The translations under genes and the position numbers were made by a program. Positions 1 to 40,007 of a stretch of 40,007 nt of DNA are shown piece by piece (within the stretch, counting starts at the first letter, position 1; the number at the start of each line of letters is the position of its first letter). Origin of the DNA: a virus; the IMG/VR virus record IMGVR_UViG_3300002835_000439, positions 1-40,007 of that record. One strand, written 5' to 3'. The notes below the pieces were generated by a model. That model saw only the letters and a list, made by a program, of their open reading frames with translations. It searched no databases and had not been told where the DNA came from.

Positions 1-1514
1 GTATTAGACAATGTTAATTGAAAACCAGTTATTGATGTATTATCTCCAAAAACATAGTGTTCATCTGTTGATGTTAAACTAAATTGAGGAGAAAACCATC
101 CAGTAAAAGCAGCATTAGCACCGATTTCAACTTTAGATTTAACATCGTAGAATAGTGCTCTATCATCTAATGGAAATGTTGACAAATCATAATAATTTTT
201 ACTAACAACAGTCCATCTATTTTTAAGATCGTAATCTTTAATTTTAAGGTCTTTATTAACAAATTCTCTAATTCCATCTCGATATGTTGTAATAACGGTC
301 TGAAATTGTTCTTGTTTTAAATTTTTAGTGTATTCCTCTTGAATCTTTTCTCCAAATATTTCATCTATTCCAGTTACTAGCACGTCAGTTGCTGCATCAA
401 ATTGACCTTTGATAACATCGGTTCTATCTTGATATTTTACTAATTTAACTCTCCAATATGAATGGGATTTATTAAATTCATCTGCTAATGAAACTGAACT
501 TACTTCATACATTCTATTAATAATTGGAATAAACATATAGTCTTTATTTCTTGGATATTTTCCAAGTCCAAAATGTGATTCAAATTCTTCAGCAGTTATA
601 TGTACTTCAAAATCTTCTAATTCAATTCCAAATATGTCGTACGAATTTGCTTCAGTTGGAAATTCATTATCAGGAACCAATACTTTTATTGTTTGATTAT
701 CGACAACATTATGCAATGAATATTCCATAAGAATAACATCACTTGTTCTTAAATCAGGTTCAGTTTTAAAGTAATTAACCTCATGCCCAAATATACCATT
801 AATAACGTTTGTTAATTGCTTGTATATTTTAACTGATTTTGTTAGCGAATATGGATTAAATTGATTTGTTGTGCTACATGAAACTTGAATATTTGCGCAA
901 CCACTCATTGCGAATGGATCAGCACATTCAACACAAAAATTTGGACATGATTCGATAATACCATCGACTGTTTCGATTGTATATGTTATTGATAATAGGG
1001 AAATTGAACATCCGGGAATAATCCCAGCAACTTCATTTTTTACATCAATCCATACTGGCTTTGTTGTATTAAATGTAAGTGACAATAGGTCTCCATACGC
1101 TTGATTATTATTTAATGGATTAAATTCTGAAAAAATTGTGCCATCCTGAGACCATCTATATTCATATTCAAAGAAATTATCAACATCCGTTGTAAGATAG
1201 TATTGAATACCATTCCCAGTAACTGTTAGTGTTTCTTCGACTACAAGTTCTAAAGATGAAACAATGCTTTCAACAGTATACTCAACATTTCCGATGATAA
1301 TAGTATCTCCAACTTCAAATGCGGATGTGAACTGCGTCCCAACTCCAATAACTATGTTTTCCCCTGCTACGATATTAACAGTTCCAGTCGTAAATGGAGT
1401 TTTAAGTCCTGCTAGAATTTCCCAGTCAATAATTTTTAGGGTATTAGTGTAAGGTGTTTGTAATGATGCTATAAAAAAATCTCCATATTCATTAGCAGTA
1501 TATCCTGTTACCAT
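1..1514 (-). CDS. Large virion structural protein, 3' end cut by window edge
   Basis: An open frame of 504 codons runs from an ATG at 1514 to the window edge without a stop, so the C-terminus is missing. The N-terminal 100 residues contain a short beta-rich unit of the type GTVNIVAGENIVIGVGTQF followed by EVGDTIIIGN, which recurs in phage tail and adhesin proteins. A cysteine-rich patch follows around residues 165-210 (CPNFCVECADPF, SGCANIQVSC). The start codon overlaps the stop of the upstream membrane-protein gene (TAATG), which implies coupled translation. I see no enzymatic motif. A tail, baseplate or fibre-associated protein is the likeliest role, but this is inferred from composition and motif style, not from a recognised family. 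Confidence 0.6.
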   Translation of the reverse strand, partial: MVTGYTANEYGDFFIASLQTPYTNTLKIIDWEILAGLKTPFTTGTVNIVAGENIVIGVGTQFTSAFEVGDTIIIGNVEYTVESIVSSLELVVEETLTVTGNGIQYYLTTDVDNFFEYEYRWSQDGTIFSEFNPLNNNQAYGDLLSLTFNTTKPVWIDVKNEVAGIIPGCSISLLSITYTIETVDGIIESCPNFCVECADPFAMSGCANIQVSCSTTNQFNPYSLTKSVKIYKQLTNVINGIFGHEVNYFKTEPDLRTSDVILMEYSLHNVVDNQTIKVLVPDNEFPTEANSYDIFGIELEDFEVHITAEEFESHFGLGKYPRNKDYMFIPIINRMYEVSSVSLADEFNKSHSYWRVKLVKYQDRTDVIKGQFDAATDVLVTGIDEIFGEKIQEEYTKNLKQEQFQTVITTYRDGIREFVNKDLKIKDYDLKNRWTVVSKNYYDLSTFPLDDRALFYDVKSKVEIGANAAFTGWFSPQFSLTSTDEHYVFGDNTSITGFQLTLSN

Positions 1515-1921
1515 TATTCTTCATTTTTTTTATTAACAATATCTTGTGGTGTATAAACTTCACCGGCAATCCATGATGCTACAAATCCAGTTAATGAAAC
1601 AAAGTATAAGGCAAGTTCTCCAATATTGGCTTTAAACCAAATTGCTCCGGCACCTGCAATTGCCCAAATAACAACTACAACATAAATCATAACCTCTCTT
1701 CTTGAGTTTGGTCCTTTTTTAAATATTGCGGATTTTGTACTGGGTCTTTTTGCTTCAGCCCAAATATATGTTGCAGCGTATGCTGTTAGGGATCCAAAAT
1801 AGATTGCAAGATCTGCAAAACTAGCTGTTTTATAGGCTCCTAAAAGTCCCATAATTACCCATAGAGAAACTATTAGGTAGACAAGACCTTCTCTCTTTCC
1901 AAAGTTGTTAAAAAATTTCAT
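1514..1921 (-). CDS. Small membrane protein with two homologous halves (holin-like candidate)
   Basis: 135 residues. Two similar halves are visible. Residues about 10-57 begin REGLVYLIVSLWVIMG and end YAATYIWAE; residues about 74-121 begin RREVMIYVVVVIWAIAG and end FVASWIAGE. Each half has two hydrophobic segments separated by a short stretch ending in LA-YF-SLT, giving about four membrane spans, with basic linkers (FKKGPNSRRE) and a charged tail. This looks like an internal gene duplication. Small size, several spans and a position beside tail genes would suit a holin or another phage inner-membrane protein, but no family was recognised. A GAATATATAC motif lies about 20 nt upstream of the start. 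Confidence 0.65.
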   Translation of the reverse strand: MKFFNNFGKREGLVYLIVSLWVIMGLLGAYKTASFADLAIYFGSLTAYAATYIWAEAKRPSTKSAIFKKGPNSRREVMIYVVVVIWAIAGAGAIWFKANIGELALYFVSLTGFVASWIAGEVYTPQDIVNKKNEE

Positions 1922-1925
1922 TGAT

Positions 1926-1944
1926 GACAGTATTTTTATACTGT
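1926..1944. promoter_or_regulatory. Inverted repeat in the 5' leader of the membrane-protein gene
   Basis: The sequence ACAGTAT-(TTTT/AAAA)-ATACTGT forms a near-perfect inverted repeat just upstream of the start at 1921 and next to a TATATA box. It could be an operator or a leader hairpin. Only the symmetry is seen; function is inferred. Confidence 0.35.
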
Positions 1945-1960
1945 ATATATTCTTGAAATT

Positions 1961-2605
1961 TTAGTAGTCTGTGATTAACAGGATTAATGAGTTTTCAATT
2001 TCCATTTTTGGCTCTAAAATGTCAAGAATATCAAGAACAATTCCAGCATTATGGTCATCTTCTCCGTATGATTCAACATACATATCGATTTTGTTCGATA
2101 GTTCAGTTGCAAATACCCTATTATAAGGTTTTTCAGGGTGGAGAATTCCTAACTCTTCAAGAATTTTATTAACATGAGGCAACTCTTCCTCATCATATAG
2201 GTCAAATAATCGTAGGGTTGCTGTAATTACTTTAAAACTAAATTGAAGCATTTTTTTACCCTCAATTTCAACCATTCGACTATAGGTTTTATCTTTATTC
2301 AGGTTAAATTTAATGTACTGCAGATTTTCCATTTCCAAGCACATTTGATACAAAAAGAAAACTGAATTAATTTCCTTGTGAACAACTTCAGAACCTAGCG
2401 TTTTGATTTTGTTAATTGTTGAAAGATAATTAGTTTCAAGAATAACCTTTAATTGGCTTGAAGATGTCATAATAGAATCTTCAGATACTGGAATAAAATC
2501 AGCCTGATTATGGAGTTGTGCCCATAACTTATTATCAATATAATTATATTTGTATAGTGTAACGTCTACTGCCGTTGGCATTAGACTTAAATCGAATTGC
2601 TCCAT
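1961..2605 (-). CDS. Hypothetical protein, 214 aa
   Basis: This is a soluble, acidic protein with predicted mixed helix content and no signal peptide or membrane span. I recognise no catalytic motif or family. It begins MEQFDLSLMPTAVDV and contains leucine-rich helical stretches around residues 60-170. It lies 11 nt after the probable clamp-loader small subunit gene and is followed by the duplicated membrane protein. It therefore sits at the junction between replication genes and a structural gene, and its context does not decide its role. Confidence 0.6.
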   Translation of the reverse strand: MEQFDLSLMPTAVDVTLYKYNYIDNKLWAQLHNQADFIPVSEDSIMTSSSQLKVILETNYLSTINKIKTLGSEVVHKEINSVFFLYQMCLEMENLQYIKFNLNKDKTYSRMVEIEGKKMLQFSFKVITATLRLFDLYDEEELPHVNKILEELGILHPEKPYNRVFATELSNKIDMYVESYGEDDHNAGIVLDILDILEPKMEIENSLILLITDY

Positions 2606-2616
2606 AAATTTACATA

Positions 2617-3045
2617 TTAGTAAACTTGCATAGAATCTTCTAACTTTTGTAAAGTTAAATATAGGTCTTCTTTCGCAAATTTTTCAAGTTCTTTAAATTC
2701 TCTCTTGCCTATTTCATTCTTTTCCATGAAAAATGAGATAGCCTCTTCTGAAGGTATATATTTGCTTTTTGAAGTTACTTCTTTTTCGGGCTTTTTGGTT
2801 TTAGTGTAGATCCATCCTGGAACACTTTTAAATCGGGCAGCGACAAGCGACCAACTATCAATAACGGCGATTGGATTGATTCCATTCTTATTAAAGAATT
2901 GCGCATTTGAAGGGTATTGAATCGCAAAGAAGCGATTAATCATAAAATGATGTCGCTTCTTATTATTATTTGTAATTTTTTTATAATCGTTCGGCTTCGT
3001 GAACATTATCTTAATAAAATCAAACAGTTTTGTTTCGTCTAACAT
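2617..3045 (-). CDS. 62: Probable clamp-loader small subunit, gp62-like
   Basis: 142 residues. The pattern KKRHHFMINRFFAIQYPSNA, followed by W-x-x-VAARFKSVPGWIYTK, resembles the conserved core of the T4 gp62 family (F-[ML]-[VI]-N-x-x-x-S-x-x-P, then a short basic W/K motif). In T4, gp62 forms a 1:4 complex with gp44 and opens the gp45 clamp at primer-template junctions. The protein is shorter than T4 gp62 (187 aa). Its location two genes downstream of gp44 supports the call, since T4 also keeps 62 and 44 together. Similarity is weak and judged by eye, so a structural search would be needed to be sure. Confidence 0.5.
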   Translation of the reverse strand: MLDETKLFDFIKIMFTKPNDYKKITNNNKKRHHFMINRFFAIQYPSNAQFFNKNGINPIAVIDSWSLVAARFKSVPGWIYTKTKKPEKEVTSKSKYIPSEEAISFFMEKNEIGKREFKELEKFAKEDLYLTLQKLEDSMQVY

Positions 3046-3193
3046 GTGATATGGCTTTTTCGAATAGTTCGAGTCTATTGTTACTATTTATATTAGGTTC
3101 TTTGATTTTGTTTATCTCTGCTACAACCTCGTCAAAAATACCTTCATTGCGGATTTCGATCAACAATTCATTTAAAATATCCTCATTTGTCAT
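3020..3193 (-). CDS. Small hypothetical protein, 57 aa
   Basis: An ATG at 3193 opens a 57-codon frame ending in TGA at 3020. It starts one base after the TAA of the RNase H gene (TAAGATG) and overlaps the start of the gp62-like gene by 26 nt, so it fills an otherwise empty 149-nt gap in the operon. The peptide (begins MTNEDILNELLIEIRNEG) is acidic, helical and leucine-rich and then becomes basic (SHVRRNKTV). Tight packing between genes supports real translation, but no homologue is known to me. Confidence 0.5.
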   Translation of the reverse strand: MTNEDILNELLIEIRNEGIFDEVVAEINKIKEPNINSNNRLELFEKAISHVRRNKTV

Positions 3194-3194
3194 C

Positions 3195-4427
3195 TTAAAA
3201 TAATGTATTTAATTGCTTGGTTTCAGTCAATTTATTAACTTCATCTAATTTTAAGGTTGCAAAGGGATCAAATCCTTTTGGAGCGCCTTTACCGACTGAT
3301 GTTGTAGAACTCCATTCTGTTCCTTCAAGTATCTTTTCCATCTGAGTTAATCCAGACAACTGCGGCTCAACACTAAAGTCTTTATCAATTTCATTATAGA
3401 TACTTTTTAATATTCCTTCTGGTATTGTGTTATAGTGTAGGAGCATTAAGTCTAGGTTCTGATTGAAACGAACACGTATTTCTTCAATAGTTGATTTGCC
3501 GACAACTTCATAGATTAGGGCAACAATAGTGTCAACTTGATTCGATGAAAAGAAATGGTCAATATGGAAGTTACCTTCAGTTTCTCTGTATTTTTCAAGG
3601 ATTTGAAGAGCCTGTTTTTCAGTGATTGAGTAGTTTCTAATAGAACCAGTGCTTGTGCGCTTAGTCCATGTAACAACTGACTGGATATTATCACTCTTGT
3701 CACCTTGTAAGATTTTAGAGAAGATAAAATCATCACAATTAATTTCTTCGATTTTAACACCATTCTTAAGAACCCATGATTGTAAATCTTCTTTAAGTTT
3801 ATCATTCATCACTTCATTAGAGGACATATTAAATAACATATCATCATTACTCATTGAAGTTGTACCTGCAGATTCTAATAATTCTTGGAATCCTTCGAAT
3901 GCAATTAACTTACGTTGTGAGTTATAGTACCAAAGAGTATAAGCATCAGTTGCTTTATTATAATCGACTAATTGAATTAAATCACGGTCACCAGTCCAAA
4001 CAATACAGTTTTTACCTTCATTGTTTAATTGAGTCGACCATCCGAATAGGATATCGTCAGCTTCGGCACCTGGTACTTTATGAATAATTACACCGCGTTT
4101 TGCAAGAATAGCTTGAAATTCAGTGTAAGTATTAAATACATTTTCCCAGTTAACTGAATTATCAGATACTCTTGTACCTTTATATTCTGCAGCAGGGAAT
4201 AGGTCTTTACGCCACGATTTTGAATCTACAGCAACTACGATTTGGTCAACAAATGGAGTTAACTTTCTAACTTCTGAAGCAAAGTCAATGCATAACTTTC
4301 GCATGAATTGTTCTTGACCATCGCGATCGCCTAACAATTGTTCTTTTTTAGGACGAGGTAACACGAATAATCTACTGTGGACAAAGTAGTTACCATCGAT
4401 AATCAAGGTATGTTTTCCTAATTTCAT
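3195..4427 (-). CDS. rnh: RNase H / 5'-3' exonuclease (T4 Rnh-like, FEN/PIN fold)
   Basis: 410 residues from the ATG at 4427. A longer frame reaches 4487, but those extra codons lie over the probable promoter, so the shorter start is preferred. The T4 RNase H / FEN metal-site motifs are all present: IIDGNYF (9-15), VDSKSWRKDLF (67-77), EADD (122-125), TGDRD (145-149) and GDKSDN (242-247). The family removes RNA primers and adjacent DNA from lagging-strand fragments at the T4 replisome. It is about 100 residues longer than T4 Rnh, with an extended C-terminus ending QLNTLF that resembles a clamp-binding tail. It follows gp44 and is probably driven by its own promoter at 4444-4482. Confidence 0.9.
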   Translation of the reverse strand: MKLGKHTLIIDGNYFVHSRLFVLPRPKKEQLLGDRDGQEQFMRKLCIDFASEVRKLTPFVDQIVVAVDSKSWRKDLFPAAEYKGTRVSDNSVNWENVFNTYTEFQAILAKRGVIIHKVPGAEADDILFGWSTQLNNEGKNCIVWTGDRDLIQLVDYNKATDAYTLWYYNSQRKLIAFEGFQELLESAGTTSMSNDDMLFNMSSNEVMNDKLKEDLQSWVLKNGVKIEEINCDDFIFSKILQGDKSDNIQSVVTWTKRTSTGSIRNYSITEKQALQILEKYRETEGNFHIDHFFSSNQVDTIVALIYEVVGKSTIEEIRVRFNQNLDLMLLHYNTIPEGILKSIYNEIDKDFSVEPQLSGLTQMEKILEGTEWSSTTSVGKGAPKGFDPFATLKLDEVNKLTETKQLNTLF

Positions 4428-4443
4428 AGTTCTATAATTTATT

Positions 4444-4482
4444 TGTAAATATAAACAAAAGTTTTGACGCGGTAAAACTTTT
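4444..4482 (-). promoter_or_regulatory. Candidate host-type (early) promoter for rnh
   Basis: Read on the minus strand, AAAAGTTTTACCG (4482-4470) is followed by TTGTTTATATTTACA (4458-4444). The same two blocks recur with identical spacing upstream of the gene at 25488. TATATTTAC resembles the Bacteroidetes -7 element (TAnnTTTG), and TTTTACC lies about 20 nt upstream where the -33 element would be. The block sits 17 nt before the chosen rnh start. Promoter function is inferred. Confidence 0.5.
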
Positions 4483-4494
4483 ATCAATTTATTT

Positions 4495-5445
4495 TTAGTT
4501 TCTTACAATTTCTTGTATTTTATACACACATGATAGAAGTGTAATAACTGGATCTATCACTAGTGTTCTTTGTGCTTGGTGCTCTGCAACACAAATCGCA
4601 ATTTGTGGAATGTGTCTAAGGCTTTGAGCCTTTTCAGTTTGGATATATTCAATAAATTCTTCACCAAGAGTTTGAAGTACGTCATCAACTCGATTTCCGT
4701 ATTCGCCAACAATATGTTTATAGTTTTTGATTGGATCCATCTCGTTAAAAATTAGATCAAATACATCTTTATAAACTGAGTTAAATTTCTTAACATCTTC
4801 AGCTGTAATATTTGTTGTTCCTTGTGTTTTGTAACCCTGCAATTTATTTAAGGTACTACGAAGGTCTGGAAAGTTACGACGAACGAATTCAACCAGGGCT
4901 GGCTTTTCAATTGTCATGCCCTCTTTTCCACAGATTTCATAAACACGCTTAATATATTTCTTTGTCAATTCAGATTCTTCTGCTTTATCAAAGTCAAAAT
5001 TGATCACTTCAAAACGGGAAAGAATCGGATCTGGAATTTTATTTACATAATTACATGTTGCAATAAATCTGGAATTCGATGCAAATTGTTCCATTGTAGC
5101 ACGAAGTGCTTTAAAGAATTGATCAGAAACTCCATCAACCTCATCTAAAATAACCACTTTGAATTTTCCTTGGTCATCTAAAATTGACATGGTTGAACAG
5201 AAATCTGTGATTCTTGTTCTAATCACATCAACTGAAGTATCGGTCGAGGCGTTGATATAAATATATGGAAGACCAAATTGCTGAACAATTGCTTTTGCTG
5301 TTGAAGTTTTTCCGGTACCAGGACTTCCTGCAAGTAACATGTTCTGTGATAATCCATCTTTGAATTTTGACATTACTCGTTCTGGTAGGATCAAATCTTC
5401 TAAATTTTTAGGACGGTACTTTTCTGTAAATAGCGCGTGAATCAT
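4495..5445 (-). CDS. 44: Clamp-loader ATPase large subunit, gp44-like (AAA+)
   Basis: 316 residues from ATG 5445. It has TEKYRPKNLEDLILP at the N-terminus, Walker A GSPGTGKT (40-47), Walker B VVILDEVDG (97-105) and an LSRF arginine-finger box (142-145), the order found in T4 gp44 and RFC small subunits. It loads the gp45 clamp together with gp62. A frame extension gives an alternative ATG at 5466, but a TATATAA box lies directly against it. The second ATG, about 20 nt further on, fits the leader spacing seen elsewhere and T4 gp44's short N-terminus. It is divergent from the plus-strand gene at 5508. Confidence 0.93.
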   Translation of the reverse strand: MIHALFTEKYRPKNLEDLILPERVMSKFKDGLSQNMLLAGSPGTGKTSTAKAIVQQFGLPYIYINASTDTSVDVIRTRITDFCSTMSILDDQGKFKVVILDEVDGVSDQFFKALRATMEQFASNSRFIATCNYVNKIPDPILSRFEVINFDFDKAEESELTKKYIKRVYEICGKEGMTIEKPALVEFVRRNFPDLRSTLNKLQGYKTQGTTNITAEDVKKFNSVYKDVFDLIFNEMDPIKNYKHIVGEYGNRVDDVLQTLGEEFIEYIQTEKAQSLRHIPQIAICVAEHQAQRTLVIDPVITLLSCVYKIQEIVRN

Positions 5446-5507
5446 ATATTGCTTGTTTTTATACATATTATATAAGCAATATTGAATATGTTTCAGATAA
5501 ATATATT

Positions 5508-6011
5508 ATGGCTTACAATAATAAATATCCTAAAATTCGAAGAACTGGTGGACCCTATCCACGTAATAGATATGGTGTTTGTTATGAGGGTCTTTCTAGA
5601 CAACAACGTAGATTATTGTTAGAAAATCCACTAATCAAGGAGAGGGCTCAAGATGATCAGTTTCTACATATCATTTTTGAAGTTTGTAAGTTTAAACACC
5701 AATCACATAAAGACAAATATTTTTATGATTGGTCAACTGGATGTTTTATGAAAATCGAAGAGCTTGAAGAGAGTTATGATACTATCGATTGGGCGTGTGC
5801 TCTATCTGGAGAACCTATTCGTTCTAATATAAATAACTTTGATGCTGAAAACTTCGTGCATCCTGATTATCACGATACTCTTGGTGGTAAAACAGTAGAT
5901 GGTAGAATTATTAAATCATCAGTTGCCTTCCAAAAACACGTAAAAAAACTCCTATTGAATCAACAACAGGAGTTCTTAAAACTTGCTCGTAAGAATTCTA
6001 AATTACATTAA
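5508..6011 (+). CDS. Hypothetical protein, only plus-strand gene in the window
   Basis: 167 residues beginning MAYNNKYPKIRRTGG. It is rich in basic and aromatic residues at the N-terminus (RRTGGPYPRNRYGVCYEG, SRQQRRLLLENP). The middle contains CALSGEPIRSN and FDAENFVHPDYHDTLGG, and the C-terminus is lysine-rich. No family is recognised. It is transcribed divergently from gp44 across a 41-62 nt gap and converges on the tagged repeat protein, whose stop overlaps its own by 9 nt. No competing minus-strand frame exists here, so it is very likely a real gene. Basic ends might suit nucleic-acid or ribosome contact, but that is a guess. Confidence 0.75.
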   Translation: MAYNNKYPKIRRTGGPYPRNRYGVCYEGLSRQQRRLLLENPLIKERAQDDQFLHIIFEVCKFKHQSHKDKYFYDWSTGCFMKIEELEESYDTIDWACALSGEPIRSNINNFDAENFVHPDYHDTLGGKTVDGRIIKSSVAFQKHVKKLLLNQQQEFLKLARKNSKLH

Positions 6012-7160
6012 TCTAGAGAATCTTTCTTTAACACTTAAGTTTTCGTATTTTGCCTCATTTAATATGAAACTCATTTCTAATTTAGTAATTTCAGATTCTA
6101 GCATCATTCCTAATGTAGTTCCTTCTAATTGCCATGATTCTTTTGCAACAACCTTGTCAATTAACGCTTGTACTTCTTTTACTTTCTTTTCGTTTCCAGA
6201 AGCTTTTGCGTTTGCTAATAATTCTCCTAGTTTTTTAAGTTTTCCTTCTTTTGTATATTTAGTATCGTCTTTAGGATCTGCCTTCTTAGGATCTGCTTTC
6301 TTAGGATCTGCTTTCTTAGGATCTGCTTTCTTAGGATCTACTGTTGTATTAGGAGCCGGAGTTGGGTCTTTTTTCTTTGCTTCGGCATCTAAAGCAGCTT
6401 GTTTTTCTTTTTCAATTTCTTCTGCACTTTTTTCAGATTTACCGTCAGCCTTTGCAAGATCTTCTCTAGATTTTTTTGCATCAGCATCTAAAGTTTCTTG
6501 TCTCTTTCTATTATCTTCAGCTTCTCTATCTCTCTTTTCTTTTTCGGCTTTTTTATCCTCATCAGAAGGTTCTAATTCTCTAATTGCAGCTTCATCTTCT
6601 TTATATTTTGCCTGTAATTCGATCATTTTGTCTTTATAAGTAGCTTTTACGGTTGGATCATCTTCTAATCCCGTAGCTCTTTTAATTGCTGCAATTTGTC
6701 CAACTAATTTTTCACTAGAAATTGCTTTTTGAACTAAAGTTCCTTTATCACTGAATTTATCATGTAACATTTTTTGAAGTTCTGGAACTTGATCTTTTGC
6801 TAATTTAGCTTTAGCATTAATTCTTGCTCTTTGTTGAGCATCTGGAGCATCAGCAGCTGCTGATTCCATATCAACAATATTTAATTTAATTTTGTTGATT
6901 TTAGCTTGAGCCTTTCTAGCCTTTGGCATCCACCAAATCCATTGCATAACTTTTCCTGGAGCCCCTACGCTATCTTCGTTTAATTCATTAAATTCTTCTC
7001 CAGATAATTCTTCTGTTAATTCTTTAGCAAGAGTTTCTAATGAAGTCATAATAGTGTCCACATCATTTGACATAGATGGCGCTTCAGCAACAGTTGCAGT
7101 TGCTAATTCATTTTCCATAATCATCGAATACCATGATTCGAATGTTTTTGTTGTTTTCAT
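6003..7160 (-). CDS. Repeat-rich, coiled-coil tagged protein next to the capsid gene (internal/core protein candidate)
   Basis: 385 residues. The N-terminus MKTTKTFESW is followed by a MENEL site, a loose version of the tag shared by several proteins here and similar to T4 capsid-targeting sequences cut by gp21. The middle (about 170-260) is a highly charged, alanine/lysine/glutamate-rich coiled coil. Residues about 272-296 are a tandem PKKAD repeat encoded by 15-bp DNA repeats. A conserved-looking helical C-terminus follows (ends VKERFSRLM). It is the last gene of the head cluster, after gp23, with a late-promoter motif 27 nt upstream. A packaged internal protein or prohead core component is inferred. 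Confidence 0.7.
   Translation of the reverse strand: MKTTKTFESWYSMIMENELATATVAEAPSMSNDVDTIMTSLETLAKELTEELSGEEFNELNEDSVGAPGKVMQWIWWMPKARKAQAKINKIKLNIVDMESAAADAPDAQQRARINAKAKLAKDQVPELQKMLHDKFSDKGTLVQKAISSEKLVGQIAAIKRATGLEDDPTVKATYKDKMIELQAKYKEDEAAIRELEPSDEDKKAEKEKRDREAEDNRKRQETLDADAKKSREDLAKADGKSEKSAEEIEKEKQAALDAEAKKKDPTPAPNTTVDPKKADPKKADPKKADPKKADPKDDTKYTKEGKLKKLGELLANAKASGNEKKVKEVQALIDKVVAKESWQLEGTTLGMMLESEITKLEMSFILNEAKYENLSVKERFSRLM
6271..6345. repeat. 15-bp tandem repeat encoding PKKAD units
   Basis: Four near-identical 15-bp units (TTAGGATCTGCTTTC on the plus strand; the first has one change) plus a degenerate fifth lie inside the gene at 6003-7160. They keep frame and encode repeated DPKKA. 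Copy number is likely variable between relatives through slippage. Confidence 0.9.
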
Positions 7161-7186
7161 ATTTCTATATTTTTTATTATTAATAT

Positions 7187-7196
7187 ATTATATATC
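7187..7196 (-). promoter_or_regulatory. Candidate late promoter, GATATATAAT
   Basis: An exact GATATATAAT on the minus strand, 27 nt upstream of the start at 7160 and immediately after the terminator of the capsid gene. It is one of five exact copies in the window, four of them within about 30 nt of a start codon. Confidence 0.55.
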
Positions 7197-7230
7197 ATAA
7201 AAAAAGGGAACCGATTTCTCGATTCCCTTT
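7196..7230 (-). terminator. Rho-independent terminator of the major capsid gene
   Basis: On the minus strand, AAAGGGAATCGA, loop GAAA, then TCGGTTCCCTTT (12 pairs, one T-G wobble) is followed by a run of T. It lies 36 nt after the stop of the capsid gene. The stem has a GNRA-type loop. Confidence 0.88.
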
Positions 7231-7265
7231 AGTATTTATAGAATGTTAGTTCTAAGGTTTAAATA

Positions 7266-8720
7266 TTAAACTAATGTTAATAAGTTACCAGAACCTCCAT
7301 CAATAGTTACGTTAAATTTAACATATTGAGTTTCTGGGTGGAATCCAGCGTCAACTAATGCGAATCTAGATTTAACAGCAACTTTAGGAGCCATAGTTCC
7401 TTCAGCGATTGTTTGTACTGATTCAGCCATTAAGTAAGGCATGAATACGATACCAGGTCCGTTACCATCTCCTTTTCTACCAACTGCGATTGAATAATCA
7501 TTCCAGTCCATTGTAGGGTCAGTATAAACGTTAACTCCAGCTACAGATCCTAATGGGTAGATAGCTCCAGCAGCTTGTGCGAAAGTGTTTGCCATTGGGT
7601 TTGCAACGAAACCAGCGATTGATTGTAAAACTGTAGCAGTTTGTGGTCCACATACTGCGAAGTTACCAGCTCCTCTTCTACCTCTGTTAGCAATTAAGTT
7701 AGCAGCAGCTAAAATTTGAGAAAGGATTCTTCTGTGTAATGAAGGTAAAGTTTCACCACCAACTAAAGATGCAGCTGTAGGTAAATCTAAGTCAAAACCA
7801 TTAGCACCAAATGCTTTAGTAACGTTAGTAGCACCTAAAGTTCTGATTCTTCCTAAGATGTATTGGTTAATACCTTGAGTTAATTCATTAGTTAAAACAG
7901 CTTCAACTTGAGCAACAGCGTCAACTCCGAATTGTTTTAAATCTTGAACTTGTTCTCTTGTAACGGCAGCAGCAACTTGGAAAGTTTCAGCTGAAACGCT
8001 TTTAGAGAATAAAGATAGACCCATTAATTTGTCTGGAGTTTGTTCACCAGCTTCTCTTGAGAATGGGTTACCATTTTCGTCAGCAGCTACAAATCCTTTA
8101 ATGTGATCTTCTAAAGCTTTTACTAATTCAACTTTAGTTTCAGCAGTAAATAAGTCAGCAACTGTTCTACCAGCTGAAGCGTTTACGTAAGCTTCACCAG
8201 CATCGTTGATTTTGTAGATGCTTAATCCATCGATACGAGATGTACCAACTAATACAGCACCAGCTTGAGTACCTGCAGTACCACCGTCAAGATCAGATAA
8301 AGTACCGTCAGTTTTTACGTAAGTTGGAGTAGTAGAACCAGCTACTTTACCACCTTCGTAAACGAAATCTAAGTAAGATAATAATCCCATTGGACCAGCC
8401 ATAGGAACTACTGGTACTAAGTCAAGACCGATAGTTTGAGCAGCAACTTGCATTGCTAATGGTAATAATGATGGAGCTTTGTCTCCAGAACCTCTTTGAG
8501 CACCAAATGATTGAGCTGTGTTAGGTAAAACTGTAGCACCCATACCAAAGATATTACCTGCAGTACCTAAAGCCATTGTAGATGCATCTTCGTATAATTT
8601 GTGGTTATGACAGTATTCTGACATCCAAGCTAATTTGCTTGCGTCGTTGATACCTGTCGCAGATTCGATAATCGGAGACCACGTTGCTCTGATTTCTGAT
8701 TCATTGATTAAATTTGCCAT
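7266..8720 (-). CDS. 23: Major capsid protein, gp23-like
   Basis: 484 residues beginning MANLINESEIRATW. Position, size (T4 gp23 is 521 aa), glycine/alanine-rich composition and the segment order (short N-terminal region, then MGLLSYLDFVYEGGK, EQVQDLKQFGVDAVAQ, NLIANRGRRGAGNF, CGPQTATVLQS and PYLMAESVQTIAEG) match the T4-type HK97-fold capsid family. In T4 the propeptide is removed by gp21; here an N-terminal propeptide is plausible (possible sites LINE and KLYE), but its end is not certain. It follows the protease/scaffold gene as in T4 (21-22-23). It has a roughly 110-nt leader with a strong A-rich start context (AACAAAAATGGCA) and its own terminator, which fits very high expression. Confidence 0.92.
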   Translation of the reverse strand: MANLINESEIRATWSPIIESATGINDASKLAWMSEYCHNHKLYEDASTMALGTAGNIFGMGATVLPNTAQSFGAQRGSGDKAPSLLPLAMQVAAQTIGLDLVPVVPMAGPMGLLSYLDFVYEGGKVAGSTTPTYVKTDGTLSDLDGGTAGTQAGAVLVGTSRIDGLSIYKINDAGEAYVNASAGRTVADLFTAETKVELVKALEDHIKGFVAADENGNPFSREAGEQTPDKLMGLSLFSKSVSAETFQVAAAVTREQVQDLKQFGVDAVAQVEAVLTNELTQGINQYILGRIRTLGATNVTKAFGANGFDLDLPTAASLVGGETLPSLHRRILSQILAAANLIANRGRRGAGNFAVCGPQTATVLQSIAGFVANPMANTFAQAAGAIYPLGSVAGVNVYTDPTMDWNDYSIAVGRKGDGNGPGIVFMPYLMAESVQTIAEGTMAPKVAVKSRFALVDAGFHPETQYVKFNVTIDGGSGNLLTLV

Positions 8721-8772
8721 TTTTGTTATTTTATTTTTTTAATGGTTTTATTGTTTCGTATTTTACGAGTTT

Positions 8773-8813
8773 TCGATATAATTTCAGTTTTTTGCTTCTT
8801 AACTGAGCATCGA
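8773..8813 (-). other. Stem-loop in the capsid gene 5' leader
   Basis: Between the candidate promoter at 8831-8840 and the capsid start, the leader can form an outer TCGAT/ATCGA stem (8813-8809 with 8777-8773) and an inner CAGTT/AACTG stem (8805-8801 with 8789-8785). It could stabilise or regulate the capsid mRNA. Only base complementarity is seen. Confidence 0.4.
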
Positions 8814-8830
8814 ATATGTTTTAATAGTAT

Positions 8831-8840
8831 TATATATCTT
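8831..8840 (-). promoter_or_regulatory. Candidate late promoter of the capsid gene, GATATATAAT
   Basis: An exact motif copy in the 169-nt gap between the scaffold and capsid genes, 110 nt upstream of the capsid start. The gap otherwise holds AT-rich sequence, an A/T palindrome near 8853-8873 and the leader stem-loop. Confidence 0.55.
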
Positions 8841-8889
8841 TATTATTTAGTTGAAAAAATGATTTTTTCAAAAAAACACAAAATAATGA

Positions 8890-10233
8890 TTATTTTTTAA
8901 ATCTTTTTGCAATTTCTGCTCCGATTTCAGTAACATCGTATCCTAAAGTTTTAACTTCTTCAACAACTGCTTCATTTACCATAGCGATTTTTTCCATTAC
9001 TGGAGCAGTTTCTCTAAGGTCTCTTGTTTGCCAGAAGTTTGCAACTTGGTAAGAAGTTTCTAATCTATGCATTTTTGATTGTGCAATGATTTGGTTTTTC
9101 TTTGCTTCAGATAATTTAGTCCAAGTTTCATGATATTCGCTTGGCATCATTGAAATAACTGCAAGTGTAGTTTCGTTTGCAGGTACAGCTCCCATTAATG
9201 AATTAGCCCATAATCCTAAGATTTGTCCTTCAGTTAGGTAACCTTTTCCTTCAACTGCGCTTACAACTTTAGATTTTTCTTCAGATGTTAAAGCGTTAAA
9301 TTCATTTACTTTTTCTTCAGAGATAAATTTAATGAATGATGGTCCTTCGTTTTTCTTAGCGTTAACTTTTTCAACGATAGCTTCTAATTTAGAAGCAATT
9401 GAATTTTTGTAAGCTTCCATTGCATCAACGTCTTTACCAGCAGCATCTCCAGAACCTTTAAGTTCTAAATCTCCTTCTTTGTCTTCAACTTTTTCAGCAT
9501 CATATTTTTTACCATCAGCATCAACTACATCTGGAGAAACATCTTTAGTTTCATCTTTAATATCTTCAGCTGGTAAACCTGCATCAGTTCCGTCGTTTGC
9601 TTCTTTAATTTCTTCGCCAGCAGCATCTCCAGAACCTTTAAGTTCTAAGTCTCCTTCTTTGTCTTCAACTTTTTCAGCATCGTAAGTTTTACCATCAGCA
9701 TCAACTACTGCAGGAGAAACATCTTTAGTTCCATCTTCAATATCTTCAGCTGGGATTCCTGCTTCGTCTTCTAATAATAAGTTAGAGTTAACAGTTTCTG
9801 CAACATATTCAGCATATTCAGTTACTTTCTCTAAGTTCTCTCTTAAATATTCAGTATATTTAATTAAGTTCTCATAAGAAGTAGAACCTTCATTATAAGA
9901 TTCAGCTAAATAGTTAGTGTAATTTTTGATAGCATCAACGCTTTCTGCGATATGCTCAGAATATTGAATACCTTGATCCAATTTAACCGCAAGGTTTTCT
10001 GAGTATTGAATACCTTGGTCCGCTTTTTCAGCGATGTGTTCTGAATATTTGATTGATTCGTCTAATTTTTTAGCTAAATAATCAGTATATTCTTTTAATG
10101 TTTCTAATTGAGAACTAGTTGACTCTGATTCTGTTAAAGAATTCATACCTTCTTTAATAGATTTGATTTCTTCAGAAAGATATTTAGAGTATTTATTAAA
10201 ATCCTCAACCGTAATAAATTTTGACTCTGCCAT
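8890..10233 (-). CDS. 22: Possible internally initiated scaffold protein (nested in the protease gene)
   Basis: The codon for Met197 of the fusion (ATG at 10233, peptide MAESKFITVEDFNKYSKYLS) lies exactly at the protease/scaffold junction. Its context ACAAAAATGGCA is nearly identical to that before the capsid start (8720) and the uvsX start (22147). Starting here would give a 447-residue scaffold lacking the protease. A nested scaffold of this kind is established for lambda C/Nu3. Here it is an inference from start context and domain boundary only. Confidence 0.45.
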   Translation of the reverse strand: MAESKFITVEDFNKYSKYLSEEIKSIKEGMNSLTESESTSSQLETLKEYTDYLAKKLDESIKYSEHIAEKADQGIQYSENLAVKLDQGIQYSEHIAESVDAIKNYTNYLAESYNEGSTSYENLIKYTEYLRENLEKVTEYAEYVAETVNSNLLLEDEAGIPAEDIEDGTKDVSPAVVDADGKTYDAEKVEDKEGDLELKGSGDAAGEEIKEANDGTDAGLPAEDIKDETKDVSPDVVDADGKKYDAEKVEDKEGDLELKGSGDAAGKDVDAMEAYKNSIASKLEAIVEKVNAKKNEGPSFIKFISEEKVNEFNALTSEEKSKVVSAVEGKGYLTEGQILGLWANSLMGAVPANETTLAVISMMPSEYHETWTKLSEAKKNQIIAQSKMHRLETSYQVANFWQTRDLRETAPVMEKIAMVNEAVVEEVKTLGYDVTEIGAEIAKRFKK

Positions 10234-10821
10234 TTTTGTTTCGTTTATATTTTCGATTGTTTGTTTTTCATCTGTATTATTTATCTCGTAAATAAATAAG
10301 TCATTTCCTTCATTAACAAATCCATAAGATTCATTAACTCTTTTTAATTCAGCATTTTCAAACCCTGGGTCTGCTACTAAATCATAAGTAAATAATTGTT
10401 TGATTTTTACAGTTCCATTGGATTCAACTGCTCCAGCTGCTCTACTTGAAATTTGTAAGGGAACTCCAGCATCAACAAGAGCCTTTGCCTGTCTTCCTGC
10501 GTCTGTATCTAATAATCTAATACGTCCTTTAACTTGTTTAGTTGCTGTGTCATACGTAAGTTCTTCAATAATGTGTGAAACATTTTTCAAAGAAACATCA
10601 AAAGTTTGTGGGTGATCTAATTCACCTAAAAGTTTTGACGATTTAATTTTTGCTTGTAGAGCTTCAATCTGAGGTAAATACTCAGATTCAGTATAGATTC
10701 GGTTATTACGATTTTTCTTATCGATTTCTCCAAAGATACCTTCTAGAACATAAGTCCCACCTTCCTGTTTAAACTCTAACTCTGTAGATGATCTTTCTAG
10801 GATCAGTAAGTTTTTAGTCAT
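8890..10821 (-). CDS. 21: Fused prohead protease (gp21-like) and scaffold (gp22-like)
   Basis: 643 residues. Residues 1-165 match T4 gp21 prohead protease: YVLEGIFGEIDKKNRNNRIY, LGELDHP with the catalytic His at 70, ISSRAAG with the catalytic Ser at 125/126, and YDLVADPGF. T4 gp21 ends shortly after this (212 aa), but here the frame continues for over 400 residues. A repetitive coiled coil comes first (about 205-345, repeats like YSEHIAEKADQGIQ), then a duplicated acidic 60-residue unit (about 355-465), then a helical C-terminal domain. This continuation occupies the place of the separate T4 scaffold gene 22. A FVNE-G site at 168-172 between the domains resembles the capsid-targeting cleavage site, so self-cleavage there is plausible. 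An internal start at 10233 may yield scaffold alone. Confidence 0.85.
   Translation of the reverse strand: MTKNLLILERSSTELEFKQEGGTYVLEGIFGEIDKKNRNNRIYTESEYLPQIEALQAKIKSSKLLGELDHPQTFDVSLKNVSHIIEELTYDTATKQVKGRIRLLDTDAGRQAKALVDAGVPLQISSRAAGAVESNGTVKIKQLFTYDLVADPGFENAELKRVNESYGFVNEGNDLFIYEINNTDEKQTIENINETKMAESKFITVEDFNKYSKYLSEEIKSIKEGMNSLTESESTSSQLETLKEYTDYLAKKLDESIKYSEHIAEKADQGIQYSENLAVKLDQGIQYSEHIAESVDAIKNYTNYLAESYNEGSTSYENLIKYTEYLRENLEKVTEYAEYVAETVNSNLLLEDEAGIPAEDIEDGTKDVSPAVVDADGKTYDAEKVEDKEGDLELKGSGDAAGEEIKEANDGTDAGLPAEDIKDETKDVSPDVVDADGKKYDAEKVEDKEGDLELKGSGDAAGKDVDAMEAYKNSIASKLEAIVEKVNAKKNEGPSFIKFISEEKVNEFNALTSEEKSKVVSAVEGKGYLTEGQILGLWANSLMGAVPANETTLAVISMMPSEYHETWTKLSEAKKNQIIAQSKMHRLETSYQVANFWQTRDLRETAPVMEKIAMVNEAVVEEVKTLGYDVTEIGAEIAKRFKK
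9437..9760. repeat. 180-bp in-frame tandem duplication in the scaffold region
   Basis: Copies at about 9437-9580 and 9617-9760 are offset by exactly 180 bp and nearly identical. Each encodes a 60-residue acidic unit containing DVSP-VVDADGK and YDAEKVEDKEGDLELKGSGD. The few differences suggest a fairly recent duplication. Confidence 0.9.
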
Positions 10822-10844
10822 AATTATTATTTTATTATATTTCT

Positions 10845-10854
10845 ATTATATATC
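10845..10854 (-). promoter_or_regulatory. Candidate late promoter of the protease/scaffold gene, GATATATAAT
   Basis: An exact motif copy 24 nt upstream of the start. The surrounding block from GGATATATAATAG to AAATATAATA is repeated almost exactly at 27746-27766 upstream of the ATP-grasp gene. Confidence 0.55.
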
Positions 10855-10890
10855 CAGTTAATTTTATTGGATTTTTAAAATTTTTAAAGA

Positions 10891-11241
10891 TTATAAGCCT
10901 GCTAATGGATCTTCTTCTCCACCTTCTGCTTCTTTTTCAGCCTCTTTTTCAGCCTCTTTTTCTTTTTGAGCCTGTTCTTCTCTATAATCATTAAAAAATT
11001 TAACTAGAGTAAATATATCCTCTTCAGTAAACGCAGTGTTTCCGTATGCTTCATAGAAATATTCTTTAAATTCTTTTTCACTCTTACTTGACATAATAGC
11101 ACCTAAGATTTCAGTTGATTTAATTTCTTTTCCTGAATCTAGTGTAACATCATCTACTATTACTTTAGAATCTTCACCTGCTTCGATTGCATCTTCTTGC
11201 AACGAACCCGTAAACTCTTCAAATGTTTTAATTATTCTCAT
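10891..11241 (-). CDS. Acidic prohead core protein (gp67/gp68 position), tagged N-terminus
   Basis: 116 residues. MRIIKTFEEF-TGSLQED resembles the capsid-targeting tag found on other proteins here. The body is helical and acidic (EEDIFTLVKFFNDYREEQA) and ends in a run of KEAEKEAEGGEED. It lies between the portal and the protease/scaffold genes, exactly where T4 carries the small prohead core genes 67 and 68. A core or assembly role, with cleavage by the adjacent protease, is inferred from position, size, charge and tag. Direct sequence similarity to T4 gp67/gp68 is not demonstrated. Confidence 0.65.
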   Translation of the reverse strand: MRIIKTFEEFTGSLQEDAIEAGEDSKVIVDDVTLDSGKEIKSTEILGAIMSSKSEKEFKEYFYEAYGNTAFTEEDIFTLVKFFNDYREEQAQKEKEAEKEAEKEAEGGEEDPLAGL

Positions 11242-11264
11242 TTTATTTTTTTATTTATTTTTAA

Positions 11265-12872
11265 TTACATTCCTCCCATTCCCATCGCCATTGGATCTTC
11301 GACCTCTGGTTCTTCAGCTTTTTTCGCAGCATTTCTTGCTTTATAAGCTTCATTTGCTGCTTTATCATCTGGAGAAAGTTTAAGGTATCTATCAACTAAA
11401 AAGTCCATATCAAAATATGGAGTTTCTTCCATTGTCATAGGGTCAGTTTTAACCAATGAATCTTTCATTGTACTAATAAAATCAAGTCTTTTACCCATAA
11501 TTTCCATTTGCTTTAATTCAGCAAACATATTTTCTTCATTAAATCTTAATGCAATTTGGGTTCTAAACCCAGCATCTTCTTTAAATTCAGGAAATTTAAG
11601 ACACATTTGTAACCATAATGGTTTAACTAATATCTCTTGGAATGAACTACGTAAACGATTAATGAATTTTGCGAATTTGATTTCATCTCTAATCATTCCA
11701 TCAGCTTCCATTGCAAAATCTCCGCCACCATCTTCATACATAAATCTAGAGTATGGGATTTTTGAAACTGCTTTAAGTTTATCTGAGAAATATTTTAATG
11801 ATTCTGTGTCGCTTAATTCTGGACCATCTCCACCAAGAGTTTCAATCTCTGGTTGTTCTCCGTCCTTACTAGGTAACCAATATTCTTTGTTAAATTGTAA
11901 CATTGGTTTTCCGTTCGTTGTAAGAGAAGCACTGTCCCAATCAAAATCAACAACCTCTTTATAGTTACTCATTAATTGAGAAAGCGATTGTTTTGCTCTT
12001 GTTTTAGATTTACCTCCAACTGGAATAATAAATTTCATTCTATAAGAAGAGTTAGTAACAGCCCAAATAACTCTGGTATGCTCCATAATTCTCATTAAAT
12101 TAAATGAACGGATTAATCTTTCAAGGTAAGAAACCCTTGACGCTGTAGTAATTGAACTATATGAAATGTATACAATTTGAGAATCGTATAATTTTCTTTC
12201 TTTTAATGGATCATCTTTAAACTGAATCCATACTTTTTTACCATCTTCATGGTTATATCCTGGTACTAATGTAACTGGATCAATTTCCTTGAAACCAATA
12301 ATTTCTGTCATTTCGGGATTGTAAATAATCTCAAATGATAGATAACCATCAATCAACCATTTTCTAAAGAAATACCATGCAGATTGATCCATGTTAAAAC
12401 CAAAGTACTGGTAAATATCTCTATATGCTTTATTAAGATATTTTTGAACATCTTCGGAAACTTCCATTCCAATAATTTCTGGATTGGCTATAAAGTTTTT
12501 ATTATCGAATACAATTGATTCATCACATAAAATATCTAGAATGTCTTCGATCTCATCATGTTGAGAAAATGATCGTAGCTCATCTCTTTTACCTTTATAA
12601 TTTTGGTCAAAGAATGGAATATTTTTACGCATTGTGGTGTCAGCCATCGAAAGAGCTGCGAATGCACCATACATATCATCATTGTCCAATCCTAGTGGAT
12701 TCATTTGGCCATAACCAACTAAATCTTCTACTGGACCGATTGCTTGAGATTGTCTAAGCACCAAATCATCATAATACATACCGAAAGAAGATAACTTCTT
12801 CAGAGTGTCGCTTAAGACAAATGGTTTTTTTCCAGTGCTCAATGGACCATTTCTTTGTACAAATCCTGCCAT
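11265..12872 (-). CDS. 20: Portal vertex protein, gp20-like
   Basis: 535 residues (T4 gp20 is 524). The segment DEIKFAKFINRLRSSFQEIL closely matches a hallmark of T4-type portals (DELKFAKFIRRLR). Other family features are IEDILDILCDESIVFD, RKWLIDGYLSFEIIYNP followed by FKEIDPVTLVPGY, and YRMKFIIPVGGKSKTRAKQ. The C-terminus is acidic and methionine/glycine-rich. The portal is the dodecameric ring that starts prohead assembly and through which DNA is packaged. It follows the gp2-like gene and precedes the core and protease genes, matching T4 head order. A GAATATATAAC motif lies 22 nt upstream. Confidence 0.92.
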   Translation of the reverse strand: MAGFVQRNGPLSTGKKPFVLSDTLKKLSSFGMYYDDLVLRQSQAIGPVEDLVGYGQMNPLGLDNDDMYGAFAALSMADTTMRKNIPFFDQNYKGKRDELRSFSQHDEIEDILDILCDESIVFDNKNFIANPEIIGMEVSEDVQKYLNKAYRDIYQYFGFNMDQSAWYFFRKWLIDGYLSFEIIYNPEMTEIIGFKEIDPVTLVPGYNHEDGKKVWIQFKDDPLKERKLYDSQIVYISYSSITTASRVSYLERLIRSFNLMRIMEHTRVIWAVTNSSYRMKFIIPVGGKSKTRAKQSLSQLMSNYKEVVDFDWDSASLTTNGKPMLQFNKEYWLPSKDGEQPEIETLGGDGPELSDTESLKYFSDKLKAVSKIPYSRFMYEDGGGDFAMEADGMIRDEIKFAKFINRLRSSFQEILVKPLWLQMCLKFPEFKEDAGFRTQIALRFNEENMFAELKQMEIMGKRLDFISTMKDSLVKTDPMTMEETPYFDMDFLVDRYLKLSPDDKAANEAYKARNAAKKAEEPEVEDPMAMGMGGM

Positions 12873-12893
12873 TATATTATTATATTAATTTTA

Positions 12894-12904
12894 GTTATAT
12901 ATTC
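12894..12904 (-). promoter_or_regulatory. Candidate late promoter variant, GAATATATAAC
   Basis: Minus-strand variant of the GATATATAAT motif, 22 nt upstream of the portal start and overlapping the end of the preceding gene. Confidence 0.4.
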
Positions 12905-13530
12905 TTTTTTAAATAGTCGTTAAACATAAGTCTAATTTTCATTACAGTGGTTCCATGGAATTCCATAAAATCACATATTGCGATTTCTGGCCATTTTGAA
13001 TAACTTACTACTGCCTGATTTTTTTTTCTAGATGGTATATATTGTCTAAGTGCAAAATCATAACCGAATTTTTCAAGGTATTTTTTCATACCCTTATATG
13101 TTATTTTAAGAGGTTTTTCAGTTAATGCGTCATTTGCACCTTCTGGTTTGATTCCAAGAATTTCAAAAATGATATTTGATTCTTCTTTTTTAACCTTTAT
13201 ATTCATTCTTGTAAATAGTTCATCAAGGAATCTTTCTTTAAATTCGACTGGAAGCAGGTTTAAATTAACTCCAAAATCATTACCTCCATCCTGTTCAATT
13301 GCCAAAACAACAGGGTGTTCATCAAACCATGGAAGTTGTTTTGCGTATTTTGGAGAATATTCAAAAACATATATTTTTCCAGCTTCAAATCTACTTCGAG
13401 TTGATTGTGCTTCAGATACTTTTTTAGATTTGATTCCTTCTTGAAACCAATCCATGGTTGCTTTAGAGGCTTTTATCTTACCTCCAAATTCCTTAGTTAA
13501 TTCAGCTATCCTTTGTTTAACGTAACCCAT
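12895..13530 (-). CDS. Conserved T4-like phage protein, possibly gp2-like (DNA end protection)
   Basis: 211 residues. The stretch YVFEYSPKYAKQLPWFDEHP, followed by VVLAIEQDGGNDFGVNLNLLP and ERFLDEL, resembles a family I recall from T4-like cyanophages (Y-x-P-K-x-x-x-x-L-P-x-x-D-x-x-P with G-x-N-L-x-x-L-P). It overlaps the gp4 homologue by 14 nt. T4 gene 2 neighbours gene 4, so a role in finishing the filled head or protecting DNA ends is reasonable. I cannot confirm identity with T4 gp2 from sequence alone. The protein is basic overall with an aromatic core and no membrane segment. Confidence 0.55.
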   Translation of the reverse strand: MGYVKQRIAELTKEFGGKIKASKATMDWFQEGIKSKKVSEAQSTRSRFEAGKIYVFEYSPKYAKQLPWFDEHPVVLAIEQDGGNDFGVNLNLLPVEFKERFLDELFTRMNIKVKKEESNIIFEILGIKPEGANDALTEKPLKITYKGMKKYLEKFGYDFALRQYIPSRKKNQAVVSYSKWPEIAICDFMEFHGTTVMKIRLMFNDYLKKNI

Positions 13531-14005
13531 TTTTAATTGTATCTTCTGTTAGAACTATAAATTTCCAACATCTGCTAGCCGCATATTCTTTGGCTGCATT
13601 ATATTTATCCATGTTTTTTACATATTGCTCGGCAAGAAACTTATAAGATTCTAAAGCTTTTTTAGACATCTTAGTTGGTGGTTGTGGTTTTTGAATTTGG
13701 GCCTTTGGTTTAATTTCTGCCAAAAACTCTTCAGTCGAACCGTCTTGCTTTAATATTTTAAAATAAAAATCTGGATGGTATGTTCTCTGCTTGTTACCCT
13801 GTCTAGACCAATATTTAATCTCTACAGGCTCGCTAGACCACACTAAAACCTTGTCATTAATATCACACCAAATCATAAACTTGTATTCCCATGAACTCCT
13901 ATAAATAATAGGTGTTGGCCCTGCATACTTTTGAGGGTTTTTAGGATTAAAATAACCTTGATTAAATCCTGAGTTTTTGGTTGGTTTGAGATTTTTTATT
14001 GACAT
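13517..14005 (-). CDS. 4: Head completion protein, gp4 (gp50)-like
   Basis: 162 residues. YFNPKNPQKYAG, IIYRSSWEYKFM, WSSEPVEIKYW, RTYHPDFYFK, EFLAEIKPKAQ and AAKEYAASRCWKFIVLTE reproduce the T4 gp4 / cyanophage gp4 pattern. This has the TnsA-like restriction-endonuclease fold core (E...PDF...EIKP). In T4 the protein is needed to complete DNA-filled heads before tail joining. The start overlaps the gp55 stop by one base (TAATG), so late sigma and head completion are translationally linked. Confidence 0.88.
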   Translation of the reverse strand: MSIKNLKPTKNSGFNQGYFNPKNPQKYAGPTPIIYRSSWEYKFMIWCDINDKVLVWSSEPVEIKYWSRQGNKQRTYHPDFYFKILKQDGSTEEFLAEIKPKAQIQKPQPPTKMSKKALESYKFLAEQYVKNMDKYNAAKEYAASRCWKFIVLTEDTIKNGLR

Positions 14006-14376
14006 TAAATCGAATAGATTCCACCATTATCATCGTCACTTGATGCTCTATTCATAGAGATGGTACCTTTATATTTTTGCGGGTGGATTTTATTCCATCC
14101 TTTTGCATATCCGCGTTTTGCAATTTCTGTGAAGTATGCAAATGCATTTGGATATTCTGGTTTAAATCCTCTCCAATATTTTAAAAGGTCTAATAATGCA
14201 AATTGCAGACAATCTTGTCTATCATCTGGGTTTACGTAAGACATTCTATTAATTGCCCTTTCTGCTAATAGCATTAGCATTTTTTCGGCGGTAGGAGTTA
14301 ACTTGTCTAGATTCTTAGATTCGCTGATTGCGTCATGTAAATCTTTATTGTTTAAATAGTTTTTAGTTTTAGCCAC
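14005..14376 (-). CDS. 55: Late-transcription sigma factor, gp55-like
   Basis: 123 residues starting with GTG at 14376; no in-frame ATG lies upstream before a stop. NYLNNKDLHDAISESKNL aligns with the T4 gp55 N-terminus (YVNNKELLQAI). DRQDCLQFALLDLLKYWRGF and YPNAFAYFTEIAKRGYAKGWNK match the sigma region-2-like core that contacts RNA polymerase and the late -10 element. It is shorter than T4 gp55 (185 aa), and the clamp-binding tail of T4 is not evident. In T4 gp55 reads TATAAATA late promoters. The recurring GATATATAAT motif in this window would be the matching target here. Confidence 0.85.
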   Translation of the reverse strand: MAKTKNYLNNKDLHDAISESKNLDKLTPTAEKMLMLLAERAINRMSYVNPDDRQDCLQFALLDLLKYWRGFKPEYPNAFAYFTEIAKRGYAKGWNKIHPQKYKGTISMNRASSDDDNGGIYSI

Positions 14377-14447
14377 TTTATGTTCTTTAAATTTATACTA
14401 AATTATATAGACGGTTGCCTTTTTGTTTCATCAGGTGTATAAACAAC

Positions 14448-14472
14448 AAAAGGGGCGCTTAGCGACCCTTTT
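14448..14472 (-). terminator. Rho-independent terminator after the gene at 14495
   Basis: Minus strand AAAAGGGTCGC, loop TAA, GCGCCCCTTTT (11 pairs with one mismatch), followed by GTTGTTT. It separates the tail/structural gene from the gp55 gene, which must therefore have its own promoter or depend on read-through. Confidence 0.85.
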
Positions 14473-14494
14473 ATTAAGTATTTTATATCTATTG

Positions 14495-15256
14495 TTATGC
14501 GTTTAACGCAGCAATTTTATCTTCCCAAGTTTTGATTTCTCCGTTGATTAATGATTCAGCTTCTTTAATAGCTACATCATTTCTATCAGCGCCTGATAAA
14601 ACTCCTTTTTGATCTTTTAAGAAAGAGATCATTGACTCATAAGTTGCAATTTTCTCTTCTTTAACAGCTAAATCAGCAGATTCTCCTTCTACCATTTCTT
14701 TTAAGAATGAAAGTGCAGATTCTCCAGTTTCAGCAGTAACGTATTCCGCAGCTTCGTTTGCATTGTTTGCTTTAAAGAATTTTGCAATTTTGTTAGTTTT
14801 GTTAAAACGAGCAACGTATACTTCTTCGTTTAATTTGAATAAATTTACGGTTGTATTGTTTCCTTCGAAAGTTGCAGCAAAATCAAGAGTTACATAATTT
14901 GCTAATAATGTTGGAAGAGATTCGAACAATTCAGCAATTGGTCTCTCATTATATCTTACCATGCCGGCAGAAAGAACGTGAGTTGTAAATGTATTTCCTT
15001 CAATTAATGAAGCGTTGTGTTGGAATTTACCTTCAGCTAAGTTGTAGATAAATTTGCTTGGTCCGTGAAACCATTTAATAGAATCGTTTGAAAATTCAAA
15101 AGATTCAAATGCGTTGATAGCATTAATTAAAGTTGGGTTATTAGTCCCTTCAACTTCTTTAATTTCAGTTTCATTCATTTCGAAAATTCTCCCGTTTACA
15201 TAAAACTGGAATGATTCTTCTAACTTAACGAATGGTGCAAGAATATTAGTTGTCAT
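14495..15256 (-). CDS. Hypothetical phage protein, 253 aa, probable virion component
   Basis: The ATG at 15256 (peptide MTTNILAPFVKLEES) is preferred over the frame start at 15313. It sits 22 nt after an exact GATATATAAT motif, and the extra codons would overlap the gp15-like gene. The N-terminal two-thirds is beta-rich (FQFYVNGRIFEM, SLPTLLANYVTLDF), and the last 70 residues are an acidic helix pair. No family is recognised. Its place among head and tail genes, its own late-type promoter and a strong terminator suggest an abundant late protein. T4 gene order does not name a counterpart. Confidence 0.65.
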   Translation of the reverse strand: MTTNILAPFVKLEESFQFYVNGRIFEMNETEIKEVEGTNNPTLINAINAFESFEFSNDSIKWFHGPSKFIYNLAEGKFQHNASLIEGNTFTTHVLSAGMVRYNERPIAELFESLPTLLANYVTLDFAATFEGNNTTVNLFKLNEEVYVARFNKTNKIAKFFKANNANEAAEYVTAETGESALSFLKEMVEGESADLAVKEEKIATYESMISFLKDQKGVLSGADRNDVAIKEAESLINGEIKTWEDKIAALNA

Positions 15257-15277
15257 ATTATTTAATTTTTTTCTTTT

Positions 15278-15287
15278 ATTATATATC
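15278..15287 (-). promoter_or_regulatory. Candidate late promoter, GATATATAAT
   Basis: An exact motif copy 22 nt upstream of the ATG at 15256. It also helps choose that start. Confidence 0.55.
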
Positions 15288-15299
15288 TTTTTTAATTTA

Positions 15300-16115
15300 T
15301 TATCTATTGTCAAAATCAGTATCGTTGATGATTCTACTGTTATCTTGACTTTTTTGAATTATATTTGTATTAATTTCAAACATTCTATTTCCAACATGTC
15401 TTTCTGTAGTTTCTCTATTAGTTCCAAAACTTTCTTCATTACCCCAGTTAAATGATGGTATAAATGAATTGATTTCGACAGCAAAAGTTATTTTGTAATG
15501 TTCTTTGTCTTCAAATGTAAATTCTAATGGTCTTTCTTGAGTATAGTCTTCTGGAAAGGCATAATAAGATGCGATTCTATAGGTTCCTTCGTTTAAGTGT
15601 CCAACTTCAACATTAAAATAATTTGACTTATAAAGTCTTTTAATAATTGATTCGGTTATTTTAAAAGAATCTAATGTTGAAGATACTAGAATTTGAATAT
15701 CAAATCCTAATGTAATTGGAATCATATCGAATTCAGCGGTATAACCCTCCATTGCACCTTCATCGTTCATTTTAGTATAACTGCCAACTGTTCTTTTATT
15801 AACAAGCTTTGATGAATCAATACTAACTGAAGTAAGATTTGCAACCCCTCTTGGAATTGCGTCATAATTTGCATCAGCAAATCCTTTATCTGGAGAACAA
15901 TTTGGTCCGCTTGCTGTTGTAAATAAGAATTGATCCCTTAAAAATTGGTCATCGCCTGTGATCGAATAATAAAAAGGAACATCAACTCTAACTCTTTCGT
16001 CATTTGAAATCTGTCGATGAAAATAAACCTTGTTATTAAGATCGGCTAAGAAACCTATAATAAGGTGTCTTATAACACTATCGTCGCTATTGTATTTTAA
16101 ATTGTAACTTGCCAT
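15300..16115 (-). CDS. 15: Tail completion / sheath stabiliser, gp15-like
   Basis: 271 residues (T4 gp15 is 272). The layout follows T4 gp15: LIIGFLADLNNKVYFHRQ at the start, RVRVDVPFYYSI, IPRGVANLTSVSID, then EFDMIPITLGFDIQILVSST with a helix FKITESIIKRLYKSNYF, and finally ITFAVEINSFIPSF near the C-terminus. In T4, gp15 forms the hexameric ring that caps the tail tube and sheath and joins the tail to the neck. It lies 14 nt downstream of the gp46 gene, so structural and recombination genes share an operon here. Homology is judged by eye but covers the whole length. Confidence 0.75.
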   Translation of the reverse strand: MASYNLKYNSDDSVIRHLIIGFLADLNNKVYFHRQISNDERVRVDVPFYYSITGDDQFLRDQFLFTTASGPNCSPDKGFADANYDAIPRGVANLTSVSIDSSKLVNKRTVGSYTKMNDEGAMEGYTAEFDMIPITLGFDIQILVSSTLDSFKITESIIKRLYKSNYFNVEVGHLNEGTYRIASYYAFPEDYTQERPLEFTFEDKEHYKITFAVEINSFIPSFNWGNEESFGTNRETTERHVGNRMFEINTNIIQKSQDNSRIINDTDFDNR

Positions 16116-16129
16116 TTAGTATATATCAT

Positions 16130-17803
16130 TTATTCTATAGACTCTATGTCGAACTTAGAGAATCCATTCTCTCTGTAGATTTGAACCTTTTTATCGAATA
16201 ATTCATGAGGCAATACAGTATGATTGATAATAAAACAATTTATTTTACTCTCTTTAATTACTTGACTTAGAATCTTAAGAATGTTATGGATTCCATCTGC
16301 ATCAACTGAACTTAATAACTCATCTAAGAACAATAAGTTTAATTGTGGGAATCTTAATTTAAGAATCTTAATGATTGCGATGATTACGATAAAATCTGCC
16401 TTCTTGCGCTCTCCTGTTGAAAGTGTTAATGGATTAATCTCTTCTCCTAAATGATTAATAATACAATTGAATTTCTCATCAAATCTAATATGAAAATGTA
16501 AGTGCATTGTTTGAGTCATTAAGGCGATATTCGCATTAAGTCCCGGTAAGATAGTTTTGATTGCTAAGTTTTTAACACCATCCTCTCCAAGTACTTCGTC
16601 AATCATTTCAAGAAAACTAAAATCAACAGCTTTAGTATCTTTTAGTGTTCCTTTCTCAAGCTCTTGTTTTTCAAAGTCGCTGATGATTTGTTCTAAATGA
16701 GAGAAATCAGCAGTACCTTTAATTGCCTCTTTAATTTTGATTAATTCAGATTTTAAGTTTCTAATGTTTGTATTTAATGTTGAAACTTTGTCTTGAACTG
16801 CTCTATCTTTAGTTCTTAAATCAATTATGCTTTCTTTAATGTTCATAACTTCTCCACTAACCTTTGATAGCCTTTCAGGTATTGATTCAATTTCTTTTTC
16901 AAGTTCACATTTTCTGTCAATATGGAATTCTCCGCTTAATTCGCTTTCACAAGTTGGACATGTATTGTTTTCATACAATTCCAATTTCTTTTTTAATTCA
17001 ACCAGTTTGAATTTTAACTCAGATTCGGTTGATTGTTTTGTTTGTAAATCTGATGTAAAATTTCCTAGACTCTGTGATATTTTATTTTGTGCCTCTTCAA
17101 GCTTATTTTTATTATCGTCATATTTAATTAATGAATCTTTAAGCTCTTGAATTTTTTGCTTGTCTTTTTGTTGGCTCTCTTCCATTAATTGCTCAAGTTT
17201 ATCTTTAACTGAAGCTATATTCTCATTGATTTGAGACAATTCTCTAGTAAAAGAATCAATGTCCCCTTTAAGAACCCTTCTCTCCTCTTTAATTGCGTTT
17301 TGCATTTCATTAAGAATAGAGAATCCAAACATTTTATCAATGATCTGTCTTTTATCACTGTTACTCATTGTCAAAAATGATTTAAAATCATTGACTGAAA
17401 GAATAATAATGTTTTTAAATACGTGATATGGTATTCCGAAGATTTCCTCTTCTAAATAATCTTGAACTGATTTTTTACCAGCTTTATCGAATTCGATTCC
17501 ATTCAAATATACTTTAAAAATACCAGGTGCAAGACCGCGTTCAATGATTATCTGTGTAGATTTACATTGTAATTTAATACGAACCCAAAGTTCTTTATTA
17601 ATTCTATTTGGTAGGTCATTTAACTTAACACCTTCAACTTTACCGTAAAGAGCAAAAACTATCGCGTTAGCAATAGTTGTTTTTCCCTCTCCATTTTTTC
17701 CTAGTGTTAAAAATAACTCTGATTTATCTTCATCGAATTCTATTTTTTGAATCTTATTTCCATAAGAAGCAAAGTTTTTTAATTCTATGCTCTGTATTTT
17801 CAT
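16130..17803 (-). CDS. 46: Recombination endonuclease subunit gp46 (SbcC/Rad50-like)
   Basis: 557 residues (T4 gp46 is 560). N-terminal Walker A GKNGEGKTTIANAI (from 35), two long coiled-coil arms with a CPTC zinc hook at 282-285, an ABC signature LSTGERKKADF around 460, and Walker B LLFLDELLSSVD around 490. With gp47 it forms the Mre11-Rad50-like nuclease that resects DNA ends for recombination-dependent replication and degrades host DNA in T4. It starts 3 nt after the gp47 stop. Confidence 0.96.
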   Translation of the reverse strand: MKIQSIELKNFASYGNKIQKIEFDEDKSELFLTLGKNGEGKTTIANAIVFALYGKVEGVKLNDLPNRINKELWVRIKLQCKSTQIIIERGLAPGIFKVYLNGIEFDKAGKKSVQDYLEEEIFGIPYHVFKNIIILSVNDFKSFLTMSNSDKRQIIDKMFGFSILNEMQNAIKEERRVLKGDIDSFTRELSQINENIASVKDKLEQLMEESQQKDKQKIQELKDSLIKYDDNKNKLEEAQNKISQSLGNFTSDLQTKQSTESELKFKLVELKKKLELYENNTCPTCESELSGEFHIDRKCELEKEIESIPERLSKVSGEVMNIKESIIDLRTKDRAVQDKVSTLNTNIRNLKSELIKIKEAIKGTADFSHLEQIISDFEKQELEKGTLKDTKAVDFSFLEMIDEVLGEDGVKNLAIKTILPGLNANIALMTQTMHLHFHIRFDEKFNCIINHLGEEINPLTLSTGERKKADFIVIIAIIKILKLRFPQLNLLFLDELLSSVDADGIHNILKILSQVIKESKINCFIINHTVLPHELFDKKVQIYRENGFSKFDIESIE

Positions 17804-17806
17804 ATT

Positions 17807-18919
17807 TTAATCCGTTTGGTTATTATATGCATGAAAGTCATGAAGTTTCTTTAATCTATCTTTGATTTGATTTTTAGTACTCTCATCATGTGTTAAACTA
17901 TCAACATAAACATTACAAAGATGTAGAATGTTATAGTTTTTGTAAAGGTCTTCAATTTGATCCATGTCATATTCGTCCTCTCCTAAAAATGTATCTTGTT
18001 CATAGATATTAGGATCGATTTTTCGACTAATCTTTTGTACCCTATTTATAAGTCTAGAAAGCGCGGATGTAGTTGCGATATTTGAAGGAACATAAAGGTC
18101 GACATAGTTATTTCTAATAGCATCTTTAAATTCACCAAGAGGTGTATTGTATAGCTGGGTTAGATTAAATTTAACGAACTTTGGTGATATTGTGTTCTCA
18201 AAGAAAGTTTCCTGCATGTCTTCTAAGTTAACCAGGTCAAACCCTTTGGTATTGTCCATGTCGGATCTTGTTAATTCGTATGGAGTACCAACCATTCTAA
18301 GTTTACCTCGCCTTTGACGATAGTGTATATGCCCAGAATAAACTGCATCAAATCTATCGTATGAAGATGCTTCAACTCCATGAAAATTATCTACCTTCTT
18401 ATTTAATTTAATACCTCGAACTTCAGAGTGGCAGAATACAATACTAGATCCTGGATATTCTCCAAGAGTTTCTAGTTCATGGTCCATGTCTCTTCTCCAT
18501 GGCATTAGTAGAACTTTTCTACCTCCCCATGTAAATTCTTGTGGATTTTTATAGATTGCAACATTTGGAATCCATTTTAATGCATCAATAGAACTTACTT
18601 CATTACTTTTCTTTGCCCAAATATCATGGTTTCCGCAGATAACATGTGTTGGTAAAATGTTACCTAATCTTTCAAAAAGATCTATTGAATAGTGAAGTAC
18701 TTTAATGTTAACACTTTGTCTATTATCGAATGCATCTCCGACTTGAACTAATATATCTCCATCCTCATAGTTTTCTAATAGGGTTGGAATAAATTGATTG
18801 TCGTAGAAATCCTTTTGCATTTCTAGCCATTCCAAAGAGCTTGAACGAACTCCAAGGTGCATGTCACCTAAGATCCAAATTCTTTTAACTGGTTTGTCTA
18901 ATATTGCTTGTTCGATCAT
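17807..18919 (-). CDS. 47: Recombination endonuclease subunit gp47 (SbcD/Mre11-like)
   Basis: 370 residues (T4 gp47 is 339). All calcineurin-type phosphoesterase motifs are present: GDMHLG (18-23), GDAFD (61-65), GNHD (96-99), CHSE (163-166) and SGHIH (195-199). It is the nuclease partner of the gp46 ATPase. It begins 4 nt after the preceding small gene, within one tightly packed operon from the helicase down to gp46. Confidence 0.96.
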   Translation of the reverse strand: MIEQAILDKPVKRIWILGDMHLGVRSSSLEWLEMQKDFYDNQFIPTLLENYEDGDILVQVGDAFDNRQSVNIKVLHYSIDLFERLGNILPTHVICGNHDIWAKKSNEVSSIDALKWIPNVAIYKNPQEFTWGGRKVLLMPWRRDMDHELETLGEYPGSSIVFCHSEVRGIKLNKKVDNFHGVEASSYDRFDAVYSGHIHYRQRRGKLRMVGTPYELTRSDMDNTKGFDLVNLEDMQETFFENTISPKFVKFNLTQLYNTPLGEFKDAIRNNYVDLYVPSNIATTSALSRLINRVQKISRKIDPNIYEQDTFLGEDEYDMDQIEDLYKNYNILHLCNVYVDSLTHDESTKNQIKDRLKKLHDFHAYNNQTD

Positions 18920-18923
18920 AGTG

Positions 18924-19367
18924 TTAGAATAATCTATTTATATTCTTTTTCTTTAGTACGTTTGTCTTTCTATCAAGGGTCTCAATTAACTCCTCTTTAA
19001 ATTTGTTTCCAAGTGATTGATAGAATTTTGTTGGATTAATATTAAAATAATCACATAATTCCGAAAACACTTCGATGATTGAATGATTTGGTCTTAACTC
19101 ATCTGAAATAAATTCATAGATTTCGTTAATTTCAATCTTTTTTAATTTAGCAGTTTGATTAAACTCGCTAATGTCATTAAAATGTTTAAATCTTGAAGAT
19201 TCAATTAGTTCATGAATTCTATCAATGATAATTTTGCTTTCAATCTTGTCCTCTTCATCACGATTATCCGTGTAACTTGGAGCAATTTCAAATGAAAATG
19301 TAGGATCCATTTCAAATTCGCTCTCTTCGAACGTGTTGTCGAATATTTTGTCTCTTTGTGTTCTCAT
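18924..19367 (-). CDS. Small acidic-to-basic protein, possible gp33-like late co-activator
   Basis: 147 residues. The N-terminal 50 are acidic. The C-terminal half is helical (IIEVFSELCDYFNINPTKFY followed by FKEELIETLDRKTNVL) and ends KKKNINRLF. That half resembles the T4 gp33 core (LEATTAFLEENSIPETQF, then a helix and a C-terminal clamp-binding tail). In T4, gp33 bridges gp55-RNA polymerase and the gp45 clamp. The hydrophobic C-terminal LF fits a clamp tether. The match is weak and by eye, so an unrelated replication protein remains possible. The start overlaps the helicase stop. Confidence 0.4.
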   Translation of the reverse strand: MRTQRDKIFDNTFEESEFEMDPTFSFEIAPSYTDNRDEEDKIESKIIIDRIHELIESSRFKHFNDISEFNQTAKLKKIEINEIYEFISDELRPNHSIIEVFSELCDYFNINPTKFYQSLGNKFKEELIETLDRKTNVLKKKNINRLF

Positions 19368-20680
19368 TATAAATTGTGTATATTTGAATTTGTAACATCG
19401 TCGGTTTCAGTAAGTCTCATATATTGATAATTAATATCTAATCGACATTTAACTCCTTTACCTTCTCCATCTCTAATTTTTAGTACTTTAAGCCAGTATT
19501 CGCTACTTGCTCTCATTAAATCATCTTGAATAATTCCAAGCATTAAATCAGCAGTGTGTGAAAGTCCTGCAGATTCTGCAACGTCTCCCATGCCAATGTC
19601 GCTTGAATTATAATTGTTACGATTAATTTGGGTTGCAGTAACAATCAACCAACCATTTCTTACTCCCATTGCTCTTAAATCTTCGGCAATTTGCTTAATT
19701 TTAAGGTACATGTTTTCAGAGTTTGGATTTCTGTAGTTTGCTAGAATGTTTATGTAGTCAATTACAATACAACCTAACTTTATTTTTCTTTCCTCTTCAA
19801 TTTGTTTTAAATAGGCTTCAATATCTAATACAGTTGCTTGTGATGTTGGAAATTGTTTTACAAATAACTGGCCAGGCGGAGTTAATCCATCACCAACATT
19901 TTCAAGCTTTCTTTTAATTAAATCTTTGTTCTTCGCTTTATCTTCATATTCGCTCATTGGAATTGTCAATAAATTGGCTCCGATTCTTTTAAGAACTTTA
20001 TGAGCTGCCATCTCTGCTGAAACAAATGCAGTGTTTACTCCCATTTTAACAAAGTTTGCAGCATCATTTGCCAAATAAATGGACTTACCAATGTTTTGCT
20101 CTCCAACATAAACTACTAATGAACCATCTTTGTCATATCCTCCTGAAAGTAATCGGTCAAGGAATGAATATCCACTTGAAATTTTTACTCTACCCTCTTG
20201 AAAGTGGTCATCTGCATTAAAGAAATCAAGACCTAGATCCGAATTAAATACAATTGAGTTTCTATCATTAATTAAAGTTTTAACTTTAGAGATAATTGAC
20301 TCAACATTATCGGGATTAACATCAGTTGTTTTAATGTACTCGATCGTATCAATCAGCGTGTTATCAAATGTTCGCCATTTAATCCAAGCCTCTGCTGTTG
20401 ATATTAACCATTCATCGTCGTATTGTGTCAGATCAGTGTTGTAAACCAACTCGATGATTGAATCTTCTACCTTACCTTTAAATTTAGGACTTTGTACCAA
20501 GATTTTCATTTGCTCCGACTTTGGAGTTTCATGAAACTTCTCATGGAACTTAGTCGCCAGAAAGTGCATAGTATCAATTTCTTCTGATGTGTAGAAGCCT
20601 TTATGTATTTTCTCTAGGTACTTTGGTTTTGCCAAAGATAGTTTAAAGAATATTTTTTCAAAATCTTGTCCGAATTTCAT
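19367..20680 (-). CDS. 41: Replicative DNA helicase, gp41-like (DnaB family)
   Basis: 437 residues (T4 gp41 is 475). A helical N-terminal domain is followed by a RecA-like core with Walker A GEQNIGKS (193-200), FVSAEMAAHKVLKRIGANLL, Walker B CIVIDYINIL (near 305-312), ATQINRNNYNSSDIGMGDVAE and SAGLSHTADLMLGII, all closely paralleling T4 gp41. It unwinds the fork 5'-3' and recruits primase. No gp61-like primase or gp59-like loader was seen in this window. It is co-transcribed with uvsX and gp47/46. Confidence 0.94.
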   Translation of the reverse strand: MKFGQDFEKIFFKLSLAKPKYLEKIHKGFYTSEEIDTMHFLATKFHEKFHETPKSEQMKILVQSPKFKGKVEDSIIELVYNTDLTQYDDEWLISTAEAWIKWRTFDNTLIDTIEYIKTTDVNPDNVESIISKVKTLINDRNSIVFNSDLGLDFFNADDHFQEGRVKISSGYSFLDRLLSGGYDKDGSLVVYVGEQNIGKSIYLANDAANFVKMGVNTAFVSAEMAAHKVLKRIGANLLTIPMSEYEDKAKNKDLIKRKLENVGDGLTPPGQLFVKQFPTSQATVLDIEAYLKQIEEERKIKLGCIVIDYINILANYRNPNSENMYLKIKQIAEDLRAMGVRNGWLIVTATQINRNNYNSSDIGMGDVAESAGLSHTADLMLGIIQDDLMRASSEYWLKVLKIRDGEGKGVKCRLDINYQYMRLTETDDVTNSNIHNL

Positions 20681-20724
20681 TTATTTTTTGTTTTTAATTA
20701 TAGAGAAAAAACGTATTAAGTTTC

Positions 20725-21036
20725 TTATTGAAATGGGTTTATCAATATTTTATAGGCTTCTTTGCCCTCTTCAAAATTCGTTTGTTCTAATAATCCTAAT
20801 TGAATTGCCTTCTCTAGTCCTTTTTCTGCATTTTCTACCTTACCACATGAATGATAATTCAATAATGAATGTTTGGTGAAATTGTTTCTTGGACGGTCTG
20901 GCCTTTTAAGACTTTCAACTACATAAATATGAATAATGTCAAAGGGATCCGGAAAGTTTTCCAACTCCTCTTGGATCCCTAAAACATATTTTATTGGTAG
21001 TTTATCTTCGTTTAGTGTCGTAAGATTCACTTCCAT
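20725..21036 (-). CDS. Hypothetical protein, 103 aa
   Basis: It lies between uvsX and the helicase, one base after the uvsX stop. It has VLGIQEELENFPDPFDIIHI, SLKRPDRPRNNFTKHSLL and a C-terminal stretch KGLEKAIQLGLLEQTNFEEG with AYKI. The end could be a small winged-helix (helix-helix-beta), but that is only an impression. No family is recognised. Packing in the recombination/replication operon suggests a DNA-metabolism role. Confidence 0.6.
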   Translation of the reverse strand: MEVNLTTLNEDKLPIKYVLGIQEELENFPDPFDIIHIYVVESLKRPDRPRNNFTKHSLLNYHSCGKVENAEKGLEKAIQLGLLEQTNFEEGKEAYKILINPFQ

Positions 21037-21037
21037 A

Positions 21038-22147
21038 TTAATCCTCCATTGAATTTTCTAACATCTCTTCAATATCTAATCCACCTGCATCAGAGTTGTA
21101 GTTAAAAATTGGGTGAATGTATGCATCAATTTTTTCAAGTACTTCTTTAGTAAATACTTTCTCTGTAAAAAATTCAGCATTAGAAACTACTTCATCAAGA
21201 TGTTCGCAAATCCAACCTCTTGCGGTTGCCTTTGGAACTTTAACACCTTTTTCAATAGATCCTCTTGTAATTCCACAGATTTCCCAAGTTGCATAATGTT
21301 CAAGACCAACGTATGGATTCATACCTTTACTAAAATCAAGGTGAAATTTAATTGGTGTTGGTTTTGCAAAACGGTTTTTGCTTGGCTTAGCAGTTACAAT
21401 AATACCAACCTTGTCAGCTCCGTCTTTTAATTGTGCTTTATTTAACATAAGTACGATTGAAGCCGCATATTCAGGTCCTGTTCCTCCACCTGCGATTTGC
21501 TGTGGAATAAATGATTGAGACTGATATGTGTGGTTTGTAAAAATAAAAGGAATCTTTAGGTCTGCTAATGGTGTCATTATAATTCTAAAGATTGATTTTA
21601 AGATTTTAGAACGGGTCATATCTGCTTTATCAGATCCTGTCGCAGCATCATCGATTTCTTTTTGAGTTGCAAGGTTACCAGCTGAATCTAAGATAATCAT
21701 AAGTTTTGGGATCTCTCCGCCCTTACGTTTAATATCTTGCATTTTTTGGGTAATTGTTGTAATTGATGTTCTAAAATCTTGAACTGTATTTACTGGCTGG
21801 TAGTTTACTTTAGAAGTATCAATACCGAATTTCACCATTTGTTCTTTGTCTACTGCAGCCTCTGAATCATAATAGATTACCATGTAACCCATATTAATTG
21901 CTTCTCGTACAGAGTTTAATGTAAGGAATGTTTTACCAGTCCCTGAAGGTCCTGCAACCGAGCATGATCTGTTATTTGGCCAACCTCTAAAAAGAGAACC
22001 ACTAACACATGCATTTAAATGATAATTTCCGGTGTGAATCCATTCGGTAACTTCAGAAAAATTAGATTGATCCATCACAGATCCTAGCGGATTTAATGTT
22101 GCTAGTTCTTTGTTTAAGTCGTCGAATGTAAAGTTATTTTTTGCCAT
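21038..22147 (-). CDS. uvsX: Recombinase UvsX (RecA/Rad51 family)
   Basis: 369 residues from the ATG at 22147. The frame extends to 22186, but this ATG has the strong ACAAAAATGGCA context and matches UvsX lengths. Walker A GPSGTGKT (66-73), YYDSEAAVD, a Walker B region PKLMIILDSAGNLATQKE, then TPLADLKIPFIFTNHTYQSQ and GGGTGPEYAASIVLML follow the T4 UvsX order. It drives strand exchange for recombination-dependent replication and repair. The start overlaps the preceding 63-aa gene by 14 nt. Confidence 0.95.
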   Translation of the reverse strand: MAKNNFTFDDLNKELATLNPLGSVMDQSNFSEVTEWIHTGNYHLNACVSGSLFRGWPNNRSCSVAGPSGTGKTFLTLNSVREAINMGYMVIYYDSEAAVDKEQMVKFGIDTSKVNYQPVNTVQDFRTSITTITQKMQDIKRKGGEIPKLMIILDSAGNLATQKEIDDAATGSDKADMTRSKILKSIFRIIMTPLADLKIPFIFTNHTYQSQSFIPQQIAGGGTGPEYAASIVLMLNKAQLKDGADKVGIIVTAKPSKNRFAKPTPIKFHLDFSKGMNPYVGLEHYATWEICGITRGSIEKGVKVPKATARGWICEHLDEVVSNAEFFTEKVFTKEVLEKIDAYIHPIFNYNSDAGGLDIEEMLENSMED

Positions 22148-22325
22148 TTTTGTATTTTTTTGTTTCCATGTTTCTAAGATCCTCAAGTTCTGTTAGTAGC
22201 CCTTGAGTTTCATATTGTATTAATGTCATTTGCTTTTGAAGAGTCTCAAGTCTTTCATTGATTCTTTTATAGCTTTGAATAAACCTGTTTTGTTCTTCGC
22301 TGATGTTTTCGATGTCTATACCCAT
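22134..22325 (-). CDS. Small coiled-coil protein, 63 aa
   Basis: It begins MGIDIENISEEQNRFIQSYK and continues as one heptad-rich helix (INERLETLQKQMTLIQYETQ) with a lysine-rich end. It starts one base after the stop of the polymerase C-terminal gene (TAATATG) and runs 14 nt into uvsX, so it is well placed for coupled translation. No family is recognised. An accessory bound to UvsX or the polymerase fragment is possible but unsupported. Confidence 0.6.
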   Translation of the reverse strand: MGIDIENISEEQNRFIQSYKRINERLETLQKQMTLIQYETQGLLTELEDLRNMETKKYKNGKK

Positions 22326-22326
22326 A

Positions 22327-23523
22327 TTAAAATAATGATGTTGAATAAATTAAGTTTCTGTTTAATGTATGTAGTCCAACTGCAGTAAGAACCCTGTTCA
22401 ATGGATCAATTACACTTTTTTCAAATTGCATTTCATAGTCAACTTGAGGCGCAATTTCATAAGGATGGGCTCCTGGTTGGTATGCGAATATTTCGCAAGT
22501 TCCGTGTTTACAATGGTACAATTTTAACTTTTCACCATTACCAATCATTTTATATTTGTTCTTAAACTTAGGATTCTGATTCATTAAGAAGTTATAGAAT
22601 CCTGCAGCTTTAACGTTTGGTGGACATTTAAGTCCATATTGGAATTCAATCGTATCATCGACAATATACTTTTCGATATTGTTAGTTCTTTTATTAAAAC
22701 AAATTTCATCAATACTTGCTAATTGGAATTCTTTCTTACATTGTTTCAGATAATCTACTAATCTTTTTAATAAAGACGCTGTTGGTTTTTCTGAAAGAAT
22801 CAATTTAAGAATCTCAGTTAATTGCTTTCTTGCAAGTGCTGGAGTTGAACTTTGAATTGTATCAAACCCGATAGTTTTAACCTTCTTTAATGATGGATAT
22901 CGATCATCAATTCCGATTTTATCTTCCCATGCAATATTTTGAAGATATTTTTTCTTAGCTAACCAAATTCCAGAGTATGCAATAGTTTCTAATTCAAACG
23001 TAAGGAAATTCTCAGTATTGGTTGCTTCAGCATATTTTTCCATACACTTAAAGATATATTCTTTAAGTCTAAAGTTATAAAGTTTCATAATGAATTGGTC
23101 AATTGATAGCTTTTCTCCAAGCCATTCAATAGATTCATACATCTCTTGAAACTGTACGTAACATGAATCAGTATCAATATAGATAACTGAAGGTTTTACT
23201 AACCTCGTTTTAATTTCAATATTGAAATGTTCATGAACTGCTTTGTCTTTAATCCAAAACTCCTGAAAATATTTGTTAAGAATCTTTTCAGAATATAGAA
23301 TCGCAGATTGACCTTGTAGGGTAATCGATTCTGCGATATCTATATTAAAAAAGTGAAACCATTTGTTACCAAATGCGCCGTAAATCGAGTTAAGCATTAC
23401 TTTTACTGCTTGCTCATATGCGGTATATTTGGCTGACAACATAGAATAATGCTCAACCAAGATTTTAATCTCGTCTTTTGTTAGATCGTCTTCTGGTTTT
23501 AGTATTAATTCTTCGATTGTCAT
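22327..23523 (-). CDS. 43B: DNA polymerase gp43, C-terminal half (43B)
   Basis: 398 residues of family B polymerase. It opens with a second fingers helix (TKDEIKILVEHYSMLSAKYT) and motif B KVMLNSIYGAFGN (K41, N45, Y48, G49), then motif C YIDTDS (115-120), KKKYLQNI in the palm (KKxY-like), and thumb sequences GFDTIQSSTPALARKQL resembling T4 MGMETQQSSTPKAVQ. The C-terminus ends STSLF, like a clamp-binding tail. It lacks exonuclease and motif A, which are in the separate gene at 30530-31927. The two must assemble in trans. It directly follows the sliding-clamp gene. Confidence 0.94.
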   Translation of the reverse strand: MTIEELILKPEDDLTKDEIKILVEHYSMLSAKYTAYEQAVKVMLNSIYGAFGNKWFHFFNIDIAESITLQGQSAILYSEKILNKYFQEFWIKDKAVHEHFNIEIKTRLVKPSVIYIDTDSCYVQFQEMYESIEWLGEKLSIDQFIMKLYNFRLKEYIFKCMEKYAEATNTENFLTFELETIAYSGIWLAKKKYLQNIAWEDKIGIDDRYPSLKKVKTIGFDTIQSSTPALARKQLTEILKLILSEKPTASLLKRLVDYLKQCKKEFQLASIDEICFNKRTNNIEKYIVDDTIEFQYGLKCPPNVKAAGFYNFLMNQNPKFKNKYKMIGNGEKLKLYHCKHGTCEIFAYQPGAHPYEIAPQVDYEMQFEKSVIDPLNRVLTAVGLHTLNRNLIYSTSLF

Positions 23524-23526
23524 ATG

Positions 23527-24282
23527 TTATTCAGCAGTTTGGCAAGTTGCAATTGTTAATAATGTTTCTGAATCTTTTGAGCGTAATACTACTCGGTTAT
23601 CCATAACATTTGCTGAATAATCCTCTTTGTCTAAAAGAGCTAAATATTTTTTGAATAAGGTAACATCTTTACCGTTTTCTCCTTCGAAACCATCAGTAAC
23701 CAAGTAGTTGTAGGTTTTACCTTTCATACGAACACCATCTTTATTAGTAGTGATAGTGAAAGTCTCTTCTTTGTCCAATCCGAATAATGAACGAACTTTA
23801 GAAGTTGCAGTATAATCCATGTCGAATACGTAGTTTGCTGCTTCAACATTAAAGATTGATTGGATTTGAGAATCCGTTAAATCTTTGTAACCTAATGAAG
23901 GCTCAGAACACGCTAATTTAATTTCTAACTCATTGTTAAAAATACGGAATTCAGTTGCTACGAAATCTTCGTCATTTTCAACGAATTCAATTTCTGCTTG
24001 TACATTACCAAATTCAAACTGTTTAAATGCATCAGTTAAACGAGAAGCATCAAAGAAAGCGATCTTTAATTCTTTAGTTGTACTAATTGCCCCTTCTTCT
24101 AATTGGAATACTTGTCCAACTGGAACTCTGTGATGTTTTACCGCATCTCTCTGTGGAAGATATGCTGAAGCTTGAATTACTCCATCTTTAATTTTAAAGT
24201 AAATGAATGTGTCAATTACTTTAAGTCGATTCACAAAACCGATGAAGTTGTTTTGGTCTACTTTGTCAATGCTAATTTTCAT
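23527..24282 (-). CDS. 45: Sliding clamp, gp45-like
   Basis: 251 residues (T4 gp45 is 228). The fold pattern is that of a two-domain PCNA-like clamp: alternating strands, a charged connector (EFVENDEDFVATEFRIF) and a second domain from about 130. Similarity to T4 gp45 is seen in size, the order of elements and the position next to polymerase and recombination genes. The clamp tethers polymerase, RNase H and, in T4, the late transcription machinery. The start at 24282 follows a gap of about 147 nt with structured 3' elements of the upstream unit. Confidence 0.82.
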   Translation of the reverse strand: MKISIDKVDQNNFIGFVNRLKVIDTFIYFKIKDGVIQASAYLPQRDAVKHHRVPVGQVFQLEEGAISTTKELKIAFFDASRLTDAFKQFEFGNVQAEIEFVENDEDFVATEFRIFNNELEIKLACSEPSLGYKDLTDSQIQSIFNVEAANYVFDMDYTATSKVRSLFGLDKEETFTITTNKDGVRMKGKTYNYLVTDGFEGENGKDVTLFKKYLALLDKEDYSANVMDNRVVLRSKDSETLLTIATCQTAE

Positions 24283-24347
24283 GTGATATAATTTATAAAT
24301 TTGATTTATTTAGATATTATAAGGGGTATTAGCATTTTGTTTCACAT

Positions 24348-24376
24348 AAAAAAACCTGCTACAAAGTAACAGGTTT
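24348..24376 (-). terminator. Rho-independent terminator after the tagged gene 24430-24762
   Basis: Minus strand AAACCTGTTAC, loop TTT, GTAGCAGGTTT then a run of T (11 pairs, one wobble). Symmetric flanking A and T runs could let it act in both directions. Confidence 0.85.
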
Positions 24377-24381
24377 TTGTT

Positions 24382-24425
24382 GAAACTCTTAAGAGTCGGT
24401 CCTCAGATTCTATCCTGAGGAGGGG
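24382..24425 (-). other. Structured 3' UTR element before the terminator
   Basis: Minus strand, between the stop at 24430 and the terminator: stem CCTCAG/CTGAGG with loop GATAGAAT, then ACCG, then the palindrome ACTCTTAAGAGT. A similar arrangement (stem, AGGACCG, small stem, terminator) occurs after nrdA. It could be an mRNA-stabilising 3' structure. Function is unknown. Confidence 0.45.
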
Positions 24426-24429
24426 TTCT

Positions 24430-24762
24430 TTATTTATATTCAGATTCGTATTTTGACTTTAACTCTTCCCAAGCAGCTTTATATTTTGCTGGAATTTTAT
24501 CTGGTCCATATACTCTAGAATTAGATTTTTTAGAAGAACCTACGTTATAGTTTTCACCAGTGTAATATTCCATAAATTCATCTCCGGTTTTTCTTGCACC
24601 ATCATCTTTAATATAAATTCCATACGTGATAAAAGTATCTGAATCTAAGTGACCTTGTAAAATATCGCAAGATGGATTATGGTCTTTATGTGAGTTAAAT
24701 TTAAAATCAATAAATTTAACAGCTTCATTAATGAATTCTTCGTATAATTTAATATGTTTCAT
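24430..24762 (-). CDS. Tagged small protein, capsid-targeting-like N-terminus
   Basis: 110 residues. MKHIKLYEEFINEA is the shared N-terminal tag, resembling T4 internal-protein targeting sequences (MKTYQEFIAEA) with a probable cut after FINE. The mature part is mixed alpha/beta with TFITYGIYIKDDG, EYYTGENYNVG and a helical end AAWEELKSKYESEYK. No family is recognised. It is the last of three consecutive small tagged genes (25488, 25033, 24762) and is followed by a terminator. It may be a packaged internal protein ejected into the host. Confidence 0.7.
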   Translation of the reverse strand: MKHIKLYEEFINEAVKFIDFKFNSHKDHNPSCDILQGHLDSDTFITYGIYIKDDGARKTGDEFMEYYTGENYNVGSSKKSNSRVYGPDKIPAKYKAAWEELKSKYESEYK

Positions 24763-24772
24763 TTTGTTTCGT

Positions 24773-25033
24773 TTATTTAAGATATTGAAAACATGCTTTA
24801 GTAACCTCTTCTACTGTGTTTGCTACTGCATTAAAGTCTTCGATAAAAACTTGACCTTGAATAGTGTCCCATTCAACACCATCTTTAATTCCGTCGAAAT
24901 CAAAGGCAAAAATGCCTTTTTTAGTTTCTTTTACATTAGATATTTCATAAACTCCTTCAAGTTCTTTTAATGCTTTTTTAAGGTCTAATTTTCCTTCGTT
25001 TACGAATTGTTCGAATAATTGGATGTGTTTCAT
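24773..25033 (-). CDS. Tagged small protein, capsid-targeting-like N-terminus
   Basis: 86 residues. MKHIQLFEQFVNEG carries the same tag, with a probable cut after FVNE. The remaining 73 residues have a helix (LDLKKALKELEGVYE), strands GIFAFDFDGIKDG and GQVFIEDFN, and a terminal helix. No family is recognised. The reading frame is separated by 10 nt from the next tagged gene. The leader contains three 10-bp tandem repeats. Confidence 0.7.
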   Translation of the reverse strand: MKHIQLFEQFVNEGKLDLKKALKELEGVYEISNVKETKKGIFAFDFDGIKDGVEWDTIQGQVFIEDFNAVANTVEEVTKACFQYLK

Positions 25034-25063
25034 AATTTAGTTTAATTTAGTTTAATTTAGTTT
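25034..25063. repeat. 10-bp tandem repeat in a gene leader
   Basis: Three copies of AATTTAGTTT stand directly before the start at 25033. They fill the usual ribosome-binding region with A/T sequence. They may be slippage products or a leader element. Confidence 0.75.
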
Positions 25064-25152
25064 TTGTTATATTATTTTTACAGTAGCCGAAACAAATCTT
25101 TCCAAAAGATAATTTCATAATTAGGTTGCAAATAATTTCCATAATATTATTT

Positions 25153-25488
25153 TTATTTTTCGTTAGCTCTACACCAGTTAAGCGCGTCTTTAACAGTTTC
25201 TAATTCCTCGTCGTATCCACTTAAGTCATAAATACCTAAAATGGTTTCTCCATCATCATTTAAGTAGAATGAAAACTCTTCCATTTCTCCTTCGTGTCTA
25301 TCTGCTTCTGATTCTAATCCATTTGCAAATTTAACAATATGCGGAAATTCTTCCATTCCGTCAAATCCCCATGAAATTGATTTTTTATTTTTAGCTTTAG
25401 ATAATTCTTTGAATAATTTTACTAATATTTCTGGTTTTTTATCAGAAGCTTCATTAACAAACTCTTCGAATAACTGTGTGTATTTCAT
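25153..25488 (-). CDS. Tagged small protein, capsid-targeting-like N-terminus
   Basis: 111 residues. MKYTQLFEEFVNEA is the shared tag with a probable cut after FVNE. The acidic body contains SISWGFDGMEEFPHIVKF, EGEMEEFSFYLNDDGET and a terminal helix ending CRANEK. No family is recognised. It has two candidate promoters in tandem: a GATATATAAC motif at 25511-25521 and the host-type promoter at 25523-25574. It may therefore be made both early and late. It heads the trio of small tagged genes. Confidence 0.7.
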   Translation of the reverse strand: MKYTQLFEEFVNEASDKKPEILVKLFKELSKAKNKKSISWGFDGMEEFPHIVKFANGLESEADRHEGEMEEFSFYLNDDGETILGIYDLSGYDEELETVKDALNWCRANEK

Positions 25489-25510
25489 AATTTTTATTTA
25501 TTTTTATTAT

Positions 25511-25521
25511 AGTTATATATC
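25511..25521 (-). promoter_or_regulatory. Candidate late promoter variant, GATATATAACT
   Basis: A minus-strand motif 23 nt upstream of the start at 25488, differing from the consensus in the last base or two. Confidence 0.45.
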
Positions 25522-25522
25522 T

Positions 25523-25574
25523 TTTTAATTTGATATGTAAATATAATCAATTAAAACGAATCGGTAAAACTTTT
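25523..25574 (-). promoter_or_regulatory. Candidate host-type (early) promoter
   Basis: Minus strand AAAAGTTTTACCG (25574-25562) followed by TTGATTATATTTACA (25550-25536), with the same 26-nt block offset as at 4444-4482. The 28 nt at 25523-25550 are identical to 37505-37532 upstream of another gene. Promoter function is inferred from recurrence, spacing and similarity to the Bacteroidetes -33/-7 layout. Confidence 0.55.
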
Positions 25575-25586
25575 TATGTTAAATTT

Positions 25587-26639
25587 TTATCTTTTTTGGA
25601 ATTTGTTTATATTTTGATTAATAATCTCTCCATCCTTTATATCGATCGCTTGATTAACTACTGGATTTTCTGACCATTTAGATGGGTCTACTATAGTTTT
25701 TAAATAGGGAACTAGGGCAGCAGAGATTTCTCTAGAGGCCGCATTCCATAAATATGTTGGAGTATGATCGACGGAATAGTATTGTATTCCCCTATCCAGC
25801 TTAATAATTGGATTTTTAAATGACGTAGGTTCTGCAAAATAAAATCCCATTCCCTTGTCGCAACTAATATCGATAATTGCGCAGTTTCTACGTAATTGAG
25901 CTAATTGATTAGAATCATGAATAAACATTAGAGGATTATTTACATCCTGCAAGACTCCATTAAATATAATATTTGCTGAATAAATATCTTCCCAAACATC
26001 GTCATCTTTAAAGTTTTTATACCAAACATCAGGATTTTTGTCGGCAACTAAATTCGTAGGTCTTTGTGTGTAAACTACAATATTGTTAAACCCTCTACCT
26101 TGTAGGGCATAGATTGCGCCTTTGCTTACTGAACCAAAACCAAAAATAACGACTTTCTTACGTTCACCATAATGTCCATCAAGGCCTGCTAATTGTAGGT
26201 AATGTATAATTCCTGCGTAACCTGCTAGTTCATTGTTGCGATAAAATGAATGTACTCTTGTATTCTTAGTGATGTAATTCATTTCTTCCCATGCAATCAA
26301 TGTTAACTTTTTTTCAATTGCAATGTCAGTAATATCTCGCTGCTGTACTGCGTGAGTCCAACCGCATAATGTTGCTCCAGGTTGCATCTGCAGTAAGTCT
26401 TCGACAAGTGGTTTTGGTAATATAATTATGCCGCATTCTTTAAAAAGATCATTGCGATTGGCAAATTTACAGCCTAGTTGTTCAAGTTGATTGTCAGAAT
26501 ACCCGTAGTCATCACCATAACCTTTTTCAAATAAGAGTTTTTTGATTATTTCTCTTGGTAGCTTTTCAATATGCGATGGATGAATTGGAATACGTTTTTC
26601 GTTTTCCTTTAGCGATGTTTTAAATACTCCTGTTTTCAT
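25587..26639 (-). CDS. N5-(carboxyethyl)ornithine synthase / alanine dehydrogenase-like enzyme
   Basis: 350 residues. The N-terminus KTSLKENEKRIPIHPSHI followed by EKGYGDDYGYSD, then GWTHAVQQRDITDIAIEKK, AWEEM, FYRNNELAGYAGIIHYLQLAG, a Rossmann stretch VVIFGFGSVSKGAIYALQGRG, IIDISCDKGMGFYFAEPT and YSVDHTPTYLWNAASREIS are strongly reminiscent of N5-(carboxyethyl)ornithine synthase. That member of the AlaDH/PNT family reductively condenses pyruvate with an amino acid using NADPH. The exact substrate here is unknown. It has no packaging tag. It starts one base after the ATP-grasp gene stop, so the two likely form a small-molecule pathway. Confidence 0.75.
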   Translation of the reverse strand: MKTGVFKTSLKENEKRIPIHPSHIEKLPREIIKKLLFEKGYGDDYGYSDNQLEQLGCKFANRNDLFKECGIIILPKPLVEDLLQMQPGATLCGWTHAVQQRDITDIAIEKKLTLIAWEEMNYITKNTRVHSFYRNNELAGYAGIIHYLQLAGLDGHYGERKKVVIFGFGSVSKGAIYALQGRGFNNIVVYTQRPTNLVADKNPDVWYKNFKDDDVWEDIYSANIIFNGVLQDVNNPLMFIHDSNQLAQLRRNCAIIDISCDKGMGFYFAEPTSFKNPIIKLDRGIQYYSVDHTPTYLWNAASREISAALVPYLKTIVDPSKWSENPVVNQAIDIKDGEIINQNINKFQKR

Positions 26640-26640
26640 A

Positions 26641-27735
26641 TTAATCCTTTATATTAAAAAAGTACTTATAACCATCTTTTGCCTTTGGGTCTGTTAATAT
26701 TGTATAGTCCATTGCCCATTGAGAAGATTCAATTTCCTTTTTAAATTTTGGGTAGTAGTTCTGGTGGCCAGGTACTACATATTTTAAATAAATGTCCTCT
26801 AAGAATTCGTTGTCTAAAGATTCTCCATAAAAATCTTCATACATTGCTTTGTAAACTTCACACATTTTAACGCTTCCAAGTCCGGTTGCAGATGATGTTT
26901 CCATAATCCACATTTTTCCTTTTTTATCAACAACAATATCTAATGCCCATAAATCTAGGTCTAAAAATGTTTTAACATCTTTACAGATTGCCGACACATT
27001 TTCAATAAATTCAGGATCTACTTTATTTTGGTCTTGATAAACATAAGTAAAACTGATTTTCTCTTCTGCTGTTTTTGTTTTAATTGAACGATCGTCCTCA
27101 ATTCTAGGTACTCTTTCATTAATAACAAAAATCTTGTCTCTACAGAACATTACTCGGTATTCTCTTGCAAAATCTATAAATTGACAAAACAAATCAAATG
27201 TATCTTTACTATCCTCTAATTCTTTGGCAGTATCGAACTTTTGAATTCCAAGTCCGCTATGTCCATCTTTTATTTTTGCAATTACTGGGAAACCTACGTC
27301 TCCGTTAACTGCTTCCTTTTTTGTAAATACTGTTTTTGGAAGCCAATCAAATTTTATTGCTGCTTTTGCAAATTTTACCTTGTCTCCTGATAATGGTAAT
27401 AATTCTCTTTTATTGTAAAGATTGTCGTTGTTTATATTTTTATTCTTTAAAAATGCAACTGCTTCTGGATGTGTTGTTCCTCCAAACCCTCCATAGTAAA
27501 GAATCGGCACGTCAGAAGGTACAGAAACTTTATCATCTTCAAAATCTTCTTTAGTTGCATAATTTAGGAATAAATTTCCTTTTGCAGCAATATTGTATTT
27601 CTTTTCACGGTCATTTACATCACCTGATGTTGATTGAATGTCATTGGATTTCATAATCCATGCTACTTTTTTAGCATATTTATTTTTAAGATTTTCTTTG
27701 TATACGAATTCTTCAAAAAGCTTAATTGGAATCAT
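26641..27735 (-). CDS. ATP-grasp ligase with capsid-targeting-like N-terminus
   Basis: 364 residues. MIPIKLFEEFVYKEN is a version of the N-terminal tag seen on other proteins here. The body has an N-terminal domain (to about 140), then an ATP-grasp fold: FPVIAKIKDGHSGLGIQKFD (glycine-rich loop), FCQFIDFAREYRVMFCRD, and LDLWALDIVVDKKGKMWIME with TSSATGLG, containing the acidic and Asn/Ser metal positions. Such enzymes join carboxylates to amines with ATP. The acceptor is unknown, and the adjacent opine-dehydrogenase-like gene suggests an amino-acid-derived product. An exact late motif lies 21 nt upstream. If the tag is real, the enzyme may travel in the virion. Otherwise the resemblance is a shared cloned 5' end. 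Confidence 0.72.
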   Translation of the reverse strand: MIPIKLFEEFVYKENLKNKYAKKVAWIMKSNDIQSTSGDVNDREKKYNIAAKGNLFLNYATKEDFEDDKVSVPSDVPILYYGGFGGTTHPEAVAFLKNKNINNDNLYNKRELLPLSGDKVKFAKAAIKFDWLPKTVFTKKEAVNGDVGFPVIAKIKDGHSGLGIQKFDTAKELEDSKDTFDLFCQFIDFAREYRVMFCRDKIFVINERVPRIEDDRSIKTKTAEEKISFTYVYQDQNKVDPEFIENVSAICKDVKTFLDLDLWALDIVVDKKGKMWIMETSSATGLGSVKMCEVYKAMYEDFYGESLDNEFLEDIYLKYVVPGHQNYYPKFKKEIESSQWAMDYTILTDPKAKDGYKYFFNIKD

Positions 27736-27755
27736 CTATAGTGTATTATATTTCT

Positions 27756-27765
27756 ATTATATATC
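27756..27765 (-). promoter_or_regulatory. Candidate late promoter of the ATP-grasp gene, GATATATAAT
   Basis: An exact motif 21 nt upstream of the start. Its flanks match those of the protease/scaffold promoter at 10845-10854 almost base for base. Confidence 0.55.
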
Positions 27766-27780
27766 CATCTTTTTAAACAT

Positions 27781-27812
27781 AAAAAAGCAGGGAGTAGCGA
27801 ATTCCCTGCTTT
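27781..27812 (-). terminator. Rho-independent terminator after nrdA
   Basis: Minus strand AAAGCAGGGA, loop ATTCGCTAC, TCCCTGCTTT then a run of T. It ends the polymerase-NrdB-NrdA unit just before the ATP-grasp promoter. Confidence 0.87.
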
Positions 27813-27814
27813 AC

Positions 27815-27866
27815 TTTCCGTGAACTAGTCCCGGTCCTAAAATGCAATCATATTTCAGATTGCCGT
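27815..27866 (-). other. Structured 3' UTR element after nrdA
   Basis: Minus strand: stem GCAATC/GATTGC with loop TGAAATAT, then AGGACCG, then a CCG/CGG stem, then the terminator. The layout parallels 24382-24425, although the stems differ in sequence, which hints at conserved structure. Confidence 0.45.
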
Positions 27867-27870
27867 ATTT

Positions 27871-29496
27871 TTATCCTTCACAGCTTGAACATTCAAGAAT
27901 ATCTCTTGCAAATGACTGTGCAGAACTTTGACTAAATTGATAGTATAAAGTTTTAATCCCTTCTTCGTGAGCATATAGATATAGTGTATTAATATCTTTA
28001 GCTGAAACTGAAGGATGTATCATTAAATTTAATGACTGTGATTGATCGATAAAATGTTGTCTTTGAGCCGCTTGTAAAACTATTTCCTTTGGACTGATTT
28101 CAACAAATGATTTAAAAACTTCTTTTGTTGGGAAATCTAAATGTTGAACACTTCCATCTCTTTTTAAGATTCCTTCCCAAACATCTGTTGTATTTAAGCC
28201 GTATTTTTCAAGTTCCTCAATTAACATTGGATTTTTGTAAATTGTTTTTGACTTTGCCAAATCCTTAATAAAATAATTAGATTTAATTGGCTCAATTCCC
28301 ATACTTACCTGTCCTAATATAAATGAACTACTTTTTGTTGGAGCAATTGCAATTAATGTAGTGTTTGCATATCCTGGTCGGATTGATCTGTAACCTTTCT
28401 CATCATGTAACCATCTTGAAGCTGCTTCACTACGTTCTTTCATTGTTGAAAAGATTTCGTGGTTTAATTGTTTGGCTTTAAGAGAATCAAATGTAATTAA
28501 TTTAGATTGAAATAATGAGTGATAGCCTAAAACTCCAAGTCCTAATGCTCTATGATCGTTTGCAAATCTCCATGCTCTTTTCATACCAGGCATGTTATAA
28601 GATTTAAGTATGAATTCGTCCATAACTGCGTTTAAGAACATTGTGTAAACTTCAATTGCATCAGTTTCTTTAATTTCATCCCAATGTAATAAGTTAATAG
28701 AACCTAAACAACAAACAAAAGAATTAAAACTGTCAGTTGGTAATTGAATTTCTGAACATAAGTTACTTGCAGTAATATCAAGTCCTAATTCTTTATATGG
28801 AGAATTATTATTTGAATTGTCTTTAAACATAATGTAAGGAAAACCAAACTCATTACGTCTTTGAATAACTTTAGCCCAAACTTTACGTTTGTCAGCATCT
28901 CCAGCTTTCATTTCGTCCAACCAAGCATCAGTTACTGTTACACCGTATTGTAAATTTTGAATTGGATTACCATCAGTTCCAATATCTAAGAATTCTAAAA
29001 TATCGTTATGTTCGATTGGTAACCATGCTGCGCATGCTCCTCTTCTTGCTTCTGATTGTTTACATACATCAACTGTTGTATCGTACATTCTAGCATAATG
29101 AACTGGTCCGTCTGCTGTTCCTCCGGTTGAGATTTTAGTTCCTCTTGCTCTGATGTTTCCTAAAAATACTGAAGTACCACCTCCATATTTCGACATCATT
29201 CCAATTTCTCTGCTTCCATTTAAGATACTATCTAATGTATCATCAACATTGCTTCCATAACAACTAACTGGAAGTCCTTTGTCTTTTCCATAGTTGATCC
29301 AAACTGGTGTTGAAAAACTATAGAATCCTCTTGTCATATAGTCCTCGAACTTTTTTGCAAACCCTTCAATTTTTAATTGTTTTTCTGCAGTGTTTGCTAC
29401 ATCTTTAATTCGCTGTTCTGGAGATTCTTTAATATAACCTCTAGATAAAAATGTTCTACTGTCTTCATTAAGCCAGTAATTCTTTGTGTATTCCAT
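27871..29496 (-). CDS. nrdA: Ribonucleotide reductase large subunit, class I
   Basis: 541 residues, short for NrdA because there is no N-terminal ATP-cone. Catalytic residues are visible: VSCYG (Cys79), NLCSEI (Cys247, Glu249), FVCCLGS (second redox cysteine near 263) and a C-terminal CSSC pair (536, 539) that shuttles electrons. YGGGTSVFLGNIRARGT and the finger segment IAPTKSSSFILGQ are typical. It reduces ribonucleoside diphosphates for phage DNA synthesis with NrdB, whose gene is 23 nt upstream. Loss of the ATP-cone means no dATP activity feedback through that domain, as is common in phages. Confidence 0.96.
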   Translation of the reverse strand: MEYTKNYWLNEDSRTFLSRGYIKESPEQRIKDVANTAEKQLKIEGFAKKFEDYMTRGFYSFSTPVWINYGKDKGLPVSCYGSNVDDTLDSILNGSREIGMMSKYGGGTSVFLGNIRARGTKISTGGTADGPVHYARMYDTTVDVCKQSEARRGACAAWLPIEHNDILEFLDIGTDGNPIQNLQYGVTVTDAWLDEMKAGDADKRKVWAKVIQRRNEFGFPYIMFKDNSNNNSPYKELGLDITASNLCSEIQLPTDSFNSFVCCLGSINLLHWDEIKETDAIEVYTMFLNAVMDEFILKSYNMPGMKRAWRFANDHRALGLGVLGYHSLFQSKLITFDSLKAKQLNHEIFSTMKERSEAASRWLHDEKGYRSIRPGYANTTLIAIAPTKSSSFILGQVSMGIEPIKSNYFIKDLAKSKTIYKNPMLIEELEKYGLNTTDVWEGILKRDGSVQHLDFPTKEVFKSFVEISPKEIVLQAAQRQHFIDQSQSLNLMIHPSVSAKDINTLYLYAHEEGIKTLYYQFSQSSAQSFARDILECSSCEG

Positions 29497-29519
29497 TTAA
29501 GTTCGCTATGTTTTTAATT

Positions 29520-30497
29520 TTAAAATAAGTCGTCTTCGGTAATTGCCTTAGACTTTTTGTTGTAGTCGATTGATTTTTTATAGAAGAAATCACCCTCTTT
29601 TGTTGAAAGAATTTCAACGTCAAACCATAAAGATTTCTCTACTTCTGTAAAATCAACATCAAATACTGGTTTCATACCAATTCTTGATAATGAATTGTTG
29701 AAACGATTTTGAATAAATTGTTTAATGGTTTCTTTTGATAGGAAATCAAGTTCTCCCTTTTCGAAAATCCAATCAAGAATTTTAACCTCTGCCAAATACG
29801 CTTTTTTACAAGCAGAATCGATAAGTTGTTCAAATTCCTCATCGAACCATTCTGGATTTTCTCTCTTAATAATATTGATTAATTCAGAACCAAAGTTTCC
29901 GTGGATTTCCTCCTCTTTACTTGTTGCTTCAACTACATTTGAAATACCTTTAAATAAGTTTTTCTCTTTGTTGAAAGACATCATAATAAAGAATTGGCTA
30001 AATAAACTAACATGCTCAATAAACAATGAAAATAACAATACGGATTTCGTATACATTTTATTGTCCTTACTTCTTGTACCATCCAAATACTTTGACAAGT
30101 ATGCAATTCTATCTTTAATTGCTGGAATCTCTACTACATGTTGGAATTCGTCTTCTAATCCTAAGATTCTTAATAATTGTGCGTAAGCATCTTTATGTCT
30201 TACTTCAGATTCAGCAAATGTCATACCAACATCTCCAATTTCTGTGATAGGCATTCTTTTATAAAGATCTGCCCAAAATGTTTTAACATTAACTTCGATT
30301 TGAGCAATCGCTAACATTGCTCTTTTAATTACTTCACGTTCTGAATCAGACACTTTAGTCATAAAATCATCGATGTCTGTTGTGAAGTTAAATTCTGTGT
30401 GAATCCAATATGAATGTCGGATTGCATCTTTATATGCTAATAAGGAAGGGTACTCGTACGGTAAAATATTTACTCTCTTTTCGAAGATGTTATTCAT
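29520..30497 (-). CDS. nrdB: Ribonucleotide reductase small subunit, class I
   Basis: 325 residues. Metal ligands can be read as Glu68, Glu98, His101, Glu161, Glu196 and His199 (SEVRHKDAY, FIEHVS, EEEIHG), and the radical tyrosine is Tyr105. The first ligand is Glu where E. coli NrdB has Asp. The C-terminus ITEDDLF is the expected NrdA-docking tail. It precedes nrdA, the reverse of the usual nrdA-nrdB order. A GATAAATAAT variant motif lies 28 nt upstream. Confidence 0.95.
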   Translation of the reverse strand: MNNIFEKRVNILPYEYPSLLAYKDAIRHSYWIHTEFNFTTDIDDFMTKVSDSEREVIKRAMLAIAQIEVNVKTFWADLYKRMPITEIGDVGMTFAESEVRHKDAYAQLLRILGLEDEFQHVVEIPAIKDRIAYLSKYLDGTRSKDNKMYTKSVLLFSLFIEHVSLFSQFFIMMSFNKEKNLFKGISNVVEATSKEEEIHGNFGSELINIIKRENPEWFDEEFEQLIDSACKKAYLAEVKILDWIFEKGELDFLSKETIKQFIQNRFNNSLSRIGMKPVFDVDFTEVEKSLWFDVEILSTKEGDFFYKKSIDYNKKSKAITEDDLF

Positions 30498-30524
30498 GAT
30501 TTGGAATTCGTTTTTTTATTAGTT

Positions 30525-30534
30525 ATTATTTATC
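30525..30534 (-). promoter_or_regulatory. Possible promoter variant, GATAAATAAT
   Basis: One base differs from the GATATATAAT motif. It lies 28 nt upstream of nrdB and overlaps the stop of the polymerase N-terminal gene. It is weaker than the exact copies and may be chance in AT-rich DNA. Confidence 0.25.
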
Positions 30535-31927
30535 TAAGTCTCTTAGCTAATTCGTCTGCTTTTGTGTAATATTCATAAGACGTTTTCTTATAATCTTTAC
30601 GTTGAGAATATAGATCGCTTAGTATTTTTCGGAGGATTGAATCTTCAGTTTTATATACTACGCCGTTATCACATACAATTACATTCTTGTCTTTTCGTCT
30701 TTCATCAATTTCACTTTTATAAATCTTTTCAATATAAGCGTCGGGTGAAATATTGAATTGACGCATAATTGAAGGATATAGGGAAGCAAAATCGAATGCA
30801 CTTACTCCTTCATAAAATCCTAAAATTGGTTCTTTTACAAATGCTCCAGCGTATTGGCCATCTTTTTGACCATCTGCTTTTTCTTCACTTCCAATTCTCA
30901 TTCCCTGTTCTGCAAGTTTTCTGGCCATAATAGCTTCAGTAACTGCCACTGGAGAACTTGCCTTATAAAGTGGCATGTTTGTAATATTTGCAAGTGTTAG
31001 TAATACTTCCATTGATTTTAATTTCTGATCAATGTAATAAACTAGCACTGAATCGACTACGTTATAGTAGATATATTTAACAAAATTATCTCGATACAAA
31101 TCTTGAAGAGATCCTGTAAATTTAATCTTGTTAACATTAAGTACTTGGCTAGAAACATAATCAAGAGAGTTTGATTCTTTTACTTTAACAGAACGATCAT
31201 ATTTATCGTACAATTGCATATAATCCAAGATTCCAATATGAAGAGGACGACCGTCAGTATTATCAATAGATCCTGTCATTCCAATTTCTTTAATGTCGAT
31301 TTGAAGTCTCTTACAACGATTAACAATATATTGCCAGTCATAGTTAATAAAATTCCATCCGGTCATCATTGGAAACTTAGGTAAGAATTTCATCAGGAAT
31401 GTATTTACCATGTCATACTCAGATTTGAACTTATGGTACTTGAATTCCCAATCCATATCAAAATCTTTGAAGTACTCATTAGTATCATCTTGAATCTTTT
31501 GAATTTTATCTGAAGCCATATCTTCAAGACCTAAAACGATTGCTTTACGGTCTGGTGTAATAATTGAGAATGAAAGGATTCTACTTTTAGCCTCTTCAGC
31601 TTTTGGAAATCCATCAACAATCTCAGTTTCAATATCGACGAAATAGGTTTTCGGCATATTGTAAGCTGTTAAGTCAGCTTTATCTTTCTCAGAAAGGCTA
31701 TCTAAGAAATATAGGATCGAAAACTTATTGAATTGTCTTCCATATCCTAATTTGACCGAACGGCCGTCCCAGTTTTTATACTCTGGACTAGCCGCTCTGT
31801 CTTTGTCATCACAAACATACCAGTTTTGGAACTTGTCCACTGGATATTGCTTGAATGCTACTTCTCCTTTGTCATTATAGTATGAAATGATTACATCTTT
31901 TTCACGCTGTTCGATGTCTAATATCAT
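30530..31927 (-). CDS. 43A: DNA polymerase gp43, N-terminal half (43A)
   Basis: 465 residues of family B polymerase. The proofreading motifs are present: Exo I FVDIETE (Asp98, Glu100), Exo II GWNFINYDWQYIVNR (near 190-205) and Exo III YIYYNVVDSVLVYYID. Motif A is DFASLYPSIM (Asp379). It ends with the first fingers helix (LYSQRKDYKKTSYEYYTK) and a stop, so motifs B and C are missing and are supplied by 22327-23523. Added together the halves give 863 residues (T4 gp43 is 898). The break falls at the fingers tip, so little or nothing is lost. It starts directly after the dUTPase stop. Confidence 0.94.
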   Translation of the reverse strand: MILDIEQREKDVIISYYNDKGEVAFKQYPVDKFQNWYVCDDKDRAASPEYKNWDGRSVKLGYGRQFNKFSILYFLDSLSEKDKADLTAYNMPKTYFVDIETEIVDGFPKAEEAKSRILSFSIITPDRKAIVLGLEDMASDKIQKIQDDTNEYFKDFDMDWEFKYHKFKSEYDMVNTFLMKFLPKFPMMTGWNFINYDWQYIVNRCKRLQIDIKEIGMTGSIDNTDGRPLHIGILDYMQLYDKYDRSVKVKESNSLDYVSSQVLNVNKIKFTGSLQDLYRDNFVKYIYYNVVDSVLVYYIDQKLKSMEVLLTLANITNMPLYKASSPVAVTEAIMARKLAEQGMRIGSEEKADGQKDGQYAGAFVKEPILGFYEGVSAFDFASLYPSIMRQFNISPDAYIEKIYKSEIDERRKDKNVIVCDNGVVYKTEDSILRKILSDLYSQRKDYKKTSYEYYTKADELAKRLR

Positions 31928-32395
31928 TTAATATCCTCTTTTTTGACGGTTAACATTTTCTTCGGCTTTTGCGAAGTAATAATTGTATGCTGTTTTTGCA
32001 TCTAATCCGATTGAAGATGCATAGTTTATAAAGAAGTGGAGAATATCTACCCATTCCATATAAAGTTCTTTTTTATCATCTTCAGAAAGATCAGAGATTT
32101 TCATTGTTTCAAACTTTGAAAAGTCTTTTTTCCAGTATTTCCATACTGCATTTCCACTTCCATCTTTAATACCTCCAAGAGCATCTGTCATTTCGTGAAT
32201 TTCATCAACTACAGCATGCGTGTTAACATGCCAAAAGTTCATAATATCTCTAATTGACATCTCTTCGAAATTAAAACCATAAGTTTGCTCTTGCATTTTC
32301 TTTTGGTTTTCCATGATGTCGGCTAGATGTGTTGTTGATTCATTATAGAAGTCTTTTACTTCTAAATCTTTACATTCGTTGTCTATGTTTGCCAT
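31928..32395 (-). CDS. All-alpha dUTPase/dCTPase (dimeric, gp56-like)
   Basis: 155 residues. VVDEIHEMTDALGG and WKYWKKDF followed by ELYMEWVDILHFFINYASSI and YNYYFAKAEENVNRQKRGY are the metal-binding E-x-x-E and E-x-x-D helices of the MazG-like dimeric dUTPase family, which includes T4 gp56 dCTPase-dUTPase. It removes dUTP and possibly dCTP from the nucleotide pool. Its place beside a candidate thymine-modification gene and ribonucleotide reductase fits control of modified-nucleotide supply. Confidence 0.82.
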   Translation of the reverse strand: MANIDNECKDLEVKDFYNESTTHLADIMENQKKMQEQTYGFNFEEMSIRDIMNFWHVNTHAVVDEIHEMTDALGGIKDGSGNAVWKYWKKDFSKFETMKISDLSEDDKKELYMEWVDILHFFINYASSIGLDAKTAYNYYFAKAEENVNRQKRGY

Positions 32396-32419
32396 ATTTA
32401 TTTTTTTATAGTTGTTATA

Positions 32420-33469
32420 TTAAAAAAGAGCATTTTGTTCAAAATTATTATTAAAAAAATATTCCATTAGATTCTCATCAACACGGGCAACTTTCCTTCT
32501 GCTAATTAAGTGTGGATTATTTCTTAGTCGGTAATAAACTCCGTACTGACAAAGTCCAACCTCACATCCATACGTTTTAAGTTCATCTTGCTCATGTCTA
32601 AAAATCTTTTTACCATCAACTACAATATTGTGTGTAGATTCATGTAATGGAATTTCTCCAATAAGTTCTTTATAATTTTCGCGGAACCAAATAACTCTAT
32701 CACCATGAGGTACTGTGCAATCTGAACCAAATATTAAATCTAATGTAAATCTGGCTCCAGGTCCTGGTACACAATATCTTTCGTCATGGTCTATATTGAT
32801 TCTTGGATTTACAGAGTTCGATGTTGAACAGTGATATCCGTAGTAAGACCCTACACCTTCGATTTCTGTTAGTATATTAAACATTTCAGATAAAGAGTTA
32901 ACCTGGGCCATCCTTCCTGTGATTCCTCGAGGTATAAAAGAGGCAACCCATAAGAGAATATTAACCTTATGAGCATCTCTTGGTTGGTTTCTCGATTCAG
33001 CAACATAATTATTGGCTGCTCCAAAAAGACTGGTACGTAATTCAGTAGATCCATATATCGGTAGTCCTAAAGAAACAGCATCTTCTAAATTCTTACGAAT
33101 CTTATTTTCATATTCTCGATCAACTAATAATCTTTCAAAATCTATTAGCGCTGTTTTTGGATTTGGATCTCTTGTAAGTACTTGGTGAATACCTCTGGCT
33201 CCATAAAAGTGAGAAATAATTGTGTTGCATATAATACTATCCATGGATAACGGTGCATTCACAATGTTTTCCATGATATATCGCATACGATCATCTAACG
33301 TAATTTGTGGGTGGAAATATTCAACAGTTTCTCCAAGGGCTTCATCTCCTCCACTATCATAACTTTCAAGAACTCCCATATTAAAAAGGGCTCTTTCATT
33401 AACTTTATTAAAGAATCTTCCGACGTCTTTAATAATGTCCATGTTTGCAACTTCTGCTAAGTTTTCCAT
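32420..33469 (-). CDS. Candidate alpha-glutamyl/putrescinyl thymine pyrophosphorylase-like protein
   Basis: 349 residues, helical. ILTEIEGVGSYYGYHCSTSN, then HDERYCVPGPGARFTLDLIF (PGPGAR at 235-240), resembles the helix-hairpin-helix, glycosylase-like core of the aGPT-pyrophosphorylase / 5-hmdU DNA kinase helical family (G-x-G-x-F-x-x-Y-Q, then V-x-PGPGA). Members act on pyrophosphorylated hydroxymethyl-uracil in phage DNA to attach amines or amino acids. The C-terminus has a cysteine pair (YGCEVGLCQYG) and ends QNALF. Neighbours include dUTPase, an FkbM methyltransferase and a HAD phosphatase. The family call is by motif and should be tested. Confidence 0.55.
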   Translation of the reverse strand: MENLAEVANMDIIKDVGRFFNKVNERALFNMGVLESYDSGGDEALGETVEYFHPQITLDDRMRYIMENIVNAPLSMDSIICNTIISHFYGARGIHQVLTRDPNPKTALIDFERLLVDREYENKIRKNLEDAVSLGLPIYGSTELRTSLFGAANNYVAESRNQPRDAHKVNILLWVASFIPRGITGRMAQVNSLSEMFNILTEIEGVGSYYGYHCSTSNSVNPRINIDHDERYCVPGPGARFTLDLIFGSDCTVPHGDRVIWFRENYKELIGEIPLHESTHNIVVDGKKIFRHEQDELKTYGCEVGLCQYGVYYRLRNNPHLISRRKVARVDENLMEYFFNNNFEQNALF

Positions 33470-33476
33470 TTATGTT

Positions 33477-34154
33477 TTATTTTTTAAACCAGCAATCGTA
33501 TCCTCCAATATGTTTGAATACTTCAAAGCTATTAACTTGATTGTTTGGGTATAATTCAGTTAATAAGTCAATTGTTGGTTGTGCGAATTGTTTTACTTTA
33601 CCCATGTGTAATTCTACAAAGATAACTTCAGGGTAGTAGTTTGCAACATCTTGAATTATATCATACTCTGCTCCTTCAATATCGATTTTAATAATATCTG
33701 GTTTGTATGTTTCTAATAATTCTTTGATGTGAATATTTCTAACCTCGTCATATTCTCCAAATGAACTTCTTTTAAGAATTGAAGTTGAACAATGGGCTCC
33801 TGCTGAATTTCCTTTGTAAATCTTGATAGTTTCATCATCGCATCCAGAAACAGCTGCATGAATAATGTTTGCCTTTGGTTCTTCTGCAAAACTAGTTTGT
33901 AGCTTTTGATAATTTCTTGGATCACATTCTACTGTATAAACAGCTGCAGCTCCTCCGTCGATCGCAATTTTTGTAAATCCTCCAACATTACCACCTAAGT
34001 CTAGACATACTTTACCAGTATAATCAACATCGTCATGAATATAGTGTCTTATACAATCTTTAACCATGTCGCGGTCGACCCTTTCTGTTGCGTCTAAATA
34101 GATACAATATTCTCTTTTTAGTCTATTAAATTGTTTTTGTTCTGTGGTCCACAT
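33477..34154 (-). CDS. FkbM-family SAM-dependent methyltransferase
   Basis: 225 residues. The SAM-binding motif I is KVCLDLGGNVGGFTKIAI (from 48), with an acidic end of strand 2 (VYTVECDPRNYQKL) and the FkbM hallmark PDIIKIDIEGAEYDII (near 154-168), then VIFVELHMG. These enzymes O-methylate sugars or other small groups. The target is unknown: a modified base or a glycan are both possible. It lies 3 nt downstream of the HAD gene and 7 nt upstream of the pyrophosphorylase-like gene, within one operon. Confidence 0.85.
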   Translation of the reverse strand: MWTTEQKQFNRLKREYCIYLDATERVDRDMVKDCIRHYIHDDVDYTGKVCLDLGGNVGGFTKIAIDGGAAAVYTVECDPRNYQKLQTSFAEEPKANIIHAAVSGCDDETIKIYKGNSAGAHCSTSILKRSSFGEYDEVRNIHIKELLETYKPDIIKIDIEGAEYDIIQDVANYYPEVIFVELHMGKVKQFAQPTIDLLTELYPNNQVNSFEVFKHIGGYDCWFKK

Positions 34155-34156
34155 AT

Positions 34157-34558
34157 TTATTTTTTTACTAAAGAAGATACTATATTTACTAATTGAATCT
34201 GGGAATGGTTTTCCTGAATGATTTGATATTGAATTGGGTCATCTTCAAAAAATCTAGTAATGTTAACTCCATTATCTAAAAGATTTCCAATCGTTTTAGC
34301 TTTATGATTTCCTGAAAACGTTCTAGCTTCTACTGTATGATTTCCTCGCTGAGCAAGTGTCATTGGATTAAAGTAAACCTTGCACTTGATTCCGCGTTCT
34401 TTTAAGATTGCTTTAATCTCTTCTTGTTCATCGATACATCTTCCGGTTATAATAACGTCGCTTTCTGATCTTGGCGTAATTCCTATTGAGATTACTCCAT
34501 CAAAATCATATCCATAAACTTCTTCGTTTGTTTTTTTCTTTTTAAAAATATTTAACAT
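34157..34558 (-). CDS. Small HAD-superfamily phosphatase-like protein
   Basis: 133 residues. HAD motif I YDFDGVI (Asp18, Asp20), motif II VIITGR (35-40), a candidate motif III lysine in NHKAKTIG and motif IV FFEDDPIQ (from 102) are in the expected order. There is no cap domain, which suits large or macromolecular substrates. It starts after the terminator of the inositol-phosphate synthase gene and begins the operon with FkbM, so a phosphate-removing step in that pathway is plausible. Confidence 0.78.
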   Translation of the reverse strand: MLNIFKKKKTNEEVYGYDFDGVISIGITPRSESDVIITGRCIDEQEEIKAILKERGIKCKVYFNPMTLAQRGNHTVEARTFSGNHKAKTIGNLLDNGVNITRFFEDDPIQYQIIQENHSQIQLVNIVSSLVKK

Positions 34559-34576
34559 TCGCTGTCTTTTTTGATA

Positions 34577-34604
34577 AAAAAAGAGAGCTTAGAGCTCTCT
34601 TTTT
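34577..34604 (-). terminator. Rho-independent terminator after inositol-phosphate synthase
   Basis: Minus strand AAAAAGAGAGCT, loop CTA, AGCTCTCTTTTT: a perfect 12-pair stem followed by further T. Confidence 0.9.
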
Positions 34605-34618
34605 CATAGATTAATTAA

Positions 34619-35812
34619 TTAAAGAGCGTTGGTTGCAGCAACTAATTGTTTTCTTGTAGAATCAGTTAAGCGTCTTGCAGCTAATTCAGTACACTCATAA
34701 ACAGCATCCGAGAACATCATCTGATCTGGTGGAGTTTTTTGTGTAAACGCTGAAGGACCTCTTAATGCTCCAACAACTCCTAATTCTCTTGCTACTTTTA
34801 GGTAACGAACTGCGTCGATTACAACTCCGGCAGAGTTTGGTGAATCTTGTACGCTTAATTGAGCATCAAAAAGAACTGGTGCTCCTCCAAATCCTTCAAG
34901 TTCTAAACGGAAGTTAGCAACTTTGTTATCTCCATAGAATGAGATGTACTCAGAAGGACCTGCATGTAAGAATGAATCTTCAGTTGAGATTCCTCTAATT
35001 TCGTTTTGTGCACGAATAACATTTTCTTTCGAAATCTTTTTAGAAGCTAAACGTGATTTATCTTCCATGTTTAAGAAATCTGTGTTACCTCCAACGTTTC
35101 TTTGGATGTGTGCTTTTACGTGGTGACCTCTTTCAAAAGCCAATTCTTGTAGCATTTGAGAAAGAATACTTGCTCCAAATTGAGAACGCATATCATCTCC
35201 AATTAATGGAATTCCAGCGTCGATAAATCTTTGCTCCCATGCAGGGTCAGATGCAATAAATACAGGAATACAGTTTACAAACGAGATTCCAGTTTCTAGA
35301 CAGATTTCAGCCCAAAATTCTGTAGTTTTTTGAGAACCTACTGGTAAGTAGTTAATCAATACTTCTACCTCATGCTCTTTTAATTTAGCAATAATTTGGT
35401 CTTTCCACTCTCTAGCCTTTCTAGGAGTCCAATCAGTACGATTTTTGTCAGTTGAGTTTCTTAATTTCTCATCAACTAAAAATCTGTTTGCTTCTGGATA
35501 GTTATCCATCAATGCAGCGTAACCGTCGATTACGGGTGCTTCATAAACCGGTGCTGTAGAAGTAATAACATCAACGATGTCATACGCGCAGTTTGGTTTT
35601 TGTTTTAATGCATATCCAAGAGTTTGATTAACTTTACGTTCGTCAATTTCGAATGCACATGTAAATTCAATATTTTCAGCTTTGTAACCTCCAATATCTG
35701 ATTTCATCATACCTGTGATGTTGTTCGTGTTTTCTGTATAGAACTGAACTCCTTCAACCAATGATTTTGCACAATTTCCTGTGCCAATAATTCCAACTTT
35801 AATTTTGTTCAT
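34619..35812 (-). CDS. Myo-inositol-1-phosphate synthase
   Basis: 397 residues. The NAD-binding loop VGIIGTGNCAKSLVEG (from 6), SDIGGYKAENIEFTCAFEID, FVNCIPVFIASDPAWEQRF, IPLIGDDMRSQFGAS, NVGGNTDFLNM and SRLASKKISKE are hallmarks of the bacterial/archaeal inositol-phosphate synthase family, which converts glucose-6-phosphate to inositol-1-phosphate. It has near full family length. Such a gene is unusual in a phage. The product could feed phospholipid, glycan or base modification, and the adjacent HAD enzyme could dephosphorylate it. It sits in a leader-rich, terminator-bounded single unit. Confidence 0.88.
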   Translation of the reverse strand: MNKIKVGIIGTGNCAKSLVEGVQFYTENTNNITGMMKSDIGGYKAENIEFTCAFEIDERKVNQTLGYALKQKPNCAYDIVDVITSTAPVYEAPVIDGYAALMDNYPEANRFLVDEKLRNSTDKNRTDWTPRKAREWKDQIIAKLKEHEVEVLINYLPVGSQKTTEFWAEICLETGISFVNCIPVFIASDPAWEQRFIDAGIPLIGDDMRSQFGASILSQMLQELAFERGHHVKAHIQRNVGGNTDFLNMEDKSRLASKKISKENVIRAQNEIRGISTEDSFLHAGPSEYISFYGDNKVANFRLELEGFGGAPVLFDAQLSVQDSPNSAGVVIDAVRYLKVARELGVVGALRGPSAFTQKTPPDQMMFSDAVYECTELAARRLTDSTRKQLVAATNAL

Positions 35813-35865
35813 TTTGTTAAAAATTTAATTTTATATTAATTTATACTTGCTTTATTTAAAAAGTT

Positions 35866-36915
35866 TCAAAAAAGACTATTAATAGTTTTCTTTAATGTTT
35901 TATTTTTTTCGGACGTCTCGAAATCATATTGATAAAACTCTCTAGATAAATGAACGGAACCTGGTTTCTCCATATAAGTGTCTGCAAAATACTTTGGATC
36001 TTCCTCATACCAATTGCTTGGCCATTCGATTACATTCATATTATATATAGCCGAGAGATTTGCAACCTCTTCATTAAAGATTTGCATCAATTGAGTTCTT
36101 TCACGCTGAGAACCAATAAATGGGGTTCCTTTATAATATCCAGTCTTTGGGATTCTGCGTTCTTCAAATTCAATTGGAAGTAATTTAACCACCGAAATCT
36201 TTTCAATATTAAGAGATTTCAAATGTTCAAAATAATTCTTTACAAGTTTTTTAGTTGCATCAACTGGTTTTTCTTGGCGACATAAGTGATGACGAACGTC
36301 GATATTTCCAAAGTAAGTTATCAAATGAGTGGTTCCTTCAGGTATATAGGAGGCCATTCCCTCTTTCATAACACCAAACAATGTTTTACCATCATTCCTG
36401 CTAATGTTTCCTCCTGGATGATATGCTGAAACAGAGTGTGAATCTCCTAGAACAAAAGTTCCTGAATTTAATTTCAATTCAATTGTTTGGGTTTCTTTAC
36501 TTCTATTTGAAAGAGCTTCAACATCAAGAGATGCCCATAAAGGGGAACACGCTCTCATTCTACTTTGTGCAAATGCTCCAACATCTGGCATTTCTCTATT
36601 TAAACAATAGATCTGTCCTTTAAAATCTAAGAATCTTTTAATTCTCTCTGCTGGCTCGTCAGTTGCTCCACCAAATAGATTATAAGACCCTTGAAATTCC
36701 ATTGGAAGGGCAACCATCCAAATATCGTATTGTTGAATATCTTCGGACTTTGTAAGTACTTCTGCCTCCAATCCTAAAGAGCGTAATTGATTTGCTAAGA
36801 GAAAAGCCCATGCACTTTTATGGCTAGCTTTCTTAGAACTATATGTAGTTACTACATCATCAATTGCAATCTTCTTGCCTTGTAACGATTCTAAAACTTC
36901 GTAAATGTTAACCAT
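35866..36915 (-). CDS. SGNH/GDSL-like hydrolase
   Basis: 349 residues from the ATG at 36915. The frame continues to 36969, but MVNIYEVLES overlaps the preceding gene by only 8 nt and is the better start. FVLGDSHSVSAYHPGG (GDSHS 157-161) is an SGNH block I with catalytic serine, YFGNIDVRHH (near 201-210) resembles the N/G blocks, and PGSVHLS near 326 provides the block V histidine. These enzymes remove acyl groups or act as O-acyl esterases on glycans. The N-terminal 150 residues are a separate alpha/beta domain. The C-terminus TINSLF repeats the LF-tail pattern. Confidence 0.65.
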   Translation of the reverse strand: MVNIYEVLESLQGKKIAIDDVVTTYSSKKASHKSAWAFLLANQLRSLGLEAEVLTKSEDIQQYDIWMVALPMEFQGSYNLFGGATDEPAERIKRFLDFKGQIYCLNREMPDVGAFAQSRMRACSPLWASLDVEALSNRSKETQTIELKLNSGTFVLGDSHSVSAYHPGGNISRNDGKTLFGVMKEGMASYIPEGTTHLITYFGNIDVRHHLCRQEKPVDATKKLVKNYFEHLKSLNIEKISVVKLLPIEFEERRIPKTGYYKGTPFIGSQRERTQLMQIFNEEVANLSAIYNMNVIEWPSNWYEEDPKYFADTYMEKPGSVHLSREFYQYDFETSEKNKTLKKTINSLF

Positions 36916-37183
36916 TGTTTTGTTTTTCTTCGATGTAGTTATCCAATCCTTGGATGTATGCAACTGCATCTAATAAGTTATCACGCTTGTGATTGTAAGA
37001 TTCTCTTGAAAATTTAAGTGCAACTAATGCCTTAAACATGTGTTCTCCGGTAACTTCAATTCCTGTCATACCGGTAAAAATCATTGCAGCTCTGTCCATG
37101 CCTTCTGAGAAAGGACCATATTGTCTATCTGCTTCTTCTGAGCGGTTATTAACTATTCCGCTTGCTTCATCTAAAATGTTCAT
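36908..37183 (-). CDS. Small phage protein, DUF6378-like
   Basis: 91 residues. RQYGPFSEGMDRAAMIFTGM, ALVALKFSRESYNHK and DNLLDAVAYIQGLD follow the pattern of a small helical phage family (R-x-x-x-YG, then ALKxAR and K-x-Dn-x-D-x-x-x-Y), which I know as DUF6378. Its biochemical role is not established. A CAATATATAAC motif lies 24 nt upstream. The end overlaps the SGNH-like gene by 8 nt. Confidence 0.65.
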   Translation of the reverse strand: MNILDEASGIVNNRSEEADRQYGPFSEGMDRAAMIFTGMTGIEVTGEHMFKALVALKFSRESYNHKRDNLLDAVAYIQGLDNYIEEKQNNG

Positions 37184-37206
37184 AAAATAAATTTTAAGTA
37201 TTATAT

Positions 37207-37218
37207 GTTATATATTGG
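37207..37218 (-). promoter_or_regulatory. Candidate promoter variant, CAATATATAAC
   Basis: A relative of the GATATATAAT motif, 24 nt upstream of the start at 37183. Confidence 0.3.
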
Positions 37219-37227
37219 TTTTGTTTT

Positions 37228-37494
37228 TTATGCACGTAAATAATTAGGATCGTCATAACTTCCAACAACTCCGGTTTCCATTTCAAACTGACGTTTTTCA
37301 TGGTCATATTCAGAATAAACATTGCAATTTAGGTAAGCTCCTTGTTTGGAATATTTTCCAATGTATGAAGTTGCTGTGCGAACTTCTGATGGATTAATGT
37401 TAAAACAAAAATCATACTCTTCTTGAGTCAAGTATGTTTGAGTGTTCATAATTTGATTGTAGCGTTCTTGGTCTTGAATTGAAATCGTTGTCAT
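37228..37494 (-). CDS. Hypothetical protein, 88 aa
   Basis: MTTISIQDQERYNQIMNTQT opens a small soluble protein. Two features are an EEYDFCFNINPSEV stretch and GKYSKQGAYLNCNVYSEYDH, with two cysteines about 28 residues apart. No family is recognised. It stands alone after the 37546-37587 terminator and is probably transcribed from the 28-nt element at 37505-37532 that also precedes the gene at 25488. Confidence 0.6.
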   Translation of the reverse strand: MTTISIQDQERYNQIMNTQTYLTQEEYDFCFNINPSEVRTATSYIGKYSKQGAYLNCNVYSEYDHEKRQFEMETGVVGSYDDPNYLRA

Positions 37495-37504
37495 AATGTA
37501 TAAG

Positions 37505-37532
37505 TTTTAATTTGATATGTAAATATAATCAA
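37505..37532 (-). promoter_or_regulatory. Candidate promoter; 28-nt exact copy of the element at 25523-25550
   Basis: On the minus strand it includes TTGATTATATTTACATATC. It lies 11 nt upstream of the start at 37494. The upstream AAAAGTTTTACCG block found at the other two sites is not present here; a TTTG-like stretch (GTCAAATG) occurs instead. Confidence 0.5.
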
Positions 37533-37545
37533 AACATTTGACATA

Positions 37546-37587
37546 AAAAAATCCTGGTTAAAAAGTTATTAACAATTTTACCAGGAT
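37546..37587 (-). terminator. Rho-independent terminator of the structured RNA
   Basis: Minus strand ATCCTGGT ... ACCAGGAT (37587-37580 with 37558-37551) with an inner AAAA/TTTT and GTTA/TAAC pairing, followed by a run of T. It ends the transcript that carries the tagged gene 37901-38266 and the non-coding region. Confidence 0.85.
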
Positions 37588-37739
37588 TCTAATTTAATAC
37601 GGGATAGTTGTTCGTGATTTTCTTCTCGGCAGAATAACCCTTTTTTACGTCTTCGGCTTTTACTTTCGCGAGCGTCTACTAAACTTTGACCCATCCTACT
37701 TGTAACCTATTGGGGTGGTATGACGTTTGTTTATTTTTT

Positions 37740-37751
37740 ATCCTGGTTAAA
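37740..37751. repeat. 12-nt direct repeat shared with the terminator arm
   Basis: ATCCTGGTTAAA at 37740-37751 is repeated exactly at 37551-37562, which is the 3' arm of the terminator hairpin (on the minus strand, TTTAACCAGGAT). The upstream copy can compete for the same 5' arm at 37580-37587. Confidence 0.8.
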
Positions 37752-37900
37752 CTTCCATTTGCCTATCCGCCGAAGCTTTTAATGGATAATTGGCTATCAT
37801 AGCTGTGTGTACTTTTTGCTGTACCTATCCTCCAGGTTCCATTCCGTTGCTAGTTAATAATTGCTTGAGTATTGTTTGCTGTAAGGAACCTAATTTCTTT

Positions 37901-38266
37901 TTATTTAATAATTATAAATGAACCTCCTCTAGAAGATGCAGATTCAGATCTACCATCGGCTAATGTAACTGAAGCTACTGCTTCTCCTCCGATTGTTGTA
38001 GCAACTTCTTGAGCAACTTGAGTTACTTCAAAAAATACAATACTTCCACCATTGTCTGCTAAAATATTATATCCAGTACCTTCTACGGTATTAGGTTTTT
38101 TAATAATCTTATTGATAGTACCATCAACTTTTTTAGCAGTCATATTAACGATGAAAACACCAGTACGACTTTTGTAAGCTTTTGGGCTTTGAGCATTTTC
38201 AATTGGCTCATACACATTGTGATCAGATTCGTTTACAAAATCTTCAAATAGTTTAATATGTTTCAT
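37901..38266 (-). CDS. Tagged small protein, capsid-targeting-like N-terminus
   Basis: 121 residues. MKHIKLFEDFVNES is the clearest form of the shared tag, with a probable cut after FVNE. The mature part is beta-rich (TGVFIVNMTAKKVDGTINKI, GYNILADNGGSIVFFEVTQV) and ends in a glycine/serine-rich stretch SASSRGGSFIIIK. No family is recognised. It follows the DUF2828-like gene by 26 nt, carries a GATATATAAA motif upstream and leads into the structured RNA region. A packaged internal protein is inferred. Confidence 0.72.
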   Translation of the reverse strand: MKHIKLFEDFVNESDHNVYEPIENAQSPKAYKSRTGVFIVNMTAKKVDGTINKIIKKPNTVEGTGYNILADNGGSIVFFEVTQVAQEVATTIGGEAVASVTLADGRSESASSRGGSFIIIK

Positions 38267-38282
38267 ATTAATTTTGTTTTCT

Positions 38283-38292
38283 TTTATATATC
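38283..38292 (-). promoter_or_regulatory. Candidate late promoter variant, GATATATAAA
   Basis: One base from the consensus, 17 nt upstream of the start at 38266 and directly after the stop of the DUF2828-like gene. Confidence 0.45.
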
Positions 38293-39720
38293 TTAAACAA
38301 TTGGAGAATATCTCTCACTCAAAATTGTTTTGTCCATAATTTGCTGTGGAGACTCAATATCTCCTCCAAGTAAGCTTGTCATGATTGCTGGAGAGAATCC
38401 TGAAATTAATGCAGTTCCTGCTGTATCAAATGCAACTGGTACTCCACCATTTCTGGATTGAATGTTCCAATAAACAATTTGAGGCATTTTGTAACCTGAA
38501 GACTCATACATGTCGTTAATTACTTGTTGAGCTGTTGGGTTCCATGATGCTTCATTTCTCCAACCACTAGATCTGGTTGCCGCGTTAAACTCCATATCTG
38601 ATAGGATTAGGATTTTATTTGGCATCTCATCTTGAGACAATTTATGCTTAGTGGCCTGATCTAAGATCAGCTTGAAAGTTGCCTCAAGATCTGTAGACAT
38701 TCCCCAATCGGAGTTTGACATCTGTGTGTAGCGATCTTTCAATGAACCACTTAATACTTGTAACTGCGGAGTACTTGAGAATGTTATAAATGCATCTTTA
38801 AAAGGACCTTCATTTCTTTCAGAAATATAAAGACCCAAAGAGATTGCAACATCCATACATGTTACTGATTTGCTACCTCCTGCTGAGCAAGACATAGAAC
38901 CTGAAACGTCCACAACTGGTAAAATCATATCGTTTGCTCCTTCTAAATAATTAGGAAGGGCTTTCCATTGTTCGTTTGCTACGGTTGCATTTCCATAATT
39001 TAATGATTTTGTAACATCATAAGGATAAACTGCACCTGCATTAATTGTAGCCTCTCCTTTTACAAGGGAAGCAATATAAGCTGAATAACTTTCATATGCA
39101 TTTTTACCAAAGGCTTTTTGGTATCTTGCAGAAGCAACTGATGGTAATTTACCGAATTCGATAGAATCCCATTCTTTAGCACACATTTTAGTTTCAACTA
39201 CATTAGTCAAGTTAACTAAAGTTTTACGGTATTGTTTTGGAGATAAATCCATGAATTTACGTAACTTTTCAGCATGCTGACCTTTACGTGGCATCCACTT
39301 AGCACATAAACCATTTTCTGCTTTAATAGCATTTTCAATTATAGTTAATGCAGCGTCTTCTAAATATGTTCCAAAAAGAGATAATAAGTCATCAAAACGA
39401 CCATACTCTGGAATTAAGTGTAAATTTGGTTTTAAGACCAAATCATGATTTTCTGCTAGGTAAACGATAATGTCTTTAAAAACTTGACGTTCTCCAGCTC
39501 CACCACGAACATCTCTAGCCCAAAACAAAAGTTTCATAGCACGCTTAGGATCTTCATTAAATGCTAAAGAAAATGTACGAATCAAACGTTCTTTGTCTTG
39601 TCCTCTCATAGCACCAATATTAAAGAAAAGGTCGACACAAGCGTTCAACGATGTTGAATTAGTTGCCATTCCGTTTTCTGTTACAATATCTTCTTGTCTT
39701 AATGCGTCTACGAATTTCAT
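38293..39720 (-). CDS. DUF2828/TROVE-like protein with C-terminal von Willebrand A domain
   Basis: 475 residues. The N-terminal helical-repeat part has KRAMKLLFWARDVRGGAGER, LHLIPEYGRFDDLLSLFG and LCAKWMPRKG, as in DUF2828 and the related TROVE (Ro60/Rsr) module. The C-terminal vWA domain has a MIDAS motif DVSGSMS (Asp271, Ser273, Ser275), WGMSTDLEATF for the second metal loop, KILILSDMEFNAATRSSGW and VYWNIQSRNGGVPV. Ro proteins bind Y RNAs and misfolded RNA and assist RNA decay. DUF2828 proteins are uncharacterised. A structured RNA lies downstream in the same direction, recalling bacterial Ro-Y RNA loci. Confidence 0.78.
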   Translation of the reverse strand: MKFVDALRQEDIVTENGMATNSTSLNACVDLFFNIGAMRGQDKERLIRTFSLAFNEDPKRAMKLLFWARDVRGGAGERQVFKDIIVYLAENHDLVLKPNLHLIPEYGRFDDLLSLFGTYLEDAALTIIENAIKAENGLCAKWMPRKGQHAEKLRKFMDLSPKQYRKTLVNLTNVVETKMCAKEWDSIEFGKLPSVASARYQKAFGKNAYESYSAYIASLVKGEATINAGAVYPYDVTKSLNYGNATVANEQWKALPNYLEGANDMILPVVDVSGSMSCSAGGSKSVTCMDVAISLGLYISERNEGPFKDAFITFSSTPQLQVLSGSLKDRYTQMSNSDWGMSTDLEATFKLILDQATKHKLSQDEMPNKILILSDMEFNAATRSSGWRNEASWNPTAQQVINDMYESSGYKMPQIVYWNIQSRNGGVPVAFDTAGTALISGFSPAIMTSLLGGDIESPQQIMDKTILSERYSPIV

Positions 39721-39753
39721 CTTGATTATTTTTAAGTTCTTAACTTATACTAA

Positions 39754-40005
39754 TTACTTTAATTTTGTTTCAAAAATACTTTGTTTTTTCAGGTCTATTT
39801 TTAGCCAAAAAAGTCTTATTATTGATTCTAATTCCTCTTCTATGATATCGTCTTCTAATGCTGTTATTATAACAAACGTGTCGATCATTCTTTTAGATTT
39901 ATCTACTTGCTCGAGAGTGATACATGAATCTATTGTCTTTTCTATTTTATTAATTGCCTGTTGTGCCCAATCTTTATAATTTTCTGGTCGAAATATGTAG
40001 TTCAT
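39754..40005 (-). CDS. Hypothetical protein, 83 aa, start uncertain
   Basis: A helical, charged peptide beginning MNYIFRPENYKDWAQQAINK and containing CITLEQVDKSKRMIDTF and IIEEELESIIRLFWLKI. The ATG is 2 nt from the window edge, so the true start may lie outside. The reverse frame over the same DNA (39593-39979) is a shadow. It precedes the DUF2828-like gene by 33 nt. No family is recognised. Confidence 0.55.
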   Translation of the reverse strand: MNYIFRPENYKDWAQQAINKIEKTIDSCITLEQVDKSKRMIDTFVIITALEDDIIEEELESIIRLFWLKIDLKKQSIFETKLK

Positions 40006-40007
40006 AT

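Follow-up and report, generated by a model that had tools for sequence, protein, structure and literature searches.

A single minus-strand reading frame of a viral DNA encodes a prohead protease of the T4 gp21 type joined to what is very probably an assembly scaffold. It is likely that two co-terminal products are made from this frame, a fusion that is packaged through its scaffold half and a free scaffold, and that the packaged protease would release itself and digest the scaffold together with head proteins. The DNA analyzed here, called the window throughout, is the whole stretch of 40,007 nucleotides (positions 1 to 40,007) of the IMG/VR virus record IMGVR_UViG_3300002835_000439.

The Fused Reading Frame and Its Two Halves

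The fused open reading frame (8890..10821, minus strand) consists of 643 open codons and a stop, and its product has 643 aa and 71.6 kDa. The S77 (gp21-like) protease domain occupies residues 10-164 (10330..10794, minus strand). Residues 21-135 match Pfam Peptidase_S77 (2.6e-11; 43.8 bits vs. a cut-off of 27), residues 12-360 match phrog_207 'head maturation protease' (5.6e-42), and the T4 gp21 crystal structure (5jbl) was the sole match in the PDB by sequence. Chains of 5jbl also ranked first when a low-confidence structure model was searched with Foldseek (1e-6, TM 0.61-0.67 by target). His70 and Ser125 align with His85 and Ser140 of T4 gp21, positions that are Ala in the 5jbl chain sequence, and the catalytic His and Ser are invariant in two alignments. 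Judged by sequence, the N-terminal half is an active-looking S77 protease of the T4 gp21 type. A second S77 homolog of 132 aa was seen at two loci of relatives, L491 (G003:C1:57260-57595) and L492 (G001:C1:156319-156654); Tyr replaces the catalytic His (GELGYP), the SSR motif is missing, and the protein is probably a catalytically dead protease paralogue.

The order portal, small ORF, fused ORF and gp23-type capsid gene is that of T4 (portal, 67/68, 21, 22, 23). The gp20-like portal (11265..12872; Pfam Portal_T4, 3.5e-69), the small acidic ORF at the place of T4 gp67/gp68 (10891..11241) and the gp23-like major capsid protein (7266..8720; Pfam Gp23, 1.4e-41) are all on the minus strand. The small ORF, between portal and protease, gave no family match among Pfam and PHROG profiles; it has a tag-like N-terminus and encodes a probable core protein. 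The capsid protein carries a candidate cleavage site, KLYE|DA, at whose position the capsid proteins of relatives have [LIM]xE|[ND]. The sequence TATATAATA, a candidate late promoter, occurs seven times, on the minus strand only (5474, 7194, 8836, 10852, 15285, 27763, and 36047), mostly just upstream of genes, those for the capsid and the protease among them. Elsewhere in the window, a 475-aa protein (38293-39720, minus strand) matches DUF7788 and DUF2828, an unusual family for a phage.

The C-terminal half sits at the place of T4 gp22, between the protease and the major capsid gene, with no other gene there. It is acidic (pI 4.5), helical in the model and rich in cleavage motifs, and three parts can be recognized, all on the minus strand. 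The first is a coiled-coil of 14-residue repeats (YSEHIAE...; residues 205-349, 9775..10209), with helices in a low-confidence model and [IL]xE motifs above shuffles (p=0.005). It is followed by a predominantly disordered acidic linker that includes a two-copy repeat (residues 350-465, 9427..9774; pLDDT mostly <50) and by a C-terminal helical domain (residues 466-643, 8893..9426; AlphaFold2 pLDDT 71) with a conserved FW.TR motif and the ending RFKK. The scaffold part as a whole holds 16 [IL]xE motifs vs. 8.0 in shuffles (p=0.003), and the portal holds 2 vs. 5.7, which is consistent with a scaffold built for digestion. Alignment of the C-terminal half with 11 gp22 sequences by hhalign gave a best P of about 0.04 and a probability of about 1%, homology was not detected in a comparison with 3 gp22 sequences, and when the C-terminal domain was compared with models of viral proteins by Foldseek, the only matches were an uncharacterized viral protein and another that is annotated as a T4 prohead protease. 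Based on position, composition and architecture, the C-terminal half is very probably the assembly scaffold. The fusion of protease and probable scaffold in one frame, as proposed in an earlier note on this DNA, is real; the protease is identified by the ORF and its Pfam, phrog_207 and 5jbl matches, and the scaffold is supported by position and architecture. The 14-residue repeats number about 8 in a relative of ~235 kb vs. 11-13 in phages of 436-735 kb (L082-L085, L329, L352); the repeat number might act as a ruler of capsid size, a comparison of two clades only.

Fusion among Relatives and Candidate Cleavage Sites

Among 373 loci, 330 ORFs contain the C-terminal domain together with the protease, so that fusion is found in every one of the 330 relatives with both ends, although sequences inside a clade are not independent of each other. 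Most of the 40 protease-only ORFs run off a contig end; the rest are mainly distant types (T4, avDM6, cyanophage, and Lak) and a few divergent contigs. The Lak phage is fused too, its C-terminal half having been missed by the profile, and has a weak context at the internal Met. Metagenomic huge phages of 462-735 kb (LR756500-LR756504) are among the relatives, and, read across these loci, the fusion is ancient and stable. Separate gp21 and gp22 genes are found in T4, avDM6, Lw1, Thanatos-2, the cyanophages S-RIM50 and ACG-2014f, Sharanji, SCTP-2, Campylobacter F361, RHph_Y68, and PAU. The two genes share a frame in 7 of 11 split phages; since four are close relatives, no conclusion is drawn on an ancestral common frame.

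Two sites around the protease domain resemble those of T4. Residues 1-9 (MTKNLLILE; 10795..10821, minus strand) form a putative N-terminal propeptide, and the 128 distinct relatives listed have LI[LVI]E close to their N-terminus. It was reported that T4 gp21 cleaves off nine of its own N-terminal residues (PMC9958956), and its N-terminus, MNEPQLLIE, likewise ends in E9. The deposited start of PTm1 ORF-300 (L374) looks too late; the frame upstream (MKKLIVE...) restores the conserved propeptide. At the other end of the domain, RVNE164|S165 (10327..10341, minus strand) is the candidate C-terminal self-cleavage site: the motif [VLIM]NE|[SAE] (residues 161-165) is shared by all 146 distinct junctions and, in an alignment, falls on KEITE|S of T4 gp21, for which a paper cited in PMC5694885 suggested C-terminal autocleavage. 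The earlier note had placed self-cleavage at FVNE171|G172 (residues 168-172; 10306..10320, minus strand). This motif is present and fits the [VIL]-N-E| specificity, but other relatives have FDND, FAND, FEND or FAAD there; it was rejected as the main site, the conserved motif lying just upstream, and is retained as a possible second site in near relatives. The conserved I[YF][EDQ] at residues 176-178 was also rejected, as it lies in a predicted strand and E is replaced by D or Q in some relatives.

The specificity was derived from tagged proteins of the same lineage. Four window proteins (24430-24762, 24773-25033, 25153-25488, and 37901-38266, all minus strand) share the N-terminal tag MK[HY][IT][KQ]L[FY]E.F[VI]NE|[AGS], e.g., MKHIQLFEQFVNE|G. 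About 20 matches to the tag, some at overlapping loci, lie on one strand of a 234-kb relative (L014 record, G003), in which the reversed-pattern control gave 0. In 13 distinct proteins P3 is V, I or L, P2 is mostly N and P1 is E, and both RVNE164|S165 and FVNE171|G172 fit this pattern. T4 has comparable capsid-targeting tags (PMC9958956, PMC5694885), and the shared tag suggests that these proteins are a large set of packaged internal proteins.

The Proposed Internal Start Codon and Alternative Readings

Met197 (10231..10233, minus strand) is the proposed start of the free scaffold, which would have 447 aa, 49.6 kDa and a pI of about 4.5. A Met precedes the scaffold motif in all 146 distinct junctions (example MAESKFITVEDFNKYS), although the linker that separates the Met from the NE motif varies in composition and from 29 to 52 residues in length. 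The first locus search used six patterns, and one of them, ENINETKM, contains the junction Met; the conservation is no search artefact, because later searches used protease-only or C-terminal-only patterns.

The synonymous codons ahead of the Met carry a second signal, which was measured over the eight preceding codons in 36 representatives that share no more than 80% identity across the context. Ile is ATA in 27 of 37 cases (73%) vs. 117 of 1143 elsewhere (10%; p=2.7e-18), Thr is ACA in 30 of 40 vs. 381 of 1157 (p=1.1e-7), and Lys is AAA in 52 of 52 (p=9.5e-8). The bias toward A rises across some 16 codons and ceases at the ATG, A making up 59-68% of the stretch before the ATG vs. 32-38% of the coding stretches on both sides. 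Such an end at the ATG is what an initiation region would show, rather than a general property of the linker, and points to selection for a translation start. In the window, the 24 nt ahead of the ATG (10234..10257, minus strand) form this A-rich region; A fills 15 of the 20 positions preceding Met197, the highest count for any of 247 internal Mets (mean 7.2). The distant huge-phage clade keeps the Met too; its codon heterozygosity is 0.20 at the junction vs. 0.40 in other conserved columns, and its junction A-run is placed as at the clade's own gene starts. Shine-Dalgarno sequences are rare at the gene starts of both clades (11/399 and 2/104). Initiation in Flavobacterium johnsoniae, which lacks Shine-Dalgarno sequences, was reported to be favoured by A at -3, -6, -12, and -13 (PMC6847099), and the host of the window is therefore likely to belong to the Bacteroidota. 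A bS21-like ORF, sought as a link to this mode of initiation, was not found in the window.

The resemblance of the Met197 context to the capsid and uvsX starts, also claimed in the earlier note, was confirmed: the window contains three copies of ACAAAAATGGCA vs. 0.03 expected, one each at the starts of the capsid and uvsX-like genes and at the Met197 junction. A first start matrix from 36 window starts was too noisy and was replaced by one trained on 362 starts of relatives, which puts Met197 at the 98.8th percentile among internal Mets but only at the 15th among real starts (2.07 bits vs. 11.39 for start 1); the matrix rewards non-coding features that are impossible for a start within a gene. 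Met197 is thus a middling start by this measure, which sits uneasily with a large excess of scaffold. Context by itself was rejected as proof, because the unconserved Met584 scores about as high, in stronger predicted mRNA structure (-4.6 kcal/mol vs. -1.0 at Met197); conservation and codon bias are the evidence. A survey of 146 distinct junctions for relatives lacking the Met and its context did not refute the internal start put forward in the earlier note, and this reading is supported. Taken together, the nucleotide-level selection at this start indicates that ribosomes also initiate at Met197 and would yield the scaffold alone.

A divergent fused group comprises Rhizobium phage RHph_Y65, E. 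coli phage IME392, Acinetobacter phage Ab1-TPeters and eight viral contigs, with proteobacterial hosts where known. A Shine-Dalgarno match of at least 4 nt precedes the junction Met in 11 of 11 members vs. 17 of 71 other internal Mets (p=1.5e-6), a value weakened by the assignment of the junction Met of several contigs by eye from alignment position. The linker in the fused ORFs of the Tenacibaculum phages PTm1 and pT24 contains no Met; the internal start is thus neither obligatory nor universal. On balance, we favour the wider view that nested scaffold starts recur in phages with S77 proteases, in at least two divergent fused groups that keep a start codon where the scaffold begins, with signals of their own type (A-rich without Shine-Dalgarno in the window's clades; Shine-Dalgarno in the Rhizobium/E. 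coli/Acinetobacter group), that one gene would thereby set the protease:scaffold ratio, and that this ORF is the unrecognized gp22 counterpart of huge phages.

Three other readings of the junction were weighed. The full-length fusion might be the sole product, with the scaffold freed by self-cleavage at RVNE164|S165 as in P2 gpO, one chain giving both parts at 1:1. The invariant cleavage motif and the existence of PTm1 and pT24, which indicate that fusions of this kind can work, speak for it, but the junction ATG and A-ending codons of both clades and the Shine-Dalgarno sequences of the second group would be left unexplained, and we regard it as unlikely. A shorter transcript starting at Met197, made from an internal promoter like that of herpesvirus UL26.5, would yield the same two proteins anyway; the promoter-like TATATAATA precedes seven minus-strand genes, the fused ORF and capsid gene included, and TATAAACG lies at 10249, yet neither TATATAATA nor TANNTTTG occurs between 10500 and Met197 and TATAAA is missing in relatives such as L026 and L033, which makes this source very improbable. 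That the ATG and A-rich tract are a functionless relic of a separate gp22, or an amino-acid requirement of the linker, is scarcely credible: gp21 and gp22 lie a short distance apart as separate genes in T4, avDM6, Lw1, S-RIM50 and others, so that fusion through stop loss is plausible, but relics decay, and all 36 representatives keep the ATG and the synonymous bias amid a shuffled flanking linker.

Proposed Head Maturation and Comparison with Known Systems

For the two-product reading, the following course is proposed, in which we infer from sequence the use of the Met197 start and its amount, the scaffold function, and the cleavages and their order. Initiation at start 1 (10821) would give the protease-scaffold fusion and initiation at start 2 (Met197, 10233) the free scaffold. 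The fusion would enter the prohead core because its C-terminal half is proposed to co-assemble with free scaffold. The earlier note proposed a few fusions within a core of free scaffold, and a strong scaffold excess in proheads is likewise predicted here. On closure of the shell, the protease would be activated by loss of its nine-residue propeptide, sever itself from the scaffold at RVNE164|S165 and then digest the scaffold, along with other proteins of the head, at [VIL]xE sites.

In phage lambda, the C-terminal part of the C protease gene is also made alone, as the Nu3 scaffold, from an in-frame internal start, and the C protease belongs to a ClpP-like family. The earlier note had called the present arrangement lambda C/Nu3-like in a T4-like phage, and at the level of sequence the comparison holds, since protease and probable scaffold are joined in frame and the start codon inside the gene, where the scaffold begins, is under selection; the lambda protease is of another family, whereas the window has an S77/gp21 protease in a T4-type head cluster. 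Herpesvirus UL26/UL26.5 likewise combines a protease-scaffold fusion with a co-terminal free scaffold, but UL26.5 comes from an internal transcript and the protease family is unrelated. An interaction of lambda C with Nu3 is listed in PMC3224144. T4 shares the protease family, the order 20-(67/68)-21-22-23, the N-terminal LLxE9 propeptide and the [IVL]xE motif; gp21 and gp22, however, are separate genes there, and the internal start of gene 21 is near its own N-terminus (NP_813810), not at a scaffold. PTm1 and pT24, phages of Bacteroidota, resemble the window in their fused S77 protease and long C-terminal region, annotated 'prohead core scaffolding protein and protease' / 'prohead core scaffold', but have no linker Met and hence no evident internal ATG start. 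In the giant phage SPN3US, the gp245 protease removes a C-terminal propeptide autocatalytically, and a role of this propeptide in directing the protease to the core has been proposed (PMC7411985); the propeptide has 64 residues, and the scaffold candidate gp22 is a separate protein.

No description of a gp21-gp22 fusion with an internal start was found in the open-access papers searched, in which the nested-start arrangement, known from lambda, is apparently undescribed for the S77 family. A likely scaffold is hereby identified for huge T4-like phages. Genome annotations name the protease only, and a second product would be missed; cultured members exist in E. coli phage IME392, Rhizobium phage RHph_Y65 and Acinetobacter phage Ab1-TPeters. 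T4 requires its scaffold in large excess over the protease (gp22 ~580, gp21 ~55; PMC9958956). The same design in groups with different initiation signals suggests a route from a fused gene to the unequal amounts of protease and scaffold that T4 obtains from two genes.

Follow-up and report, generated by a model that had tools for sequence, protein, structure and literature searches.

An N-terminal tag that most likely sends many unrelated proteins of a large uncultured phage into the virus head

The closest described system is that of the T-even internal proteins, which according to PMC3012670 form a varied group of defence proteins with conservation confined to the capsid-targeting sequence (CTS). 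For IPIII, PMC9026906 assigns targeting mainly to residues 4 and 7 and processing to residues 8 and 10. In SPN3US and phiKZ, the prohead protease cuts after Glu, and two SPN3US proteins with a common N-terminus are described (PMC5694885, PMC9026906). For phage P1, an N-terminal signal of DarB has been described that directs packaging of a reporter in the head (PMC9024508). Polyvalent proteins (Iyer et al. 2017), finally, carry several conflict-related domains per polypeptide, are thought to be packaged and were likened by their authors to viral polyproteins (PMC5512222).

The window analysed here, the whole 40,007-nucleotide stretch of IMG/VR virus record IMGVR_UViG_3300002835_000439, had been proposed in a preliminary description to encode five unrelated proteins with a common N-terminal start as well as two looser forms in the head cluster, and both observations were borne out, all seven genes lying on the minus strand. 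The consensus of the tag in the window is near MKHIKLFEEFVNE, followed by A behind the predicted cut. Four of the five closer forms belong to small putative cargo genes, located at 24430..24762 (110 aa, N-terminus MKHIKLYEEFINEA; tag 24724-24762, MKHIKLYEEFINE then A), 24773..25033 (86 aa, MKHIQLFEQFVNEG; tag 24995-25033, MKHIQLFEQFVNE then G), 25153..25488 (111 aa, MKYTQLFEEFVNEA; tag 25450-25488, MKYTQLFEEFVNE then A) and 37901..38266 (121 aa, MKHIKLFEDFVNES; tag 38228-38266, MKHIKLFEDFVNE then S), while the fifth, at 26641..27735 (364 aa), precedes an ATP-grasp-type enzyme (tag 27694-27735, MIPIKLFEEFVYKE then N). The looser forms are found on a 116-aa protein encoded between portal and protease at 10891..11241 (tag 11194-11241, MRIIKTFEEFTGSLQE then D) and on a 385-aa Lys-/acid-rich protein downstream of the capsid gene at 6003..7160 (tag 7113-7160, MKTTKTFESWYSMIME then N). 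Pairwise comparison of the seven bodies gave no significant similarity (lowest E 0.11, database of seven sequences), and for the body of the 24773..25033 protein no relative was found among the related loci compared. The 130 codon comparisons among the five window tags comprise 52 identical, 34 synonymous and 44 amino-acid-changing pairs, a split which rules out a recent DNA duplication as their source. Most likely, this large uncultured phage uses the tag to send numerous unrelated proteins into the virus head; judged from its sequence features, it is very probably a T4-like capsid-targeting propeptide in a phage group far from T4, used with exchangeable modules and with polyproteins that the prohead protease would cut.

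A motif search over the genome and its relatives, as previously proposed, revealed that the tag pattern is concentrated at gene starts. Across the window and six related phage contigs, 87/1500 gene starts display the first-ten-residue pattern compared to 3/6261 internal methionines, with genes called by a simple longest-ORF script and no gene finder; window gene 26641, with its M-I start, lies outside these 87. Each of the six contigs holds 8-23 long-tagged genes, or 11-28 if short forms are included, the same contigs also carrying short T4-like forms, e.g. MNFDQFLNE/S (the slash marks the predicted cut). A strict DNA pattern of the tag was detected in at least 119 IMG/VR stretches and in none of 84,980 prokaryote species genomes. 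The first-ten-residue pattern is present in 23/24 records and its reversed version in none of the 24, 22 of which had been chosen for holding a strict tag; since contigs were found via this strict pattern, the rates hold for tagged phages and not for phages at large. No long tag is present in gp23-headed relatives such as PAU, PTm1 and Lak-A1 (a head protease is annotated in two of these), and LR756504 gave five pattern matches, with a site at positions 11-13 in 0/4 examined. The strings KLFEEF, KLFEQF, LFEEFVNE, MKHIKLFE and IKLYEEF occur in no openly licensed PubMed Central paper, and searches of the same literature yielded no virion proteomics on this phage group. A late promoter or other common upstream motif was discarded as a real conserved element: the late-promoter-like TATAAATA is not enriched upstream of tagged genes (3.5% of 86 vs 2.7% of 1201), and upstream words with an actual excess are for the most part A-rich or rare (10/86 for TGGTAA).

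The head cluster encodes portal, protease and capsid protein. On the minus strand, a portal gene (11265..12872; phrog_213, 4e-69) is accompanied by that of a gp21-type prohead protease with a scaffold-like coiled region as fusion partner (Peptidase_S77; 8890..10821; phrog_207, 5.6e-42; PF03420, 2.6e-11), which matches Peptidase S77 with 43.8 bits compared to a Pfam curated cut-off of 27 and adjoins the gene of a gp23-type major capsid protein (7266..8720; PF07068, 1.4e-41). This protease is the presumed cutting enzyme. Both S77 and Gp23 are encoded on 15/17 large tagged IMG/VR contigs and neither on the remaining two. The capsid protein itself displays the x-Glu sites LINE/S (LLNE in relative G001) and KLYE/D in 7/7 aligned sequences. 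Further x-Glu sites are found in the 6003..7160 protein, including a C-terminal FILNE/A, and the homologue of the 10891..11241 protein in G001 has ITE/D at the same body boundary. As both of these tagged proteins are encoded in the head cluster and resemble core proteins in being acidic or lysine-rich, the tagged proteins might instead serve in the prohead core or in assembly, be degraded or expelled at maturation and never be injected. This alternative is improbable, although it survives best: the bodies are varied, forming 128 clusters with a canonical tag, and those recognised by Pfam (25 of 42 families listed) are enzyme-like or immune inhibitors, namely ATP-grasp, nucleotidyltransferase, GNAT, HD, Zeta-type kinase and Tad3.

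For a capsid-targeting tag, the question of cargo function follows. The earlier suggestion that the bodies may be anti-defence effectors gains ground from some relatives, whose tagged proteins include Tad3, an Acb1-like protein, GNAT and nucleotidyltransferases, but no function was found for 4/5 window proteins. Tad3 is a Thoeris-inhibitor domain (6 records, 4 proteins examined), and its presence in the relatives' tagged cargo therefore supports anti-defence roles of some. The 26641-27735 protein matches a D-Ala-D-Ala ligase profile (6.1e-7) and, below the cut-off, R2K_2 (2.9e-4). Predicted folds were unusable for the 37901 family (mean pLDDT 48.5) and reached a mean pLDDT of 60.3 for the 25153 family, whose model had no Foldseek match in the PDB at E 0.001 or better; hence, no function is claimed for the latter. 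PADLOC yielded two weak matches among 133 tagged representatives, PbeC (1.5e-4) and PD-T4-2_A (5.8e-4). A PHROG assignment of 24430 as internal head protein (E 0.13) was too weak to use, an ADP-ribosyltransferase recognised by eye in L003:119-898 was dropped as Pfam did not confirm it, and Pfam matches such as Ty3_capsid and KIF9 among tagged bodies were taken as chance.

Conservation of the tag ends sharply at Glu13: in the 87 tags, position 13 carries 2.13 bits, as opposed to 0.57 for position 14 and 0.15-0.33 for positions 15-20. A hydrophobic-x-Glu site occupies positions 11-13, which were not used in selection, in 62/87 tags and is lacking there in 25/87, compared to 306/12,739 positions (2.4%) in the bodies; the 87-start set was used for these positions because the strict seed pattern biases pooled-tag figures there. 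Among the pooled tags without a site at 11-13, 32/50 have one ending at positions 14-26 (27% expected) and 18/50 have no hydrophobic-x-Glu up to position 26. Some homologues differ by insertions with x-Glu still directly before the body, e.g. FINE/STINNF vs FVETRQLYE/STINNF; in the 19 listed homologue pairs, site losses are about as frequent as shifted sites, and 7 clearly keep the site. In the window, the predicted propeptides measure 13-16 residues. The proposed F-[VI]-N-E cut site thus agrees with an end of conservation at the P1 Glu, but has to be amended for the 26641-27735 protein, whose nearest site lies one residue later (YKE/N), and for both looser forms, whose sites lie three residues later (LQE/D for 11241, IME/N for 7160). 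As the first-ten pattern itself fixes the kinds of residues at 4-8 and 10, starts were also picked by residues 1-6 alone: 70/71 of these have aromatics at 7 and 10, and 51/71 additionally [ILV]11 and Glu13, which places counterparts of IPIII residues 4 and 7, and of 8 and 10, at the same spacing. These data bear on a slightly less probable alternative, by which the tag is merely a good prohead-protease substrate and head entry occurs via another protein part or bulk inclusion. The T4 gp23 context AFGSFLTEAE, within which gp23 is presumably cut, does resemble the tag site, and junction sites in larger proteins mostly come without the MKHIKL part. Yet position 3, free in the pattern, still holds 2.88 bits and residues 1-6 predict the remainder, so that the part before the site is under its own constraint; moreover, PMC9026906 places the targeting part of IPIII in the N-terminal half.

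Capsid targeting followed by cleavage also accommodates a new observation: cargo modules that are tagged in one phage recur within larger proteins elsewhere, with x-Glu at the junctions. An exact hydrophobic-x-Glu site is present at 29/46 nonredundant module junctions (1.1 expected) and absent from 17/46, while 33/46 have a site within one residue (3.5 expected); near-duplicates more than 60% alike were dropped from this count, in which some junctions may share ancestry. The switch from tagged to internal position was seen for two window proteins, 24430 and 25153. The 24430 module is also found at the N-terminal end of an 831-aa polyprotein and, in two relatives, stands behind a homologue of the untagged protein 14495..15256 (minus strand), the L202/L204 homologues of which, matched by eye, carry it C-terminally after LDE/A; the Glu before this module is invariant in 6/6 aligned sequences, 2 of them internal modules (alignment A4, which omits L206 with stops in range, L208, L201 and L203 with the same figures as L200, and short matches). 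The 25153 module likewise occupies internal positions in larger proteins from relatives, its preceding Glu being invariant in 12/12 aligned sequences including 3 internal modules (alignment A5, which omits L223, L225, L228 and L231-L234 and in which L227 and L229 carry the same module). Linker matches fall in genes without a recognised tag in 35/55 cases. That the tag addresses a membrane, a replication compartment or a host partner unrelated to the head is very unlikely: other surfaces might also bind a short helix, but the tag ends in a gp21-type site, one tagged gene is flanked by those of portal and protease, and the same site recurs at the junctions of larger proteins. An ordinary common helix, a single family of proteins or a DNA repeat can practically be dismissed, given 135 single-linkage body clusters among 296 proteins, seven unrelated window bodies, synonymous drift in the tags, no clear common upstream motif and the exchange of modules.

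The earlier reading as capsid targeting with gp21-type cleavage is hence supported by the boundary at the P1 Glu, the IPIII-like spacing, the gp21-type protease, the tagged gene between portal and protease, and the junction sites. The DNA itself shows the tag, its boundary, the protease and capsid genes, and an exchange of modules with a site at the majority of junctions; that the proteins dock, are cut, packaged and injected and that their bodies act as effectors is what we infer. The N-terminal half, with its aromatics at 7 and 10, would attach the new protein to the prohead core during assembly. Once the shell has closed, the S77 protease (8890-10821) would cut behind Glu13 or the shifted Glu and free the body inside the head, from where it would enter the next host with the DNA. 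A module may either stand alone behind a tag or form a bead in a larger protein; with this kind of hydrophobic-x-Glu site also between neighbouring beads, a single protease would set free many small proteins. On balance, we lean towards a cargo-swapping system in which dozens of modules, including known immune inhibitors, shuttle among single-tag proteins, polyprotein beads and C-terminal fusions to conserved phage proteins, in most cases with prohead-protease sites at their borders, so that one protease would cut a large, fast-changing set of first-minute effectors from long chains in the head. If true, the proteins injected by this uncultured phage group could be read directly from genomes: tag and junction sites would list candidates, mostly without known function and a few with immune-inhibitor domains, and 'which proteins enter with the DNA' would become searchable, offering a source of new anti-defence proteins.

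Compared to the CTS of T4 IPI, IPII and IPIII, the tag is alike in its N-terminal position, its unrelated bodies, and a hydrophobic-x-Glu followed by a small residue. It shares two aromatics three apart with IPIII (Tyr4 and Phe7 there, 7 and 10 here), a later x-Glu with IPI (MKTFKEFTSTTTPVSTITEATL), and a gp21-family protease in the genome with T4. In contrast, it is three residues longer (MKHIKLFEEFVNE vs MKTYQEFIAE), and the long pattern occurs in 0/271 T4 ORFs. A relaxed pattern, set with knowledge of T4, finds 3/271, two being IPII and IPIII, and misses IPI; the analysis suggests T4 gp61.1 as a candidate. As T4 length and letters (MKTYQEFIAEA) are not matched and short T4-like forms coexist, the tag would therefore work like a CTS in a longer variant. 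T4 has three internal proteins, whereas 8-23 long-tagged genes per contig are found here, with modules also in polyproteins; if true, the T4 principle has been expanded in far relatives to a modular polyprotein cargo system. Several of the propeptides described for SPN3US and phiKZ exceed 100 residues, in contrast to 13-16 in the window, and the Dar proteins of P1, as described, have no common consensus, whereas one motif is found here on many genes. The polyvalent proteins are described with embedded peptidase domains that free their domains, whereas Pfam detected no peptidase family in the two large polyproteins scanned here (L132:12254-14992 and L133:1566-4652), whose kind of junction fits the phage's own prohead protease instead.

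All seven tagged N-termini proposed for the window in the preliminary description (clear in genes 24430, 25153, 26641, 37901 and 24773, looser in 10891 and 6003; genes named by left coordinate) were confirmed in place, and the bodies behind these starts of about 13 residues proved unrelated, as had been claimed. A less selected sample comprised 1500 called genes from the window and six fetched contigs; in it, a pattern for tag residues 1-10 occurs at 87 gene starts versus 3 of 6261 internal methionines, and these three look like genuine tags behind an upstream ORF. This pattern is present in 23 of 24 records, 22 of which had been picked for holding a tag, with up to 23 matches in one 234-kb contig; the matches of each record all share one strand, and the reversed pattern matched none of the 24. 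The strict tag pattern was found in at least 119 IMG/VR stretches and had no match in a collection of 84,980 species genomes. Tagged genes number 8-23 per contig (11-28 including short forms) and have more tagged neighbours than under random placement in five of six contigs (p ≤ 0.0125; related contig G001, 0.056; window, 0.26). No late-promoter signal was found upstream of them.

The window is a 40-kb phage fragment in which no tRNA was found, and its minus strand carries 42 of the 47 called genes. On this strand lies a T4-like head block with portal (11265-12872), a small protein with a looser tag (10891-11241), an S77 protease of gp21 type with a scaffold-like region fused to it (8890-10821), the gp23-type capsid protein (7266-8720) and a charged protein of 385 aa (6003-7160). 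Among the phage records listed, the capsid protein has its closest match in the uncultured phage LR756500 (462 kb), at 52.6% identity; next come huge phages (Prevotella Lak and further uncultured ones), Tenacibaculum phages and Sphingomonas phage PAU. The Shine-Dalgarno-like word AAGGA is rare (7.0% of 86 tagged and 8.7% of 1201 untagged genes have it within 80 bases), and such scarcity would fit Bacteroidota as inferred hosts. Elsewhere in the window, a family B DNA polymerase is split over two genes about 7 kb apart (22327-23523 and 30530-31927), one comprising the exonuclease and the start of the polymerase domain, the other a later part of this domain. A 5-hmdU DNA kinase helical-domain protein (32420-33469; PF18723, 2.1e-13) hints that the phage DNA contains hypermodified thymine, and a Myo-inositol-1-phosphate synthase (34619-35812; PF01658, 4e-23) is, to our knowledge, an unusual phage gene.

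Positions 11-13 are untouched by the first-ten pattern. Here, hydrophobic-x-Glu, the gp21-type cleavage site, stands in 62 of the 87 tags versus 306 of 12,739 body positions (2.4%), and information is 2.13 bits at Glu13 but 0.57 at residue 14 (A, S or K in most cases, followed by G and R) and 0.15-0.33 over residues 15-20. Even when starts are selected on residues 1-6 only (71 genes), aromatics occupy positions 7 and 10 in 70, and 51 additionally have [ILV]11 and Glu13. The capsid proteins of seven genomes all keep such sites at LINE↓[AS] (LLNE in one) and KLYE↓D, the arrow marking the presumed cut. The remaining 25 tags have no site at 11-13; of 50 distinct pooled tags of this kind, 32 carry it further on, with its end at 14-26 (27% would be expected). 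Seven of 19 homologue pairs listed contain an insertion and yet clearly retain x-Glu where the body begins (e.g., FINE↓STINNF versus FVETRQLYE↓STINNF, or G001 ITE↓DAMRAGED versus LQE↓DAIEAGED of window gene 10891). Since about as many of these pairs have lost the site as keep it, it is dispensable in some proteins. In LR756500, three of four tags have the site at 11-13; in phage LR756504, none of the four read (of five) does, though in two of them a site ends at 20 or 22. These four LR756504 starts (297629, 372451, 577725 and 603539) have the tag's targeting half and are perhaps packaged proteins left uncut.

Bodies of single tagged proteins in one phage reappear within larger proteins of others. 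At 46 nonredundant junctions, located by projecting the body start, 29 carry an x-Glu site at the exact position and 33 carry one no more than a residue away, where random positions in these proteins would give 1.1 and 3.5, respectively. Beads joined by ESVVNE↓A-like linkers make up polyproteins of 831 aa (L056:5722-8214), 385 aa (L056:10588-11742) and 1029 aa (G007:181563-184652) in related phage loci. The linker pattern matches 55 times forward versus 10 reversed in the 1500 genes, and 35 of the 55 lie in genes without recognised tag, including the 1029-aa protein, which starts MAQVNKISSFKSFTE; several large polyprotein-type proteins have shorter T4-like starts such as MNFDQFLNE↓S. The module of window gene 24430 is the N-terminal bead of the 831-aa polyprotein, and in loci L202 and L204 it stands C-terminally, behind LDE↓A, on a homologue (by eye) of window gene 14495-15256; that of 25153 lies inside larger proteins of L224, L227 and L229. 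In the families of both modules the Glu that precedes the body never varies (6/6 and 12/12 aligned sequences, respectively), unlike the rest of the tag. One of the large proteins with a shorter T4-like start, G007:177017-178888, ends in TESVTNEIMTFEQFINKDI, perhaps a C-terminal tag. Tag-like C-terminal words (MTFEQFINKDI, LTFDEFIKNI, LTFNEFIKNI) occur in this protein (= L132:15017-16888) and its relatives G001:78480-80327 and G011:69381-71219, and are perhaps C-terminal targeting signals; Pfam, applied to the G007 member of the three, gives a cytidylyltransferase domain (2.8e-7).

Pfam at E 0.01 on 133 tagged representatives gave 42 families, and 23 of the 25 listed occur in one protein each. 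Listed are Tad3 (4.8e-22), DUF5661, Zeta_toxin, CTP_transf_like, HD, PAP2, GNAT, ATP-grasp and others; an Acb1/2'-5' RNA ligase-like protein (3.6e-5) falls below the family cut-off. Tad3, which we take from its Pfam name to be a Thoeris inhibitor, occurs in 6 of 54 records. Three of four Tad3 proteins read are tagged (G016, G004, L060) and G001:139203-139799 is untagged, as though one and the same domain had gained or lost the tag. Within the window, only the cargo of 26641-27735 is classifiable, as ATP-grasp. This gene adjoins an untagged Alanine dehydrogenase/transhydrogenase-like protein (25587-26639; PF05222, 1e-15), and tagged gene 37901-38266 directly adjoins a DUF7788/DUF2828 protein (38293-39720; 7.8e-54 and 8.1e-33).

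The long pattern had no match in PAU, PTm1, Lak-A1, LR756501, phiKZ, crAss001, P-SSM2 or T4 (short forms were sought in T4 only). These absences, in PAU and PTm1 despite an annotated head protease, make the long form lineage-specific. S77 and Gp23 are both found in 15 of 17 large tagged contigs and neither in two, possibly fragments; MaF61 has Gp23 but matched neither S77 nor the long tag. Besides the head protease, a further short S77-like reading frame (132-135 aa) occurs at G007:57359-57613, G008:36115-36369, G010:156418-156672 and LR756500:154951-155127, the last scoring below cut-off. The letters of the tag were found in no openly licensed paper, and cargo polyproteins of this kind are described in no title or abstract start among such papers as were listed for capsid targeting, for prohead proteases together with polyproteins, or for effectors and anti-defence.

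The T4-like capsid-targeting reading of the preliminary description is judged right, and the system seems to reach further than proposed there: the tag seems to be a capsid-targeting propeptide working like that of T4, present on 8-23 genes per contig, and the modules behind it seem exchangeable and, for the most part, bordered by protease sites. T4 internal proteins IPII and IPIII start MKTYQEFIAEA, and IPI starts MKTFKEFTSTTTPVSTITEATL. A relaxed pattern, designed with T4 in mind, matched 3 of 271 T4 ORFs (IPII, IPIII and gp61.1); IPI is reached only by a looser pattern matching 12. The hypothetical protein gp61.1 (18966-19130, 54 aa) starts MKTFKEFIKED and is, by this resemblance, a candidate extra internal protein. 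Expression of IPIII without its capsid targeting sequence in the host restored growth on a restrictive strain, according to work on T4 (PMC9391042), so internal-protein bodies can act in the cytoplasm. In IPIII, residues 4 and 7 are the main targeting determinants and 8 and 10 serve processing, as stated in a review (PMC9026906). With a three-residue offset, these correspond to tag residues 7, 10, 11 and 13, which coincide with the positions conserved in the tags (aromatics at 7 and 10, [ILV]11 and Glu13).
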